Source of the DNA: Roseburia hominis
GTDB lineage: Bacteria; Bacillota; Clostridia; Lachnospirales; Lachnospiraceae
Direction: 5' to 3'
Assembly (NCBI GenBank): GCA_021771815.1
Contig: JAETOE010000008.1
Coordinates: 1 to 64,000, forward strand
DNA length: 64,000 nt
Shown here piece after piece: positions 1 through 64,000 of this stretch (position 1 is its first letter; the number at the start of each line of letters is the position of its first letter). The notes beneath the pieces were generated by a model. The model had not been told where the DNA came from and ran no database searches. It saw nothing but the letters and a program-made list of their open reading frames with translations. Both the position numbers and the translations under genes were made by a program.

Positions 1-373
1 GAAGTTCGTAAATCATATATTCATAATAATCATTAAAGATAGATTGTAAAATATTCATAATAGAATTTTACAATAAATAAAGGCAAAGAAAAACCCCACC
101 CCTCAAGATTGAGGGGTAGGGGAGCTGAGAGTGTGCTCAGCACACTTTTTTACTCTATAGGAAATACCGTGTTACTGTAAAGCGTGAAGGTGATGATTCC
201 TATAGAGTAAAAAAGCCCTGCCGGGCAGGATGCGCACCTCGCGGAGAAGAAGTTAGCTGTAAACAGCACCGCTCGGGCGCGGAGAATCCGGCAAAGCCGG
301 ATTCTATTCTTGTGCTTATGCACCGCTCTTTTGATTGAATTAATGCGGGACCAATCCGCGCCGCGGGTACGCG
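1..373. other. Palindrome-rich non-coding stretch
   Basis: I see no credible gene in this 373-bp stretch, but it holds several inverted repeats. ATTGTAAAAT at 43-52 pairs with 65-74. A C-rich hairpin lies at 94-122 (CCCCTCAA/TTGAGGGG core). GTGTGCT-C-AGCACAC at 131-145 is followed by six T. An 18-bp perfect inverted repeat has arms at 146-163 and 197-214. A 10-bp-stem hairpin, AGAATCCGGC/GCCGGATTCT, sits at 283-305. Some of these probably act as terminators, the last for the minus-strand AraC gene. The density of palindromes also fits a mobile-element scar, but I see no transposase. Confidence 0.5.
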
Positions 374-1481
374 CTAGGAGTCGGCTGTCCGGTAGGCGCG
401 CGGGGACATTCCCGTCTCGCGGCGGAAGATACGTGTAAAATAATGGATATCGGGAATACCGGACGAAGCGGCGACATCCTGTATGGAGAGCGTGGTGCTC
501 TTTAACAGTTTTCTGGCGTATGCAATCCGGTTTTTGTTTACATAATCCGTAAGCGTCATGCCGACCTCCTTTTTGAACAGGGAGGAAAGGTAGCTTGTGT
601 TTAGGAACAGCTCTTTGGCAAAACGGCTTGCAGTAGCTTCGGATCATGTAGGGAACAATCTCATCGATTTCATCCGCGGAGTCGCAGAGTTCGATCATGC
701 GCGCGTAGTTGCCGGATACTGCGTCAATGTAAAAAGGATGCACACCTGCTTCATAGGCGGTGCGGCGCAGCAGGGTATTGCAGGTAATCACCAGATTCTT
801 GCGGTTGCGCAGTGCGTCTATGGTGCGGGGAGCCAGGCGGAATATGCTCATACTTTCTGCGAGAGACAGAGCTTTTTTGGTATTTCCGTGAGAGACGGCG
901 GCAAGGAGATCGTCCTCGAGGTGGTAGCGGTCTTCTAAGAGATGCATGCCGAGCACGGGATCTTCGGGAATCCGGAACTGATGCTTTTTCAGGAACGTTT
1001 CCTGCTTTTCGAAATCCTTGAGGTCTAAGTATTCGCTGGCAGGGGAAGAAACGGAAAAAGCAGCCGCGTACAGACGACGCAGGAGAGGGAGTAAGGTGTT
1101 CTTATCCGTCAGAAGCGGGAGCGCATAGTAATAGTTTTGAAGCTGCGAAAAAAGCTCTTCCGGGATGTGCAGAGCGTCCATTAAGTGATAAATGTCGGAA
1201 TCATCAAAAGATTTTGACAGGTACGGTCCGACAAAGAGAAATTTTTTCTCGTTCGGAAATTGAAAAAAGGAGTAGGTGCATTCATAATAATCCGTAATAT
1301 GGTAGATCGTATGCTTTTGAGGCTTTATGCCGGACGGCGCAGGTTCGTTCATCTTTAAAATACCGTTCCGCAGGCCGAGATCGAGCGAGGCAAGCGTAAT
1401 CGTGGTGTCCGTGGTAATGATACAGTTCATGTGAAGATCGGACAGGTAGTCTATTACAAAGGCGAATGCCGGGTGTTCCAT
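374..1481 (-). pseudogene. AraC-family regulator, frame-disrupted
   Basis: The first part reads as the N-terminal sensing region of a large Clostridial AraC-type regulator, about 280 residues with no domain I can name. The C-terminal part, in a different frame, is a clear AraC helix-turn-helix with the late motif GMSPRAYR just before its stop at 374. The two halves are in different frames around 620-650. Near the junction the regulatory half ends in IVPYMIRSYC, and the DNA-binding half resumes at about SRFAKELFLN. Roughly 25-30 residues normally lying between the two domains are missing, so an out-of-frame deletion is likelier than a single-base slip. Reading on in the first frame gives a 443-residue ORF with a nonsense tail. 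It diverges from the dehydrogenase gene, as a local regulator would. A sequencing error cannot be excluded. Confidence 0.75.
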
Positions 1482-1549
1482 GTCTGTTTCCTCCGTGAAT
1501 CAGGAAATTCTGTTGTTATCATCTGCAGTTGGTTTTCTGATTCTATTTT

Positions 1550-1593
1550 GGCACAATTTTATGCTATTTGCAATATGAAACAAAAATTGTGCC
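1550..1593. promoter_or_regulatory. Dyad in the divergent AraC/dehydrogenase spacer
   Basis: GGCACAATTTT at 1550-1560 is perfectly repeated in inverse at 1583-1593, with a 22-bp spacer. It lies between the two divergent genes. It could be an operator of the AraC-type protein, or a hairpin. The assignment is inference. Confidence 0.35.
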
Positions 1594-1617
1594 TCTATGT
1601 CCCTTTAAAGCAACGGA

Positions 1618-1646
1618 TTGCCAAACATTGTTTTTTATGATAATTT
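1618..1646 (+). promoter_or_regulatory. Possible promoter for the 2-hydroxyacid dehydrogenase
   Basis: TTGCCA at 1618-1623 and TAATTT at 1641-1646 are separated by 17 bp, 62 bp before the chosen ATG. The -10 box is a weak match, so this is tentative. Confidence 0.35.
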
Positions 1647-1708
1647 TATAGGAAAGTCTGGAAAAACAGTGGTGCGGCGGTGCCGGGCAGATAAGGATGG
1701 GCTATGGA

Positions 1709-2692
1709 ATGAAGATTACAGTGTATGAGGTAAGACCTGACGAGAAGGAGTATCTATGTCAGGCGGCAGAGCAGTATGGGGTGGAGCTTAAGCTTGTGCG
1801 TGGGGCAATGACGCAGGAGAATATCAGCGAGGCAGAGGGCGCGGACGGGATTGCGATTCTCGGGGAAACAAAGCTTGGCGCGAATCTGGTGGAAGAGGTT
1901 GCGAGACGGGGAATCCGTGTTGTGGCAACGCGCACGATCGGGTATGATCATATTGATTTAAATGCAGCGAAGAGCAACGGCGTACATATCTGCAACGGGT
2001 ACTATGACCCGGACGGGGTGGCAGAATATACGGTGATGCTGATGCTTATGGCACTGAGGAATTATAAGCAGGCGCTTTTTCGGGCAAATGCAAACGACTA
2101 TTCCCTGGGCGGTCTGATGGGGAAGGAACTGCGGAATCTGACGGTCGGTATCGTGGGTACGGGTAAAATCGGTCAGAAGGTGGCGCAGAAGCTTAACGGC
2201 TTCGGCTGTGAGCTGTTGGCGTACAGCAGGCACCGGAATGCAGATGCTTCGACAGGAATCCGCTATTGCACGCTTGAGGAGTTGTATGCGAAGAGCGATA
2301 TCATTTCCCTGCATGTCCCGCTTTCCAATCAGACGCGCTACATGATCGACCGTGCCGCCATCGGGCAGATGAAGGACGGTGTGATTCTGATCAACTGCGC
2401 GCGCGGCGAGCTGATGTGCGTGGAGGATATTATCTGGGGCATTGAGACGATGAAGATCGGAGCGCTCGGGCTGGATGTGATTGAGGATGAAGAGGGAATC
2501 TATCACAGGGATCGCCGCTCGGATATCATAAAGAACCGGAATATGGCATATATCCGCCAGTTCCCGAATGTGACGATGACGCAGCATATGGCGTTCTATA
2601 CGAAAGAAGCGGTGAAGAGTATGGCGGAAAGCGGTATCGTGAATATTGTAAGATGTTTAGAGGGGGTGGAGAATCCCAATATGATCTGTTAG
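1709..2692 (+). CDS. D-2-hydroxyacid (D-lactate-type) dehydrogenase
   Basis: This is an NAD-dependent D-isomer-specific 2-hydroxyacid dehydrogenase of 327 residues, closest in pattern to D-lactate dehydrogenase/VanH. It should reduce pyruvate-like 2-keto acids in the cytoplasm. Visible features are the catalytic-domain motif TRTIGYDHIDL, the Rossmann motif GTGKIG (about 150-155), the substrate-binding arginine in NCARGEL (R232) and the catalytic His in QHMAFYT (H293). The downstream ATG is preferred because AAGG at 1693-1696 lies 12 bp before it; the alternative start at 1697 adds four residues (MGYG). It diverges from the broken AraC gene and is followed by a strong terminator, so it is monocistronic. 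A role in D-lactate precursor supply for glycopeptide resistance is not suggested, because no VanA or VanX partner is nearby. Confidence 0.88.
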   Translation: MKITVYEVRPDEKEYLCQAAEQYGVELKLVRGAMTQENISEAEGADGIAILGETKLGANLVEEVARRGIRVVATRTIGYDHIDLNAAKSNGVHICNGYYDPDGVAEYTVMLMLMALRNYKQALFRANANDYSLGGLMGKELRNLTVGIVGTGKIGQKVAQKLNGFGCELLAYSRHRNADASTGIRYCTLEELYAKSDIISLHVPLSNQTRYMIDRAAIGQMKDGVILINCARGELMCVEDIIWGIETMKIGALGLDVIEDEEGIYHRDRRSDIIKNRNMAYIRQFPNVTMTQHMAFYTKEAVKSMAESGIVNIVRCLEGVENPNMIC

Positions 2693-2703
2693 AGCGGAAA
2701 AAA

Positions 2704-2752
2704 AGGCTGTTGCACTTGCGATGCTTTATCGCCTGTGCAACAGCCTCTTTTT
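2704..2752 (+). terminator. Rho-independent terminator
   Basis: A 12-bp perfect stem (AGGCTGTTGCAC with GTGCAACAGCCT) is followed by CTTTTT, 12 bp after the dehydrogenase stop. Confidence 0.9.
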
Positions 2753-2827
2753 ACACTTTCAGAAAAGAATAATGAGATTTCATATCATAAAATGATAGCA
2801 TCATTATATTAATTGGAGGGTAATACG

Positions 2828-2962
2828 ATAAATTCCTTGGGAAGTATAGGCGCCATTTTGATTTTACTGGCGGAAGCCATTGCGTTAGAACATATTGCAG
2901 CATGGGCATATTATATTGACAAATATTCTGATCCCGAATATCGCAATGATTTTCACTTATAA
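2828..2962 (+). CDS. Possible 44-codon small membrane peptide, ATA or lost start
   Basis: An open frame of 44 codons begins eight bases after a good GGAGG (2815-2819) but with ATA instead of ATG; an in-frame TTG follows at 2837. The encoded peptide has a hydrophobic stretch (SIGAILILLAEAIALEHIAAW) and then a polar tail ending in a stop at 2960-2962. The ribosome site and amphipathic character suggest a real or recently inactivated small gene. It matches no family I know. The rest of 2753-3081 holds only this ORF and the promoter of the next gene. Confidence 0.3.
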   Translation: MNSLGSIGAILILLAEAIALEHIAAWAYYIDKYSDPEYRNDFHL

Positions 2963-3008
2963 GTGCTCGTTGTGTTATGCGAATAAACGTATTTCATGGA
3001 GAAATGTA

Positions 3009-3055
3009 TATTAATTATAATTAATATTGACATCCGCCACCCATTCCTGTATCAT
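3009..3055 (+). promoter_or_regulatory. Promoter and palindrome before the methylase-like gene
   Basis: TTGACA at 3027-3032 and TATCAT at 3050-3055 are spaced 17 bp. Immediately upstream lies a perfect AT palindrome, ATTAATTATAATTAAT (about 3010-3025), which could bind a regulator. The gene starts 27 bp after the -10 box with GAGGGGAG as ribosome site. Confidence 0.7.
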
Positions 3056-3081
3056 TAATCTCAAGAGGGGAGATAGAACAC

Positions 3082-4929
3082 ATGCTACTCGAATACGATT
3101 GGAAGCAATTAAAAAGCGATATTTCGCCGGAACAGGCATTTTACATAATACTCCTGCTCATCTTTTGGGAAACGGTGCGGGCGGAACAGGACATGGGGGA
3201 GGAGATTTCCTTTTGCAGAGAGAGTGTGGCTGCGGCGGTGCGCAGCGTCCCGGATTATGATTTTAAGGAGAGTATGCTGCAGATCAGTGAAAGAGTTGCG
3301 TGGGAGCTTCTTGAACAGGAGAAGAACGCGGAAGATGTGAAGGTGTTAATGAGCTGGCTGCACAGACACCTGAGACAGGCGTGGAAAGCAGGAGCGCTAC
3401 GGCAAAACTCGCTTTCTATGCAGCGTGAACTCTGTGTACTGGCAGAGCGGGAGGGGCTGTTTACAACTACGCCGGATGGTATCAAAGCACTTTTGGGGGC
3501 ACTTTTTGAGGGCGTACATTTCAGTGATATGTTAGATATGTGCTCGGGAATGTCCTATGCGGGTCATGAGCTTTGGGAGCGGCTGGCTGCCGGGAATGCG
3601 GAGACGTTTTATACGGGCGAAGAGATAGAACCCGTTTTTTGCAGCATTGCCCGTGCATGGCTCTATCTGTCAGGTGAGAAGCGGTGCAAAGTTATCCGGC
3701 GCAATATTTTAGAGCCGGTAACGGGCGGAGTGGCGGAACAGTATGATTTTATCACAGCGGATCTTCCGCGCGGAACGAACAGACCGCTTGTGTGTGATGA
3801 CACAGATGTCCGAATAAAAGGATTTCGCAATAAGAAAATATATGCAGACTGGATTTTCATTGAGGATATGCTTGGGCGGCTGCGGCAGGGAGGCTATGGC
3901 AGCGCGCTTGTTACGACTGGGGGCTTGATTCGGGAAAATGAGAAGCAATTACGGCAGCAGGTGATAGAAAATGATTGGTTGGAAGCGGTGATTACGCTGC
4001 CGGCAAATCTTTACGCCAATGTACATACGATGACGGAACTTTTGATTTTCCATAAAGGAAAGCCGGTAGAGAGACAAAACAGGATTCTGTTCATAGATAT
4101 CAGCCGCTTTTACTGCAGGCAAAGCCGCGGTGCGTGGGAACTTTCGATCGAGGGAATAAATGCTGCGAGAGAAGCGTTTTGCGAATTTCGCCAGTTGGAA
4201 GGAATCAGCGTAATTCGGGAGAGGGATGAACTGAACCGGGAGACTGTTTCGTGGAAACCACTTTCTTATCTGACGCAGACGGACACAGGTGCAAGGACGC
4301 TGAAATTGGAGCAGGCGGCGTCGATTGTGCGCGGCGCGCAGCTTAAGCCGGATGAAATCCGGGTGAGCGAGGGCGGCGTAAAGTTTATCAATGTGAAAGA
4401 TATCCAGAATGAACGCCTTCTCTACGAATCGGCAGAAAATGTGGACGAGACGAGACTCATAGAGAAGCCGCAGTTTCGAATCCGGGAGGACGACATATTG
4501 CTTACATCGAAGGGAACGGTGATCAAGCTGGCAATAGCAGGAGAGCCGCAAATGGTAAGCTATATCAGCGAAAACATTACCATTCTTCGGATAAACCGAC
4601 AAATGTATCATCCGTATGTCCTGTATGACTATTTGCAATCGGAGGAAGGACGAAGGGCGTTGGAGGGTATACAGTCGGGAACTACGATTCGAATTTTGAG
4701 TAACGCGAATTTAAAGAAACTGGATATCCCGGCGTATCCGATGGACGTGATGGAGAAAGTAGGAGAGGAGCTTCGGCGGAACCGGATGGAGTTCGACAGG
4801 CAGCAGAGAGAGCTTACGGCTCGCTTTCTGGCGCAGAAGCAGAAATTGGAGCAGGAATTGAAGAATGGATTGAAGAAGGAGGCACGGCAAGATGGCGAAA
4901 ATATTTCTGAGTCACAGCACGAAAAATAA
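3082..4929 (+). CDS. Degenerate N6-adenine methylase fused to HsdS-like specificity domain
   Basis: The 615-residue protein has three parts. Residues 1-130 are a helical region like the HsdM N-terminus. Residues about 140-385 follow the HsdM Rossmann methylase order, including a late segment ENDWLEAVITLPANLY that aligns with the HsdM ending. Residues about 390-600 look like one HsdS target-recognition domain and end in a basic coiled coil. The catalytic signatures are eroded. Motif I, normally DPACGSGG, reads DMCSGMSY (152-159), and motif IV, normally NPPF, reads DLPR (227-230). Loss of the NPP motif predicts little or no methyl transfer, so I infer a DNA-binding or sensing role. No HsdR helicase-nuclease is nearby. 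The TIR gene overlaps its 3' end by 38 bp, so the two are translated together. Confidence 0.75.
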   Translation: MLLEYDWKQLKSDISPEQAFYIILLLIFWETVRAEQDMGEEISFCRESVAAAVRSVPDYDFKESMLQISERVAWELLEQEKNAEDVKVLMSWLHRHLRQAWKAGALRQNSLSMQRELCVLAEREGLFTTTPDGIKALLGALFEGVHFSDMLDMCSGMSYAGHELWERLAAGNAETFYTGEEIEPVFCSIARAWLYLSGEKRCKVIRRNILEPVTGGVAEQYDFITADLPRGTNRPLVCDDTDVRIKGFRNKKIYADWIFIEDMLGRLRQGGYGSALVTTGGLIRENEKQLRQQVIENDWLEAVITLPANLYANVHTMTELLIFHKGKPVERQNRILFIDISRFYCRQSRGAWELSIEGINAAREAFCEFRQLEGISVIRERDELNRETVSWKPLSYLTQTDTGARTLKLEQAASIVRGAQLKPDEIRVSEGGVKFINVKDIQNERLLYESAENVDETRLIEKPQFRIREDDILLTSKGTVIKLAIAGEPQMVSYISENITILRINRQMYHPYVLYDYLQSEEGRRALEGIQSGTTIRILSNANLKKLDIPAYPMDVMEKVGEELRRNRMEFDRQQRELTARFLAQKQKLEQELKNGLKKEARQDGENISESQHEK

Positions 4930-5653
4930 AGAACTGGTTGAGAATTTTATCGAATTTCTCCAGTTGGCATTGGGGATTTCCAGAGGTGATATATTTTGTA
5001 CCATAGCGGTGGAGGATCTGTATACCGGAGAAAATTTTATGGAACGGATCCGAAAAGAATTGCAGGATTCCACGGCGGTAATATCCCTGATTACAGAGGA
5101 GTATCTTGGGAGCAAAATGTGTCTCATTGAAATGGGAGCCGGATGGAGTATGGCGGGGAAACGTTTTATCCCGATTACGACGCTTCCGTTTGAGCGGCTT
5201 AAGGACATGCCGCTTGCCGGGGTGCAGATTCGGAAGATGGACAGGGATGGGCTGAGCGCTATCTTTGGAGAATTTATCAGTTACGGAATCTGCGACGCGC
5301 AGATCGTCACGGAATTTACGAGACATTTGCCGGAATATGTAGCTAAGTTTGAAAAGTTGACAGCGGGAAATGCTATTCTGGAAAAAGATACGGAAGGCTG
5401 GTATCACACGGTCATCACGGAAACCAGACAGGTAAAGGAAAAATATCGCTGCTATAAAATTAAAGGAAAGATAGACCGGCCGTTGGATAACGGACGGGCG
5501 GACAGCGAGTGGATTTTCTTCTGGGCGGGAATGTACGACGATCTACAGGTCGGAGACCATGTGAAATTTCAGATTTCCAAGACAGAAGTGAGAACGTTTA
5601 ATGATATAGGAAAGGCGAGAAATATTTATCCGAGTGATCTGGTGAAAATATAA
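4892..5653 (+). CDS. TIR-domain protein, probable NAD-consuming effector
   Basis: This 253-residue protein opens with a bacterial TIR domain (about 1-130): KIFLSHST at strand A, and the conserved glutamate in KMCLIEMG (E80), the position of the NADase catalytic residue in active TIRs. The remaining 110 residues are strand-rich and not recognised. The start has a near-ideal site (AAGGAGG at 4876-4882). It overlaps the methylase-like gene by 38 bp, so the pair is almost certainly one functional unit. Known TIR effectors in phage defence deplete NAD or make signalling nucleotides after a partner senses infection. By analogy the upstream protein would sense DNA and this one would execute. That pairing is inference. 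Confidence 0.8.
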   Translation: MAKIFLSHSTKNKELVENFIEFLQLALGISRGDIFCTIAVEDLYTGENFMERIRKELQDSTAVISLITEEYLGSKMCLIEMGAGWSMAGKRFIPITTLPFERLKDMPLAGVQIRKMDRDGLSAIFGEFISYGICDAQIVTEFTRHLPEYVAKFEKLTAGNAILEKDTEGWYHTVITETRQVKEKYRCYKIKGKIDRPLDNGRADSEWIFFWAGMYDDLQVGDHVKFQISKTEVRTFNDIGKARNIYPSDLVKI

Positions 5654-5717
5654 GGCCGTCAGCAGCAATACAAAACCTAAAGACATGGTGAAATGCATTA
5701 CAATGTAAACTAAATAG

Positions 5718-5745
5718 TTGACAAGTTATTTTTCTTCCATATAAT
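5718..5745 (+). promoter_or_regulatory. Near-consensus promoter for the antitoxin-like cluster
   Basis: TTGACA (5718-5723) and TATAAT (5740-5745) are spaced 16 bp, 57 bp before the RelB-like start. Both boxes match consensus perfectly. Confidence 0.8.
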
Positions 5746-5802
5746 ATGAATTAAGAAACAAATATATACTATTGGCAAATAGGTCATATGGGAGGTGTTG
5801 AT

Positions 5803-6036
5803 ATGGCTACAGTACCTACACAGATAAGAATTGATGAAAACCTAAAAAAGCAAGCTACGGAACTTTTTTCACAGTTAGGATTGGATATGTCCAGTGCAAT
5901 GAATATATTCCTGAAGCAATGTGTTATGAGAGGCGGCCTTCCCTTTGAGGTGGCAGTTCCACAATATAAACCGGAGATTATTGAGGCAATGGAAGAGACC
6001 AAAAGAATTAGCAAGGAGCCTGATGCGAAGAGATAA
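5803..6036 (+). CDS. RelB/DinJ-type antitoxin, apparently shortened by a stop
   Basis: The 77-residue product has the RelB/DinJ ribbon-helix-helix pattern: IRIDENLKKQATELF, then SSAMNIFLKQCV and GGLPFEV. ATG 5803 is chosen over 5788 because GGAGGTG (5791-5797) sits just before it. After the TAA at 6034-6036 the same frame continues for 11 sensible codons (SNFSAAMEDVD) to a second stop. This tail resembles the usual acidic end of the family, so the TAA looks like a nonsense change from a TAT/TAC codon. No RelE/YafQ toxin follows; the next gene is DUF4160. Its current role is unclear. Confidence 0.75.
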   Translation: MATVPTQIRIDENLKKQATELFSQLGLDMSSAMNIFLKQCVMRGGLPFEVAVPQYKPEIIEAMEETKRISKEPDAKR

Positions 6037-6108
6037 AGCAATTTTTCAGCAGCTATGGAGGATGTTGATTAATGCCATAAGTGTTGATACTTACAGGAGG
6101 TGATAAAG

Positions 6109-6360
6109 ATGCCAGAAATAAGTAGATTTTATGGAATAGTAATTAAAATGTTCTTCAAGCCCAAGGAACATGAACCAAGCCACATACATGCATTATATGG
6201 TGAACATATCGGTATATTTGACTTACAGACAATGGAAATGACCGAGGGAGATTTGCCAAGGAAAGCGCAGGAACTGGTAAAAGAGTGGATGATTCAAAAC
6301 CAGAAAGAATTAATTGAAATGTGGGAAAGTCAGAATTTGAAGAAATTGCCGCCTTTATAA
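6109..6360 (+). CDS. DUF4160 protein
   Basis: This 83-residue protein has the DUF4160 signature: EISRFYGIVI, then HEPSHIHALYG with the conserved histidines. The start follows AGGAGG at 6095-6100 with an eight-base gap. DUF4160 genes are commonly paired with DUF2442, as here, and the pair has been suggested to be toxin-antitoxin-like; I know of no firm function. It lies 28 bp before the DUF2442 gene. Confidence 0.8.
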   Translation: MPEISRFYGIVIKMFFKPKEHEPSHIHALYGEHIGIFDLQTMEMTEGDLPRKAQELVKEWMIQNQKELIEMWESQNLKKLPPL

Positions 6361-6388
6361 GCGGATTTTCCTCGTAGGAGGTGCATAT

Positions 6389-6646
6389 ATGATACCAAGA
6401 ATTAAAAGTGTAAAGCCAATGAAAGATTATAATTTGCAAGTTGTATTTGATGATGGGAAAAGTGTGTTGTATGATGTGACCGAGGAAATTGATTCACTTC
6501 CGGGATATGATGATTTGAAGAATATTCATGGATTGTTTGATCAGGTGCAGTTGGATGAGAGCAGAACATGTGTGTTCTGGAACGAGGATATTGATTTGCC
6601 GAGTGATACAATCTATGAGTATGGGAAAGTGTTGTTTGAGATGTAA
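6389..6646 (+). CDS. DUF2442 protein
   Basis: The 85-residue protein matches DUF2442: an N-terminal VKPMKDYNLQVVFDDGKS strand pair and a C-terminal CVFWNEDIDLPSDTIYEYG. It is the usual partner of the preceding DUF4160 gene. The ribosome site TAGGAGGTG precedes ATG 6389. The function is not established. Confidence 0.82.
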   Translation: MIPRIKSVKPMKDYNLQVVFDDGKSVLYDVTEEIDSLPGYDDLKNIHGLFDQVQLDESRTCVFWNEDIDLPSDTIYEYGKVLFEM

Positions 6647-6652
6647 ACAGCT

Positions 6653-7006
6653 ATGGGTGAGATTATCAGACCATCAGCGGATTTAAGAAACCATTATAAC
6701 GAAGTTTCAAAACAATGCAGGGAAGAAAGAACACCTGTAATCATCACGGTAAATGGAAGAGGAGATACGGCTTTGCTTGGGTTGCAGGATTATTATCAAA
6801 TGAAATCTGAGTTGGAACTTTTAAGAAATCTTGCGGAGGCAGAGGATGATGTAAGAGAGGAGCGGGTAGCGCCGATGCAGGAATCGTTCGATGAAATCCG
6901 TGCCGCACTTATGGCGAGGAAGCGTGGGTTATTACTATTAATGCGGTCATGGATGGAAGAAGGGAATATCGAAATTTGCTGTGAAATGAGTGAAAACATA
7001 ATTTGA
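6653..7006 (+). CDS. Phd/YefM-type antitoxin with an atypical tail
   Basis: Residues 1-92 follow the Phd/YefM antitoxin plan: IIRPSADLRNHYNEVSKQC, then PVIITVNGRGDTALLGLQDY and an acidic helix ending around ALMARKR. The last 25 residues (from GLLLLMRSW) look unlike the family and may come from a frame change that removed the normal stop. No RelE/ParE or Doc toxin follows before the amidase gene. It starts six bases after the DUF2442 stop with no clear ribosome site, so it is probably translated by coupling. Confidence 0.7.
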   Translation: MGEIIRPSADLRNHYNEVSKQCREERTPVIITVNGRGDTALLGLQDYYQMKSELELLRNLAEAEDDVREERVAPMQESFDEIRAALMARKRGLLLLMRSWMEEGNIEICCEMSENII

Positions 7007-7051
7007 TTTTATGTAGAAACAGTGTTTATTACACAGAGAAGGGGAAAGCAC

Positions 7052-8194
7052 ATGAATTATAATTTATTTCATAACAGTAAAATCAGGAGAATACTCGTCT
7101 GCGTGGCAACAATATTGCTCCTTGCAATCAGCGCCTGTGGGCAATCCGGTCAGCAGTCGGAAGAGGAAAGCAACGCGGCAGGTGAAAGCGTGTCTTCCGG
7201 TGAAGCAGATGCAGGGAATACAGAGTACACGGGAACGGACACGCAGGAGAACTCCGGTATCGAAGAAAATGGAGCGGCGACTGGAACGGAAGAGGTGTTT
7301 GGAACAGAAGCGACAGCCGGAACGGAGGAGGTGGTTGATACAGAATTAAATGAGTATGATTTTGAACCCGTTACGATGTATGCGTCAGATACGGTAAATG
7401 TCAGGACAGAGCCGAACACGGATTCCGAGGTCGTTTGTATTTTAAAACGCCGTGACCCGGTCGAGAAGGTCGGCGAGCGGGATGACTGGTCGATGGTGCG
7501 GATGGAGGATGGTATTTTTTACATATCCAGTCAGTATCTGGTGACGGAAGCGGAACTGCCGTCGGGCTATGTTGTGGCGATTGACGCCGGACACCAGCAA
7601 AGGGGAAATAATGAACAGGAACCGATCGGACCGGGAGCGGCGGAGACGAAGGCGAAAGTTGCATCGGGTACATCCGGCGTGGCGAGCGGTCTGACAGAAT
7701 ATGAATTGAATCTGCGGGTGGCGCTTAAGCTTGAGGATGAGCTTACGGATCGCGGATATCAGGTGATTATGATCCGCACCGCAAACGGTGTAAATATAAG
7801 TAACAGCGAGCGGGCGCGGATTGCGAATGAGGCAAATGTAGATGCTTTTATCAGGATTCATGCAAACGGTTCTACAAATGCGGCGACGAACGGGGCAATG
7901 ACAATCTGTCAGACGCCGTCGAATCCATATAACGGTTCTTTGGCAGGGGAAAGTAAGCGCCTTTCGGAGAGGATTCTTGACTCCCTGTGCGAAAGCACGG
8001 GCTGCAAAAAAGAGTACGTGTGGGAAACGGATACGATGAGCGGAATTAACTGGTGTCAGGTGCCTGTTACAATTGTTGAAATGGGATATATGACGAACCC
8101 GGAGGAAGACTTAAAAATGGCTTCCGATGAGTATCAGTGGAAGATTGTGGAGGGTATTGCGAACGGGATAGACAGTTATTTTGAGAGCAAATGA
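7052..8194 (+). CDS. Lipoprotein N-acetylmuramoyl-L-alanine amidase with SH3b domain
   Basis: This 380-residue exported lipoprotein cleaves the amide between muramic acid and the stem peptide. It has an N-terminal signal ending in [10 protein letters not shown] (lipobox), a Ser/Thr/Glu-rich linker (about 35-100), a bacterial SH3 domain (about 108-170) and an Amidase_3 domain (about 175-380). Zinc-ligand and catalytic residues are visible: DAGH (H181), RIHANG (H270) and VEMGYMTN (E343). The ATG at 7052 is chosen because the signal peptide starts there and GAAGGGG precedes it. It is single and is followed by a terminator. It probably acts in wall turnover. A link to the adjacent giant operon is not shown. 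Confidence 0.9.
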
Positions 8195-8221
8195 TGAAAG
8201 TTGATAGGAGAATACTGCCAG

Positions 8222-8257
8222 GAGCTGTTTGTGAATTGTTCATAAACAGCTCTTTTT
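8222..8257 (+). terminator. Rho-independent terminator after the amidase
   Basis: GAGCTGTTT (8222-8230) pairs with AAACAGCTC (8244-8252) and is followed by TTTTT. Confidence 0.85.
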
Positions 8258-8287
8258 GTGTGAAAACTTCGCGCTCACATCCCCGGA

Positions 8288-8330
8288 TTACGTCATATCG
8301 AATGGTGAGCCCCCTTTTTTGTTATATAAT
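8288..8330 (+). promoter_or_regulatory. Giant-operon promoter with 19-bp shared element
   Basis: TTACGTCATATCGAATGGT occupies 8288-8306, then 18 bp, then a perfect TATAAT at 8325-8330. No -35 hexamer is recognisable, as expected for an activator-dependent promoter. The same 19 bases occur exactly upstream of the peptide gene on the minus strand at 31292-31310, in the same orientation and 17 bp from that gene's -10 box. It sits 72 bp before the first gene of the 21.5-kb operon. An alternative reading as part of a weak hairpin (GCTCAC/GTGAGC) is less convincing. Confidence 0.75.
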
Positions 8331-8402
8331 AGAAGTAGTAATATCGGAAACTGTGTGACGCACAATTAAATATGGAACCTTCAGAGAAAGGCAGGTATGC
8401 AT

Positions 8403-10115
8403 ATGGGAACAGCAGACGGAAATGAAAGAGTTGTCATCACAATGGAGCAGTATCTTAAGCTGCCGCAGCAGACGCCGGACGATGATCTGCACGAAGAGAG
8501 AGCGGTTGTTCGCAGTCTGCACGAAGAGAGGGCAGCCGTGCACAGCCTGCGCGGGGAGCATGCGGCGGGAAGCAGCCGATGTATCGGAAGAGGCACAGGG
8601 GGAAGCAGCCTATATGAAGAAATAAGACAGCGGAACGGAATGTTACTTCAGCGGGCAAACGATGTCCGCACACCGTTACTTCTTGAAAATGCTAATCCTG
8701 CCGCTGCGGGGTGGGACAGCAGTTGTATGATCGACCGCTGTTTTTATGTGCGGGAAGGGGAGAAGGACGGAGGACTTCACGTTTGTTTGGGCGCTCGCGC
8801 GGATATGAAGGAGCCGTGCGACAGTCTACAAATACGGCTTTTGACATACGAAAAAGATACGAGAATGTTTCGGGAACTGCAGACAGCAGAGAAGGGGAAC
8901 ACAAGCCATCTTTGCTGTGACGTCGAGTGGGAGTTTTCGGGAAGTGAAGCGGAACTGGAAGCGTATATCCCTTATGCGGAATTTACATGGACAGACAAAG
9001 AGGGCAGGCATAATGCCAGCCAGGTGAGCCGGTTCCGGTATCGGTTGGACGAGTTGTTCGCAAAGTACGAGCAGGCATGGCCCAAAAAAGAGGACAAAGC
9101 GCAGTTGTTTGACCCGTCGAAACCACAGCCGGTTCCAGTATATGGAAGTGGGAAGACGCCACCGCCATTTTCGGAGAATGATCCGGACAGCTATGTTCTG
9201 GTCGCACTGTATCGGGCACCATGGGAACTGCGTGACTGTGACTATGTCTGCTATGTGGGGAAGGAAGCGGGACAGCCGCACATTCAAGTGCCGTTTCTGT
9301 GCAGGCTTACTGCGGCGAGGAACTGGAGATTCCGTGAATTTGAGGCGGAGCAGTCGTATTGTATTCTTACAGGCAAGGGTGGGGATTGCGGCGCGGCGCG
9401 TCTGCTTGCAGGCTTGAATGGCTATATGGAGAGCGGATTTGTGTGCAAGGTGTCGGGGGATAAGCAGACTGCGGTGGTGAGTCTCGCTACGCCGTGGAAG
9501 GATCACATATTGCAGCCGGGAAATATGAAGAAATTTTTCTATGATATGGATCTGCATCTGGAAATGGTGATGGAGAGTCGGTACAATCCGGCTGAAACGG
9601 AAATTGCGTTTCTGGATTTAAGCAGTAGGAACCGAAGCGCGGCATCCGCAGGCGGAGAAGAGGAAATTGTGCTGTATCCGGTCGCACTGATGTGGGGGTG
9701 CTTTGCGGAGGATACGCAGATTCGCATGGCGGACGGAAGCATGCGGCGGATTTCTGACATAAGGATCGGAGATGCGGTCATGCAGCCGAAAGACGGGCGT
9801 CCGGTGCGGGTGTGCAATATATGGAAGGGCACGGAGAAGGAACTGGTTGTGATTCGGACGAAGGAAGGAGAGTCCGTTCGGATGACGAGGGAGCATCCGC
9901 TTTGTCAGGAAGATGGATTCATCCGCGCGGGTGAGATAAAACCGGGGGATACGGTATATGGGGAAGCCGGCAGAAAACTGACGGTTGCGTCGGTGGAGAC
10001 GGTGCCATATGAAGGGCATGTCTACAACCTCGATCTGGAGCGCAGCGAGGGCGACGGCACACTTCTGGCAAATGGCATTGCAGCGGGAGACAACGGAATA
10101 CAGAACGGCAGATAA
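8403..10115 (+). CDS. Hint-domain protein, first gene of giant operon
   Basis: This protein has about 570 residues. I recognise only the C-terminal Hint (Hedgehog/intein) domain, about 433-560. It has the nucleophile Cys433 in CFAEDTQIRMADG, the block-B TREH motif (T495, H498), and a closing strand ending LLANGIAAGDN. These residues predict self-cleavage or ester/thioester chemistry at Cys433. Only about ten residues follow the domain, so there is no C-terminal toxin or extein to release. The N-terminal 430 residues are unknown and include a three-copy ten-residue repeat (28-57). There is no signal peptide. ATG 8403 is preferred over 8397 because AGG at 8393-8395 is then seven bases away. Confidence 0.7.
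   Translation: MGTADGNERVVITMEQYLKLPQQTPDDDLHEERAVVRSLHEERAAVHSLRGEHAAGSSRCIGRGTGGSSLYEEIRQRNGMLLQRANDVRTPLLLENANPAAAGWDSSCMIDRCFYVREGEKDGGLHVCLGARADMKEPCDSLQIRLLTYEKDTRMFRELQTAEKGNTSHLCCDVEWEFSGSEAELEAYIPYAEFTWTDKEGRHNASQVSRFRYRLDELFAKYEQAWPKKEDKAQLFDPSKPQPVPVYGSGKTPPPFSENDPDSYVLVALYRAPWELRDCDYVCYVGKEAGQPHIQVPFLCRLTAARNWRFREFEAEQSYCILTGKGGDCGAARLLAGLNGYMESGFVCKVSGDKQTAVVSLATPWKDHILQPGNMKKFFYDMDLHLEMVMESRYNPAETEIAFLDLSSRNRSAASAGGEEEIVLYPVALMWGCFAEDTQIRMADGSMRRISDIRIGDAVMQPKDGRPVRVCNIWKGTEKELVVIRTKEGESVRMTREHPLCQEDGFIRAGEIKPGDTVYGEAGRKLTVASVETVPYEGHVYNLDLERSEGDGTLLANGIAAGDNGIQNGR
8484..8573 (+). repeat. Three 30-bp in-frame direct repeats
   Basis: Units begin at 8484, 8514 and 8544 and encode variants of SLHEERAxVx. 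The first two are nearly identical and the third has diverged. They lie near the N-terminus of the Hint protein. Confidence 0.85.
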
Positions 10116-10133
10116 AATGCCAATGGGGGAAAT

Positions 10134-11498
10134 ATGCTTGATTCGATTGAGATTAGAGAGGTCAGCGTCACAAAGCAGGCGGATGGTTATGTAATTGCGG
10201 CGAGTTGGAAGGCGACCAGTGAAGGAACGCCGTACCGGGGACCGTATGAGTTGGTTTTAATGAACGGGGAGACTGCAGTTAGGAACTGGAATGTAGGAAA
10301 TAGTATGAGCTGTAAGCAGAAGGTGGACATCGAACTGCAGAAGGATATTTCCTACCGGGTCAAAATCGGGGGCAGTGAAGGGACAGTGTACAGTGAAAGT
10401 ATGGCGGTGCTGTTTTTCGGCTTTGAGACGGTCAGGGGGAATTTCGACGGCAGCGTGCTTTATCTGGCATGGGATTTCAGGGAAGATATTACGTTTGCAG
10501 GTGCATATGTCGTATTTGCGAGAGCTGTTTCGCCGGATGGGAGCGTGATTATTGGAAGGTACGGAGACAATTATCTGGATATTCCGATTCATATGGATGC
10601 GATGAAGGCGGGAGATGCCGGCACGGTGAAGCTGATTCCTTATATTGAGGAGCGCTCGAGGGGGCCGGAAATCAAACTGCATTTTCTCCCGTGGAAGGTG
10701 CGGCTGGACGGCGTTGCATCGGTGCGGGAAGCGGATGACGGGGTTCATGTAGAGATTTTACAGAGCCACGATTACGAGACGACCTGGAACGGCATCTTGC
10801 AGCCGGAGCTTTGTCTCTGCTATCAGGGGCAGGAATGGACATCGGCTTTTGCTACGGGAGCCGCCTCGGGGAGCAGTCTGACATTTATATTTTCCAAGAA
10901 GGACGTTGACGCAGAGCGGTTAAAGCGCGCGGAAGCGGCGCTCTATACGGGGAGCAGTGAAAAAATCGGAGATACGGTCGTGACGCTTTCGGGCAGGCGG
11001 GCGGACTGCACAGAGCGGATTGCGCTCGGGAAGACGGAAGCGGTCAGCGTTATGCCCGGTGCGGCGGGAACTAAGATCGCATGGGGTTATTGCGGCGCGG
11101 GAATGCCGTCGCATTATGAACTTGCGTTTTCAGACGGTGGAACACAGATCACGGCGGAGTGCAGTGCGGTACTTGCCGGGCGCAGGACGGGAACCGTGAG
11201 CATCCGTCCGTATTTCGGATTGAGAGCAGGGCTGCCGTCGTCCGCGGCATCGCTTCATCCGGCGGGGTATTATCTGTATCAGCAGGATGGAAAATGGCAT
11301 ATTTATCAGAGTCAGGGCGAGGAGAGTCCGCACACGCTGTCCTGCCATATCAGACAGGAAGTTTTTAACCGGAGACTTGCGGGAAGCGTTGAAGGAAACG
11401 GCATCACGCTTGCGCCGGAGGAGGGCGGCTATGTGCTTACGGTCACCAATCCGTCGGAGCGGAAAGGCGCAGTGCCGGAGAGATACAGGATATGGTAG
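10134..11498 (+). CDS. Unrecognised beta-rich protein, giant operon
   Basis: This 454-residue protein has no family I can name. Alternating-strand stretches such as YRGPYELVLMNGETAV, YRVKIGG and SVLYLAWDF recur and suggest two to four fibronectin-III-like or other beta-sandwich modules. A PSHYELAFSDGG block near residue 325 resembles the first one. It has no signal peptide, membrane segment or catalytic motif that I can see. It starts 18 bp after the Hint gene with GGGGGA as ribosome site, and its end overlaps the next start by 7 bp, so it is co-translated. A structural or adhesive role is only a guess. Confidence 0.65.
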   Translation: MLDSIEIREVSVTKQADGYVIAASWKATSEGTPYRGPYELVLMNGETAVRNWNVGNSMSCKQKVDIELQKDISYRVKIGGSEGTVYSESMAVLFFGFETVRGNFDGSVLYLAWDFREDITFAGAYVVFARAVSPDGSVIIGRYGDNYLDIPIHMDAMKAGDAGTVKLIPYIEERSRGPEIKLHFLPWKVRLDGVASVREADDGVHVEILQSHDYETTWNGILQPELCLCYQGQEWTSAFATGAASGSSLTFIFSKKDVDAERLKRAEAALYTGSSEKIGDTVVTLSGRRADCTERIALGKTEAVSVMPGAAGTKIAWGYCGAGMPSHYELAFSDGGTQITAECSAVLAGRRTGTVSIRPYFGLRAGLPSSAASLHPAGYYLYQQDGKWHIYQSQGEESPHTLSCHIRQEVFNRRLAGSVEGNGITLAPEEGGYVLTVTNPSERKGAVPERYRIW

Positions 11499-12313
11499 CG
11501 CAGATGGCGGATGTCGCCTATGAGGATTTGCTGCTTTGTGCCTGCGGCTATAGCGGGGAAGACCGCTGTACGGATTTAAAATGCGGGATGCGGCTGCTCG
11601 TGGAAGCGGAGGGTTACAAACCGTCCTATGGCGCGGACGTTTCGGCGGGAGCGGGACAGTATCTTCCGGGTTACTATATGGGGGCGACTTCCGTTTACCA
11701 GATGCATTCCTATGGCAGCGGGGAGGAGTGGAAGCTTGGATTTGACGCGTTCCTCGCGGGAATGAAGGAGGAGCATACGATGCAGCGGATAGGCGGTGTG
11801 CTCGAGCGTCAGAACGGGGAAGGAGGGCTTGCAGATCTGTTTCGGATCGGGGCGCGGAAGCCACTGTACCGCATTCATTATCCGGTTCGAATGCAGGACA
11901 GCCAGGAAGCGGGGACGGACTATGCGCCCGGAAATGTGTGTCTGATCGGCGCGGACACCTATGGACAGCTCGTGGAGGCAACGGCGAGCATGAACAACGA
12001 GCAGCAGGTAACGACGGCGGGAGTGACGTTATCCTATTTCCGGGGAAGAGCGGTGATGGTTCCGAAGATTCCCATTGTGGTCGACGGCGTCAGAGAATAT
12101 GTTTCGCTCGGAACGACATTTGAAAACCTGCTTGAGGAGGAAGGTTTTGACAGGGAACAGTCCGCAGGAGAAGTTAAGCTGCTGCGCAGAAGCTGTATGG
12201 ATAAAAGCGGGTTCCTTCCGGTCTATTTTCCGGAAAATGCGAATGATTCCGGTTGGCGGAAACTGCCGCTTCTGCCGGGTGATCGGATTTCGTTCGGACG
12301 GGCGCGCGTATGA
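11492..12313 (+). CDS. Unrecognised 273-residue protein, giant operon
   Basis: I cannot assign a family. The N-terminus is cysteine-containing (LLLCACGYSGEDRCTDLKCG). The C-terminal third has a segment (REYVSLGTTFENLLEEEGF, then LPLLPGDRISF) that resembles the LysM/SLBB-like pieces in the giant protein downstream, but only weakly. No signal or membrane helix is seen. It overlaps both neighbours (7 bp upstream, 4 bp ATGA downstream), a sign of tight translational coupling and fixed stoichiometry. Confidence 0.6.
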   Translation: MVAQMADVAYEDLLLCACGYSGEDRCTDLKCGMRLLVEAEGYKPSYGADVSAGAGQYLPGYYMGATSVYQMHSYGSGEEWKLGFDAFLAGMKEEHTMQRIGGVLERQNGEGGLADLFRIGARKPLYRIHYPVRMQDSQEAGTDYAPGNVCLIGADTYGQLVEATASMNNEQQVTTAGVTLSYFRGRAVMVPKIPIVVDGVREYVSLGTTFENLLEEEGFDREQSAGEVKLLRRSCMDKSGFLPVYFPENANDSGWRKLPLLPGDRISFGRARV

Positions 12314-15300
12314 GGGCGCGGGGCGAGAGGAAGGAGACGGCTGCACAATTTACGAGAATCCAGGCGGCGGGCGGTTCTACGTGGTATCAGTGTGGGAGAA
12401 CTGTTTTCGGTATCGCCGGACTGCGGCAGGAAGAGAGTCTGACGGCGGAGGAAACATGGCAGATCGAGGCGGGCAGTTATCTGTTTCTGGGAGAAAATCT
12501 GAAAGCGGAGGAGAGCGGGCAGTTTTTTGCCGACGCTATGCGGCTTATAAAATCCTGTGGGGGAAGGATCCTCTTCGGGTGGATCTGCAATCCGTCCGCT
12601 CCGCTCGGGCAGTGGCAGTACCAGCTTCTTTTGTGGGAGAGGGGCGGTGAAGATGCGCACAGCTTTTTGACAGGAAGGGAATTTGACTGGCAGAGGTATG
12701 CGCTCTTTCTGCCGGGCGGCAGCCGTTTGGTGCTTGAGGACGAGGCGGCGCTTCGTCTAAAAATGGGAGAAAAGCGCCACTGGCTTCGGACGCCGGGGCT
12801 TACACTCGGCGGGGAGGGCGAGCCGCGCTTATGGATTACCGGGGAGAATGCGGGGATCTGGGAGATTGATTTCGTGCTTCCTGAGCGGGAGGATGTATTT
12901 GCGCAGATCGACGCAGGCGTCCGGTACTACTCTATGTCGGAAGGACAGCCGTACAGTGCGACGGCAGCGCTGTTCTACCCGGAACAGGAAATCCGCCTCC
13001 GGGGACGATTGGATTTTGCGAAAGCGCCGGAGGAGGGGATGCGGTTCTTTTTTGATGAGAGCGCTTCTTTTGAGTTCCCCTGTGAGATTCCGACGCTTTA
13101 CGGGCGTAAGGTCTATGCGCGGATGCAGTTCCCGGCGGGTGGAGCGGCTGTAAAAAGCAGGGAGGAAGAACGTCCGGGACTCATTTTCGCAAGAGGAATC
13201 CGATGGTTTACCTCGGAGGCGGGAAAACCTGGCGCAGCGTGTGAATATTATTTGACCTACACAGGTAAATTCAAACTTCGAATGGAGGAAACGGACGCTG
13301 CAAACGACGACCGCATACTCTGCGGCAGAATGGGAACGGAGTATCTTGCGTGCGGCGACGACGGCTTTCTGACGCTGCGCTTTTATCCGGGCAATCCGGC
13401 ATATTGCGGTATGGCGGGTGGGGAAAGCGGTCTGTGCGGCATGGCAGGTGGGGAAAGCGGCTCGTGCGGCATGGCGGATGGGGAAAGCGGCCTGGACGGT
13501 CCGGCAGAAGGGAAGACCGGGCTGACCGGACTGGCGACGACGGCGTGGATTTCCTTTGGCGCAGAGGAACAGACGGTGGATTATTATTCTACGGCAGCGC
13601 AGACGGCGCTTTATGCGGTGCAGGAAAAGACTTCGGAGTTTCTCGATTATCTGGAACTGCCAGTGGCGCAGCTTCAGGGAGAGCGCGCCGTTCCGTTCCT
13701 TCCGGTAAAGCGGTTGGCAGAGAAGACGGTAAATGAAGAACTGCTTTTGGGGATGGAACTCTCGGGAGTATTGCCGACACGTGCAAAAATTCTTTTGAAT
13801 CGGGAAAATGCCATTGCAGGGAGCAGGAGCGGGGAACAGACCGCTGCGACGCCGCAGGGATTTCTGGTGGGAGTTACTGGAAATGCGTGGAACTGGATCA
13901 AAATCGCGTCGAATGCGGAGGGAGGATCGCCGGACTCTGTATTTGCAGGGATATCAGAAGAACTGAGAATGAAATTCCATGACAGCCGTCTATTTCTTGC
14001 GATGGCGGATGCAGCGGCGATTGGGGCACAACTACAGCAGTGGAAGCTCGATTTTGCAGTGGGAGACTGGCGGTTTCTTGTGGATGAAGAGCACTTTCGC
14101 AGCGGCAGGGAAGACCAGAGTAATACGGCAATTATTTTCAAGTATGCAAAAGACAAATCCATCGACGAGCTGATGCAGGAGACGGATTTTGAGGGAGAGG
14201 CGGTTGCCGGAAATATCAGACAGATTTACCAGAGCGCGGCGGCGCATGTATACGACAGAGATGGAAATGTGCTTGCCGATTACCGGAATTTTTATGAGAT
14301 GACACACGACCGGGCATTTTCAGGAGTTCTTGTTTTGAACTGTCCGCTTTCGGTAAGTCAGATGCCGGAGGAGTTAAAGCTCCTGCTTGCAGGACTGAAG
14401 GAGGATGCGCTCTATGCGCATCACATGGGAGTCCATGCAAACGATCTTACGGTGAAGGACGGCGTTCCCGTCATGAAGCGGTCGAGTTATTTCGGTCTGG
14501 TGGATTATCAGGATAACGGGGTTCTTGTGAATGAGAATACGGACAGCAAGGATTATGATTTCCTCACAAAGCGTGTTCTGTTGGAAATCCGTAATTCAGT
14601 GATCGTAAAGTTTGCGGCGGAGGCGGAGGTGCTGATCAATCGGTTGTTTGACGCCAGGGCGGAGGCGGTCACAGGGGAAGCGGGAAATTGTCTTGTGCTG
14701 GACGGAAGCTATCAGAACTGCGGCGGTGTGGGGCAGTATGTGTTTGCGCTGCGGCAAAATACAGTCTTTGCGCTGCGGGGGAGTATGCTTGAAAATGTGG
14801 AGATCACCGCAGTGAGGATGAAAGCCGGGGAAACGGATGGGATGCTCACCGGAAGCTTTGGGCTGACCGGAAAGCTGCGCTTTTGGAGGAATGCAGCCTG
14901 CGATATTCTGGCGTATGGAAGCTGCCCCGATACCGGGGAGGACGGGTATCTGGAGTTTGATAATCTTGCGATTGACATGTCGATCGAGCAGGCGGGGACG
15001 GGAGCAAAGCATTTCACAGTGCGGTATGAGACATTGACGCTGGATGAGACGCAGAGTATTTTGCGGCGCGGCTCACTGCCGACATGCCTGCCCGCGCATC
15101 CGCAGGCGCTGATGCGTTACAATTTATCCGAAGGAGCGCCGAAAGCGTTCGGCTACCGCAGCATCACCTGTCCCGTGGAGCAGGGGGAGATAAAGTCGCA
15201 GTGGTACGGGCTTTCTTTTGTGATACCGCTCGGATCGCTTGGGGGAAATTCGGCGGTGGCGGCGTTGGAATTAAAGCTTTTGTGCGCATGGGGCATGTCG

Positions 15301-15660
15301 GAGGAAGGGAAAGAAGAACCGCCGGTGTTTGTCGGCATTTCGCTGCCCGGGCTCGGGGCGGACGGGATTACGCTGTCGCTTCAGGGAATTTTAAAGCTGG
15401 ATTTTAAGTCGGTAGAGCTTCTGGTCTATCATACGGAGGAGAAAACGGATTACCAGCTTTGCTTTCGGAATTTTACACTGAGCGCGCTCGGCATGTCGTT
15501 TCCGCCTGGGAAAAATAATATCTATCTGTTCGGAGAGAACGGCAGCAGGCTGGGGTGGTATGCGGCGTATCAGAAGGAGGAGAAGGATGGCGACGACAAG
15601 CGTAAAAGTGACGATTCTCGCAGTCGGACAGGGGATGGGCAATCTGATCGAGGTGTATGA
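12310..15660 (+). CDS. Unrecognised 1,116-residue beta-rich protein, giant operon
   Basis: No known domain is evident. The sequence is rich in alternating hydrophobic strands, especially in the last 500 residues, and its C-terminal region (EIKSQWYGLSFVIPLGSL, GITLSLQGILKLDFKS) resembles the repeated strands of the 3,176-residue protein, so the two may share a fold. Residues 366-395 are a three-copy CGMAGGESGL repeat. It has no signal peptide. The final 25 residues are highly charged and are encoded within the 74-bp overlap with the next gene, so they may be an extension gained after loss of an earlier stop. The start couples to the previous stop (ATGA). Confidence 0.65.
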   Translation: MRARGERKETAAQFTRIQAAGGSTWYQCGRTVFGIAGLRQEESLTAEETWQIEAGSYLFLGENLKAEESGQFFADAMRLIKSCGGRILFGWICNPSAPLGQWQYQLLLWERGGEDAHSFLTGREFDWQRYALFLPGGSRLVLEDEAALRLKMGEKRHWLRTPGLTLGGEGEPRLWITGENAGIWEIDFVLPEREDVFAQIDAGVRYYSMSEGQPYSATAALFYPEQEIRLRGRLDFAKAPEEGMRFFFDESASFEFPCEIPTLYGRKVYARMQFPAGGAAVKSREEERPGLIFARGIRWFTSEAGKPGAACEYYLTYTGKFKLRMEETDAANDDRILCGRMGTEYLACGDDGFLTLRFYPGNPAYCGMAGGESGLCGMAGGESGSCGMADGESGLDGPAEGKTGLTGLATTAWISFGAEEQTVDYYSTAAQTALYAVQEKTSEFLDYLELPVAQLQGERAVPFLPVKRLAEKTVNEELLLGMELSGVLPTRAKILLNRENAIAGSRSGEQTAATPQGFLVGVTGNAWNWIKIASNAEGGSPDSVFAGISEELRMKFHDSRLFLAMADAAAIGAQLQQWKLDFAVGDWRFLVDEEHFRSGREDQSNTAIIFKYAKDKSIDELMQETDFEGEAVAGNIRQIYQSAAAHVYDRDGNVLADYRNFYEMTHDRAFSGVLVLNCPLSVSQMPEELKLLLAGLKEDALYAHHMGVHANDLTVKDGVPVMKRSSYFGLVDYQDNGVLVNENTDSKDYDFLTKRVLLEIRNSVIVKFAAEAEVLINRLFDARAEAVTGEAGNCLVLDGSYQNCGGVGQYVFALRQNTVFALRGSMLENVEITAVRMKAGETDGMLTGSFGLTGKLRFWRNAACDILAYGSCPDTGEDGYLEFDNLAIDMSIEQAGTGAKHFTVRYETLTLDETQSILRRGSLPTCLPAHPQALMRYNLSEGAPKAFGYRSITCPVEQGEIKSQWYGLSFVIPLGSLGGNSAVAALELKLLCAWGMSEEGKEEPPVFVGISLPGLGADGITLSLQGILKLDFKSVELLVYHTEEKTDYQLCFRNFTLSALGMSFPPGKNNIYLFGENGSRLGWYAAYQKEEKDGDDKRKSDDSRSRTGDGQSDRGV
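13405..13494 (+). repeat. Three 30-bp in-frame direct repeats (CGMAGGESGL)
   Basis: Units begin at 13405, 13435 and 13465. They differ at only a few bases each, which indicates recent expansion. A degenerate continuation (DGPAEGKTGL) follows. Confidence 0.9.
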
Positions 15661-16750
15661 GGGGACGAACATGACGCAGTTGATTCTTGTGGACTGCGGC
15701 GGGAGTGGTGTAACGGAAACTCATGTGAAAGACTGTATCTGGAAAATTCATGCGGCAATGCAAAAGCGTGCAAAGGCGCTGGGAAAAACAGGTTTTTACA
15801 GGCATATCGATCTGCTTGTTTTGTCTCACCAGGATAGGGATCATCATTCAATTCTATACGAAATTCTGAAGAAGCAGACCAAGGCGTTTATCTCAATAGG
15901 GGAATTCTGGACATTTGATGAAAACTATTGTACCTTGAGTGCGGATTATAAGCAGTGCAGAGATAAGATAGTCGAGATTGCCGGGAAACAATGTATTTTA
16001 CCAGATGGGAGTGCTTATGAGAATGGAGCGCTTGCATGGCATTTATATGCGTCGGACTATGCATGTCTCACTTATCTGTATACAAATGCCCGGGGAGGTG
16101 ACAGCAGGAATACGGTCAGTGCTGTAATTCAATTAGAACTCCGTTTTCCGGGAAAGTTCGTTTATCGCTTTCTGTTTCCGGGAGACCCGACGAAGCAGAC
16201 TATGGAGCAGATTTCATCTGTGAAGCTTCCGGGAGATTATGAGATTGATTATATGTCGGCGCCGCATCACGGTTCGATTGTCACATGTGACAGCAGTTCG
16301 CTGACGGCATTTCTGGAAAAAATGAAGGTGCGGGAGGTGGTAGTCAGCGCTGGGGAGGGCAACGGTTATGGTCATCCGCATAAGACCTTTATGGAAATTG
16401 CAGAAAATAAAATCCGCTGTACTATTGCTGCGCATTCCTGCTATTACAACACGACAGACAAAGCGGAAAACGGACATTACGGTATAAAAAGTACGGCAAA
16501 GCGTCTGTATACATCATTTGTACCGGATCCGACGGCCAGAGGCACAGCGGTACGGGGAGAATATTATCATTATGTCTATACTATGAGCAGCAGCGGAATG
16601 AAGGAGAGCCTGGAGGGGATTGAGAGGCATTCCGGCAGTCCCTACACGCTCACAGAACGATCTGTGCAGGAAAACAGCAGATCATGGCGTGCCGTGGCAA
16701 TGCCGGGCATGGCACGCCATGGTCTGCCGGACATGGCGGAAAGAAGGTAG
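15587..16750 (+). CDS. ComEC-like metallo-beta-lactamase-fold hydrolase, giant operon
   Basis: This 387-residue cytoplasmic-looking protein has a metallo-beta-lactamase fold of the ComEC C-terminal type. The motifs are VGQGMGN near the start, SHQDRDHH (H81, D83, D85, H86), FPGDPTKQ, the third-ligand region SAPHHGS, and GHPH. The family hydrolyses phosphodiester or related bonds in nucleic acids or nucleotides; the substrate here is unknown. ATG 15587 is chosen because AAGGAGG (15574-15580) precedes it, although this places the first 74 bp inside the previous gene. The C-terminal 50 residues are low in predicted structure and include a DNA palindrome. It is followed within 3 bp by the giant gene. 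Confidence 0.82.
   Translation: MATTSVKVTILAVGQGMGNLIEVYEGTNMTQLILVDCGGSGVTETHVKDCIWKIHAAMQKRAKALGKTGFYRHIDLLVLSHQDRDHHSILYEILKKQTKAFISIGEFWTFDENYCTLSADYKQCRDKIVEIAGKQCILPDGSAYENGALAWHLYASDYACLTYLYTNARGGDSRNTVSAVIQLELRFPGKFVYRFLFPGDPTKQTMEQISSVKLPGDYEIDYMSAPHHGSIVTCDSSSLTAFLEKMKVREVVVSAGEGNGYGHPHKTFMEIAENKIRCTIAAHSCYYNTTDKAENGHYGIKSTAKRLYTSFVPDPTARGTAVRGEYYHYVYTMSSSGMKESLEGIERHSGSPYTLTERSVQENSRSWRAVAMPGMARHGLPDMAERR
16684..16720 (+). repeat. 10-bp perfect inverted repeat inside the hydrolase gene
   Basis: ATGGCGTGCC (16684-16693) pairs with GGCACGCCAT (16711-16720), with a 17-bp loop, 30 bp before the stop of the hydrolase gene. It could form an mRNA hairpin that sets translation of the giant gene downstream. 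Confidence 0.6.
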
Positions 16751-16753
16751 CAT

Positions 16754-19700
16754 ATGGCAGAACCGTATCTGGTGCAAATGGTAAAAGAGGGCAGAGAGCA
16801 ATCGGGGAGACTGACCGGATATACGCTTGCAGAACTGTTTGGCGAGGCAGTGACCGTCGCTGCAGAGGGAAGCAGGCTGACAGAAAACGCGCGTGTCATC
16901 GGCGGTATTTTGTTTACGGAAGTTGTGATAGAGAAAATCCCGGCTCGGGCGGGGGGTTACCGCGCGGCGGGAAAGCTCGTGCTGCCGCAGGGATGGGAAT
17001 ATTACGACAGTTATGTGGAGGGAATCTCAGATTTCTCGGGAAATGCAGTTTGCACGCAGACGACGCAGGGGTGGCGCGTTGATTTTGAATTGACGGCGCC
17101 GCTTGCGAAGAGATCTTCGTTTTTGCTCTCTTTAAAAGGGCACTGGCAGGGGCAGGGCGGAGAGACGCAGAGCAGTGAAGCGTATGCGGAATTGGTCTAT
17201 CAGGTCAGACTGGATGCAGTCGGGGAATTGAAACTTCACCACAGGCTTTTAAGGGGAAATGCGTGGACATATTATGCGGATTTCGAGCCGCCGCTTCGTC
17301 CAGGTAGTGTGGCAGGTTTTATCGGAAGTTTGGTCGGAATACAGGATATCACGAATATAGTGAAAATACCGGAGGGAATGCCGGGACTTGATTTTCTGGC
17401 AATCAGCGGGCTGCGGTTCATGCTGTCCCCGGCGCGTACCTTGCGGGGAATCGAGATTTTGCTCACCGTGGGAGAGGCCTGGAAGCCTTCCGTTCCCTAT
17501 TTTAAAGCGAAGGAGCTTGGAATCTCACTCTATTTTTCCATTCCGGCGGGCGGCGTGGAGCGCGTGACTTGCTCTGGCGGTGTGTTCGGAACATTTCTCA
17601 TGCAGATAACTTCCGATTTTAGGCTGCGGCTTGATTTGTGGGGTTATATTCCTGAGCTTACGATAGAGGGGGAACTTCTTGTCTGGCAGGATAAGAAGGA
17701 GACGGTTCTGCTGGGCGACGTCCTGTCTTCCTATGGGATGCCGCAGGCAGACATCGGAAAGCTTACCGTTGCCGGTGCAAGATATATCGCTTCCATACCG
17801 GGTAGAAGCTTTGATCTGGAATTTTTCATAGACAGCAGAGAAATGCTGTCATTTTCAATTCTCGGACTTACCATCGCCATAACGGAGATATCGGGGCAGA
17901 TTTCTTATGACCCGGCAGCGCTTGCGTTGATGTTATTCGGGGAGATTCAGATTGGCAGAACAAATCCGTTTACGTTAGGGCTGACATTTGACTATGACTG
18001 TGAGGAGGAAAGCGGCTGGCACTTTAAGGCGGAACTGATTGCGGGGGAGGCAAGTATCGCCGCAGTACTCTTGGAGCTGTTCGGGCTTGCCGCGCTGCGC
18101 GAGGATCCGGTGTTCGATCTGAAGCTTACAGACTTTATGGCGGAGTTTTACAGTAATGGCAGAGGACCGTTTACGGTGCGGGCAGCATTGGAACAGCCGT
18201 GGAGCACAAGACTTCTCGGCGTAAATCTGGTGCTTTTCGGAAGCGTGGATCTGACAAAAGCGGTAACGGAAGAGATGACCGGAACGCTGATGGCAGGCTT
18301 TAAGCTGAATGCATTTCAGATCAGAGTGTTTTATGAGCTGGTAAAAGAGACACGTTTCCGGTTTCAGATATGGTACGGGGACGCGTATCTCGAGGCGCGT
18401 TATGAAAAGCGGAATGAACATGAGCTGTTGATTCTCGGATTAAAGGGAATGACATTGTACGGACTGGTCAATACGTTTGTACATATGGTAAATCCAAACG
18501 CGGATTTCAAGCTGTCCGCGCCGTGGGATATCCTTGACCGTATTCGTCTGGATGATTTTTCACTGGAATTTGATATGCAGGAGCGGACTGTGTCGATGCT
18601 GTATACAGCGGAGCTCAATCTGCTGGGGCTGGTGGAAATCCGGCAGATCGGCATCCGCTACAGCAGAAAAGAAACTGCAAAAGTAGAATTCGTTCTGGTC
18701 GGTTCCGTTTTAGAGCAGGAGTATACATCGGAAGATCCGATGACATGGGATGCGATTGACGATAATCCGCCTGATATCGGCGGAACGGATGCTGCCATTA
18801 TCACACTTGACTATCTGGGGATGGGACAGCATTTCGGGACGGAGGAACTGCTTGCCGTGAAAAATATTACGGAGGCGGTGAAGGCGTTAAAAGGGGCGAT
18901 CACGCCGATCGGAGCGGGAGAACGCCCGGTTCTTTCTTATGCGGAGAGCGTCAACTGGTTATTCGGCGTGGACATGACCTACCGGGGGATGCTGCGGCTG
19001 CAGCTGGCGTTAAACGATCCTTCCCTGTACGGTATACTCATCACCGTAAAAAACGGGGAGGACAGTGCGTTCTCCCAGCTTGCGGGACTGTCCTTACAGC
19101 TTCTTTACAGGAAGATCACGGATGATATCGGGATGTTTTCGGCGGAGCTGACGGTTCCAGACCGTTTTAAGGTGCTGGATTTCGGCGCGCTGCGGATTAC
19201 GCTTGGAAAGTTCTATCTGGAACTGTATACAAACGGCAATTTTTATTTGGACTTAGGTTTTCCCAGCAGGCAGGATTTTAGCAGCAGCTTCGTGGTAGAA
19301 GCGGGCTATTATACCGGAAGGGGTGGATTTTATTTTGGAATCTTAAATCAGGAGACTTGCACACAGGTGCCTGCGATCGTAAACGGCAGATTTGATCCGG
19401 TGCTTGCTATCGGCGTCGGGCTGTCCCTTGGAATCGGCAGAAGCTTTGATTTTTCTGTGGTAAAAGGCGCGGTCTCCCTGGAATTTTTTGCAATATTTGA
19501 GGGGATTTTTGCGCTGTATACGCCGTCGGATGCGAGTCAGAAAAAGGATTTTTACTACGCGGCGAAGGCGGTAGCGGGAATATACGGACGGCTGTTTCTG
19601 TCGGTGGATTTTGTGGTCATTTCTGTCTCCGCCAATGCGGAAATCATGGCGTATGTGTCGGTGGCGCTGGAAGCGTACCAGCCGATTCTGTTTGCGGTGG

Positions 19701-22700
19701 ATCTGGATCTGAAGGTTGGGGCATCGATTAAGATTCTTTTCATAAAGGTGTCGTTTTCCTTTCATTTTTCCATGCATATGGATTTCTCTATCGGCGAGGC
19801 GCAGAAAACGCCGTGGAAGCTTGCGGACAGGCAGGAGCGCCGGAGGCGGACGGGTGGTTACGCACCTTACCGGATGCGTGCGCTTGTAGGAAGCACAGCG
19901 CAGAAGGAAACAGGGGAACTAAGGAGGGAAATGCGCTACTCCGGTGAAAAGGTGGATATTGAAGTGCGTATCTTGCCGCTTTATACGGCAAAGCAGCCGT
20001 CCTTAGAGCCATGCGCGGCATTTCTGCTTCTGGTCGGACAGGAGGCGGGATTTGCAGAAATTATAAAAATTGCGGAGGAATGGGTCGCGGGCCATCTGGG
20101 TGAAACGGTGAGCCTTGCTGCGTTAGAACAGTTATCAGACCGGCTTCGGGGAGAGACGGGGGAGTTCGTCTCGTATTTTAAAGAGAGGACCAGGCTGGTG
20201 CTTGCGCCCGTTCCTACGGAGCGTGCGGATGACGCAGAGGAGGACGGCGTATTCTTTCCGGCGGTTCCCGGGCTTATTTTCCGGTGGCTGACCTACGGAA
20301 CAGAAGGGGAGATCATCGGTGATGAGACAGTTTCGTTTGCGGATGGGCCGATGGTGGACGAAGCGTACATGGAAATGTTAAAAGAGTACTTCGCCAGACT
20401 AAATCCTGCACCCCAGACGGGCATTTCGATGAATTCGGATGCAGGAACAGAAGCCCAGGGGAGCGTTTTGGGCAGATACGGTACAGATGAGAGAGCAGCG
20501 CTCGCAGAGGTGCTGCTTGAGGATTACCTTGCCGTCATCTTGCAGGCGGTCACAAAGGAAGCGCAGGAGCATATCCGCGCGGTGCATCTGAACACGGCAG
20601 GAAAGACGCTGCGGGAGCTTTCGGAGAGTTTTAGGAAGGTGCATGTTCCGCTTCGGAAAATGCACGGCGACACATGGGAATCAGCGGCGGCTGCGCTCGG
20701 AATGCCGGTGGCTGCGCTGCGTTACGGGAACCGTATGCGGGGAGAAATCGCGGAGACAGACGACGGTGCAGAGCAATGGTTTTCGGTTGGGGTGACGCCG
20801 CATTCCATCCTGCTTGACAATCCGGCATGGAAGTTTGCGTCGGAAACGATTACGGTGGACGGAACGGAATATGAGACGGCGGGACAGAACGTAGAGCAGT
20901 TGATGCGTCGGAACGGTATTTCCCTTGATGCGCTGGTGGAGGCGATACAGGACGAGCGCGCGGTGCTTACAGAGGATGTGATCGTTGTCAGGAACGCTCC
21001 GGTCTTAGAGCGGGAAGAAGTATGCGGCATTTTACATTCCGACGAGACAACAAAGCAGGCGGCGGGCATGGTATCCCGGTTTTTCCTTCAGGGCTTGCGG
21101 CTTCCGTGTCCGTCAGCGGATTTTGCGTGGCAGAGGAATGCCTCATTCTTTAAGAGCAAGGAGAATTGGGCTGGCTTGTATGAGATAATGGGACAGCAGA
21201 AGAAATTGCTCCATGAGGAGGGCGCGTCAGATGATTTCCTGCGCCATCGTCTTACAGTTACGGCGGCAGCAGGGTACGAAAGCTGGATTGAAATCGGGGA
21301 GAACTTCGAGCTTACGATTTCCAACGAGGAAATAGATTCACGCGCGCCGTCAGCTTTATTTACACCTGTTTTTAAGCAGCCGTTGCAGGAGATTGCGCCG
21401 TATGTACTGGAGAAGAGACAGCATCCGTTTGAAGAATACCGGCTGTATCTGGGAGAGGACACGAGAAAGAGCATCCTCATTTTCACAAAAGAATTTATGC
21501 GGATCGCGGACGGGCATTTTTCGGACTATACGTGGAATGTGGATTCGCTGCTGACCGGGTTCGGCAGAACGATGGGGCAGAACATAGCAGGGCAGGAGAG
21601 AGAGGGCAATCTCGGGCTGCTGCTCGCACTGACGCTGCAGAGGACCTCGGAGGAGCTTCCGGTCTATGAGATCACCGTGACGGGCAAGGGAAGCAGCAGG
21701 GCGCTTGATGCAATGCGTAAGGAAGATATGGCGTGTCTGGAACTCTTGTACGAGCCGTCTGCGGTGGAGGGCATGGAGGACGGTTTATACCGCCTGCCGC
21801 TTACGGAGGAGAAGACAAGACTTGTCATGACGGATCTTTCAAGAGAGACGAAAAGCAGTCCGAATGCCCTGTTCAATTTGGATAAGGAAGTTGTTTATAT
21901 TGCAGACATGTCGGAGCCGAATGCATTCCTTACGCTTCTGTGGCAGCTTAGTGTGACAAATTGCGGCGGATATTATCTTTGTCTGGAGGATGCGGAAATA
22001 TTGAAGCCGAGTCTCTTCTCCTCTTCCGGTGAGGGAAAGCTTTGGCTGCTTGCGACAGCCCGGGAAGCTGAGGCAGGATGCAACTGTGTCATCCATGACA
22101 GAGAGGTTGGGGCAGACGAATATGCATGGTTGTCCGTAAAGGAGGAAAAGAGCAAAGAGCATCCGGATGAATATGCGGTACAGAGCCTTCTGAATCCGGG
22201 GAGCGCCGGCTTTTCTGCTGCGCTTGCGCAGCCCAAGAACCCCGAAGAGGACAAGCAGGATGCAGTGCGCAACCTCTACAGTATTATCAATTACCGGATA
22301 CACGGCGAGGGGTATGAGGACTGTGAAACGGGAATGCCGCTGCTGCCGAAGGAGCCGGGGGATGATGCAACGGTATGGGAATACAGTCAGAGCGTACCGT
22401 TAGACCGCTTTCTTTTAAGCGGCAGTGAAAATCCATACGATAACGTCGGCATGGCAGCGCAGATTGAGCTGGAATTTAGGGATGTGCTTGGAAATGCCGT
22501 CTGCGAGACAAATGATACGGATAGCTGCAATAGCGGCGCGGATGACGGGGGCAGCCGTCCCTGGGGCAATGCATGGAATTACAGTCTTGAAATAACGCCG
22601 GAATACAACGACGCTCTGCTTGCGATTCATCAGTCAGGTGCGGTATCTGTGGGTTATATGGTGCGGGAGGGGCAGCTTGTACTCGCGGTCGACCCATCCT

Positions 22701-25700
22701 TGCAGACCGCTATGGAGAAGAAAAAACGAAATGAGATATGGAACGCATTAAAGAAATCCACGTACCAGATACAGGCGGCGGGAACGTCGCTGTACCTTGA
22801 GAGTACGCTGCTTGCAAAGAAAATAAGTCTGCCCTGTGAAACGATACTCGAATTGTATCGGCAGATACAGAACTGGCTGTTGTGGGTTGACACTCTAAAC
22901 CCTGCTTTGTGTACCTCACAGACACTCGGGGACGCCGTGACGGATTACACGCTGACGCCGGAAGAACTGTTAGACGGAAATCTGGATGTGAAGCTTTCGC
23001 AGCTATTCGGAGAACAGGAGCTTTTTGTTCCGGTCATAAAGACGTTCTACAGCGGCGCTTCACTTGCAGTGCTTATGCCGGAGGTGGGATGGGAAAGAAA
23101 TAAAGAGGCTGCTCTGCATGCGGGAATCGATGTAATCATAAGCGAGGAGGCGGGGAGAGACTACACCGTTTCGGCTGACGAGCGCACCTTTTCGCTTGCG
23201 GCTTCGGCAATCGGTTGTCAGGTGTCCTCGCTGGTGGAAGACAACCGGGATAAGAAGGGAATCCTTTTAGAACATTATGAATTTACTTTTCAGGGCTATG
23301 AGATGGAGGTCGGAAGCGAGAACGGCGTCACTGCGTCGTTGGATGATGTGTGTGCGGCATTTTTGCAGTTCTTTGAGGTAAACGTGACTCCGATGGAGCT
23401 TGTCGCGGAGGAAACGGACGGTATTCTCGCAGAGGGTGCGGTGCTTTCCTATTGGCGGCTTACGGCTGCATGTGGTGAGACGCTTTCCCGGAATCATCTG
23501 GGCTGTACGGCGGAGAGGCTGTGGAACTATAACCGGGAGACGAGAGATCTGTTCGAAAACGGCACGGCGGTCTGGTGCAGTACGAAAACCATTGCAGCGG
23601 AGGATGCCGGGAGTCTGCGCGAAATGTGTGAGGTGTACGGAATTACAACAAGGCAGTTCTATGATGCCAATAAGGAAATAAAACTACAAGACTCGTCGAC
23701 ACTTGTGCTGACGTCCTGCATTGCGTTCCCCGAGACGGCTTATACCTCATCTTTTACGTTGGAAGAAAACGGCGGTGCGGGGTATCGTATGGCATGGGTG
23801 TGCAGTCATTATCACTGCGAAGAAGGACTGTGGTTTTATCGCAGGATGCAGCACATTATAATAGAAGGAACACAGATTCATGCGCCGGAGGGGACGGTTA
23901 CGGTCAGCCGGTTCGATACCATAGAGAGCGTAGGCAGAAAGCTTAAAGCGCTTGGCGCGGACAGTGAAGCGCTGCTTATGGAAGCGCAGATCGTGCGCGA
24001 CGGAATCACGCTGCCGCTTCTCCCGCAGGGGAAGCGTTACCGTGAAAATATTGACACGTCATGGATTAGAAAAAGAACGGATATTTTACTGAAACTGGAT
24101 GTGGAGCTTCATCTGTATCGTGCCTCTGACAGAAAGGAGAATCCGCCGGAGGAGATTTATCACGCGTGGACGCCGGTTCTTCCGGGGACCGGAGACGGAC
24201 AGGCGTCCATGGAAGAATTTGTACAGGGACTTGAGGAGACGATGCCGTTTGCCTATGTAGTGCAGGGGGAGACGGAACAGAAGACGCAGGACGGTCTGTA
24301 CCTGTGGATCGCGAAAGGCGACGGAGAAAAAGGAATTACAAATATCGCATTTGCGCCGTCCTGTTATTATGACAAAGAGATAAAGACTCCGGCGGTCTAT
24401 GCGCTGGCGCCGATCACAACAAATCCGGTAAATCGGGAAAATGTAGCGATCGCGCCGCTTACGGAGGACGGGGCATTAGGCGAGGAGATACCGCAAAGCT
24501 TTGCGGGAATTGATCCGGAACGCTGGGCGGTCATCTTTTTACAGGATATTGAGGGGATGTTTGCACCACAGATGGTGGAGAAGACCTTCCGGCATGACTG
24601 CGAAGCGCTTTTAGAGCGGCTGCTTGAGGAAAAGGAACTGCTTGCGGAGAAGATCCCCGAGCGTTTGTGCCATGTCTTACAGCCGTTAGACGATGTGGGC
24701 GAGGCGGGAATGGACGAGGCGAAGAAGGTTGTTGTGGAGCAGCTGCGCGCTTCGCTGTCCCGTGCTTACGGGAAAAATGTATTGCTGCAATATCCGGGGA
24801 AGGTGGAAACAGGGGCGGTGGCAGACAAGCGCTATCGTCTGGCGGGCAGCATTTCTATGGACGGATTTACGGAGCCGGTACATTTAAAGGCCGGGAAAGT
24901 GGAGTTGATGAATGAGGACGCGTATCTGCATGTATTTGTAGAAGCGGAAAGGCTTAGAAACGCATCCTTCCCGCTAAAAGCGGCGGAGTATCAGATCAGG
25001 GAGTTAGAGCGCATCTGGCAGCAGGAGGGCGAGATTTACGAGCAATCGGATTGGTTTTCTCTGTTAAGACCGATAGACCCCAAAAGCGGTGGGGACAATG
25101 TGAAGATCGATCTTTCCTGCGGGCTTAAGATTCCGGTCCCGCTGCGGTTCTATCCGATGCAGCCGGTGCTGAAGAACCAGGTGATCACCACAAAACAGCC
25201 GGAGGAGATCAAGGACATTTCGGAATTGCTGCGCTATTATTATCATGTGACTTTAAACCACGAGATGGCGGGACAGGATATGATATACGTGACGGTCGTA
25301 TTTAATGAGAAGCCTGCCTTCTGCCTGAAAAATGCGCGAAAGGATGTATTTGACTGTCTGGCGCAGTATATCGGGGTCAGAGAAGAACTGCTGGGATTAT
25401 TGCATGAGGGTGGGGATAAGTTTTCGAAGGCGTATGAGACGTTCGTAGAACTTGTGCATGAAACAGCGGAGCACTGGGAGGATTTCGAGGAGAAGAATGC
25501 AGTAATGAGATTGGAGGAGAAGACATACGACTGCCATTTTCGGACATGGTATACGGAGAACGAACTACAGATTGAATTATTTACAAGAGAGGAACAGATT
25601 CCGGTGATTCATTATGTCCTGCCGGACGGCACAGAGCAGGAGATGGAGGCGGAGAGAACGGCGGAAGGCGGGCGTTATCGGATGTCCGGCGTAAGCGACG

Positions 25701-26284
25701 AGGAGCTTTCCGCTACAATTACACTCCGTCTGACCCTGGAGGAATTAGACATTTTTGCATATCAGAGTGTGTATGCAAAAAGCTATGTCACCAGAAATGA
25801 AGACATATCCGATTCCCTGCATCCGGTTAATGAAAGATTTTTATATCGCACGGATGAGACGGCATTTGCGCACCCGCTTCAGGCGCTCGTAAGCTGTGAA
25901 AAGGATGTGCGGGTCGTCGTTCCGGCAGAGTATTTAAGCGGCAGCGGCTTTGAGGAGCGGGCGCTTCGGTATCTGTTTGAGGAAGTGTTCGAAATGGGAC
26001 GGCGGGACGCGCAGATTTCCTGTCAGATTTCCTATGGCTATCAGATGAGCCTTGCGGCAGGCGCCAATGTGGAACTGCCGATCTGCCTACAGCCCAGAAC
26101 TGTATATACCGATGCGTGGCTCGTACATCTGGCGGAGCATATCAGGCGTTGGAGAGAGCGGCACGATCCGCCCGTACGCGGCAGATATCTGCGGATAGAA
26201 ATCACTGTTTTTTCGACGGAACTTAAAGATGAGGGAATACCTGTGGTAAAGCTTGGCGGAATCCGGGTCGATGAGGTAAAATAG
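16754..26284 (+). CDS. Giant 3,176-residue protein with beta-rich half and LysM-like segments
   Basis: The first roughly 1,020 residues are long runs of alternating hydrophobic strands ending in an extended block (IGVGLSLGIGRSFDFSVV to about FSFHFSMHMDFSIG). This resembles DUF6603-type or groove-forming lipid-transfer-like beta folds, which is an impression and not a match I can prove. Residues 1300-1420 hold two LysM-like segments (DTWESAAAALGMPVAALRYGN and a following one), and 2140-2420 hold about five more degenerate ones, for example ITTRQFYDANKEIKLQDSS. The C-terminal 700 residues are unknown. It has no signal peptide or membrane helix, so it is cytoplasmic or exported by an unseen route. 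It begins three bases after the hydrolase stop. One intact 9.5-kb frame implies active selection. Confidence 0.75.
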   Translation: MAEPYLVQMVKEGREQSGRLTGYTLAELFGEAVTVAAEGSRLTENARVIGGILFTEVVIEKIPARAGGYRAAGKLVLPQGWEYYDSYVEGISDFSGNAVCTQTTQGWRVDFELTAPLAKRSSFLLSLKGHWQGQGGETQSSEAYAELVYQVRLDAVGELKLHHRLLRGNAWTYYADFEPPLRPGSVAGFIGSLVGIQDITNIVKIPEGMPGLDFLAISGLRFMLSPARTLRGIEILLTVGEAWKPSVPYFKAKELGISLYFSIPAGGVERVTCSGGVFGTFLMQITSDFRLRLDLWGYIPELTIEGELLVWQDKKETVLLGDVLSSYGMPQADIGKLTVAGARYIASIPGRSFDLEFFIDSREMLSFSILGLTIAITEISGQISYDPAALALMLFGEIQIGRTNPFTLGLTFDYDCEEESGWHFKAELIAGEASIAAVLLELFGLAALREDPVFDLKLTDFMAEFYSNGRGPFTVRAALEQPWSTRLLGVNLVLFGSVDLTKAVTEEMTGTLMAGFKLNAFQIRVFYELVKETRFRFQIWYGDAYLEARYEKRNEHELLILGLKGMTLYGLVNTFVHMVNPNADFKLSAPWDILDRIRLDDFSLEFDMQERTVSMLYTAELNLLGLVEIRQIGIRYSRKETAKVEFVLVGSVLEQEYTSEDPMTWDAIDDNPPDIGGTDAAIITLDYLGMGQHFGTEELLAVKNITEAVKALKGAITPIGAGERPVLSYAESVNWLFGVDMTYRGMLRLQLALNDPSLYGILITVKNGEDSAFSQLAGLSLQLLYRKITDDIGMFSAELTVPDRFKVLDFGALRITLGKFYLELYTNGNFYLDLGFPSRQDFSSSFVVEAGYYTGRGGFYFGILNQETCTQVPAIVNGRFDPVLAIGVGLSLGIGRSFDFSVVKGAVSLEFFAIFEGIFALYTPSDASQKKDFYYAAKAVAGIYGRLFLSVDFVVISVSANAEIMAYVSVALEAYQPILFAVDLDLKVGASIKILFIKVSFSFHFSMHMDFSIGEAQKTPWKLADRQERRRRTGGYAPYRMRALVGSTAQKETGELRREMRYSGEKVDIEVRILPLYTAKQPSLEPCAAFLLLVGQEAGFAEIIKIAEEWVAGHLGETVSLAALEQLSDRLRGETGEFVSYFKERTRLVLAPVPTERADDAEEDGVFFPAVPGLIFRWLTYGTEGEIIGDETVSFADGPMVDEAYMEMLKEYFARLNPAPQTGISMNSDAGTEAQGSVLGRYGTDERAALAEVLLEDYLAVILQAVTKEAQEHIRAVHLNTAGKTLRELSESFRKVHVPLRKMHGDTWESAAAALGMPVAALRYGNRMRGEIAETDDGAEQWFSVGVTPHSILLDNPAWKFASETITVDGTEYETAGQNVEQLMRRNGISLDALVEAIQDERAVLTEDVIVVRNAPVLEREEVCGILHSDETTKQAAGMVSRFFLQGLRLPCPSADFAWQRNASFFKSKENWAGLYEIMGQQKKLLHEEGASDDFLRHRLTVTAAAGYESWIEIGENFELTISNEEIDSRAPSALFTPVFKQPLQEIAPYVLEKRQHPFEEYRLYLGEDTRKSILIFTKEFMRIADGHFSDYTWNVDSLLTGFGRTMGQNIAGQEREGNLGLLLALTLQRTSEELPVYEITVTGKGSSRALDAMRKEDMACLELLYEPSAVEGMEDGLYRLPLTEEKTRLVMTDLSRETKSSPNALFNLDKEVVYIADMSEPNAFLTLLWQLSVTNCGGYYLCLEDAEILKPSLFSSSGEGKLWLLATAREAEAGCNCVIHDREVGADEYAWLSVKEEKSKEHPDEYAVQSLLNPGSAGFSAALAQPKNPEEDKQDAVRNLYSIINYRIHGEGYEDCETGMPLLPKEPGDDATVWEYSQSVPLDRFLLSGSENPYDNVGMAAQIELEFRDVLGNAVCETNDTDSCNSGADDGGSRPWGNAWNYSLEITPEYNDALLAIHQSGAVSVGYMVREGQLVLAVDPSLQTAMEKKKRNEIWNALKKSTYQIQAAGTSLYLESTLLAKKISLPCETILELYRQIQNWLLWVDTLNPALCTSQTLGDAVTDYTLTPEELLDGNLDVKLSQLFGEQELFVPVIKTFYSGASLAVLMPEVGWERNKEAALHAGIDVIISEEAGRDYTVSADERTFSLAASAIGCQVSSLVEDNRDKKGILLEHYEFTFQGYEMEVGSENGVTASLDDVCAAFLQFFEVNVTPMELVAEETDGILAEGAVLSYWRLTAACGETLSRNHLGCTAERLWNYNRETRDLFENGTAVWCSTKTIAAEDAGSLREMCEVYGITTRQFYDANKEIKLQDSSTLVLTSCIAFPETAYTSSFTLEENGGAGYRMAWVCSHYHCEEGLWFYRRMQHIIIEGTQIHAPEGTVTVSRFDTIESVGRKLKALGADSEALLMEAQIVRDGITLPLLPQGKRYRENIDTSWIRKRTDILLKLDVELHLYRASDRKENPPEEIYHAWTPVLPGTGDGQASMEEFVQGLEETMPFAYVVQGETEQKTQDGLYLWIAKGDGEKGITNIAFAPSCYYDKEIKTPAVYALAPITTNPVNRENVAIAPLTEDGALGEEIPQSFAGIDPERWAVIFLQDIEGMFAPQMVEKTFRHDCEALLERLLEEKELLAEKIPERLCHVLQPLDDVGEAGMDEAKKVVVEQLRASLSRAYGKNVLLQYPGKVETGAVADKRYRLAGSISMDGFTEPVHLKAGKVELMNEDAYLHVFVEAERLRNASFPLKAAEYQIRELERIWQQEGEIYEQSDWFSLLRPIDPKSGGDNVKIDLSCGLKIPVPLRFYPMQPVLKNQVITTKQPEEIKDISELLRYYYHVTLNHEMAGQDMIYVTVVFNEKPAFCLKNARKDVFDCLAQYIGVREELLGLLHEGGDKFSKAYETFVELVHETAEHWEDFEEKNAVMRLEEKTYDCHFRTWYTENELQIELFTREEQIPVIHYVLPDGTEQEMEAERTAEGGRYRMSGVSDEELSATITLRLTLEELDIFAYQSVYAKSYVTRNEDISDSLHPVNERFLYRTDETAFAHPLQALVSCEKDVRVVVPAEYLSGSGFEERALRYLFEEVFEMGRRDAQISCQISYGYQMSLAAGANVELPICLQPRTVYTDAWLVHLAEHIRRWRERHDPPVRGRYLRIEITVFSTELKDEGIPVVKLGGIRVDEVK

Positions 26285-26321
26285 AAGAAGAGGTATACAA
26301 AGGAATAAGGAGGAACAGTAC

Positions 26322-29300
26322 ATGTCCCGCATCAAAAATTTTTGGGGGTACATAAAGCAGGCGGCGCAAAAATTGCTGTTCAAATCAGGAACGCCGCTTG
26401 CCCCACTGCATCGGAATATTCCCTACATCAATAAACCGATTACGGACACGGACGCGGACGAGATCGGTATGGATGTGTATGTCGACTATCTGGAGAGCGC
26501 GATTGAGCAGGGAGCGTCGATGATCTCGGTCGTATCGAGGTTCGGCACGGGAAAGTCCAGTCTGATCGAATTGCTGAAGAAAAAGTACAGCGGTTATGAA
26601 AAGAAAGGGAATATACGGACAAAGCGTCTGTATTGTCAGGTGAATCTTTGGAGCCACCTCGGAAAAATCAGACAGCATGAAGACGGGCATAACGGAACGC
26701 CAGAGCTTCACAGAACCTTTTTGTATCAGATGATCTCGGCGCTTCATCCCGGGAAAAGCAGCTATTTCAGCAAGCGGACCAGCCGGAATTTCGGAATGCT
26801 TCGCATCAGCACGGAGAACCCGCTATGGGGCGCATGGATCAGGATTGCGGTATTGTTTTTCCTTGGAGCGCTGCTTGGGCAGCAATTTTCGGGGGAACTT
26901 ACAGGCAGCGGGATGATCGGCAAGGAACTTTTAAATCAACTGATTATACTGGGATATGCAGCCTGCGCGATTATCATTGTGCTTGTGATCCTGCGCACGG
27001 AAATCATTTTTTCATCGAAGAATTCCGAGGGCAACAGGCAGATCGAAGAAAATGAACTGATCGAGCTGTACCGGGAGCATATTCTCGTACCGCGGCGGTG
27101 GTACCGAAAACTGTGGGCGAGGATCGCCGGCGTAAAGCAGATCGTTGTGATTATTGAAGATCTCGACCGGACGGACGACGGCGACAGCGTGTATGAGTTC
27201 TTGAAGGAACTGCGGAAGTATTATGTGCCCTATGAGCAGTCAGAGAAAAATTTTATGAATCAGGTCGTTTTTGTTGTGAATATTATGCCGGAGGATCTGC
27301 TGCAAGACAAATGTAAAAACGCGCCGGAGGAACAGGGCTATGTGTATGATAAGCTGTTCGATTATTCCCTCAACTTAAACCGGGTCAATATTGACAATTT
27401 CGATGCGGTTTTAGAAGCGCTCCTCACGGAAAAGCGCGCGGAACTTGAGGAGATGGGACTTGTGGTCTCCGACAGTGACAATATGCACCGTATGCCCGGA
27501 ATGCAGTGGATCGTGCACGGCAGGGAACTGAGTCTGCGGCAGGTAAAAGCGAGGCTTAACGATGCGGTTCTGCTCTACGAGAGCCTTCGGACAAAGTTCG
27601 GGGCGGAATATCCCGAGTTCATCAAGTGCGCGGTGGTGGCGTATTTGAGAAATACCTATTCGAAGGATTTTTATAAGCTTACCGACCGGGAACTTGAGGA
27701 AATGCTCGACTGGTACGCAAGAGGGCTCGGGGATGAAAAGGTATTTCTGGAGGAGTTTGAAAGTACCGGGAAAAGCCAGCGGTTCTTAAAGGAACTGTAC
27801 GAAATGATCGTAAGCCACCTGATCGATGGAAACTATCGGATTTATTTCTTCAATTATCCGCGTGACAGCCATCTGTATACCGTGCAGGAGACGAAGGTGC
27901 GCAACCTGATCGTCTATGACGAGAAGGTGGATGCGGATATGGAAGCGCAGATTGGAGAGGTGTGGGCGAAGAATCCGAAGGTGATAACGGACGCGCTGGA
28001 TACCGTGCAGGAGTTGGCGAAAGCGATGCCGGACGCCGTCACTTATTCGGAAATTATCTGGAACGCGGCGATCGACCGTGATTATGCGGCGGTGTACGAA
28101 TTTCTGGACGGGTGTTTTTCCAATGTAAAGGAATGGGATAAAGCGCGGCTGCAGATGATCGACCGCGTGTGCCGTTATAAGGAAGGACCGGAGCTTTTAG
28201 CTGAGGCGCTCAGAGAGAATGAGCCCAACCGCGTGTCGGAAATCCGCGATTATCTTCTGGCGCATCACAGGGAGCAGATGGAGACGTTTGTCGAGTTGTT
28301 CCGGGACGGAGAGCCGATGACGAAAGAAGAATTTGAATCGACGGATGAGATTCCGCTTGAAACAGTGCTTAAGATGCTTCCGACCGAGTTAGAGACACTT
28401 CCGGAGGAGGTGGTATTGGGAATCTGTGACAGGGTGGAGCACGGGAATGATCGGAGCGCGCTCCTGGCGGCGGAGCATTTTTATGAAAAAATGGCGGAGG
28501 CGTACCCCATCGAGGATATCGCAGAGCAGTTGACCGTTTATATGCACTTGAGAAACGCCCTGCTGCCTGCGCTGGAGGACGACATTTATGAGGGAGTGAC
28601 GGATGAGAGGATTTCTTCCGATATTTATTACGAGCTGCTTAATCAGATGCCGACCGGGGAAATTGGGGAGGCGCAGTTGGAGCGAATCCATGCGCTGAAC
28701 GAACCGGGACATATTACGCCCGCGATTTGTGAGAGGTTTAAGGAGGCGCGCCGGATAGGAGACTATCTGCAGAATCAGATATTGCTGGATGAAAATGCGC
28801 TGGATTTGCCGTTGGATGAGGCGGGCGCCGCCCTGCGGAGCGGGGAGGAGAACATATGGAAGCGTCAGCCGCAGTTGTTCCTGCGGATTCGTGCATGGAT
28901 GTGCGGGGAGTACAAGGATACCGTAGCCGCGTATTCAGACTTATTCTGGCTGCCTTATCCGATTATCACGGCGAAGGAGCTTCGGAATATCAGCGGAATC
29001 GAGGTTGCCTTAAAGCTTTATGACAGGGAGCAGATGGCGGAGGACGAAGAGGGAGCGTTTGTTTCATACTGCAACCGGCAGTACCGGCCGAGCCGGGAGG
29101 CATTTTCCATCTTTAAATTCATCGCCGGGATGGATGAGACGGTAATCGAGGACATATTCTATGCGCTGGATATGAAGAAGGTAAAATTTGCCGGGATGTC
29201 GAAGGAGCGGAAGAAGGAGATTGTAAAGGAATTGCAGATTCCGTTGAATCTGACCGATGCGGAATCGATCGTGCGTTTTATGGATTTCACCGGATGTCTT

Positions 29301-29963
29301 ATGCCGGAGCTGGAGCGGGAGATCGCCGAGGAATTGAAGGAGGGCGATAATGAAAAACTGAGCCGGGCCTACGTCGCTGCGATCAATAAAATGGGAAAGG
29401 TCACTGCGGAGACGATTAAAAATATTCTTGCGATGCCAAGAATGCATTGCTATAGTGATGTGATCAATGAGGAGCTTTTTTCAAAAAAGCATTATGTGGC
29501 TTATATTTCTTCAAAGACACAGAAAGCGAAAGCCTTTGTAGTTGAGTATGAGCGCATGGATGTCTTGTGGCAGACCTATCTTGCGATTATGAAATCGGCG
29601 GGCGACTATAAGTATACACGTCCGCATATGTACCGGAATAAGGAGTTCCTCAAAATGATCCAGGACAGAGGGGACTACAAGGGCTTCCCGGAGGAGAGCC
29701 GCATGGCGATGGCGGGCATTCTGCAGGATGAAAAGAATCTGGAGGAGGCGCTGACCTACGGCGAGGACTTTGTCATCCGCTATTACAGCGGCATCGCGGG
29801 CTTTCAGAGCAAGCAGGCGGCGGATAAGTTTGTGAAAATCATGAAGAAATATCCGCAGTATGCGCAGAATAAGCAGATATACGACGCGGTGCACGGCAAA
29901 CTCATCGACGGGAACCTCAAACGCGCCTACACGAATCTGTATAAGCGGGCAAACGGCCATTAA
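26322..29963 (+). CDS. YobI/KAP-like membrane P-loop NTPase, end of giant operon
   Basis: This 1,213-residue protein has a Walker A motif (FGTGKSS, K78), two membrane helices between about 168 and 228, and a Walker B stretch VVIIEDLDRT followed by the sensor-like VVFVVNIM. This order matches the KAP/YobI-like STAND-type NTPases, and the length is close to what I recall for Bacillus YobI. About 750 residues of helical repeats follow. These proteins are predicted to be membrane-anchored switch ATPases, some in conflict or defence contexts. It has a strong ribosome site (AAGGAGG at 26308-26314) 37 bp after the giant gene and so is expressed from the same operon. Confidence 0.78.
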   Translation: MSRIKNFWGYIKQAAQKLLFKSGTPLAPLHRNIPYINKPITDTDADEIGMDVYVDYLESAIEQGASMISVVSRFGTGKSSLIELLKKKYSGYEKKGNIRTKRLYCQVNLWSHLGKIRQHEDGHNGTPELHRTFLYQMISALHPGKSSYFSKRTSRNFGMLRISTENPLWGAWIRIAVLFFLGALLGQQFSGELTGSGMIGKELLNQLIILGYAACAIIIVLVILRTEIIFSSKNSEGNRQIEENELIELYREHILVPRRWYRKLWARIAGVKQIVVIIEDLDRTDDGDSVYEFLKELRKYYVPYEQSEKNFMNQVVFVVNIMPEDLLQDKCKNAPEEQGYVYDKLFDYSLNLNRVNIDNFDAVLEALLTEKRAELEEMGLVVSDSDNMHRMPGMQWIVHGRELSLRQVKARLNDAVLLYESLRTKFGAEYPEFIKCAVVAYLRNTYSKDFYKLTDRELEEMLDWYARGLGDEKVFLEEFESTGKSQRFLKELYEMIVSHLIDGNYRIYFFNYPRDSHLYTVQETKVRNLIVYDEKVDADMEAQIGEVWAKNPKVITDALDTVQELAKAMPDAVTYSEIIWNAAIDRDYAAVYEFLDGCFSNVKEWDKARLQMIDRVCRYKEGPELLAEALRENEPNRVSEIRDYLLAHHREQMETFVELFRDGEPMTKEEFESTDEIPLETVLKMLPTELETLPEEVVLGICDRVEHGNDRSALLAAEHFYEKMAEAYPIEDIAEQLTVYMHLRNALLPALEDDIYEGVTDERISSDIYYELLNQMPTGEIGEAQLERIHALNEPGHITPAICERFKEARRIGDYLQNQILLDENALDLPLDEAGAALRSGEENIWKRQPQLFLRIRAWMCGEYKDTVAAYSDLFWLPYPIITAKELRNISGIEVALKLYDREQMAEDEEGAFVSYCNRQYRPSREAFSIFKFIAGMDETVIEDIFYALDMKKVKFAGMSKERKKEIVKELQIPLNLTDAESIVRFMDFTGCLMPELEREIAEELKEGDNEKLSRAYVAAINKMGKVTAETIKNILAMPRMHCYSDVINEELFSKKHYVAYISSKTQKAKAFVVEYERMDVLWQTYLAIMKSAGDYKYTRPHMYRNKEFLKMIQDRGDYKGFPEESRMAMAGILQDEKNLEEALTYGEDFVIRYYSGIAGFQSKQAADKFVKIMKKYPQYAQNKQIYDAVHGKLIDGNLKRAYTNLYKRANGH

Positions 29964-30019
29964 TTGTGTGGAAACAGCCGTTAACTGTGTGGAAACAGCC
30001 ATTAACTGTGTGGAAACAG
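29957..30019 (+). repeat. Three 21-bp tandem repeats at the end of the giant operon
   Basis: Units of CCATTAACTGTGTGGAAACAG begin at 29957, 29978 and 29999, with one or two differences. The first copy contains the stop codon of the NTPase gene. There are no spacers, so it is not a CRISPR array. The remaining 180 bp to the next gene hold no visible gene and no strong terminator. Confidence 0.9.
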
Positions 30020-30199
30020 GGCGAGAACTTTGTAGTAATATGCTTCGGAAACCGGGAATTTATATAAAATGTGGTACGGATTGTCCAGAAAATGAAATCC
30101 ATTCCTTTACAATATGTTCGTCTTGTGCTAATGTAAGACAAAGATAATCTTTAGGAAATATTTACCATTTATTAAGTACGAAGGAAAAGTGAAGAAATT

Positions 30200-31138
30200 A
30201 TGTCGAGTTATTACATTGGAGATTTTATCAAAGATACGAGGATTCACAAGGGTTATACGCAGGAGCAGTTGTGCCGAGGCATTTGTACCAGTGCGTCCTT
30301 GTCGAGAATTGAAAACGGAGCGCAGATGCCGGGAGTTACCACGTTGAACTGCCTGATGCAGAGACTTGGAATTGATGACCGGATATTTGATGTATTCGAA
30401 AGCAAGAAGGAAATGCAGATCTGTGGCATGCTGGATGAACTGGTGCGTAACATTGCGTATCATGAGTATGACAAGCTGGAGGAGAACAGCAGAAAGCTGG
30501 AGGAACTGATTGGAGAGGGAGAAGCACCGGAGCATCAGTATCTTGTCTTTGCGAAGTGCATTCTGAACGAAAGGCACGGAGCGACGGATGAGGAGATCAT
30601 GGAACAGCTTATGCAGGCGATTCACATGACACTGCCGGAGTTCGACGGCGTGACGCCGCTCGAGACAAGTCTGCTCACGTTCAATGAGATTACGATTATC
30701 AATAATATTGCAAGTATGCATGCAAAGAAGGAGCGGTATGAGGAGGCACTGGCGCTGGGGCTTTGGCTGAAGCACTACATGGAAGAGCATGTGATCGATG
30801 AGAGCGAGAAGCGGTCGAAGTATCCTCTGATTGTCTATAATCTCAGCAACTGGTTTGGGAGAATGGGAAAGCTGGAGGAATCTCTGCGGGAAGCAGATGC
30901 GGGAATCGCGTTCTGCATAGGACACGGTTGTCTGATGCTTTTCCCTGTGTTGCATTTTAACAGAGGATGCGCGCTTGCGGAATTGGGAGATATAGAAGGG
31001 GCGAAGAAAGCTTTTCAACAGTCGACTGTTCTCTTTGAAGTGACAGGACAAGAGGAGCGCGTGACAAGAACAGTCGAGTTGTGCAAAGAACATTACGGGA
31101 TAGAACTCTACCAAGCGTCTTTAGCATCCTCAAAATAA
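30200..31138 (+). CDS. HTH-TPR regulator of RRNPP (Rgg/PlcR-like) type
   Basis: This 312-residue protein has an N-terminal XRE helix-turn-helix (about 7-65; YTQEQLCRGI and SLSRIENGAQMPG) and a helical C-terminal region with TPR-like repeats (for example READAGIAFCIGHG and HFNRGCALAELGDIEGAKKAFQQS). This is the plan of regulators that bind short imported peptides, such as PlcR and Rgg. Its 3' end overlaps by 31 bp a convergent gene for a 43-residue pre-peptide. It lies between the giant operon and that peptide. I infer that it binds the 19-bp element shared by the promoters at 8288 and 31292. No DNA-binding evidence exists in the sequence beyond that. Confidence 0.85.
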   Translation: MSSYYIGDFIKDTRIHKGYTQEQLCRGICTSASLSRIENGAQMPGVTTLNCLMQRLGIDDRIFDVFESKKEMQICGMLDELVRNIAYHEYDKLEENSRKLEELIGEGEAPEHQYLVFAKCILNERHGATDEEIMEQLMQAIHMTLPEFDGVTPLETSLLTFNEITIINNIASMHAKKERYEEALALGLWLKHYMEEHVIDESEKRSKYPLIVYNLSNWFGRMGKLEESLREADAGIAFCIGHGCLMLFPVLHFNRGCALAELGDIEGAKKAFQQSTVLFEVTGQEERVTRTVELCKEHYGIELYQASLASSK

Positions 31139-31239
31139 TGGCACGGTGCAATTCCGTCATCGGAAGAACCGACCGATCCGGCAACCGGAAGAATCGACAG
31201 GAAAAGGCAGAGCATCAATGCGAAAAATTTGCGTTTCAT
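31108..31239 (-). CDS. 43-residue secreted pre-peptide, candidate signal peptide for the regulator
   Basis: A short gene with an ideal ribosome site (AAAGGAGGTGATG, seven bases before the ATG) encodes MKRKFFAL, a hydrophobic core and a probable signal cleavage near PVAGS, then about 22 residues ending in HYFEDAKDAW. Its size and plan match PapR-type precursors (about 48 residues), from which a C-terminal peptide is released and re-imported. It is convergent with, and overlaps by 31 bp, the HTH-TPR regulator. Its promoter carries the shared 19-bp element. Which residues form an active signal is unknown. It could alternatively be a small exported peptide with another role. Confidence 0.7.
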   Translation of the reverse strand: MKRKFFALMLCLFLSILPVAGSVGSSDDGIAPCHYFEDAKDAW

Positions 31240-31268
31240 AACATCACCTCCTTTGCTTTTTCTACTAT

Positions 31269-31310
31269 TTTATACAAAAATCGACAAAAAGACCATTCGA
31301 TATGACGTAA
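31269..31310 (-). promoter_or_regulatory. Peptide-gene promoter with shared 19-bp element
   Basis: Reading the minus strand, TTACGTCATATCGAATGGT (31310-31292) is followed by 17 bp and TATAAA (31274-31269), 29 bp before the ATG. The element is identical over 19 bases to that at 8288-8306. No -35 box is seen. Confidence 0.72.
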
Positions 31311-31350
31311 GTCGAACAAAATTACGCCATATCGAATGGTCTTTTTGTCG
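31282..31350. repeat. 29-bp inverted repeat, likely bidirectional operator
   Basis: Arms at 31282-31310 and 31322-31350 match at 28 of 29 positions around an 11-bp centre. Each arm contains the shared 19-bp element, pointing outward to a divergent promoter on each side. The A-run and T-run at the outer ends would also allow a bidirectional terminator hairpin. The flanking genes transcribe away from it, so an operator is more natural, but both uses are possible. Confidence 0.75.
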
Positions 31351-31365
31351 AAAATGAGATAGAAT
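31322..31365 (+). promoter_or_regulatory. Candidate promoter for the winged-helix gene
   Basis: TTACGCCATATCGAATGGT (one mismatch to the shared element) at 31322-31340 is followed by 19 bp and TAGAAT at 31360-31365, 77 bp before the winged-helix gene. Confidence 0.5.
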
Positions 31366-31441
31366 ATGTGTATTTCAAAGAGTTCTGACCGGAATCACCC
31401 GGCAGAACAAGAAAGTATAAGAGAAAAGAGGATTTAGGTGT

Positions 31442-31693
31442 ATGATGCAGTATGTAGAATTGGGTAACGTACCGGAGGAAGCAAGCCATTTGATAAACAT
31501 CCTGTGGGACAGAAATCGGAAAATGACATTGGCGGAGCTGTCGGAGGGTCTTGTGACTGAGTATTCCATGACTTTAGAGATGCAGGAAGTACAGAATCAG
31601 ATGGAACTGCTGGTCGATATGGATTATGTAGAGCACAGCGACGAAGGAGCAGAGGTGTACTACGTTGCGCTGGGCTGGCAGGAGGAATATTAA
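31442..31693 (+). CDS. Small winged-helix protein, BlaI/MecI-like
   Basis: The 83-residue product has a BlaI/MecI-like winged helix: ASHLINILWDRNRKMTLAELSEGL for the first helices and VDMDYVEH...YYVALG for the wing. It is shorter than the usual 120-130 residues and lacks the dimerisation tail, so it may be a stand-alone HTH. It is divergent from the pre-peptide gene across the 29-bp inverted repeat, which suggests it belongs to the same regulon. No BlaR-type sensor is nearby. Confidence 0.6.
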   Translation: MMQYVELGNVPEEASHLINILWDRNRKMTLAELSEGLVTEYSMTLEMQEVQNQMELLVDMDYVEHSDEGAEVYYVALGWQEEY

Positions 31694-31830
31694 GAGGCAG
31701 GATTTTGCGCCGGAATATGAGATATAAGATAGGCTTTGCCGCTCTTTTGCAAAAAAGTATGCCTGCGTATGGCATTCTTTGGGGAAATGATGTAGAATAA
31801 GGTCAGTATGCGATTTCAAAGGAGAAATGT

Positions 31831-32778
31831 ATGATGACGATTTCACTGATTGTCCCCTGCTACAACGAAGAGGAGGCATTGCCTATTTTTTATACAGAGA
31901 CAAAGAAGGTATTGGAGGGCATGGAGTGCGACCATGAACTGATCTTTATCAACGACGGTTCTAAGGACGGTACGCTTTCGATCTTAAGAGATCTGGCGGC
32001 AAAGGATGAAAAGGTCACCTACCTGTCTTTTTCCCGCAATTTCGGGAAGGAAGCGGCGATGTATGCCGGGTTTAGTAATGCGCGCGGAGAGTTCGTGGCT
32101 GTGATGGATGCGGATATGCAGGATCCTCCGGCGCTGCTGCCCGAGATGCTAAAAAAGCTTATGGACGGCGAGTACGACAGTGTGGCGACCTGCCGTAAGA
32201 CGAGAAAAGGAGAACCGCCGATCCGAAGCTGGTTCGCGAGAATGTTCTATCGTATTATCAATAAGATTTCCGACGCGGATATTGTGGACGGCGCGCGCGA
32301 TTTCCGGCTGATGCGGCGTGAGATGGTGGAGGCGATCGTGGAGATGGGCGAATACAACCGGTTTTCCAAGGGGATTTTCGGCTGGATCGGGTTTAAGACC
32401 TACTGGCTCGCCTATGAGAATGTGAACCGTGTCGCGGGAGAGACAAAATGGAGCTTCTGGAAGCTATTAAAGTATGCGATTGACGGTATTATCAATTTCT
32501 CACAGGCGCCGCTTGCGGTTGCTTCCTGGTTCGGAATGCTGATGACGTTCGTCTCTTTTGTGGCAATTATTTTTATCGTGGTGCGGAGACTGGCGTTCGG
32601 CGATCCGGTCACAGGCTGGGCGTCGACCGTGTGCATCATCACCTTTATCGGTGGGATTCAGCTTTTCTGTATGGGGATTATGGGACAGTATATCTCTAAG
32701 ACATATCTCGAGGTGAAGAAAAGACCGCATTATATCGTATCGGAGACGAACCGGGAGGATATGAAGCGCATTAAATAG
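31831..32778 (+). CDS. GtrB-like polyprenyl-phosphate glycosyltransferase
   Basis: This 315-residue GT2 enzyme should move a sugar from a nucleotide donor to undecaprenyl phosphate on the inner membrane face. It has ISLIVPCYNEEE at the start, FINDGSKDGT, the DADMQDPP metal-binding motif and the FSRNFGKEAA motif of the DPM1/GtrB group. Two C-terminal membrane helices (about 235-300) close it. AAAGGAG precedes the ATG. The matching flippase GtrA is two genes downstream, separated by the YerB-type gene. Confidence 0.88.
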   Translation: MMTISLIVPCYNEEEALPIFYTETKKVLEGMECDHELIFINDGSKDGTLSILRDLAAKDEKVTYLSFSRNFGKEAAMYAGFSNARGEFVAVMDADMQDPPALLPEMLKKLMDGEYDSVATCRKTRKGEPPIRSWFARMFYRIINKISDADIVDGARDFRLMRREMVEAIVEMGEYNRFSKGIFGWIGFKTYWLAYENVNRVAGETKWSFWKLLKYAIDGIINFSQAPLAVASWFGMLMTFVSFVAIIFIVVRRLAFGDPVTGWASTVCIITFIGGIQLFCMGIMGQYISKTYLEVKKRPHYIVSETNREDMKRIK

Positions 32779-32828
32779 CGGTGTTTGTGCAGGTATCGTA
32801 AAAAATACTTCCCCCATAGGACGAGTTA

Positions 32829-32837
32829 TGGTAGAAT
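32829..32837 (+). promoter_or_regulatory. Extended -10 promoter before the YerB-like gene
   Basis: TGGTAGAAT gives an extended -10 (TGn plus TAGAAT at 32832-32837), about 70 bp before the GTG start. An identical TGGTAGAAT lies before the gene at 36745. Confidence 0.5.
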
Positions 32838-32905
32838 AAGACCATGGGTGCGTCGAAATGCGGCGCATTTTACCAGAAAATACAGATATTGAGAGGTATA
32901 CATCA

Positions 32906-34018
32906 GTGAAGAAAAGAGCAGTTGCATTGCTGACACTGTTTGCCGTTTCCTTAAGTGTGGTGGCATGCGGTGGCGATGACAAAGAAGGCAGTGTAGAGAA
33001 CACGACAGAGCAGACTGCGGCGGCAGAGGGCACGGAGAACGGAACAGAGGCGACTGAGGAAGAGGAAGAAGAAGAGGATCTTCCGGAGGGCAAGTACCGC
33101 AGTGAGTTGACGAATGAGTTGATTGATGACGATATTAAGGATCAGAGACCGATCGCAGTCATGGTGGACAATGAGTCGATCGCCCTTCCGCATTATGGTC
33201 TATCAGAGGCGGACGTGGTGTATGAGATGATGAACAGTACAATGAACGGTCGTATCACAAGATTCATGGTACTGGTAAAGGATTGGGAGGAGATCGAGCA
33301 GCTCGGAAGCATCCGAAGCGTGAGACCGACCAACGTGATTCTTGCGGCAGAGTGGAATGCGGTCATCTGTCATGACGGAGGTCCGTTCTATATCGACGAG
33401 TATTTAGCGGAGCCGTTCTCGGATCATTTCAGCGGAACATTTTCCCGCGTGAATAACGGTAAGTCGAGAGAGTACACCGAGTATATTCTCCCGGGCGATC
33501 TGGAGAAGAATTTCAAGAACTCCGGCGTTGAGCGGGAGTACACTTCCTACTATGAGGGAGAGCATTATCAGTTTGCAAACGAGGACAATCCGGTCGATCT
33601 GTCGGGCGCGTCGGATGCGATCGATGCGTCTTTAGTAGACCTTCCGTTCCCGCACAACGGTTCCTATCTGGAATACGATGAGGACAATCAGGTATATAAC
33701 TACTTTGAGTACGGAAAAGCGCATGTTGATCCGGGTAATGACAATACCCAGCTTTGCTTTAAGAACCTTCTGATCCAGAGCTGCGGCTATCAGCAGTATG
33801 ACGAGCACGGCTACATGATCTTTGATTGCTATAACACGACGGGCGGCGGTTACTATGTGACGAACGGCAAGGCGATTCCGGTATCATGGAAGAAGGAGGG
33901 AATGACTTCCCCGACGCATTACTATGATATGGAAGGCAATGAGATCGAGCTTAACACAGGTAAGACTTATGTAGCGCTTGTTCCGGTAGACGATTGGCTT
34001 GATCTGGTGATTGAGTAA
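32906..34018 (+). CDS. YerB/DUF3048 lipoprotein
   Basis: This 370-residue extracellular lipoprotein belongs to the YerB group (DUF3048 N- and C-terminal domains). A signal peptide ends at SVVACGG, an acidic Glu-rich linker follows (about 45-70), and then the DUF3048 core appears: PIAVMVDNE, GSIRSVRPTN, HDGGPFYI. The GTG at 32906 is preferred because the signal begins there and GAGAGG sits nine bases upstream; an upstream ATG at 32858 would bury the signal. Its stop overlaps the gtrA start by one base. The biochemical function is unknown. Confidence 0.85.
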   Translation: MKKRAVALLTLFAVSLSVVACGGDDKEGSVENTTEQTAAAEGTENGTEATEEEEEEEDLPEGKYRSELTNELIDDDIKDQRPIAVMVDNESIALPHYGLSEADVVYEMMNSTMNGRITRFMVLVKDWEEIEQLGSIRSVRPTNVILAAEWNAVICHDGGPFYIDEYLAEPFSDHFSGTFSRVNNGKSREYTEYILPGDLEKNFKNSGVEREYTSYYEGEHYQFANEDNPVDLSGASDAIDASLVDLPFPHNGSYLEYDEDNQVYNYFEYGKAHVDPGNDNTQLCFKNLLIQSCGYQQYDEHGYMIFDCYNTTGGGYYVTNGKAIPVSWKKEGMTSPTHYYDMEGNEIELNTGKTYVALVPVDDWLDLVIE

Positions 34019-34449
34019 TGTTTGAGAAGTGCTTCAATAAATGTAAGGAATATCTTGAAAAATACAGAGAACTGCTGTTATACGGGATATTCGGAGTACT
34101 CACGACACTGATTAATATTGTAGTATACTCGCTCTGTTATGAGCGGTTTGGCGTCAGCAATGTGGCAAGCAATGTCGTGGCATGGATTCTGTCGGTGCTA
34201 TTTGCCTTTGTCACAAATAAGATCTGGGTATTTGACAGCAAGTCGATGGAAGTTTCGGTTCTGCTCAAAGAGGCGGTATCCTTTTTTGGATGCAGACTTG
34301 CGACAGGCTTGCTCGACCTTGCCATTATGTATGTGGCAGTCGATGTGATGGCATGGAACAGTATGCTGATGAAGTGTATTTCGAATGTGATCGTGATTGT
34401 GGTTAATTATATCGCAAGTAAATTAGTAATATTTGCACACAAGCAATAA
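34018..34449 (+). CDS. GtrA-family membrane flippase
   Basis: The 143-residue protein has four predicted membrane helices and the GtrA pattern (LLLYGIFGVLTTLINIVVYS, then FAFVTNKIWVF and a final helix with NYIASKLVIF). GtrA proteins are thought to flip undecaprenyl-phosphate-linked sugars made by GtrB across the membrane. The ATG overlaps the previous stop by one base, so it is coupled. A terminator follows at once. Confidence 0.88.
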   Translation: MFEKCFNKCKEYLEKYRELLLYGIFGVLTTLINIVVYSLCYERFGVSNVASNVVAWILSVLFAFVTNKIWVFDSKSMEVSVLLKEAVSFFGCRLATGLLDLAIMYVAVDVMAWNSMLMKCISNVIVIVVNYIASKLVIFAHKQ

Positions 34450-34504
34450 AAGGACCGCGTGTCTGCGCAGCTGGTGAAACGGCGCGCAGGATACGCGGTC
34501 TTTT
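34448..34504. terminator. Bidirectional terminator
   Basis: GACCGCGT and ACGCGGTC form the base of a long hairpin flanked by AAAA on the left and TTTT on the right, overlapping the end of gtrA. It lies between convergent genes (gtrA on plus, the acyltransferase on minus). Confidence 0.75.
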
Positions 34505-34553
34505 GCTTTGGGAACAAAGGGAACTGACGCGCGGGATGCGCACGTTGTTCCTC

Positions 34554-35612
34554 TCAACGCTTCTGCAGGAAGAAGCCAAGAAGCCGCCTGCTGACAGCGA
34601 GCAGCAGCGTCTGTATCTTATTCCAGACGGTGGCAAGGATCTCCGAAAGCCACGGTTCAATGCGCCCGATCGTAAGTCTGCGCACCTCGTTCAACAGGGC
34701 TGCAGCGATAACGACAGCAGCGGCATAGCCCAATACAAAGAACGGAAGATACCATTCGGTGAGATAATTGTTCAAATCTACCGCGCGTCCAAATAGTGTG
34801 CGGACAAAAGAATCCAAAACATAGACGGCGAGCACATCTCCTGCGGCGCGGTTTATGACGCGGTTCGTAAAGTGCATCTGTGAAAAACAGAGTACGAGCA
34901 ATACCGCCGAAGCGATGATAAACAGCGAACAGTCTCTGGCAAATGTGCTGTAGATCACGCCGTCATGCCAAAACGTGAGCACTCCGTCCGACAGGAAGAT
35001 GATCGCGGTGGAGAGCAGGAAACCGGACACGAGCCGTCCGCTGCGGTACGCCGCGTTCTCATGGTAAAGTGCAAGATAGCGTCCGATCAGATAGATCATG
35101 ATGAAATGTGCGAGTCCTTTTCCGGCGTCCTGCATGATGTCGTAGGTCGTAAAGGTCGGTATCACAGAAAAGAGAAGCAGGAGCACAAGCAGCAGATTGC
35201 GGAAAGCCTCGCGTGACAAACGCTCCGGAATCCGATTTAAAAACGGCGCGAGAATGCACAGGGCAAAATAGCAGGTGATGAACCAGTATTGCCTGGAAAT
35301 CACCGGAATACATGCCTTAATCAGTGCTTTTGCGCCGAAGTCGCCGACGGCAAGCGTGCCCGTCACGGTAAAGAAAATAACCATCAGATCCAGGCGGATC
35401 AGCTTCTTTAAGTCGAACCGGATTCCGAAATAGCCGGAAATCAGGATAAAGCAGGTCACGCCGACGTTGCCGACGGAATTTGCCAGAACATGCCAGACGG
35501 TGTTGCCCGGCGTCATGGCGGAATCTATGCTGCCCCAGATATGCATCACAATGATGCCGTAGATGCACAGTAAGCGGAGCAGTTCAAAGCTTGAATTTCT
35601 CTCTGGTTTCAT
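34554..35612 (-). CDS. Acyltransferase-3 family membrane protein
   Basis: This 352-residue integral membrane protein has about ten helices and the acyltransferase-3 pattern: RNSSFELLRLLCIYGIIVMH near the start, with the catalytic His, and the conserved LISGYFG. Such enzymes O-acetylate surface polysaccharides from cytoplasmic acetyl-CoA. It is close to the protein at 45063 (RNSSIELLRI, LITGYFGLR, FDFMDDGGKGIAH versus TTYDIMQDAGKGLAH), so the two are paralogues flanking the locus. It overlaps the preceding minus-strand gene by four bases. Confidence 0.87.
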   Translation of the reverse strand: MKPERNSSFELLRLLCIYGIIVMHIWGSIDSAMTPGNTVWHVLANSVGNVGVTCFILISGYFGIRFDLKKLIRLDLMVIFFTVTGTLAVGDFGAKALIKACIPVISRQYWFITCYFALCILAPFLNRIPERLSREAFRNLLLVLLLLFSVIPTFTTYDIMQDAGKGLAHFIMIYLIGRYLALYHENAAYRSGRLVSGFLLSTAIIFLSDGVLTFWHDGVIYSTFARDCSLFIIASAVLLVLCFSQMHFTNRVINRAAGDVLAVYVLDSFVRTLFGRAVDLNNYLTEWYLPFFVLGYAAAVVIAAALLNEVRRLTIGRIEPWLSEILATVWNKIQTLLLAVSRRLLGFFLQKR

Positions 35613-36583
35613 AGTGTCTTATCCTCACCCGTTTCCTTTTTCCAGTAGGTTCCGCCTTCGACGCCTCCGCTGCCCTGCGGAATCTCATGCGCGAGCGGGT
35701 AGTCCCAATAGTCGTTGTACATGGCGACAATATCCGGCTCCATCTCATCCCAGCGGCGTCCTTTGATGCCGAATAGGATCTGTAAGCAGCCGCCGAGGTG
35801 AACCGCCTGTTTTCCCATCTTCTTAATGTGCGCGGCGAGCGGGAAACCGTAGGCGCCGCAGCCGATTAATGCGATATCGAAATCGATCTTCTCGCATTCA
35901 TGACACATCCAGTTAAGCGCGTCGAACCATGTCGCAAAGCGGGAATCCGTTGCGTCTCCGGCGGTCTGGACCGCCTTTAACGTCTTTAGCGTAAACGGCG
36001 GAAGAATCGACGTCCCGGGGAAAAGCTTGTCGCGGTTGGCAAAATGATTCTGAATCGATTCCTCGAACGGATGGATCACGAGAACCTTCTTTCCCTCTAA
36101 GGCGGACGACCACGGGAACTTGCTGCGCCACGGCTCGATGGAGATAAGCCTTGCCGTTGCCTTTAAACTGGTACAGTATTTTTTGATGTAGTAATCCTCA
36201 CAGGGCTGCTGCCACACGCCGAGCACATCCACCTCGCGGCAGGCGTCCTTCATGACGGTATTAAAACGCGGGAGCAGCGAGACGTCCTGCGGGAAAAATC
36301 CGGCGCACGTACTGAGCTGTTCGCACGCCTTGTCCGTCTTGCTGCTCTGATGAAATTCATCGACGCGCATGTTGAAAAGCTCCACCGAGCCAAAACGCCC
36401 CATCATAAAGGGCGAGCCTTCGGCGATCATTTCCGCGACTTTGCGGTTCGCCGTATCCGTATCCCAGAACGGCTGCTTCACGTAATGTTCGTAGACCCAG
36501 TCGGAAGCGTCGTTTCTGGCTTTGATCTTATTGCGCGCAAAATATTTAAAATAGTAATAGGATTCTCCGATAATATTTCCCAT
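35609..36583 (-). CDS. GT-D-like glycosyltransferase-associated protein
   Basis: This 324-residue protein starts with a conserved block FMMGRFGSVELFNMR and contains KVLVIHPFEESIQ and IDFDIALIGCGAYGFPLAAHIKKMGK. The late block resembles GT-D-fold (DUF1792-type) enzymes found in polysaccharide loci. The family assignment is moderate only. It has no membrane segment. It forms a two-gene minus-strand operon with the acyltransferase (ATGA overlap) and diverges from the glycosyltransferase at 36745. Confidence 0.55.
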   Translation of the reverse strand: MGNIIGESYYYFKYFARNKIKARNDASDWVYEHYVKQPFWDTDTANRKVAEMIAEGSPFMMGRFGSVELFNMRVDEFHQSSKTDKACEQLSTCAGFFPQDVSLLPRFNTVMKDACREVDVLGVWQQPCEDYYIKKYCTSLKATARLISIEPWRSKFPWSSALEGKKVLVIHPFEESIQNHFANRDKLFPGTSILPPFTLKTLKAVQTAGDATDSRFATWFDALNWMCHECEKIDFDIALIGCGAYGFPLAAHIKKMGKQAVHLGGCLQILFGIKGRRWDEMEPDIVAMYNDYWDYPLAHEIPQGSGGVEGGTYWKKETGEDKTL

Positions 36584-36677
36584 AGAAAATTACTCCTGTC
36601 TGTCTTAGGATTTCACATTACAATCCTAACATATAATCTTGTAATTTGCAAAAAAACTATACTTTTGCCCCTGCATA

Positions 36678-36686
36678 TGGTAGAAT
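36678..36686 (+). promoter_or_regulatory. Extended -10 promoter for the plus-strand glycan genes
   Basis: TGGTAGAAT (extended -10) lies about 58 bp before the gene at 36745, in the spacer between divergent genes. Confidence 0.45.
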
Positions 36687-36744
36687 CATATAAGTTTTTT
36701 GAAGCAGATAACGGCACAAACTATAGAAAAGGAAGGGTGACGAT

Positions 36745-37677
36745 ATGCCGGATAAGAGACAGATTCCCGTGATCGTTGTGCACAAGGGCAATCAGAAATA
36801 TTTGAAAAATTGTATTGCGTGCGCCGCAGAGCATGGCAACAGCGTCATTCTGATCGGTGATGAGAAGAACAGGGACATGTGCGAGGGATGGATTTCCTGC
36901 GAGGACTGTGAATCGGAGCTTTTCACAGAGTTTACCGGACATTATGTACACATGTCTTCCAACTCGGAATTTTTTGAACTGATTTGTTTTCAACGATATT
37001 TTTATGTATATCAATATCTTATCACACATGATCTGACGGAATGTGTGATGATCGACAGCGATGCGCTCGTGTTCGGGGAGGTCACGTCGGAACTGATCGC
37101 GGACGGCACGGTGATGGCGAGCTGCTGGTATGAGCGGCAGAAGGAGTACCAGTGGTCGGTGTGTCCGCATTTTACCTATTGGACGAGCGAAGGACTTTTG
37201 GATTTCCTTCGGTTCTGTATTGCAAGCTACACGGATGAAGAGCGGATGAAGCCGCTTCGGGAAAAGTATCAGTTTCATCAGGACAATCATACGGCGGGCG
37301 GCATCTGCGATATGACGCTTCTGTATTTATGGATGAAGCAGACCACGCTTCGAGTGGAGAATTTCAGCAGGCGCACCGATCCGGTGATCGATTACAACAT
37401 CAACGAGCCGAAGATCGACACGAGGGCGTATGTCATGCGGGAGCGGTACGGGATGAAAGAAATCTCGTTTGTCAATGGAATTCCGTATTTTACCCGCGAG
37501 GAGGACGGAAAAAAGGTGTCTGTTCTCGTGATTCATGCTTGGGGCGGCTCTAAGAAATATATGGGCATACTAAAGGATGGGAAAGAAAGCAATCTAAGCT
37601 ATGACTGGGCGAGAGGCACAGCGTGGATCGCGAAGCGGTGGCAGAAGCTGCTGTCGCTTGGAAAACGCAGGAAATAA
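36745..37677 (+). CDS. Probable glycosyltransferase with DxD motif
   Basis: This 310-residue soluble protein has an N-terminal strand IPVIVVHKGNQKYLKNCI, a likely nucleotide-sugar DxD motif in CVMIDSDALVFGE, and HDNH-like acceptor-side residues (FHQDNHTAGGICDMTLL). This fits a GT-A-fold transferase of unassigned family. It starts the plus-strand run leading through the fucosyltransferase and the exporter. Donor and acceptor are unknown. Confidence 0.6.
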   Translation: MPDKRQIPVIVVHKGNQKYLKNCIACAAEHGNSVILIGDEKNRDMCEGWISCEDCESELFTEFTGHYVHMSSNSEFFELICFQRYFYVYQYLITHDLTECVMIDSDALVFGEVTSELIADGTVMASCWYERQKEYQWSVCPHFTYWTSEGLLDFLRFCIASYTDEERMKPLREKYQFHQDNHTAGGICDMTLLYLWMKQTTLRVENFSRRTDPVIDYNINEPKIDTRAYVMRERYGMKEISFVNGIPYFTREEDGKKVSVLVIHAWGGSKKYMGILKDGKESNLSYDWARGTAWIAKRWQKLLSLGKRRK

Positions 37678-37691
37678 GAAGGAGAAATGTT

Positions 37692-38525
37692 TTGGTTGTA
37701 GTAAAAATCGGAGACGGAATGGGGAATCAGCTCTACAACTATGCGTGCGGCTATGCGTCTGCGCGCAGGGATGGCGATACGCTGATGCTCGATATATCGG
37801 AGTGTGATAATTCGACGCTGCGGGATTTTGAATTGGATAACTTCCATATAAAATATGATGCAAAGGAATCCTTTCCGAACGGCACGCTGTGGCAGAAGCT
37901 TTATAAGCGTCTGCGCAGGGATATCAAATATCATGTGTTGAAGGAGAAGAGCGTCTATGCGCCCGGCAAAAAGAACCATACGCCTGCGAATGTGGATATG
38001 CGCGTATTTAAAAAGAAGCGTTTCCGCAACAAATATCTGCACGGCTATTGGCAGAATACTGTTTATTTTGAGGAATATCTGGGTGAAATCTGCGGGATGC
38101 TGACGCCTGCGTATGAGCAGAGTGAGGACACAAAGCGTTTGATCGCGGAATTTCAGACGACGGACACCTGTGCGGTGCACGTCCGCGGCGGCGATATCGT
38201 AGGACCGGGCAGAGCCTTTTTTGAGAGAGCGCTCGCGCGCATGAGGCAGGAGCGCCCCGGAGTGAGGTTCATCGTGTTCACAAACGATATGGAAAGTGCG
38301 AAGGCGGCGCTGCCGAAGGAGGGGATTTCTTATATTGCGGATATGGGAGCTTTTTCGGATGTAGATGAATTTTTCCTGATGGCGGCGTGCCGCAACCAGA
38401 TTATTTCCAACAGCACCTACTCGACCTGGGCGGCGTATCTCAACCCGAATGAGGAGAAGGTAGTCATCATGCCGGAGCATGAGCTGGGCGAATATCTGCG
38501 GCTTCCGGGATGGATTGTTTTATAG
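37692..38525 (+). CDS. Alpha-1,2-fucosyltransferase-like GT11 enzyme
   Basis: This 277-residue enzyme should transfer fucose from GDP-L-fucose. It has the GT11 start IGDGMGNQLYNYACGYA, the GDP-binding HVRGGD (H163; usual form HxRRGD) and the late block ISNSTYSTWAAYL. A TTG start at 37692 is chosen because AAGGAG (37679-37684) lies seven bases upstream; the longer frame from 37623 lies inside the previous gene. The GDP-fucose would come from gmd and fcl at 47.3-49.3 kb. The acceptor is unknown. Confidence 0.82.
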   Translation: MVVVKIGDGMGNQLYNYACGYASARRDGDTLMLDISECDNSTLRDFELDNFHIKYDAKESFPNGTLWQKLYKRLRRDIKYHVLKEKSVYAPGKKNHTPANVDMRVFKKKRFRNKYLHGYWQNTVYFEEYLGEICGMLTPAYEQSEDTKRLIAEFQTTDTCAVHVRGGDIVGPGRAFFERALARMRQERPGVRFIVFTNDMESAKAALPKEGISYIADMGAFSDVDEFFLMAACRNQIISNSTYSTWAAYLNPNEEKVVIMPEHELGEYLRLPGWIVL

Positions 38526-38538
38526 GAGAGAGAACGAT

Positions 38539-40281
38539 ATGAAGGATTTGATTAAGAGTGTACTCAAGGTATTCAACGGGAAACAAAAGCGTAATTTGTT
38601 TGGCATGCTGATGCTGATTCTGATTAATTCCGGCGTCAGTCTTCTGGGCGTATCGGTGCTATCGCCGTTTATCCAGGCGGTCATGAACCCGGAGGAATTG
38701 CTTGAAAATGATATCATCCGCTATTTTTATGGGCTCTTTGACATGCAGAACACGGATCAGCTTGTGACGATGTTATCTGTTGCGATTATTGTCGTATATG
38801 TCGCAAAAGGAGGCTTTCTTATTTTTATGAACAACATGCAGTACCGGTTTTCTTACTACGGAAAACGGGAGATGCAGGACCGCATGATGAAGTATTATAT
38901 CAGTAAGGATTACACCTTTTTCCTGAATCATAACAGCGCGGAGTTGATGCGTGACATCAATACAGATCCTGAAATGTTCTATGCGGCTGTTTTAAATATG
39001 CTTCAGCTTACATCCGAGCTTTGTGTCTGCACAATTCTGGTTATTTACTTAATGATTAAAGATCCGATCTTAACGCTTGGCGTTGCGTTTGCGATGGCGG
39101 TGATGGTCTTTATTTTCATGAAGAAGCTGCGCCGGACGCTTGCGCGTTTCGGCGACGAGCGGAGAAAATATAATGCCAATATTTTACAGTGCATGCAGCA
39201 GGCGTTCGGCGGAATCAAGGAAATCAAAATCGCGAACCGCGAAGCGTATTTCGAGGGAGAGTTCTGCAAGCAGAATGGGCTTTATACCTATGTCATCAAA
39301 CAGAATTCTTTCTTAAGTTCGATTCCAAAGCCGATTATGGAGTCGCTTTGTATCGCGGGACTGATGGCGGCGATTATTGTCCGCATCAATATAGTCTCGA
39401 CAAGCCCGGAGCAGTTCATGGGAACTCTCGGCGTTTTTGCGGCGGCGGCGTTTGCGCTGCTCCCGTCTGCGAATAAGATGTCTGAGTATCTTGGCTCGAT
39501 CATCCACAACGGCGTCGTGATCCACAAGATCGGGGAGGAGTATGCTGCGATCCGTGACATGGAGATCGAGGTTTCGGAGAAGAAGGATTATAAGCCTGTA
39601 AAACTGGAGAAGGAAATCAGCGTTGAGGATCTGACCTTCCACTATCCGGATACGGAGGAGGCAGTGCTCTCCCACATCAATGTCACGATTCCGAGGAATG
39701 CGTCGGTTGCGTTCATCGGGCCGTCCGGCGCGGGAAAGACGACGATGGTCGATTTGATTCTCGGCGTGCTAAAGCCGCAGGGGGGACGCGTTGCCGTGGA
39801 CGGCATGGATATTTCAGAGTCCTACCGCGGGTGGCATGATAAGATCGGATATATTCCGCAGACGATTTATATGCTGGACGATACGATCCGCAACAATATC
39901 GCATTTGGACAGGCGGGCGATATTGATGATGAAGAAATCTGGGCGGCGCTTAAGCAGGCGCAGCTGGATGAGTTTGTCGCATCCTTAGACGAGGGGCTTG
40001 ATACGATGATCGGCGAGGCGGGCGTGCGTCTCTCCGGCGGACAGCGTCAGCGTATCGGTATCGCGCGCGCGCTCTACCGGAAGCCAGAGGTGCTCGTGCT
40101 CGACGAGGCGACGTCAGCGCTTGATACCGAGACGGAGGCGGCAGTCATGGAGGCAATCGACAGTCTGCAGGGCAAGATGACAATGCTCATTATCGCGCAC
40201 CGTCTGACGACGATCAAGAACTGTGACATTGTATATCAGGTAGAGGACGGAAGTGTGACGAGGAAGGAAAGGCAGGCGTAA
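38539..40281 (+). CDS. ABC exporter with fused membrane and ATPase domains
   Basis: This 580-residue half-transporter has about six membrane helices (1-330) and an ATPase domain (about 350-575). Walker A is GPSGAGKTT (K400), the signature LSGGQ (498-502) and Walker B VLVLDEATS (D522, E523). It resembles lipid-linked-oligosaccharide flippases of the MsbA/PglK kind. Its place among glycosyltransferases supports export of a polyprenyl-linked glycan. ATG 38539 is preferred over 38479 because AGGAGAG precedes it and the earlier frame overlaps the fucosyltransferase. Confidence 0.88.
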   Translation: MKDLIKSVLKVFNGKQKRNLFGMLMLILINSGVSLLGVSVLSPFIQAVMNPEELLENDIIRYFYGLFDMQNTDQLVTMLSVAIIVVYVAKGGFLIFMNNMQYRFSYYGKREMQDRMMKYYISKDYTFFLNHNSAELMRDINTDPEMFYAAVLNMLQLTSELCVCTILVIYLMIKDPILTLGVAFAMAVMVFIFMKKLRRTLARFGDERRKYNANILQCMQQAFGGIKEIKIANREAYFEGEFCKQNGLYTYVIKQNSFLSSIPKPIMESLCIAGLMAAIIVRINIVSTSPEQFMGTLGVFAAAAFALLPSANKMSEYLGSIIHNGVVIHKIGEEYAAIRDMEIEVSEKKDYKPVKLEKEISVEDLTFHYPDTEEAVLSHINVTIPRNASVAFIGPSGAGKTTMVDLILGVLKPQGGRVAVDGMDISESYRGWHDKIGYIPQTIYMLDDTIRNNIAFGQAGDIDDEEIWAALKQAQLDEFVASLDEGLDTMIGEAGVRLSGGQRQRIGIARALYRKPEVLVLDEATSALDTETEAAVMEAIDSLQGKMTMLIIAHRLTTIKNCDIVYQVEDGSVTRKERQA

Positions 40282-40284
40282 GTC

Positions 40285-41106
40285 ATGATAATTGCAGAGC
40301 CATGTGCAGGATTGGGAAACCGCCTGCTTGGGATGGCGTCCGCCTACGCGGCGGCGCAGAAATTAAATCGTGAGTTGGTTATCGTCTGGAAGCGGGAAAC
40401 GGGCTGTAATATCCGCGCGGACGAATTGTTCGACCTGCCGATGCAGGTCGTAGAGATCAGCGAGAACGGCTACAAGAAGGAGCCGGTTGCCCGCATACTG
40501 GGAGAGCGTGAGAAGAAGAAGTGGAGAGCGAAGGCGAGCCGTTTTCTCTCCTGCGACGATGTGGAGCGCATCACAAGAGAGGAAGGTTACGACGCGCTGC
40601 TCGATTTGATTGCGAAAGAACCGTGTATCTATATTAAGGCATTTGGGCCGATCTGCGAGGTAGGAGCGGAGAACTATGCGTTTTTAAAGCCCAGCGCATC
40701 GGTTCTTGCCAAAGGCGAGCCGTTGTTTTCCGGGATCGACGCGCATACCGTCGGGGTGCATGTGCGGCGGACCGACCACACGGAGGCAATCGCGAACAGT
40801 CCCCTTACACTGTTCGCAGAGCGGATGAAGGATGAACTTGCGGCAGATGCGCTGGCGCGCTTCTATGTGGCGACGGACGATGCATCGGTGAAGCAGGAGC
40901 TGCGCGAAGCACTTCCGCCTGAGAAGTTGATTTTTTATGAGAAGGGAATCATTGACCGTGATTCGAAGGAAGGGCTGCAGGATGCGTTGATCGAGATGCT
41001 CGCGCTCTCAAAGTGCCGGAAGATTCTCGGAAGCTATAACAGCACATTCAGCCTGCTGCCGTCCTACATCGGTAATATCCCATTGGAGGTTGTAGTAAGA
41101 AAGTAG
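40285..41106 (+). CDS. Fucosyltransferase-like enzyme with HxRRTD motif
   Basis: This 273-residue protein opens with PCAGLGNRLLGMASAYAAA, typical of fucosyltransferases that bind GDP-fucose, and has VHVRRTDHTEA in the middle, as in GT23/NodZ and O-fucosyltransferase-like families. It is separate from the GT11 enzyme upstream and may add a second fucose in a different linkage. It starts three bases after the ABC gene. The exact family is uncertain. Confidence 0.65.
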   Translation: MIIAEPCAGLGNRLLGMASAYAAAQKLNRELVIVWKRETGCNIRADELFDLPMQVVEISENGYKKEPVARILGEREKKKWRAKASRFLSCDDVERITREEGYDALLDLIAKEPCIYIKAFGPICEVGAENYAFLKPSASVLAKGEPLFSGIDAHTVGVHVRRTDHTEAIANSPLTLFAERMKDELAADALARFYVATDDASVKQELREALPPEKLIFYEKGIIDRDSKEGLQDALIEMLALSKCRKILGSYNSTFSLLPSYIGNIPLEVVVRK

Positions 41107-41152
41107 AGAAGAACTGTTACGCACCGTGCGAATGGGGCAGGGAGAGGAATAT

Positions 41153-41881
41153 ATGGAATTGACAAAGTGTAATATCATAGGAACGGATATTCTCGTGACG
41201 AATATGGAAAAGACCGTCGCGCTGATCGAGGAACATATCGAGGAACTTCGCGGAAAATACATCTGCGTCGGAAATGTGCACACGACGGTGATGGCGCACG
41301 ATGATGCAAAGTATCACGAGGTGCAGAAGAATGCAGCGTTTGTTCTGCCGGACGGCAAACCACTTTCGGTCTACAGCAGAAAGCACGGCTTCCCGGAGGC
41401 GGAGCGCGTGACGGGTCCCGATCTGATGCTTGCGCTTTTTGCGAGGAGAAACGGGCTGCGCCATTATTTCTACGGAAGTAAGGAGGAGACGCTTTCCATG
41501 CTGCGCCAAAAGATGATAGTGCAGTACCCGCATCTTGAGATCGCGGGAATGGTATCGCCGCCGTTTCACGCATTGAGCGAGGCGGAGGACGCCACGGAGA
41601 TCGAGAAGATCAACGCGTCCGGCGCGGACATCATCTGGGTGGGACTGGGCGCGCCCAAGCAGGAGAATTGGATGTATGAGCATATGGATAAGGTGAACGG
41701 CGTGATGATCGGAGTCGGGGCGGGCTTTGATTATCATGCGGGGAATATTAAACGCGCGCCGATGTGGATGCAGAAACTGAGCCTCGAGTGGCTGTACCGT
41801 CTGTTTCAGGATCCCAAGCGCCTGTTTAAACGTTATCTGGTGACGAATACGCGTTATCTGTGGCTGATTCATAAGAAATAA
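41153..41881 (+). CDS. WecG/TagA/CpsF family glycosyltransferase (GT26)
   Basis: This 242-residue GT26 enzyme transfers N-acetylmannosamine-type sugars to a lipid-linked acceptor. The family blocks are CVGNVHTTVMAHDD, the catalytic-region PDGKPLSVYSRKHG, ERVTGPDLM and the nucleotide-contact GADIIWVGLGAPKQE. Start 41153 is chosen because GGGAGAGG precedes it. It continues the glycan operon. Confidence 0.88.
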   Translation: MELTKCNIIGTDILVTNMEKTVALIEEHIEELRGKYICVGNVHTTVMAHDDAKYHEVQKNAAFVLPDGKPLSVYSRKHGFPEAERVTGPDLMLALFARRNGLRHYFYGSKEETLSMLRQKMIVQYPHLEIAGMVSPPFHALSEAEDATEIEKINASGADIIWVGLGAPKQENWMYEHMDKVNGVMIGVGAGFDYHAGNIKRAPMWMQKLSLEWLYRLFQDPKRLFKRYLVTNTRYLWLIHKK

Positions 41882-42041
41882 GGTAACTATTCAGGACAGA
41901 TTTATGCGGAACCGCATAAATCGTATGAAAACGTACAGAATGCAGGAGCAAGCCTCATCAGCGAAGCTGATTTTCATTGGCTTGCGGCTTGTATCTGTGA
42001 AGGTACTGAACAGATACGAAATAAGAAAAGGAAGCAAAACT
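41882..42041 (+). promoter_or_regulatory. Palindrome-rich leader of the asparagine synthetase gene
   Basis: The 160-bp gap holds GATTTATGCGG/CCGCATAAATC (41899-41922), ATCAGC-GAA-GCTGAT (41957-41971) and GTATCTGT/ACAGATAC (41991-41998 with 42010-42017). It may be an attenuator or a short palindromic element. TTCAGGACAGAT at 41890-41901 recurs at 48317-48328 soon after the gmd stop. Confidence 0.45.
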
Positions 42042-43913
42042 ATGTGCGGAATCTATGGAGTAATTGAAAAGAAAATTGACAGAGAGCTTGCGATGAAATG
42101 TCTGAACACGATGACGCATCGCGGTCCGGACGGTTTTGGACTATGGCAGGAGGACGGCGTGACGCTGGGACACAGACGGCTTTCGATTCTGGATCTCTCC
42201 TCTGCGGGAAGTCAGCCGATGTCCTATGCAAACGAGCGTTACTGGATGACGTTCAACGGAGAGGTCTACAATTTCGTTGAGATCAGGAAGGAACTGGAAC
42301 AGAAGGGCTATACATTCCGGGGAAACAGTGATTCCGAAGTCATCATGGCGGCGTACTGCGAGTGGGGAGAGAAATGCGTTGACCGCTTCAATGGTATGTG
42401 GACTTTTGCCATCTGGGATAAGCAGGAGAGAAGTCTTTTTATTTCCCGCGACCGTTTCGGTGTAAAACCCCTGTTCTACGTGGAATTTGCGGATGGCGGA
42501 TGCGCGTTTGCGTCCGAGATGAAAGCGCTGCTTCCGCTGCTGCCTTCTGTGGAGGCAAACAAGCCGATGTTCGACCGCTATTTCGCGGACAACCACTATG
42601 AGAGCCAGCCGGAATGCCTGATTAAGGGAATCAGGCGTTTCCCGGCGGGAACGAACGCGTGGTACCGCGGCGGAAAGCTGGAACTGACGCGCTATTGGAA
42701 CACGCTGGATCATCTGATCGCGGTTCCTTCGTCTTACGAGGAGCAGGTGGCGATGTTTCGGGAATTGTTTCTGGACGCCTGCAAGATTCGTATGCGAAGC
42801 GATGTGACGCTCGGTACGGGACTTAGCGGCGGACTGGATTCTTCCGCAGTCATCTGCGGTATGGCGCATATTTCGGAGCGCGAGGAGGACGAGCGCGTGA
42901 ATAAGGACTGGCAGCACGCGTATGTGGCTTGTTTTCCGGGAACAGACTTAGACGAGACAAAGTATGCGAAAGCGGTGACGGATTATCTTGGAATCAGGCA
43001 CACGTTTATGAATATCGACACGGCGGTTTCCGAGAGCGAGTTTCTGCGTCAGATCTATTGCTTTGAGGAACTTTGGAGCAACACGCAGGTGCCGATGATG
43101 GAGCTTTACAAGAAGGAGCGCGAGTTCGGAACGCGCGTATCTTTGGACGGTCACGCGGCGGACGAGCTGTTCGCGGGTTACGGCTTTGACATTTTAAAGG
43201 CGTACCCGGACGCGAAGAACGAGGAAGAAATCAACATGATTACGACCGCCTATCTGAATCAGAATTCCGAACAGGGAATTCCGGTCGGTTCTGCGGAATT
43301 TAAGCGTCAGAGAAATAAGCTTTACCGGAATTATATGTTAAAATACCGTGCGAAGAAGCTTCTTGGCAGGGCGGATGTAAAGAGTGCTTATGCGGATCAC
43401 CCGAACTGGAATAAGCTTGACAATTTGAATAAGACGCTGTTCGTCTCCACGCATGAGACGATACTGCCGACGCTTTTGCGTAATTACGACAGAGACAGTA
43501 TGGCGTCAAGCGTAGAGATTCGTATGCCGTTTCTTGATTACCGCATCGTGCAGCTTGCCTTTTCGATCGGATGGCAGTCGAAGCTTCACGGCGGCTGGTC
43601 AAAGTCGATCGTGCGCGACGCCTGCGCGGATTTTATGCCGCAGGAGGTATGTTACCGCAGGACGAAGCTTGGCTTTAACGCGCCGATTCTGGACTGGATG
43701 CGCGGACCGTACCGCGAGTTCTTTGAGGACACGGTGAATTCTGCGGCGTTTGCGAACTGTGACCTGATTGACGACCCGGGTGCGATCCGTGAGGATTTGA
43801 AGAAATTCCTGACAGGAGAGAACGCGACCTTCCATGCGGCGTCTGAAATCTGGAATCGCGTACAGCCGTATTTGTGGGAAAGGGCTATGATAACGCAGAA
43901 TCCTGTGAAATAG
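42042..43913 (+). CDS. asnB: Glutamine-hydrolysing asparagine synthetase
   Basis: This 623-residue AsnB-type enzyme has an N-terminal glutaminase domain with nucleophile Cys2 (MCGIYGV, start chosen on that basis) and HRGPDGFGLW. The synthetase domain has the ATP pyrophosphatase loop GLSGGLDSSA. AsnB-like enzymes within glycan loci can amidate uronic acids or sugar acids, so it may modify the polymer and not only make asparagine. The upstream 46 in-frame codons lack the required Cys start. Confidence 0.88.
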   Translation: MCGIYGVIEKKIDRELAMKCLNTMTHRGPDGFGLWQEDGVTLGHRRLSILDLSSAGSQPMSYANERYWMTFNGEVYNFVEIRKELEQKGYTFRGNSDSEVIMAAYCEWGEKCVDRFNGMWTFAIWDKQERSLFISRDRFGVKPLFYVEFADGGCAFASEMKALLPLLPSVEANKPMFDRYFADNHYESQPECLIKGIRRFPAGTNAWYRGGKLELTRYWNTLDHLIAVPSSYEEQVAMFRELFLDACKIRMRSDVTLGTGLSGGLDSSAVICGMAHISEREEDERVNKDWQHAYVACFPGTDLDETKYAKAVTDYLGIRHTFMNIDTAVSESEFLRQIYCFEELWSNTQVPMMELYKKEREFGTRVSLDGHAADELFAGYGFDILKAYPDAKNEEEINMITTAYLNQNSEQGIPVGSAEFKRQRNKLYRNYMLKYRAKKLLGRADVKSAYADHPNWNKLDNLNKTLFVSTHETILPTLLRNYDRDSMASSVEIRMPFLDYRIVQLAFSIGWQSKLHGGWSKSIVRDACADFMPQEVCYRRTKLGFNAPILDWMRGPYREFFEDTVNSAAFANCDLIDDPGAIREDLKKFLTGENATFHAASEIWNRVQPYLWERAMITQNPVK

Positions 43914-43955
43914 GACTTTGCTTTGCGGCACTTCACGCAATAAAGGGGATAAATT

Positions 43956-44984
43956 ATGCAAAGATACAAATATCTGGACGTTGCCCGCGGAATCGGACTG
44001 ATGCTCGTCATCATTTCCCACAGCAGCGGACTTAGTTCCTATCTGATCAACTTTTATATACCGTTGTTTTTCGTGCTCTCGGGCTATGTCTATAAGCCGG
44101 GGAGGAGTTATGCAGAGAACGTTTCGCGCAAGGCGAAGCGTCTCCTCATCCCGTACTTTGGCTACAGTGCGCTGCTCTTTGCGTTCTATGCACTGACGGG
44201 GCGGAGCGCAGAGGAGATGAAGCTTTCGCTTTTTGGAATCTTTTATTCGCGGTTCTGCCTTTATCCGGCGGCAGCGGAGGAGAATGTATATCTGTTTACC
44301 ATTGCAAACGGGGCGATGTGGTATCTGACTGCGTTTTTCGTAGCGGGTCTTTTGTATCATCTCGTGGTGGACCGCTGTTTAAAGAGCCGTGGTTTTCTCG
44401 TGGGATGTCTGGTACTCCTTGCGGTGGTCACGATGGCGTTTAGCTTTCTTCCGGTGCTTCTGCCGTGGAGTATCGACTTGATCGGCGCAGGCGTTTTCTT
44501 CATGCTGGCGGGAACGATGCTCGGCAGGGCGCGGTTCTTTGAGAAAAGGTGGAACGTTCCGCTGATTCTTGGGGTGCTTGCCGGCTATGTTGTGTTAAGT
44601 ACGGTAAATCCCGGCATCAATATGTCGCTGCGCGAGTACGGTGCATACGGGGCGCTCAGTGTGCCGCTCTTCCTTGCAATCGGGATTGGCGGTTCGATGC
44701 TGTGCATATGGCTCGGAAAGTTGATCGAGACGCTTGCGGCAGGGCGTGCGCTCGCCTACATCGGGCAGCACACGATTCTTCTGCTGTCGCTGCATATCTT
44801 CGGACTGGAAATGTTCGAGCGGATCGCAGGCAGATTCATGGACCCGCATGCGCTTACGGGCGCAGGATTTGCGGCGTATCATGCGGTGCGCGTCATTGTC
44901 GTGGTGTGCGGTCTGCTTATTTTGGGAAAACTGATCGATCTTGTCAAAGTAAAGATCGGCAGCGGCATGAAGAAGGAAGCGTAG
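43956..44984 (+). CDS. Acyltransferase-3 family membrane protein
   Basis: This 342-residue protein has about ten membrane helices and the acyltransferase-3 opening RYKYLDVARGIGLMLVIISH with the active-site His, then FFVLSGYVY. It probably O-acetylates the surface glycan. It is more distant from the pair at 34554 and 45063 than those are from each other. It lies between asnB and a second acyltransferase. Confidence 0.85.
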   Translation: MQRYKYLDVARGIGLMLVIISHSSGLSSYLINFYIPLFFVLSGYVYKPGRSYAENVSRKAKRLLIPYFGYSALLFAFYALTGRSAEEMKLSLFGIFYSRFCLYPAAAEENVYLFTIANGAMWYLTAFFVAGLLYHLVVDRCLKSRGFLVGCLVLLAVVTMAFSFLPVLLPWSIDLIGAGVFFMLAGTMLGRARFFEKRWNVPLILGVLAGYVVLSTVNPGINMSLREYGAYGALSVPLFLAIGIGGSMLCIWLGKLIETLAAGRALAYIGQHTILLLSLHIFGLEMFERIAGRFMDPHALTGAGFAAYHAVRVIVVVCGLLILGKLIDLVKVKIGSGMKKEA

Positions 44985-45062
44985 AGAAGGAAGTATGGGG
45001 AGAGGAAGCGCAGGAAAGGAAAAGTCTGAAAGCGTGTCCTGAAAGAGAAAGGTGTTATTGAA

Positions 45063-46112
45063 ATGGAACATATGGTACAGGTGGAGAAAAGAGAGCGCAA
45101 TTCCAGTATTGAGCTGCTTCGCATTGCGGCGCTTCTTGTGATTTTCTGGATGCATGGCTCGGGCAACGCGACGGATAATGAGACGGGAATCTGTCTTAGC
45201 ATTTTTGCGGAGACAATCGGAAATATGGGCGTTTCCTGCTTTATTTTGATTACCGGATATTTCGGGCTTCGCCTGGATGTAAAGAAGCTGATAAAGCTTG
45301 ATCTGATGCTGGTATTTTATTGCTGGATCGGACTCTTTTTTCAGCAGTTCTGGGGAGCGGATCTCGGGATGGAGACGCAGCTTACCTATATTTTCCCGGT
45401 CATCGGAAAGCGTTCCTGGTATTTTACCTGCTATTTTGTGCTGGCGTTTTTGAGCCCGTTTTTAAATGAAATGATTGAGAAAATCGGAAGGATGCGCTTA
45501 AAACAGCTTATCATAACGATGCTTGTCATATTCTCCGGCGTGACGACGGTGTGCTTTTTTGATTTCATGGATGACGGAGGAAAGGGCATCGCCCACATGA
45601 TCATGCTCTACCTCATCGGACGCTATATCGGTCTGTACTGGCAGGATAAGAAGCCAAAGACGGGAAAACTGGCGGGAATTTTTGCAGCGACGCTTTTCGT
45701 AAACTTTGGATTGAACCTTGCGCTTTACTTTGTGACGGGAAGCGTGCAGAACCGTTTTGCAAGAGACTGCACGCTCTTTACGATTACCGAGGCGGTGTGC
45801 GCGTTCCTGATATTCCGGAATTTCCACTTTGAAAATAAGCTTGTGAATGCCGTCGCAAAGCACGTTCCGGCAATCTTTATCATGGAGTGGACGATTCGCG
45901 GTATCACCTGGCATTATGTGATTCCTTATCTCGAGTGGGTAGACCGCACCTGGTATGTACCGCTGATGTTCGCCATCGGAGCGCTGCTCATCGTGGTCGG
46001 GACCGTCATCGACTGTCTGCGTATTCTGCTTCTCGGATGGCTTGAAAATCTTCTTGGCGACCGTATTTATGCCGCTGGCTGCGCCGTAAAGCGGAAGTTT
46101 ATAAAGGCGTGA
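45063..46112 (+). CDS. Acyltransferase-3 family membrane protein
   Basis: This 349-residue multi-helix membrane protein has ERNSSIELLRIAALLVIFWMH and LITGYFGLRLDVKKLIKLDL, which closely parallel the minus-strand acyltransferase at 34554. It probably acetylates a different position of the same glycan. The stop is followed four bases later by the convergent AraC gene. Confidence 0.86.
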   Translation: MEHMVQVEKRERNSSIELLRIAALLVIFWMHGSGNATDNETGICLSIFAETIGNMGVSCFILITGYFGLRLDVKKLIKLDLMLVFYCWIGLFFQQFWGADLGMETQLTYIFPVIGKRSWYFTCYFVLAFLSPFLNEMIEKIGRMRLKQLIITMLVIFSGVTTVCFFDFMDDGGKGIAHMIMLYLIGRYIGLYWQDKKPKTGKLAGIFAATLFVNFGLNLALYFVTGSVQNRFARDCTLFTITEAVCAFLIFRNFHFENKLVNAVAKHVPAIFIMEWTIRGITWHYVIPYLEWVDRTWYVPLMFAIGALLIVVGTVIDCLRILLLGWLENLLGDRIYAAGCAVKRKFIKA

Positions 46113-46115
46113 CGG

Positions 46116-47051
46116 CTACCAGCGTTTCCGGTATTCCGAGGCGGTGCAGCCCTCGATTTTTTTGAAAACTTTATTAAAATAACTTGCGTCACCAATGCCG
46201 CAGAGCCCTGCAATGTCCTCGATGGAGGAATTGCTGTAACGGAGAAGCTCTTTGGCGTTGGTGATTTTTTTGGAAAGAATGTACTGGATGATCGTTGTTC
46301 CGAATTCTTTTTTAAATTCTCGGGAAAGATAATATTTGCTGATATAAAATTGCTCGGCTAGCCCGTCTAAGGAAATATCCTCCGTGTAATGCTCGTCGAG
46401 ATAATGTACGATGTCTCTTAGCTTGTCGCTTAAAGCGGAAGCGGTAGCGTTCGTCTCTGTGGATTCCGTGCAGATCAGTGTAAGAATATTCATGATCTGC
46501 TGGGCGGTCAGAAGGTCGGCGTCGTCTGCTTTCTCTTCGTGGTAATGGATAACAGACCATATGGCGGAGGAAAGCTCGGCAAAATGTGCGGAACGAAAAT
46601 GAAAGTTGTGCTGCTCGCGGAAAAGCGTGTAGTAGGCGTCGGTCTGTGGTCCGTAGAAATGAAGCCATAAAAGCTCCCACGGCTCGTCCTCGCTGCTGAT
46701 ATGCGTGTACTCGTTCGTGCAGTCTAAAAAGAAGCAGTCGCCTGCGGATGCGTGAACGGTGAGCAGAGCGGTTTCCTCTGCGGGTGCGGTTTTGGTGCGC
46801 GCCCGCTCTGCGCCTCCCATTCTTGCGGCAGGATCGCGGTAGGACACTTCCCCGCTGCCCGAGAGCACGAGCAGGAACAGGTAGGACTGTAGTCCGTTTC
46901 TGCGGCTTAGATGTGGCTTTAAGCTCTTTAGGTAGCCTGCTTCCTGGATGTAGAAAAGATGCTCGCGCGTAAAAGGAGAGGGCGTGTTGATGACGCGCCT
47001 TGTGCTTGTGACTTCTGAAGTTTTGTATTTTTCGAAAAAAAAGTCTTTCAT
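46116..47051 (-). CDS. AraC-family regulator with cupin-type sensing domain
   Basis: This 311-residue regulator has an N-terminal cupin-like ligand domain (about 40-130; YLFLLVLSGSGEV, AGDCFFLDCTNEYTH) and a C-terminal pair of helix-turn-helix motifs (about 210-311), with DISLDGLAEQFYISKYYLSREFKKEFG and a final GCTASEYRKRW. It diverges from gmd and so is the obvious candidate controller of the GDP-fucose genes. A sugar ligand is likely from the family but not shown. Confidence 0.87.
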   Translation of the reverse strand: MKDFFFEKYKTSEVTSTRRVINTPSPFTREHLFYIQEAGYLKSLKPHLSRRNGLQSYLFLLVLSGSGEVSYRDPAARMGGAERARTKTAPAEETALLTVHASAGDCFFLDCTNEYTHISSEDEPWELLWLHFYGPQTDAYYTLFREQHNFHFRSAHFAELSSAIWSVIHYHEEKADDADLLTAQQIMNILTLICTESTETNATASALSDKLRDIVHYLDEHYTEDISLDGLAEQFYISKYYLSREFKKEFGTTIIQYILSKKITNAKELLRYSNSSIEDIAGLCGIGDASYFNKVFKKIEGCTASEYRKRW

Positions 47052-47070
47052 ATAGCTATATTCTCCTAAT

Positions 47071-47150
47071 CAAAATGCCGCAGGGCATTTTGGCGCCGAA
47101 GTGCGCATAGAACGCCAACGGCGATTGCCATGAACGAAGTTCGTGGCAAT
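47071..47150. repeat. Two strong hairpins in the AraC-gmd spacer
   Basis: CAAAATGCC-GCAG-GGCATTTTG spans 47071-47092. ATTGCCATGAAC-GAA-GTTCGTGGCAAT spans 47124-47150 with one mismatch. Both lack a T-run in the direction of gmd, so they may be operators or REP-like elements. Confidence 0.55.
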
Positions 47151-47179
47151 ATATTACTATTTTTCGGCAATATATTCAA

Positions 47180-47208
47180 TTACAAAATCGCAGAAATTGA
47201 ATTATACT
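47180..47208 (+). promoter_or_regulatory. Promoter of the GDP-fucose genes
   Basis: TTACAA (47180-47185), a 17-bp spacer and TATACT (47203-47208) precede gmd by 64 bp. Confidence 0.65.
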
Positions 47209-47272
47209 AGACAACGGCTTTGAATCTGAGTGTTAGCAAAATAATTATAAAACAAAGAAAAAGGAGATAAGA

Positions 47273-48307
47273 ATGAGTAAAACAGCATTAATTACAGGCG
47301 TAACAGGACAGGACGGAAGTTATCTGGCAGAGCTTTTGCTGGAGAAAGGCTACGATGTGCACGGTATGGTGCGCCGTTCCTCCACGGAGAAGAGAGAGCG
47401 CATCGATCATCTGATGGACAACCCCAATTTCCATTTGCATTACGGGGATCTTGCGGATTCCATGAGTCTTGTGAAGCTTATCGGAACAGTAAGACCGGAT
47501 GAGATCTACAACCTTGCAGCGCAGTCCCATGTACAGGTCAGCTTCGATGTGCCGGAGTATACAGCCGACGTAGTTGCAACAGGCGTACTCCGGGTGCTGG
47601 AGGCAGTGCGTGTCTGCGGTCTTGAGAAGACCTGCCGCATATATCAGGCGTCCACTTCCGAGTTATTCGGAAAGGTCGAGGAGGTTCCGCAGAGAGAGAC
47701 GACGCCGTTCCATCCGTACAGTCCATATGCGGTTGCGAAGCAGTATGGCTTCTGGATCGTGAAGGAGTACCGCGAGGCCTACAATATGTTCTGCTGCTCA
47801 GGTATCTTATTCAATCACGAGTCTGAACGCCGCGGCGAGACGTTTGTTACCAGAAAGATTTCTCTTGCGGCAGCGAGAATTGCACAGGGCAAGCAGGACA
47901 AGCTGTATCTCGGTAATTTGTCTTCACTGCGCGACTGGGGGTATGCAAGGGATTACGTGGAGTGCATGTGGCTGATCTTACAGCATGACACACCGGAGGA
48001 TTTCGTGATTGCGACCGGAGAGCAGCATTCCGTAAGGGAGTTCTGTGAATATGCATTCCGTGAGGCAGGCATTGAACTTGAGTTCAAGGGAGAGGGAATG
48101 GACGAGGTAGGCATCGACAAGGCGACCGGAAAGGTTGTCATTGAGGTATCGCCGGAGTTCTACCGCCCGACCGATGTTGTTAATCTCTGGGGCGATCCGA
48201 CCAAGGCAAAGACGGAACTTGGCTGGAATCCGACGAAGACGAGCTTTGAAGAATTGGTAAAGCTCATGGTAAGACATGATATGAAGCTTGTGGAGAAAGA
48301 AAACTAG
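47273..48307 (+). CDS. gmd: GDP-mannose 4,6-dehydratase
   Basis: This 344-residue short-chain dehydrogenase makes GDP-4-keto-6-deoxymannose from GDP-mannose, the first step to GDP-L-fucose. It has the NADP motif [11 protein letters not shown] (8-18), the STSELFG block, catalytic Tyr152 and Lys156 in YAVAK, and [22 protein letters not shown] precedes the ATG. It leads the gmd-fcl-manC operon, whose gaps are 91 bp and 43 bp. Confidence 0.95.
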
Positions 48308-48398
48308 TAACTGTTTGTTCAGGACAGATACGAAAATGAAGAGTTTGTGCGCCGCGAGATGAGAGCGGCGCTGTGAAATAGGAAGGAAGTATGCAATC

Positions 48399-49343
48399 AT
48401 GATGGAGAAAGAAGCGAAAATATATGTGGCAGGGCACAGAGGAATGGTAGGCTCTGCGATTATTCGTCAGTTGGAGAAGGAAGGTTATCACAATATCATC
48501 ACGAGAACGCATAAGGAGCTGAACCTCTGCCGTCAGGACGAGGTGGAGAAGTTCTTTGCCGAGGAGAAGCCGGATTATGTGTTTCTTGCCGCTGCAAAGG
48601 TGGGCGGAATCATGGCGAACAACGATGCGCTTGCGGATTTCATGTATGAGAACATGGTGCTTGAGATGAATGTCATCCATGAGGCGTGGAAGAACGGCTG
48701 TAAGAAGCTGATGTTCCTCGGCTCTTCCTGTATCTACCCGCGCATGGCGCCGCAGCCGATGAAGGAAAGCTGTCTTCTGACAAGTGAGCTCGAGAAGACG
48801 AACGAGGCGTATGCGCTCGCGAAGATCAGCGGTCTTAAGTACTGTGAGTTCTTAAACAGACAGTATGGAACGGACTATATTTCCGTGATGCCGACGAACC
48901 TTTACGGTCCGAACGACAATTATCACCCTGAACACAGCCATGTACTTCCGGCGCTTATCAGACGTTTCCACGAGGCGAAGGTATCCGGCGCGAAGGAAGT
49001 GACCTGTTGGGGAACGGGTGCGCCGTTGCGAGAGTTCTTGTATGTGGATGATCTGGCGGACGCTTGTGTGTTTCTGATGAATAACTACAGCGGAAATGAG
49101 ACGGTAAATCTCGGAACGGGCAAGGAGCTTACCATCAAGGAGCTTGCCGAGCTTGTAGCGGATGTCATCGGCTATGAGGGTGAGATCAAGTGGGACGCCA
49201 CAAAGCCGGACGGAACACCGAGAAAGCTTCTCGATGTGAGCAAGCTTGAGAACCTTGGATGGAAATATAAGACAGAACTGCGCGACGGTATCGGTCTTGC
49301 ATATGAGGACTTTTTGAACAACCCGATGCGTGCGGAGCGCTAA
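48399..49343 (+). CDS. fcl: GDP-L-fucose synthase
   Basis: This 314-residue epimerase-reductase completes GDP-L-fucose. It has [10 protein letters not shown] near the start, [25 protein letters not shown], the YALAK active-site pair, and [21 protein letters not shown]. The order matches Fcl/WcaG of E. coli. It sits between gmd and manC. The 91-bp gap before it contains TTCAGGACAGAT, shared with 41890. Confidence 0.95.
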
Positions 49344-49386
49344 AAGAGAGAAATATCCTGGGAGATGACGGAAAAGGAGGAGAGAT

Positions 49387-50724
49387 ATGTATATTGTATT
49401 ATTGTCAGGAGGTTCGGGAAAACGCTTATGGCCGCTGTCAAACGACCTCTGCTCCAAGCAGTATATCAAGCTGATGAACCATGACGCGGATGAATCGGAC
49501 GAGAAATGTTCGATGCTTCAGCGCGTCTTCGGACAGCTTAAGACAGCAGGACTTTCGGAGAATACCATCGTCTGTGCGAGCAGCGCGCAGGTAGAACTGA
49601 TCGAGAGCCAGCTAAACGGTGCGGCGGAGGTCGCGGTGGAGCCGATGCGCCGCGATACATTCCCGGCGGTCATGCTCTCCTGCGCCTACCTTTTGTCTAA
49701 GAAGGGCGCCAGACCGGACGATGTGGTTGCATTCCTTCCGGTCGATCCGTACACGACAGGGGAGTTCTTTACGCGCATCAAGTGTCTGGGCGCGCATATC
49801 GCATCCATGGAACAGACGATCGGGCTGTTGGGCGGCGTGCCGACGTATCCGTCGACCAAGTATGGTTATATCGTTCCAAAGAAGGGAGACGGGGAGCTGC
49901 TTGAGGTGGAGGGCTTCCGTGAAAAGCCGGATGAAGCTACGGCGGAGAAGCTTGTGGCGGACGGCGCTCTCTGGAACTGCGGCGTGTTCTGTTTTAAACT
50001 TTCCATGGCGGAGGGATGGCTCGGCAAGTATGGCATCGGCACGGATTATGACCAGATGGTCGCAGATTACGAGAAGCTTCCCAAGAAGAGCTTTGATTAC
50101 GAGGTGTTAGAGCACTGGGAGCGCATCGCGGCGATTCGTTATGATGATGTCTGGAAGGATCTTGGCACATGGAATACGCTCACGGAGGAGATGAAGGAGA
50201 ACAGCATCGGGGATGTGACATGGGACGATACCTGTGAGAACAGCCACGCCATCAATGTGCTTGGCGTGCCTATGGTCGTCATGGGGGCGAAGAACATGGT
50301 CATTGCGGCGTCCCACGACGGTATTCTGATTGCGGACAAGCATCAGAGCTCTTACATCAAGGATTGCCTTACACATATTGGGGACGCCTCACGTTATGAA
50401 GAGCGCCGCTGGGGAACGATTAAGACCATCGACAACGATGAGGATGACGGCATCAAGAGCGTGACACAGCGCATTAAGGTGGTTTCCGGCAAAACGATGC
50501 CGTACCACAGACATGAGAAGCACACCGAAACGATTACCGTGCTTTCCGGGATGGGCAAGTTGATTCTGGAAGGAACGGAAGTGGATCTTCTTGCAGGCTC
50601 AACGGTCAGCATAGCGGCGGGAAAAGCGCACGCGATCCGGGCGCTTGGTTCGGATCTCCGTCTGATCGAGGTGAGCATCGGAGATACGGACGAGGATCAA
50701 ATTGCCATACAGGAGCAGATGTAA
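49387..50724 (+). CDS. manC: Mannose-1-phosphate guanylyltransferase, cupin-fused
   Basis: This 445-residue enzyme makes GDP-mannose from mannose-1-phosphate and GTP. The nucleotidyltransferase has LSGGSGKRLWPLS (6-18), FLPVDPY and FREKPD. The C-terminal cupin part of type II enzymes carries MPYHRHEKHTETITVLSGMG. It may or may not also isomerise fructose-6-phosphate; no separate manA is in the window. It supplies substrate to gmd. Confidence 0.9.
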   Translation: MYIVLLSGGSGKRLWPLSNDLCSKQYIKLMNHDADESDEKCSMLQRVFGQLKTAGLSENTIVCASSAQVELIESQLNGAAEVAVEPMRRDTFPAVMLSCAYLLSKKGARPDDVVAFLPVDPYTTGEFFTRIKCLGAHIASMEQTIGLLGGVPTYPSTKYGYIVPKKGDGELLEVEGFREKPDEATAEKLVADGALWNCGVFCFKLSMAEGWLGKYGIGTDYDQMVADYEKLPKKSFDYEVLEHWERIAAIRYDDVWKDLGTWNTLTEEMKENSIGDVTWDDTCENSHAINVLGVPMVVMGAKNMVIAASHDGILIADKHQSSYIKDCLTHIGDASRYEERRWGTIKTIDNDEDDGIKSVTQRIKVVSGKTMPYHRHEKHTETITVLSGMGKLILEGTEVDLLAGSTVSIAAGKAHAIRALGSDLRLIEVSIGDTDEDQIAIQEQM

Positions 50725-50934
50725 ATTCCGGGAAAAAGGGAAGAAATCTACAAAAATAAAAAAATATGCATAAATTATTGAGAAAGTATAGATTTGTGTG
50801 CAAAATTAAGATATAATACTTCCGATAGCTTTCTTCGTTGTACAGAAAGACGGGAATTATGGTACTGCATTTGTAAGAAAAAGAATATTGTGCAGGAAAT
50901 AATTGCAAAGAATAAGAAAAAATGATAAAGTCAT

Positions 50935-50944
50935 TACGTACGTA
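50935..50944. promoter_or_regulatory. TACGTACGTA palindrome before the BlaI-like gene
   Basis: A perfect 10-bp palindrome lies 35 bp before the BlaI-like start. It could be its own operator, since BlaI/MecI proteins bind TACA-TGTA-like dyads and repress themselves. A TATAAT-like box lies further upstream near 50812-50817. Confidence 0.35.
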
Positions 50945-50979
50945 GAAAAAGTATGCGGGCGTAGGAAGGAGAACGATTT

Positions 50980-51351
50980 ATGGTTACCAACGATATTTCA
51001 ACATGTGAAAGACTCGTTATGAAGGTCATCTGGGATTCTGCGGAAGAGTTGGCACTACAGGAGATTATGGACGGAGTGAATAAGGAGAACGACAAGAACT
51101 GGAAGCCGCAGACTGTTTCCACTTTTTTGTCCAGACTGGTGAAGAAGGGATTCTTAAGTATGTACCGCAAAGGCAGATACTGCTACTATCAGCCGCTTGT
51201 CAGCAAAGATTCTTTCTGGCGCGCAACAATGAATGAGAACGCGAGATTTTTTGCCAAGAACGATATGGGTGAGCTGGCATGCTACTTGTGCGACACCGTC
51301 CTTGAGAAGAAGGACATTGAGAAACTTAAGAAAAAGTTAGAAGAGATGTAA
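50980..51351 (+). CDS. BlaI/MecI-family transcriptional repressor
   Basis: This 123-residue repressor has the BlaI winged helix (CERLVMKVIWDSAEELALQEI, PQTVSTFLSRLVKKGFL, then YRKGRYCYYQPLVS) and a C-terminal helical dimerisation part. In relatives a BlaR/MecR sensor protease relieves repression, but none is adjacent. The neighbours are manC and a convergent MBL lipoprotein, so its target is unclear. Confidence 0.88.
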   Translation: MVTNDISTCERLVMKVIWDSAEELALQEIMDGVNKENDKNWKPQTVSTFLSRLVKKGFLSMYRKGRYCYYQPLVSKDSFWRATMNENARFFAKNDMGELACYLCDTVLEKKDIEKLKKKLEEM

Positions 51352-51356
51352 ACAGC

Positions 51357-52280
51357 CTACTTTAGGGTGACTGTGTTTGGGGCGGTACTGAAATCCAGTA
51401 CCGTCTTTTTCTGTTCCAGAAAGCGGTCTTTTAAAATGCTCGCGGGAAAATCCGGATTCTCCGTGATTTCCGCGGGAGCGTCGATGAACAGGACGGATGC
51501 GCCGGTCTGCTCGTAAAAGGCGTCCAAAAAAGACCAGTTCCCGTGATGACCGGTCTGCACGTAGTCGCAGGAAATGGCATCGCCGCAGGCGGCGAGCAGG
51601 ACGTCGTTCATATCGTATTTGATATCGGAGCAGAACAGAATGCTGCTGTTTGCGCTGCTGAGTTTAAAGAGAAGAGAGGCGTTGTTCTGATAATCCTTCT
51701 CGTCTCCTACGGTGTTTAAAACGGTATCGTCATAGGCGTTGTATACAGATAGTGTCAGACCGCAGAGCGAAAGCTCATCGCCGCGCTTAAGGTGAGTCAC
51801 GTTTCCGGCGTCTTTCGTGAGCGCATAGTAAGTCTCCATCACGGTAATGTCGTCATAAGGCTCGCCGACAGACTCGATAAAATCATAATCAAAGCCGTTA
51901 TCGTAGATGGCTTCGATGGTGATACCACGAGGATCGGCGTAGATGGCGTTGAACGCTCCGGCGTGATCGCGGTGTGGATGTGAGATAATCCAGGCATCGA
52001 CATGATTTCCGTGATCTGCGATTGCGCCCCGCACGGCGTCGGCATTGTCCGCCCAGCCGCCGTCTATGATGATGAGGGTATCGTCATTCGAAATCGTATA
52101 GAACGTGCCCTGCGCACCGGTAGCGTCGGAATATTGGGTGACAATATATTCGGTTGCGGGATCGGGTGTATATCCGGTGGAATCCATGGAATTCCTTTTT
52201 GCGGCAGACAAGGTAAAAAGGGTGATTATAATAAGAAAAGCCGCAAGGATTGCGGCGGAGATCAAACGGTTCGTTCGCAT
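51357..52280 (-). CDS. Exported metallo-beta-lactamase-fold (ComEC-like) hydrolase
   Basis: This 307-residue protein has a membrane anchor or uncleaved signal (about 5-28; AAILAAFLIIITLFTLSAA) and an MBL-fold domain like the ComEC competence nuclease domain: IDGGWADNADAV, ISHPHRDHAGAF (HxHxDH), FCSDIKYD and QTGHHGNWSF. It acts outside the membrane. ATG 52280 is chosen for its AAGGAAA ribosome site. It converges with the BlaI gene and diverges from ugd. It is related in fold to the hydrolase at 15587, but that one has no signal. Confidence 0.83.
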   Translation of the reverse strand: MRTNRLISAAILAAFLIIITLFTLSAAKRNSMDSTGYTPDPATEYIVTQYSDATGAQGTFYTISNDDTLIIIDGGWADNADAVRGAIADHGNHVDAWIISHPHRDHAGAFNAIYADPRGITIEAIYDNGFDYDFIESVGEPYDDITVMETYYALTKDAGNVTHLKRGDELSLCGLTLSVYNAYDDTVLNTVGDEKDYQNNASLLFKLSSANSSILFCSDIKYDMNDVLLAACGDAISCDYVQTGHHGNWSFLDAFYEQTGASVLFIDAPAEITENPDFPASILKDRFLEQKKTVLDFSTAPNTVTLK

Positions 52281-52364
52281 TGTCGTTTCCTTCCATAATA
52301 GCATTAAAATCTTATATCAGCTATACCTTATCAAAAAAGTGCCCAAATGTAAACTCCCTAAAAC

Positions 52365-52393
52365 TTGACGGAAATCGTTTGAATTGATATAGT
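52365..52393 (+). promoter_or_regulatory. Promoter of the UDP-glucose dehydrogenase gene
   Basis: TTGACG (52365-52370), 17 bp and TATAGT (52388-52393), 104 bp before the ATG. The leader carries a short TTTTGC-TCC-GCAAAA hairpin just before the ribosome site. Confidence 0.75.
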
Positions 52394-52496
52394 GTAGAAT
52401 GGAATAATTATAGAAGCATAGGAGAAAAACAAGGGAGGAAAATCCTCTGCTCGTCAGAACACTCGCATTTTGCTCCGCAAAACAAGGAGGATTATA

Positions 52497-53681
52497 ATGA
52501 AAATCGCAATTGCCGGAACAGGCTATGTAGGACTTTCGAATGCTATTTTGCTGGCACAGCACCACGAGGTGCATACAGTTGATTTAATAGAAGAAAAAGT
52601 AAATATGATCAATCGGGGCAAATCGCCGTTGGTAGACAAAGAAATCGAGGAATACCTTGCGGGAGGAAAACTGAATCTCACCGCGACGACGGACGGGGAG
52701 GCGGCTTACCGCGACGCGGAATATGTCATCATCTCCACGCCGACGAATTACGACGAGAAGAAGAACTATTTTGACACATCCTCCGTTGAGGCGGTCATCG
52801 AATTAGTGCAGAAGGTGAACCCGTCTGCGATCATGGTCATTAAGTCGACGATTCCGGTCGGCTACACAGAGTCGGTCAGCAGGAAATACCGCACGGACCA
52901 GATCCTGTTCTCACCGGAGTTTTTGAGGGAGGGACAGGCGTTAAAGGATAATCTCTACCCGTCGAGAATCATTGTCGGATGTCCGGCAGGCAATGAGAAG
53001 ATGAAGGCGGCGGCGGAGACATTTGCACATCTTCTGCAGGAGGGCGCAATCAAGCAGGATATACCGACACTGATTACGAATCTCACGGAGGCGGAAGCGG
53101 TCAAGCTGTTTGCGAACACGTATCTCGCGCTTCGGGTTTCTTTCTTCAATGAGCTTGATACGTTTGCGGAGATGAAGGGATTGGATGCGAAGCAGATTAT
53201 CGAGGGAATCGGACTTGACCCGCGTATCGGAACACACTATAATAATCCGTCCTTTGGCTACGGCGGCTACTGTCTGCCGAAGGACACGAAGCAGCTTCTG
53301 GCGAATTATAACAATGTTCCCAACAATATTATGGAAGCGATCGTCGAAGCGAATAAGACAAGAAAGGATTTCATCGCGGAGCAGATTTTGGATCGCGAAC
53401 CAAAGACCGTGGGCGTTTATCGTCTTGCGATGAAGGCAAATTCAGATAATTACAGACAGAGTTCAATTCTCGGCGTTATGGAACGGCTGCGGGCAAAGGG
53501 AGTTTCTATTGTGATCTTCGATCCGAGCCTTAAGTCGGAAGTGTTTGACGGAATGGCAGTTATAAATAACTTTGAGGATTTCTGCCGTAAGAGCGACGTG
53601 ATCGTCGCGAACCGCATGGATGATATGCTTTCCGCGGTAAAGGAGAAGGTATACACCAGAGATATTTATTTCCGGGATTAG
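52497..53681 (+). CDS. ugd: UDP-glucose/UDP-sugar 6-dehydrogenase
   Basis: This 394-residue NAD-dependent enzyme oxidises a UDP-hexose to the uronic acid. It has the N-terminal GTGYVGLS (6-13), [25 protein letters not shown] and catalytic Cys259 in [14 protein letters not shown]. It is the usual length for Ugd. AAGGAGG precedes ATG 52497; the upstream in-frame codon at 52470 is not favoured. It provides glucuronic acid-type units to the polymer. Confidence 0.9.
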
Positions 53682-53702
53682 TGCGGTAAGAGAGGGCAGA
53701 GC

Positions 53703-56153
53703 ATGGATACACACAAGTTTTTTGTCGAGAGGATGCGTTTTCATCTCACAAAAATGAATACACTGGTCTTCGTCGGCTGGTTCTTTGACGGAAGTGCAAA
53801 GGGGCATGAACTGAAGGCATATCTCGACGGAAAAGAGCTTGCGCTTGCGCTTTCCGTAAACCGGGGCGCAGAGGTCAGACAGAAATATATCCGCAGTATC
53901 AACGAGATCGAGGAGGAGATCGTGGGAACGATCGAACTCCCGGCGGACTGGCGCGACTGCGGCGCGGTGACGCTGGTGTCGTCATATGAGGGAGAATCCA
54001 AAAAGGCGTACCGGATTACGACAGCGAAGCTTAAGCGCCATGAGACGGAAATCAGCTATTATATTGAGAAGTGTCACAGAGAGCCGGGGAAGGTGTCGGT
54101 GGCGGGCTGGTGTATGTCCGCAGGCGATGTGAAGCTGGAGCTTTTGGACGGAGACAGACAGCCGGTTCCGGTGAAAATAGAACATTATTACCGGAAGGAT
54201 CTCTTGTCTGTGTTTCCAGAGGCGGATGCAGAGGGAAAGCCCGGCTTTCTCGTGGAAGCGTCCGTGGAGCGGGAAAAGGGAATCTTTTTTCTTGAGATGC
54301 GGGACGCGGGACACAGCTCGCGCGTGCGGCTCACAAAGTGGGACGAGGGAACGAAGCTTCAGTATATTGCGGAGAAAATGGGCGATACCGTGCGCTATCT
54401 GGAGCGGAACGGTGTGTCTGCGACTGCCTACAAAATCAAGAATAAGTTGACGAAGAAAGAGGGAAATACTTACGACAACTGGCGGAAAAAGTATACGGTT
54501 ACGCCGGAGGAACTGGCGCGGCAGAGAGGCGAGGCGTTTTCGGAGGGAGTGCGGTTTTCCGTCGTGGTTCCGCTCTATAAGACGAAGCCGGCTTATCTAA
54601 AGGGGATGGTAGATTCCGTCCGTGTGCAGACCTATGCAGATTGGGAATTGTGCATGGCGCTTGCGCTGTCGGGAGACGGGGATGAGAAGCTCATCGCACT
54701 TTTAGACGCGTATGCTGCGAAGGATTCCCGTATACGCTATATCACGCTTCCGGAGAACGGGGGTATTTCCGCAAATACGAATGCGGCGCTTGCCATGGCG
54801 TTAGGGGACTATATTGTGTTCGCCGATCATGACGATATTCTGCCGGAAAATGCGCTCTATGAGTTTGCGGCGGCGGTTCGTGCGGATGCGTCCGTCGATA
54901 TGATTTACTCCGATGAGGATAAGGTAGATATGGACGGAAAGAAGTATTTCGAGCCGCATTTCAAACCGGATTTCAATATTGATCTGCTGTGCAGCGTGAA
55001 TTATATCTGTCATTTGCTTGCGGTGCGAAAGGACGTCGTAGAGCGGGCGGGAGGGTTCCGAAAGGAATTTGACGGAGCGCAGGATCTTGATTTTATCCTC
55101 CGGTGCAGCGAATGTGCCCGGCATATTCACCATGTGCCGAAGATCCTGTACCACTGGCGCTGTCATATGGATTCCACAGCGGCGAACCCGGAGAGCAAGC
55201 TGTATGCGTTTGAGGCGGGCAGACGTGCAGTGGAGGAGCATTATAAGAGGCTTGGCGTTCCGGCGCGTGTGGAGAATGCGCAGTTTTACGGGATGTACCG
55301 GACGATTTATGAGTGGGAGGAAGAACCGCTTGTGTCCGTTATCATACCGAACAAGGATCACGCGCGGGATCTGGCAAAATGTATCGATTCCATTTTTGAT
55401 AAATCGGACTACCGCAATTTCGAGATCGTGGTTGTGGAGAATAACAGTACCGAGGAAGAGACATTCGATTATTATAAGAAATTAACGGCGGAGCATGAGA
55501 ACGTGCATGTCGTCTATTATGAGGGAGAGTTTAATTTCTCTGCGATCAATAATCTTGGTGCGGCGGCGGCAAAGGGAGAATATTTTCTGCTTCTGAACAA
55601 CGATACGGAGATGATTGACGGAACAGCCATTCGCGAACTTTTGGGCTTTTGTATGCGGGAGGATGTCGGTGCCTGCGGGGCGAAGCTTTTGTATGAGGAC
55701 GATACGATCCAGCATGCCGGGGTCGTCGTGGGCTTCGGCGGAACGGCGGGGCATGCTTTTATCGGAAAGTCGCGCTATGATACCGGATATTTCGGGCGTA
55801 TCCTCTGCGCGCAGGATTATACGGCGGTGACGGCAGCCTGTATGATGACGAAGCGCACGGTCTTTGAGGAAGTCGGCGGAATGACGGAGGAGCTTGCGGT
55901 TGCGTTCAACGATATCGACTACTGCCTGAAGGTGCGTGCGGCAGGAAAACTTGTGGTGTATAATCCTTACGCCGAACTGCATCATTACGAGTCAAAGTCG
56001 AGAGGGTATGAGGATTCTCCCGGAAAGGTGGAGCGCTTCAACAGTGAAGTAGAGGTGCTGATCTCCCGTTGGAGAGAGTTGATTGAGGGCGGGGACCCTT
56101 ACTATAATCCGAATCTGACACTTGATAATTCTGACTTTTCATTGCGCAGATAG
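53703..56153 (+). CDS. Large double GT2 glycosyltransferase with an N-terminal module
   Basis: This 816-residue protein has an unrecognised, strand-rich N-terminal module (about 1-260) and two GT2 domains. Domain 1 (about 280-500) has FSVVVPLYKTKPAYLKGMVDSV and FADHDDILP. Domain 2 (about 540-800) has VSVIIPNKDHA, FLLLNNDTEM and AFNDIDYC. The arrangement resembles wall-associated rhamnan synthesis enzymes. The protein at 56411 repeats the same two-GT2 layout without the N-terminal module, including ELCxAxx and GDPYYNPNL. It follows ugd by 21 bp. Donor and linkage are unknown. Confidence 0.82.
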   Translation: MDTHKFFVERMRFHLTKMNTLVFVGWFFDGSAKGHELKAYLDGKELALALSVNRGAEVRQKYIRSINEIEEEIVGTIELPADWRDCGAVTLVSSYEGESKKAYRITTAKLKRHETEISYYIEKCHREPGKVSVAGWCMSAGDVKLELLDGDRQPVPVKIEHYYRKDLLSVFPEADAEGKPGFLVEASVEREKGIFFLEMRDAGHSSRVRLTKWDEGTKLQYIAEKMGDTVRYLERNGVSATAYKIKNKLTKKEGNTYDNWRKKYTVTPEELARQRGEAFSEGVRFSVVVPLYKTKPAYLKGMVDSVRVQTYADWELCMALALSGDGDEKLIALLDAYAAKDSRIRYITLPENGGISANTNAALAMALGDYIVFADHDDILPENALYEFAAAVRADASVDMIYSDEDKVDMDGKKYFEPHFKPDFNIDLLCSVNYICHLLAVRKDVVERAGGFRKEFDGAQDLDFILRCSECARHIHHVPKILYHWRCHMDSTAANPESKLYAFEAGRRAVEEHYKRLGVPARVENAQFYGMYRTIYEWEEEPLVSVIIPNKDHARDLAKCIDSIFDKSDYRNFEIVVVENNSTEEETFDYYKKLTAEHENVHVVYYEGEFNFSAINNLGAAAAKGEYFLLLNNDTEMIDGTAIRELLGFCMREDVGACGAKLLYEDDTIQHAGVVVGFGGTAGHAFIGKSRYDTGYFGRILCAQDYTAVTAACMMTKRTVFEEVGGMTEELAVAFNDIDYCLKVRAAGKLVVYNPYAELHHYESKSRGYEDSPGKVERFNSEVEVLISRWRELIEGGDPYYNPNLTLDNSDFSLRR

Positions 56154-56210
56154 CGCGGCAGGGGAGGAAAACAGACGCGCAGTCTGGGAAAGAAAGAGGT
56201 AGAAAGCCTT

Positions 56211-56408
56211 ATGATGAAAGTATATATCTGTCCAAATTGCGGATGGATGCGCGTGGTATCGAGACGCAAGGATGTGGAATGCTACAAATGCAATGATACG
56301 CAGATGGTTCTGGCGAAGATGGATTTTGCAAAATATACGGAAATGTCGGAAGAGGAAAGGAAAGATTACTCTGACGGGTGGCTCTATATCCATCAGAAGA
56401 AGCGTTGA
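56211..56408 (+). CDS. Small zinc-ribbon-like protein between GT2 genes
   Basis: This 65-residue protein has two cysteine pairs in YICPNCGW and ECYKCND, a likely zinc ribbon, and a polar helical tail. AAGAGGTAG precedes the two ATG codons. It is 57 bp after one GT2 gene and two bases before the next, so it belongs to the operon. I know of no function; it may help a transferase assemble. Confidence 0.65.
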   Translation: MMKVYICPNCGWMRVVSRRKDVECYKCNDTQMVLAKMDFAKYTEMSEEERKDYSDGWLYIHQKKR

Positions 56409-56410
56409 TT

Positions 56411-58567
56411 ATGAAGATTACAGTACAGAAAGTCATAAAGGGACTGCGGTATTTAAAGCATTATGGCTTCAAGGAATTTGTGATACGCCTGCAGGAAAAG
56501 ATGGAAGCGGAAAATGTGCCGTATGAGCCGTGGTATGAGTGCCATAGGGCAAAGGAGGATGCGCTTGCACGCCAGAAAAAGACATCCGCCGCATGGAAGG
56601 ACGCGCCGCTCATCAGCATTGTGGTGCCGTTATACTGCACGAACGAGCGTTTCCTGCGGGAGATGATCGAATCCGTGCTGGCGCAGAGCTACGGGAAGTG
56701 GGAACTGTGTCTGGCGGATGGCAGCCCGTCCGAACCAGCGGGTTCGGACGGGCGGAAGTTTGCCAAAGGGCAAACTTCCAGTGTTTTGGAAGCACCGGGA
56801 GATGAGCCAGAGGGTTCGGACGGGCGGAAGTTTGCCGGCGGGCAAACTTCCAGTGTTTTGGAAGCACCGGGAAGGGAACCGGAGGGTTCGGACGGGCGGA
56901 AGTTTGCCGGCGGGCAAACTTCCAGTGTTTTGGAAGCGCCGGGAGATGAACCAGAGGGTTCGGACGGGTATAGGACATCTCTTACTCGGATCGTGCGTGA
57001 GTACGCCGATGCGGATTCCCGGATCGTATATAAGGTGCTTTCGGAGAATCTGGGCATTGCCGGAAATACGAACGCGGCGATCGCGCTTGCGACAGGGGAG
57101 TGGATCGCATTTTTGGATCACGACGATCTGCTCGCACCGGATGCGCTCTATGAGGCGGCGGCGTTGATACGGCGGGGACCACAGAAGATCACGGGCGTGG
57201 AGGCGACCGGTTACGGGGACGGCGCGCGGTATGACGTTATTTACACGGACGAGGATAAGATCGATATGGAGGGAAAGGTGCATTTCCAGCCGCACGTAAA
57301 GCCGGATTTTAACATCGATCTGCTTCGCTCCAACAATTATATCACACATTTTACACTTGTAAGGAGAATGCTCGCAGAGCAGGTAGGAGGCATTAACAGC
57401 GATTTTGACGGGGCGCAGGACTATGACTTTATTCTGCGCTGCACAGAGCAGGCGTCGGCAGTCGGTCATGTGCCGCGGATTCTATACCACTGGAGGAGCC
57501 ACACCGAATCGACCTCCGAGAATCCGTTTTCCAAGCAGTACGCGGTCGATGCGGGCAGACGGGCGATCGAGGCGCATCTTAAGCGCCTGGGCGTGCAGGG
57601 AGAGGTCACGGCGACGAAGGATATGGGCTTTTATTCTGTAGATTATCCGTGCAGCAAAGCACCGCTTGTGTCGATCGTCATTCCGAGCAAGGATGAGACG
57701 GAGTCGTTGAAGAAATGTATCGCGTCGATTGAGAAATCGTCTTACACGAATTATGAAGTGATCGTTGTCGAGAACAACAGCGCGCCGGAGACATTTGATT
57801 TCTACCGCAAAATCGCGCCGGATGAGTGTGAGGAGAACGGTGTGCACTGCTATAACGGCACGCTTGGTGGAGGGCAGCGTATTAGCATTGCCGTCTGGAA
57901 GGACGGCTTTAACTATTCCGCACTCAACAATTTCGGCGTCTTATTTTCGCGCGGTGAGTATCTTGTCTTCATGAACAACGATATCGAAATGATTTCCGCG
58001 GACTGGCTTGCCGGATTGCTCGGCGTCTGCCAGAGAAAAGAGGTCGGCATTGTCGGGGCGAAGCTCTATTACCCGGACAACACGGTGCAGCATGCGGGAA
58101 TCGTGGTCGGAATCGGCGGAAACGCGCGCGGTATCGGACAGAATATGTTCACCGGGCTTCCCGGGGAGCGCAGCGGCTATCTGCACAAGGCATCGCTCAC
58201 CATGGATTATTCCGCGGTGACCGCTGCGTGCATGATGGTAAAGCGAAGCGTCTATGAAGAGGTCGGAGGCTTTGAGGAGAAGCTTGCGGTCGCGTTCAAT
58301 GATGTGGATTTCTGTCTGAAGGTGCGTCGTGTGGGGTATCTTGTGGTATACCGCCCGAATGTGGAGGCGTACCATTATGAATCGAAGTCGAGGGGGAGCG
58401 AGGATTCCCCGGAGAAGGTCGCACGCTTTCAGCGGGAGATTGAATATATGCGGACGAACTGGATCGGCGTCCTGAAAAACGGAGATCCGTATTACAATCC
58501 GAATTTATCGGCGATTTACCCGAATTATTCCCTGCGGGACAACAGCCAGATGAGAGGAAGAACGTGA
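56411..58567 (+). CDS. Double GT2 glycosyltransferase interrupted by in-frame repeats
   Basis: This 718-residue protein has two GT2 domains, with LISIVVPLYCTNERFLREMIES and FLDHDDLLAPD in the first, and VSIVIPSKDETESLKKC, FMNNDIEMI and AFNDVDFCLKVRR in the second. The first domain is split after WELCLADGSPS by about 80 residues of EGSDGRKFAGGQTSSVLEAP-type repeats (about residues 105-187). They sit between the DGS strand and the helix, so they may form an external loop or impair activity. Start 56411 is two bases after the small gene. It is a paralogue of 53703. Confidence 0.8.
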   Translation: MKITVQKVIKGLRYLKHYGFKEFVIRLQEKMEAENVPYEPWYECHRAKEDALARQKKTSAAWKDAPLISIVVPLYCTNERFLREMIESVLAQSYGKWELCLADGSPSEPAGSDGRKFAKGQTSSVLEAPGDEPEGSDGRKFAGGQTSSVLEAPGREPEGSDGRKFAGGQTSSVLEAPGDEPEGSDGYRTSLTRIVREYADADSRIVYKVLSENLGIAGNTNAAIALATGEWIAFLDHDDLLAPDALYEAAALIRRGPQKITGVEATGYGDGARYDVIYTDEDKIDMEGKVHFQPHVKPDFNIDLLRSNNYITHFTLVRRMLAEQVGGINSDFDGAQDYDFILRCTEQASAVGHVPRILYHWRSHTESTSENPFSKQYAVDAGRRAIEAHLKRLGVQGEVTATKDMGFYSVDYPCSKAPLVSIVIPSKDETESLKKCIASIEKSSYTNYEVIVVENNSAPETFDFYRKIAPDECEENGVHCYNGTLGGGQRISIAVWKDGFNYSALNNFGVLFSRGEYLVFMNNDIEMISADWLAGLLGVCQRKEVGIVGAKLYYPDNTVQHAGIVVGIGGNARGIGQNMFTGLPGERSGYLHKASLTMDYSAVTAACMMVKRSVYEEVGGFEEKLAVAFNDVDFCLKVRRVGYLVVYRPNVEAYHYESKSRGSEDSPEKVARFQREIEYMRTNWIGVLKNGDPYYNPNLSAIYPNYSLRDNSQMRGRT
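56725..56968 (+). repeat. 72-bp in-frame tandem repeat with nested palindromes
   Basis: Full units start at 56741, 56813 and 56885 and a 12-bp part-unit at 56957. Each carries GGAAGTTTGCC and its inverse GGCAAACTTCC around a short loop. The block opens with CCCGTCCGAACC, inverse to the unit start GGTTCGGACGGG. All units keep the reading frame (24 residues each). The palindrome content is like REP-type elements that insert in genes. Confidence 0.93.
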
Positions 58568-59532
58568 TGGGGGGAACACCGGAAGTAACGATTGTCATTC
58601 CGAATTACAACGGAAAACAGCTTTTGGAAAATTGTATAGAGACATTGAAGAACCAGACCTTCCGGGACTTTGAGGTGCTCGTGGTGGACAACGGTTCGAC
58701 GGACGGAAGCAAAGAGGTCAACGCGGACGGGCTTGCGCTCCGCGTGATTGCCCTGCAGGAAAATACCGGATTCTGCGGCGCGGTCAATGTCGGTATCCGG
58801 GAGACAAAGACGCCGTATGTCATTCTGCTCAACAATGATACGGAGGCGGAGCCGGATTTCGTGGAAGCGCTGCTCGCGGGAATCCGCGGGTCGGAGCGCA
58901 TTTTTTCCGCGGGGGCGATGATGATCGATTACCGTGACAGGACGCGCATCGACAATGCGGGCGATTACTATACGGCGTTTGGCTGGGCGGTTGCCAGAGG
59001 CAGGGGCAAGCCCGTTTCGGCTTATCAGAAGGCTTGCAGGGTCTTTTCGTGCTGCGGCGGGGCGGTAATTTACCGCACGAAGCTTCTCCGGGAAATCGGA
59101 GAATTTGACGAGCGGCATTTTGCGTATCTCGAGGATGTGGACATGGGCTACCGTGCGCGTATTCTGGGATATGAGAACTGGTACGTTCCGGGGGCACGGG
59201 TCTATCATGTGGGAAGCGCGACGACCGGAACGCGCTACAACGAAAAAAAGGTATTCCTCGCAGCGCGCAATTCTATGTATCTGATCTATAAGAATATGCC
59301 GTTTCTGCAGATATTGTTAAATCTGCCGCTTATTCTTTTCGGAATTTTTACAAAATTGTTATTTTTTGTAAGAAAAGGATTTGCGGGAGAGTATCTGTGC
59401 GGAATCTGCGAGGGCGTCCACACTTGCAGGGAATGTCGGAAGGTTCGTTTTGCGTGTCGGAATCTGGGGAATTATGCGCGCATACAGCTCTCACTTTGGG
59501 GCAATATTTTCCGGATTCTGTTTTCTGTCTGA
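58567..59532 (+). CDS. GT2 glycosyltransferase, rhamnosyltransferase-like
   Basis: This 321-residue GT2 enzyme has VTIVIPNYNGKQLLENC, VVDNGSTDGS, ILLNNDTEAEPDFV and FDERHFAYLEDVDMGYRAR, the pattern of WcaA/rhamnosyltransferase-like enzymes. A membrane-associated helical stretch (about 245-265) is near the end, followed by a Cys-rich tail (CGICEGVHTCREC). The ATG overlaps the previous stop by one base. Confidence 0.85.
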   Translation: MGGTPEVTIVIPNYNGKQLLENCIETLKNQTFRDFEVLVVDNGSTDGSKEVNADGLALRVIALQENTGFCGAVNVGIRETKTPYVILLNNDTEAEPDFVEALLAGIRGSERIFSAGAMMIDYRDRTRIDNAGDYYTAFGWAVARGRGKPVSAYQKACRVFSCCGGAVIYRTKLLREIGEFDERHFAYLEDVDMGYRARILGYENWYVPGARVYHVGSATTGTRYNEKKVFLAARNSMYLIYKNMPFLQILLNLPLILFGIFTKLLFFVRKGFAGEYLCGICEGVHTCRECRKVRFACRNLGNYARIQLSLWGNIFRILFSV

Positions 59533-59608
59533 GAGAAAATAGTTTGATTGTCAAATAAAAGTACAAAAAATATTAAGAATTTGTTACGAAGTGTTTGCGA
59601 AAAAGACA

Positions 59609-59637
59609 TTGTGCTTTTATGGAAATTATTGTATGAT
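59609..59637 (+). promoter_or_regulatory. Promoter of the priming-transferase operon
   Basis: TTGTGC (59609-59614), 17 bp and TATGAT (59632-59637), 42 bp before the ATG. Confidence 0.6.
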
Positions 59638-59678
59638 GATAGTTATATGGTAGCTAAAATTTGCAAAAGGATAGCATT

Positions 59679-61097
59679 ATGATAAAAGATAATCAGCAGT
59701 ATTTAAACAAACTGCATGTACTGATCGATGCGATGGTCATCATCGCGTCGTATGTATTTGCATGGTGGCTGAAGTTCTTAAGTGGTATTCTGGATCATGA
59801 AGTCGGCGTGCTTTCTTTTGAGTTCTACATGAAAGCGCTTATCGTCATTGTCCCGGGGTATGTGCTGTTGTATTACGCGTTCAATCTCTACACGTCGAAG
59901 CGCGTGCAGGGACGGCGTCTTGAGTTCTCGAATATTGTGATGGCGAACACCGTAGGACTGCTTCTGGCGTTTGCCGTACTCTTTACATTGCAGTCGTATA
60001 ATGCGCAGTTCAAGAACTTTTCCCGTGAGATGTTTTTCTACTTCTATGCAGTGAATATCATCGCGGAGGAGATTGTGCGGCTTTTGATACGCCGTGTTCT
60101 GCGGAATATCCGCAGGAAGGGATACAATCTCAAACACATCCTGCTTGTCGGATATTCGCGGGCAGCGGAGCAGTACATTGACAGAATACAGCAGAATCCG
60201 CAGTGGGGATACAATGTCCGCGGCGTGTTGGATGACAACATTGCGCGGGGCACTGCCTATAAGGGCGTTAAGGTCATTGGGAGCATCGGCAATTTGAATT
60301 ATATCCTGCCGCAGAACAGTCTGGATGAGATCGCGATCACACTCGGGCTGGAAGAATATTACAAATTAGAGAAAATCGTGGCGGAGTGCGAGAAGTCCGG
60401 CGTGCATACGAAGTTTATCCCGGATTATGGAAACATTATTCCGACGAAGCCGTACACGGAGGATCTGTTAGGACTTCCGGTCATCAATATCCGTTATGTG
60501 CCGCTTACGAATACATTTAACGCGTTCACAAAGCGCTGCATGGATGTGATCGGTTCAATCGTGTGCATCATTATTTTTTCACCGTTGATGCTGTTTTCGG
60601 CGATTCTGGTAAAGGCAACTTCGAAGGGGCCGTTGATCTTTGCACAGGAGCGGGTAGGACTTCACAACAAGCCATTTCATATGTATAAGTTTCGCACGAT
60701 GTATGTACAGACCGAGGAAGAGGAGCATAAGGGCTGGACGAAGAAGGACGATCCGAGGGTTACCAGTGTGGGGCGTTTCCTGAGAAAGACAAGCTTAGAC
60801 GAGTTCCCGCAGCTTTTTAATGTGTTGAAAGGGGATATGAGCCTTGTCGGACCAAGACCGGAGCGGCCGCAGTATGTTGAGAAGTTCAGGGAAGAGATTC
60901 CAAGATATATGATTAAGCATCAGGTCCGCCCTGGCATGACCGGATGGGCGCAGGTGAACGGATATCGGGGAGACACCTCGATCCGCAAAAGAATTGAGCA
61001 TGATCTGTATTACATTGAAAACTGGACATTGGGGTTGGATGTAAAGATCCTTATATTGACGGTTTTCAAAGGATTTATCAATAAAAATGCATATTAG
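59679..61097 (+). CDS. Polyprenyl glycosylphosphotransferase (priming sugar transferase)
   Basis: This 472-residue membrane enzyme moves a sugar-phosphate to undecaprenyl phosphate to start a polysaccharide repeat unit. It has about four N-terminal membrane helices, a CoA-binding-like cytoplasmic domain (HILLVGYSRAAEQYI), a further helix and the PglC/WbaP catalytic domain (KRCMDVIGSIVCIII, KFRTMYVQTEE, LVGPRPERPQYVEKF, RPGMTGWAQVNG). AAAGGATAG precedes the ATG. It begins the last operon with the LCP and rhamnosyltransferase genes. Confidence 0.93.
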   Translation: MIKDNQQYLNKLHVLIDAMVIIASYVFAWWLKFLSGILDHEVGVLSFEFYMKALIVIVPGYVLLYYAFNLYTSKRVQGRRLEFSNIVMANTVGLLLAFAVLFTLQSYNAQFKNFSREMFFYFYAVNIIAEEIVRLLIRRVLRNIRRKGYNLKHILLVGYSRAAEQYIDRIQQNPQWGYNVRGVLDDNIARGTAYKGVKVIGSIGNLNYILPQNSLDEIAITLGLEEYYKLEKIVAECEKSGVHTKFIPDYGNIIPTKPYTEDLLGLPVINIRYVPLTNTFNAFTKRCMDVIGSIVCIIIFSPLMLFSAILVKATSKGPLIFAQERVGLHNKPFHMYKFRTMYVQTEEEEHKGWTKKDDPRVTSVGRFLRKTSLDEFPQLFNVLKGDMSLVGPRPERPQYVEKFREEIPRYMIKHQVRPGMTGWAQVNGYRGDTSIRKRIEHDLYYIENWTLGLDVKILILTVFKGFINKNAY

Positions 61098-61108
61098 GAG
61101 AAGAGTTT

Positions 61109-62209
61109 ATGAGCAGAGAAACGGCGAAAAAACCTATGACAAAAAAACAGCGGGCGGCGGTGCAGAAGAAGAGACGGCAGAAGAAAATTGCGTTGGTTGC
61201 AGTAGAGATTCTTGTGCTGCTGCTGTTGGCAGTAGTGTTGTTTATTGTAGTCAAGCTATCTAAGATAGAAAAGGACAATTCGTTCAGCGCGGAGGATATT
61301 GACATCAACGAGGGTATCTCGCAGGAATCCCAGGAGATCATGGAGGGCTACACGACGATCGCCCTGTTCGGACTGGACAACCGTTCCAACGGCAATCTCT
61401 CTAAGGGGAACAGCGATGTTATCATGATTGCGAGCATCAATAACGATACGCATGACGTGAAGCTTGTGTCGGTGTACCGTGATTCTTATCTGGATATCGG
61501 AAACGGCAAATATCAGAAATGCAATTCCGCATATGCGAGCGGCGGACCGGAGCAGGCGATTTCCATGCTCAACCGAAACCTTGATCTTAATATTACCGAT
61601 TACGTGACGGTGGATTTCAACGCGGTCGTTGAGTGCGTGGATCTTTTGGGCGGCGTCGAGCTTACGGTCACGGATGAAGAAGCGATCCTTATGTATGGCT
61701 ATATGGATGAGATTTCCAAGCTGACAAAGAAGAAGTCCGAGTATCTGCCGGGCGGCGGCACATATGTGCTTGACGGTGTGCAGGCGTGTGCGTATGCGCG
61801 TATCCGTTATACGGCAGGAGATGATTATAAGCGTACCGAGCGTCAGAGAATCGTGCTTGCGGCGATGGTCGAGAAGGCGCAGAAGTCAGATATTAAAACG
61901 CTTAACAGTTTAATCGACGAGGTATTCGGAGATATTAAGACGAGCTTCAGCAACGCCGATCTGATCGCGCTTGCCACAAAGATATTTGAGTACAGTCTTG
62001 GTGAGACGACAGGTTTCCCGTTCGAGAAGAATACGATCACACTCGGTTCGAAGGGAAGCGTGGTCGTACCCTGCGACCTTAAGACGAACGTGAAGCAGCT
62101 CCATGTATTCCTGTATGATGACCAGGACTATGAGCCGACGGATACCGTGAAGTCCAACAGCGAAAAGATTATCAGCGACACCGGTTTCCATCAGGGAGAT
62201 GGCTATTGA
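61109..62209 (+). CDS. LytR-CpsA-Psr (LCP) family protein
   Basis: This 366-residue protein has a basic cytoplasmic start, one membrane helix (about 25-50) and an extracellular LCP domain: TIALFGLDNR, SDVIMIASINNDT, VSVYRDSYLDI and YARIRYTAGDDYKRTERQR. LCP enzymes ligate lipid-linked polymers such as capsule or teichoic acid to peptidoglycan. Position after the priming transferase supports attachment of this polysaccharide. It overlaps the next gene by one base. Confidence 0.92.
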   Translation: MSRETAKKPMTKKQRAAVQKKRRQKKIALVAVEILVLLLLAVVLFIVVKLSKIEKDNSFSAEDIDINEGISQESQEIMEGYTTIALFGLDNRSNGNLSKGNSDVIMIASINNDTHDVKLVSVYRDSYLDIGNGKYQKCNSAYASGGPEQAISMLNRNLDLNITDYVTVDFNAVVECVDLLGGVELTVTDEEAILMYGYMDEISKLTKKKSEYLPGGGTYVLDGVQACAYARIRYTAGDDYKRTERQRIVLAAMVEKAQKSDIKTLNSLIDEVFGDIKTSFSNADLIALATKIFEYSLGETTGFPFEKNTITLGSKGSVVVPCDLKTNVKQLHVFLYDDQDYEPTDTVKSNSEKIISDTGFHQGDGY

Positions 62210-63198
62210 TGAAAGTAGATATTATCATACCGACTTATAAGCCGAATGATACCTTCTGTCTGCTCCTGCAAAAATTGCAGGAGCAGACCTTTGTTGTTCA
62301 TAGGCTGATTCTTCTGAATACGGAGGAGCGGCTCTGGGAGGAGGCAAAGGAGAAATATCCGATCGAGGAATGCCTTGCGGCGCTGTCGTTTCCTCACACG
62401 ATTCTGCATGTGACAAAGGAGACATTCGATCACGGCGGTACACGGAATCTCGGGGCAAAAGAATCAGAAGCTGATGTAGTTATGTATATGACGCAGGATG
62501 CAGTTCCGGAGGATGCGTATCTGGTGGAGAAGCTTACGGCACCGCTTGATTCCAATGAGGATGGCGAGGGAGTCGTCGCAGCGGCATACGCAAGACAGCT
62601 TCCGAATGAAGAATGCAGTATTGTGGAACGATATACCAGACAATTCAATTATCCCGATAGCGGAAGGACGAAGGGGAAGGCAGATATCCCGCAGCTTGGG
62701 ATCAAGACGTTTTTCTGCTCCGATGTCTGCGCGGCGTACCGCAAGGATATATGGGAGAAGCTTGGAGGCTTTGAGACCCCGGTGATCTTCAATGAGGATA
62801 TGTTCTTTGCGGCGAAGGCAGTGGAGCAAGGGTATCTGATTGAATACGCGGCGGATGCGAAAGTCATCCATTCCCATAATTATTCCGTGCGCCAGCAGTT
62901 TCACCGCAATTTCGATCTGGCGGTATCGCAGGCGGATCACCCGGAGATCTTTGCGAGGGTAAGCTCCGAGGCGGAAGGAATGCGGCTCGTAAAGAGCACG
63001 ATGAAGTATCTTTGCAGCATAGGAAAGCCGTATCTGATCTGGAATCTGGGCTGGCAGTGTGTGGGAAAATACGCGGGCTACTATATGGGAAAGCACTATA
63101 AAAAGCTCGGCAGACGGCGCATTTTAAAATGTACAATGAGCCCGGAGTACTGGAAACGAATTTGGGCAGATAATGGAGAGCAGGCAGAGAATGAGTGA
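62209..63198 (+). CDS. GT2 glycosyltransferase, RfbF/rhamnosyltransferase-like
   Basis: This 329-residue GT2 enzyme has VDIIIPTYKPNDTF, FDHGGTRNLGAKES, YMTQDAVPED and FNEDMFFAAKAVEQG, the pattern of RfbF-type rhamnosyltransferases. The C-terminal 60 residues are basic and probably membrane-contacting. ATG 62209 overlaps the LCP stop (TGATG). It ends eight bases into the next gene. Confidence 0.87.
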   Translation: MKVDIIIPTYKPNDTFCLLLQKLQEQTFVVHRLILLNTEERLWEEAKEKYPIEECLAALSFPHTILHVTKETFDHGGTRNLGAKESEADVVMYMTQDAVPEDAYLVEKLTAPLDSNEDGEGVVAAAYARQLPNEECSIVERYTRQFNYPDSGRTKGKADIPQLGIKTFFCSDVCAAYRKDIWEKLGGFETPVIFNEDMFFAAKAVEQGYLIEYAADAKVIHSHNYSVRQQFHRNFDLAVSQADHPEIFARVSSEAEGMRLVKSTMKYLCSIGKPYLIWNLGWQCVGKYAGYYMGKHYKKLGRRRILKCTMSPEYWKRIWADNGEQAENE

Positions 63199-64000
63199 CA
63201 TTTTATATATCGTAGTTCCCTGTTACAACGAACAGGAAGTATTGCCGGAGACGTCCAAACGGCTGTATGACAAGATGACGGCTCTGCACAAACAACAGAA
63301 GATTGATGAGAAGAGCAGGATTCTGTTCGTAAATGACGGGTCGAAGGATGCGACGTGGCGTCTCATAGAGGAGCTTTGCGCGAAGAGCCCTCTTTACGCG
63401 GGAGTGAATCTCTCCAGAAACAGAGGCCATCAGAATGCGCTGCTTGCGGGGATTGCAACGGCGGCGCCGCATGCGGACATGATTGTTTCCATGGATGCGG
63501 ATTTACAGGACGATATCAATGCGATGGACGAGATGATTGCGGCGTATCAGGCGGGGAATGATGTAGTCTACGGCGTGCGCTCTTCCAGACAGAAGGATTC
63601 CTTTTTCAAGCGGAACTCAGCACAGCTTTTCTATCGTCTGATGAAGCTTTTGGGGGCGGAGATCGTCTATAACCATGCGGATTACCGGCTCTTAAGCAAG
63701 CGGGCAGCGGAAGCGCTCTTGTCTTTTGACGAAGTGAATCTGTTCCTGCGTGGGATCGTTCCTATGGTGGGATTTCAGAGCACGACCGTCACCTATGAGC
63801 GCGGGGAACGTTTTGCGGGAAAGAGCAAATATCCGCTCGGCAAGATGGTGACGTTCGCACTGGAAGGGATTACGTCGCTTTCGGTCAAGCCGATTCGGAT
63901 GATTACCGTGGGAGGGCTGCTTGTGTGCGTCGTCAGTCTTTTGATGCTGATCAAGGCGTTCGCCGATTATTTCTCGGGAAATGTGGAGCCGGGATGGACA
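63191..64000 (+). CDS. DPM1/GtrB-like glycosyltransferase, cut by window end
   Basis: The 270 visible codons encode a GT2 enzyme of the dolichol-phosphate-mannose-synthase/GtrB kind: ILYIVVPCYNEQEVLPE, FVNDGSKDAT, MDADLQDD and LSRNRGHQNALLAGI, then the start of a C-terminal membrane helix (ITVGGLLVCVVSLLMLI). It should load a polyprenyl-phosphate carrier with sugar. It overlaps the previous gene by eight bases. The C-terminus lies outside the window. Confidence 0.88.
   Translation, partial: MSDILYIVVPCYNEQEVLPETSKRLYDKMTALHKQQKIDEKSRILFVNDGSKDATWRLIEELCAKSPLYAGVNLSRNRGHQNALLAGIATAAPHADMIVSMDADLQDDINAMDEMIAAYQAGNDVVYGVRSSRQKDSFFKRNSAQLFYRLMKLLGAEIVYNHADYRLLSKRAAEALLSFDEVNLFLRGIVPMVGFQSTTVTYERGERFAGKSKYPLGKMVTFALEGITSLSVKPIRMITVGGLLVCVVSLLMLIKAFADYFSGNVEPGWT

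What the first reader, a model, noticed from the sequence alone, without database searches (positions are those of the whole stretch)
8403..29963. Seven-gene, 21.5-kb operon of mostly unknown giant proteins
Seven same-strand genes with gaps from 37 bp to overlaps of 74 bp form one unit: Hint protein, two unknown proteins, a 1,116-residue beta-rich protein, a ComEC-like hydrolase, a 3,176-residue giant and a YobI/KAP-like NTPase. Only the Hint, MBL, LysM-like and NTPase parts are recognisable. No cargo, export system or phage-tail baseplate gene accompanies them. The combination does not match any system I know and may be a new conflict, surface or lipid/glycan-handling machine.
Basis: partly seen in the sequence, partly recalled or inferred. 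Interest (0 to 1): 0.92.

Follow-up and report, generated by a model that had tools for sequence, protein, structure and literature searches.

The report
Giant-protein operon with swappable nuclease
Most of these neighbouring genes belong to an apparently undescribed gene set, found in distantly related bacteria, in which two huge beta-sheet proteins flank a slot that holds one of several unrelated nuclease-type enzymes, which suggests a new kind of nuclease-carrying machine.

Summary
The operon is real and its core is a conserved system, but not the seven-gene set proposed. The core is A (Hint) – BC – D – E – F; BC is split in the window but one gene in the nearest relative. G (YobI-like NTPase) was found beside no other F. 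In 90 loci from ten phyla, D lies upstream of F on the same strand in 85; the other five are short contigs. The gene between D and F is swapped: ComEC-like MBL (32), DNase I-like EEP (28), HNH (1), other (11), none (13; five with a nuclease-type gene elsewhere in the cluster). D and F have no significant match in the family libraries or PDB sequences searched. The most conserved part of F is modelled as a porin-like amphipathic beta-sheet; many relatives carry LysM arrays behind it. Hint keeps Cys and TxxH. The module is patchy (4 of 60 congeners) and crosses phyla. Best reading: a giant exported or wall-bound complex carrying a swappable nuclease. Architecture is shown; export, delivery and target are inferred. 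Eight literature searches listed no description.

The parts
8220..8254 (+). terminator-like hairpin (16 pairs, T run) that ends the upstream unit
8397..10115 (+). A: Hint protein, 572 aa; Hint domain at residues 431-572 (9687-10112) with catalytic Cys and TxxH, no C-terminal His-Asn
10134..11498 (+). B: N-terminal part of the BC protein (single gene in the relative L021)
   Evidence: an fn3-like Pfam hit (0.0012, below cut-off) in the Tistrella BC protein
11492..12313 (+). C: C-terminal domain of the BC protein, the conserved part (relatives in 52 ORFs of the compared set)
12310..15660 (+). D: 1116-aa beta-rich scaffold, core gene, always upstream of F where the contig reaches
15587..16750 (+). 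E: ComEC-like metallo-beta-lactamase in the swappable slot; metal motifs SHQDRDHH, GDP, APHHGS, GHPH present
16754..26284 (+). F: 3176-aa giant, core gene; residues about 520-1035 are the most conserved, 682-1035 modelled as a porin-like amphipathic beta-sheet; LysM-like repeats in the C-terminal half are weak here, clear in relatives
26322..29963 (+). G: YobI-like P-loop NTPase; adjacent and perhaps cotranscribed, but not part of the conserved module

Best explanation
The core A-BC-D-E-F is a horizontally spread module that builds one giant beta-rich complex, acting outside the cytoplasm or at the cell wall, that carries a swappable nuclease to DNA. SHOWN by sequence: D and F are a fixed pair; the slot between them takes unrelated nuclease-type folds (MBL, EEP, HNH) with catalytic motifs kept; F has a conserved amphipathic beta-sheet modelled as porin-like and, in relatives, LysM arrays; A keeps the Hint cleavage residues but not the C-terminal His-Asn of splicing inteins. 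INFERRED: D holds or masks the nuclease; LysM repeats keep the complex on glycan (own or target wall); the porin-like sheet of F enters or lines a path through a membrane; Hint cleavage matures A or attaches it; the nuclease then degrades DNA of a competitor. Gene G is not part of it.
Against: D and F themselves carry no Sec-like leader (0 of 85; 1 weak of 90; crude scan), and A of most other lineages read, window included, shows none by eye, so export is unproven. No immunity gene was recognised between the slot gene and F, as a toxin would need. 19 of 85 loci show no recognised nuclease-type gene, so the slot is not always needed or is unrecognised there. HNH rests on one locus with a sub-cut-off hit. 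MBL and EEP folds also include non-nucleases (recalled). The porin match has a high rmsd, the model pTM is 0.45, and only residues 1-1082 of F were modelled. LysM is weak in the window's own F.
Confidence: 0.4

Rival explanations
1. Intracellular anti-phage or anti-plasmid system: D and F form a cytoplasmic sensor or cage that unleashes the slot nuclease on invading DNA.
For: D and F lack leaders. E resembles MBL proteins of defence systems: PADLOC LmuA 6.4e-14 and RTasMBL 2.3e-8, NCBIfam 6A-MBL 7.7e-9 and Avs1a 1.7e-4, all below the NCBIfam cut-offs. Patchy, plasmid-borne in eight records, crossing phyla.
Against: LysM arrays and leaders on A or EEP in some lineages point outside the cytoplasm. 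D has no PADLOC match in 11 members, nor has the window's F. An NTPase sensor is not a conserved part.
Confidence: 0.2
2. Surface or extracellular nuclease scaffold for nutrition or matrix turnover: LysM holds the complex on the own wall and the nuclease digests free DNA for phosphate, or remodels biofilm DNA, without any delivery into other cells.
For: Slot enzymes are nuclease-type; LysM; no immunity gene is needed; leaders on some partners.
Against: Does not explain the conserved porin-like sheet of F, two giant proteins of 1,100 and 2,100-4,700 aa, or Hint.
Confidence: 0.2
3. Lipid or glycan machine: F is a lipid-handling groove or sheet and the slot enzymes act as phosphodiesterases or phospholipases rather than nucleases.
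For: Best Foldseek match of the F model is apolipoprotein B-100 (E 3.2e-4, TM 0.10). F strands are amphipathic. MBL and EEP superfamilies include lipid-acting enzymes (recalled).
Against: HNH in the same slot (one locus) is a nuclease fold; E is nearest ComEC.
Confidence: 0.1
4. All seven genes including the NTPase G form one system.
For: G starts 37 bp after F with a GGAGG motif 5' of its ATG, so it may be cotranscribed.
Against: No G relative among the ORFs of the compared loci (most loci reach only a few kb beyond F). L021, 85% identical in the F core, has an unrelated ORF there. G's only other relative in 250 family genomes lies in G087, without an F match. Of 90 loci, 36 have a same-strand ORF within 300 bp after F; blastp links among them, in a listing cut at 60 lines, are mostly between ORFs that are F second halves.
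Confidence: 0.04

Closest known systems
Tc toxins and T6SS Rhs proteins (beta-cages that hold a toxin)
   Different: cargo is a separate gene; no YD/Rhs family hit in window D or F; LysM arrays; no immunity gene recognised
Polymorphic toxin systems with HINT processing (PMC3482391, passages only)
   Same: Hint autoprocessing and exchange of nuclease domains
   Different: here Hint lies in its own protein, not before a toxin domain, and the exchanged unit is a whole gene between two conserved giants
ComEC (DNA uptake)
   Same: E is nearest to the ComEC MBL domain (TIGR00361 4.5e-9; PDB ComEC E 0.002) with the same kind of metal motifs
   Different: E has no TM-like segment, and the slot enzyme can be EEP or HNH instead
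Extracellular contractile injection systems and phage tails
   Same: LysM proteins without leader occur there too (recalled); the slot MBL matches a phage tail family, phrog_7043, 6e-8
   Different: no sheath, tube or baseplate family hit among the seven window proteins
MBL-containing defence systems (Lamassu LmuA, AVAST Avs1a, 6A-MBL, DRT MBL)
   Same: MBL enzyme of a related kind
   Different: D and F are unrelated to the PADLOC models scanned

Membership tests
Contractile injection system or phage tail | sheath, tube and baseplate genes in the cluster | tested here: not met
   none hit among the seven window proteins in Pfam and PHROGs, and the annotated Tistrella cluster names none
Polymorphic toxin with HINT | Hint domain directly before a C-terminal toxin domain in one protein | tested here: not met
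   Hint ends at or near the C-terminus of A; only a short tail follows in the 10 aligned members
Polymorphic toxin with HINT | adjacent immunity gene | tested here: inconclusive
   slot enzyme and F mostly lie within 100 bp (54 of 59 loci); other positions were not searched for immunity families
Tc / Rhs | RHS/YD repeats or TcB-type cage fold | tested here: inconclusive
ComEC | membrane channel joined to the MBL domain | tested here: not met
   396-aa E without TM-like segment
ComEC-type MBL domain | HxDxDH and further metal motifs | tested here: met
   window E and 35 of 37 slot MBL ORFs have HxDxDH; 31 of 37 have the second motif
DNase I-like EEP enzymes (slot of relatives) | catalytic N, E, D-x-N and S-D-H | tested here: met
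   GDxN, SDH and the N motif in 28 of 28 slot EEP ORFs; the E motif pattern in 20 of 28
Splicing intein | C-terminal His-Asn before the extein | tested here: not met
   the 10 aligned members lack His-Asn at that place; most read ANGIxxGD or similar
AVAST type 1 / Lamassu | partner ATPase or other signature genes of the system | tested here: not met
   PADLOC gives no partner hit for A-D, F or G nor for 11 D members
Transmembrane beta-barrel (F core) | closed amphipathic barrel in a membrane | tested here: inconclusive
Bridge-like lipid-transfer (RBG/AsmA) proteins | repeated strand modules lining a lipid groove | tested here: inconclusive
   strand and short-helix rhythm in the model; none seen among the 50 rows listed

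The most novel reading that the evidence does not exclude
A categorically new, non-contractile delivery machine shared by monoderm and diderm bacteria of ten phyla: a leaderless giant protein docks on glycan through LysM arrays, opens a porin-like beta conduit in a target membrane, and passes a nuclease held by scaffold D, with Hint cleavage as trigger or lock. The nuclease is exchanged between MBL, EEP and HNH folds while the machine stays.
Probability: 0.25. Interest if true: 0.93.

Novelty: categorically new. Interest (0 to 1): 0.78.

Why it matters
A conserved module of roughly 18 kb (A to F) in ten phyla, with two giant protein families that the searched libraries do not name, is a large blank in bacterial biology. 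The swappable slot gives a direct handle: it suggests that nucleic acid is the substrate and that the rest is a carrier. Named isolates of Pseudomonas, Chitinophaga and Chryseobacterium carry it, so function can be tested by deletion. A porin-like sheet in a leaderless giant protein, also in monoderm bacteria, would be a new way to bring an enzyme to or across an envelope.

Tried and rejected
Seven-gene system with G: rejected. Phage origin: not favoured; no tblastn match to F residues 1-1049 in 50,697 phage records, no pattern match for D in viral contigs, one F relative in IMG/VR (L102) with a resolvase-like gene near it (by eye). D model against viral models: no match with E<=0.001, TMq at most 0.09 in the 50 listed rows. 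F core against D by profile: unrelated (probability 0.1%). DUF6603, recalled as a similar-looking giant family: not among the Pfam hits of F and no paper holds the word. A repeating-beta-groove reading of F was suggested by the strand rhythm; no such protein stands among the listed rows, which is absence from a list, not exclusion. Rfam found nothing in the window.

Literature: eight searches ran. By titles and starts of abstracts in the listings none describes this module; of PMC3482391 I saw passages only. Most subscription papers and preprints are not in the library.

Limits: the loci are the best 80 of 212 relatives from one scan with a single peptide pattern; the other 132 were not seen. 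Loci reach about 10 kb either side of the F core, so A is often cut off and little is seen after F. ORFs were called mechanically; antisense ORFs hid genes, and one search used unfiltered ORFs instead. For the tree 12 near-copies were dropped, and Embleya and L044 were labelled 'other' although one search shows an HxDxDH ORF there, so its change counts are inflated by about two. The leader scan is crude.

Full report
WHAT IS THERE. The window is contig 51 of a 3.74-Mb genome; by F core its nearest relative is a Roseburia MAG, L021, at 85% identity. Family scans found Hint in A, an MBL in E and a YobI-ATPase in G; B, C, D and F had nothing above a Pfam or NCBIfam cut-off.

THE SYSTEM IS REAL AND WIDE. 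F residues 1-1582 found relatives in 3 further genomes among 250 of the family. F residues 1-1049 found 8 plasmid records of seven genera: Embleya, Tistrella, Nostoc, Azospirillum (2), Paenibacillus, Mycetohabitans, Lysinibacillus; I fetched 7 of the 8. In Tistrella the annotated order is Hint, three hypotheticals, LysM giant, hypothetical: the same cluster. A scan of the species-genome collection with an alignment of the F core gave 212 relatives, of which the best 80 were kept. Their lineages name ten phyla: Bacillota, Pseudomonadota, Bacteroidota, Actinomycetota, Cyanobacteriota, Acidobacteriota, Chloroflexota, Verrucomicrobiota, Fibrobacterota and Vulcanimicrobiota. D lies upstream of F on the same strand in 85 of 90; in the other 5 the contig is at most 16,071 bases. 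Besides slot genes, a separate F N-terminal gene stands between D and F in Mycetohabitans.

WHAT BELONGS. B and C correspond to one ORF of 760 aa in L021: B aligns to 1-453 and C to 489-757. In the window they are in different frames, so the gene is split here, by a real event or an assembly error. Hint: a profile search of 50 genomes gave matches at E<=1e-4 in 36 and at E<=2e-20 in 23. By coordinates against, 20 of these 23 have the strong Hint match inside the locus or within 4 kb upstream of it; for three (L040, L041, L044) the contigs could not be matched. In the 12 loci fetched around such hits a Hint ORF was read in 12 of 12. Among EEP-slot loci Hint is linked in L048 and L063; in the Chryseobacterium locus L085 its matches lie far from the module. 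So Hint is a sub-clade part while D-F is the core.

WHAT DOES NOT BELONG. G has no relative among the ORFs of the compared loci; most loci reach only a few kb beyond F. Its only other relative in 250 family genomes is in G087, which had no F match among the 250, while G015, G157 and G179 have F but no G match. After F, L021 has an unrelated ORF with TPR/kinase-like sequence (naming by eye). G may still be cotranscribed.

THE SWAPPABLE SLOT. Of 85 loci: MBL in 30 by profile, in one to three tandem copies, plus 2 where a longer ORF hid it (Embleya, L044); EEP in 28; HNH in 1 (L046; Pfam HNH 8.1e-4, just below its cut-off); other in 11 (nine cyanobacterial loci with small ORFs, L079, Mycetohabitans); none in 13. 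Of the 13, four (L051, L053, L060, L064) have an EEP-motif ORF upstream of D (in L051 Pfam EEP 0.0067, below cut-off), and L022 has an MBL ORF, cut by the locus edge, upstream of A. So 66 of 85 show a recognised nuclease-type gene in the cluster and 19 do not. Motifs: HxDxDH in 35 of 37 MBL ORFs and the second motif in 31 of 37; GDxN, SDH and the N-terminal motif in 28 of 28 EEP ORFs, the E pattern in 20 of 28. Window E keeps SHQDRDHH, GDP, APHHGS and GHPH; its nearest solved chains are ComEC (E 0.002 and 0.003). In 59 loci measured, the D-to-enzyme gap is at most 100 bp in 57 and the enzyme-to-F gap in 54; the outlier is L075, with about 500 bp on either side, whose MBL lacks HxDxDH and has a leader-like start.

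EVOLUTION. On a tree of 78 F cores (12 near-copies dropped; quick method) phyla intermix. The MBL label needs 7 changes (6 forced by supported branches), EEP 7 (3 forced); all slot states together need 12 with the rows without D left out. About two of these come from Embleya and L044, labelled 'other'. Slot exchange is thus recurrent, though labels cluster far more than in shuffles. Prevalence is patchy: own genus 4 of 60, family 4 of 250, a draw from the phylum 1 of 398, the window's own genome, Pseudomonas 4 of 199, Chryseobacterium 11 of 98, the centre genome counted each time. D follows F: the same 4 of 60, and 5 of 199, the same 4 plus G888 without an F match.

LYSM AND EXPORT. PF01476 is found in 10 of 17 F C-terminal parts. 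An iterated profile finds LysM-like repeats in 74 of 90 F proteins, up to 26 in one (trained on the same set at a loose threshold, so lenient). Window F has two weak ones. A crude scan finds no leader on D (0 of 85) and one weak case on F (of 90). By eye there are leader-like starts on A of four Pseudomonas and one Rhodanobacter locus and on the EEP of L051, L060 and L064; A of most other lineages read, the window included, shows none. The Hint alignment keeps Cys and TxxH in nearly all members (in L065 the Cys lies just outside the aligned piece) and lacks His-Asn: by recalled Hint chemistry it should cleave, not splice.

MECHANISM. The strongest inference is functional: unrelated folds known for nuclease members, at one fixed position, suggest that the slot supplies nucleic-acid cleavage while D and F supply something common to all, most simply holding and placing the enzyme. 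LysM arrays, leaders on partner proteins in some lineages and the amphipathic F core point to the envelope or outside. Not shown: how leaderless giants leave the cell, and whether F opens a membrane. A toxin-like machine is my first choice (0.4), ahead of intracellular defence (0.2), a surface nuclease scaffold (0.2) and a lipid machine (0.1). The lack of a recognised immunity gene is the main point against a toxin.

NOVELTY. The searched libraries name neither D nor F, and eight literature searches listed no description. The library lacks most subscription papers and preprints, so an unseen description is possible.

Noticed in passing
window 13417-13515 (D residues about 370-402): Low-confidence loop of D made of near-repeats of GMAGGESG. 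At about this place the Nostoc D carries a long insert that looks like an acyl carrier protein by eye; one of 11 D members hits TIGR02813 (member not named).
   Followed up: partly
window 4892-5653: TIR-like protein by eye (FLSHSTKNKELVENF) upstream of the operon; not scanned.
   Followed up: no
window 6653-7006: Phd/YefM-like antitoxin by eye, with an odd C-terminal extension and no evident toxin partner in the ORF list; not scanned.
   Followed up: no
window 7022-8194: N-acetylmuramoyl-L-alanine amidase-like lipoprotein with SH3-like part, by eye, just upstream of the terminator-like hairpin.
   Followed up: no
L012:12465-13445: In Paenibacillus the gene before D is a Nal1-type trypsin-like protease (PF25819 1.1e-7); in other slot-less loci (G015, G179, Azospirillum, Mycetohabitans, L092) it is a small two-domain protein of 230-285 aa.
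   Followed up: partly
L033, L025 and relatives, D C-terminus: Pseudomonas and Chitinophaga D end in a basic tail with GRRTPPV, perhaps a docking or DNA-binding tag.
   Followed up: no
L052, F C-terminus: This F ends in a hydrophobic stretch followed by RRRRR, like a membrane anchor.
   Followed up: no
L075:6400-7572: MBL-like protein with Sec-like leader, without HxDxDH and with wide gaps on both sides, between D and F.
   Followed up: partly
L009, L012, L040, L041, L044, L047, L102: F is split into two adjacent genes in several lineages.
   Followed up: partly
G888:C2:471851-474691: One Pseudomonas genome has a D match but no F match: a decayed or divergent copy.
   Followed up: no
G087:C31:16074-19369: Relative of the window's NTPase G, in pieces, in a family member without an F match.
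   Followed up: partly
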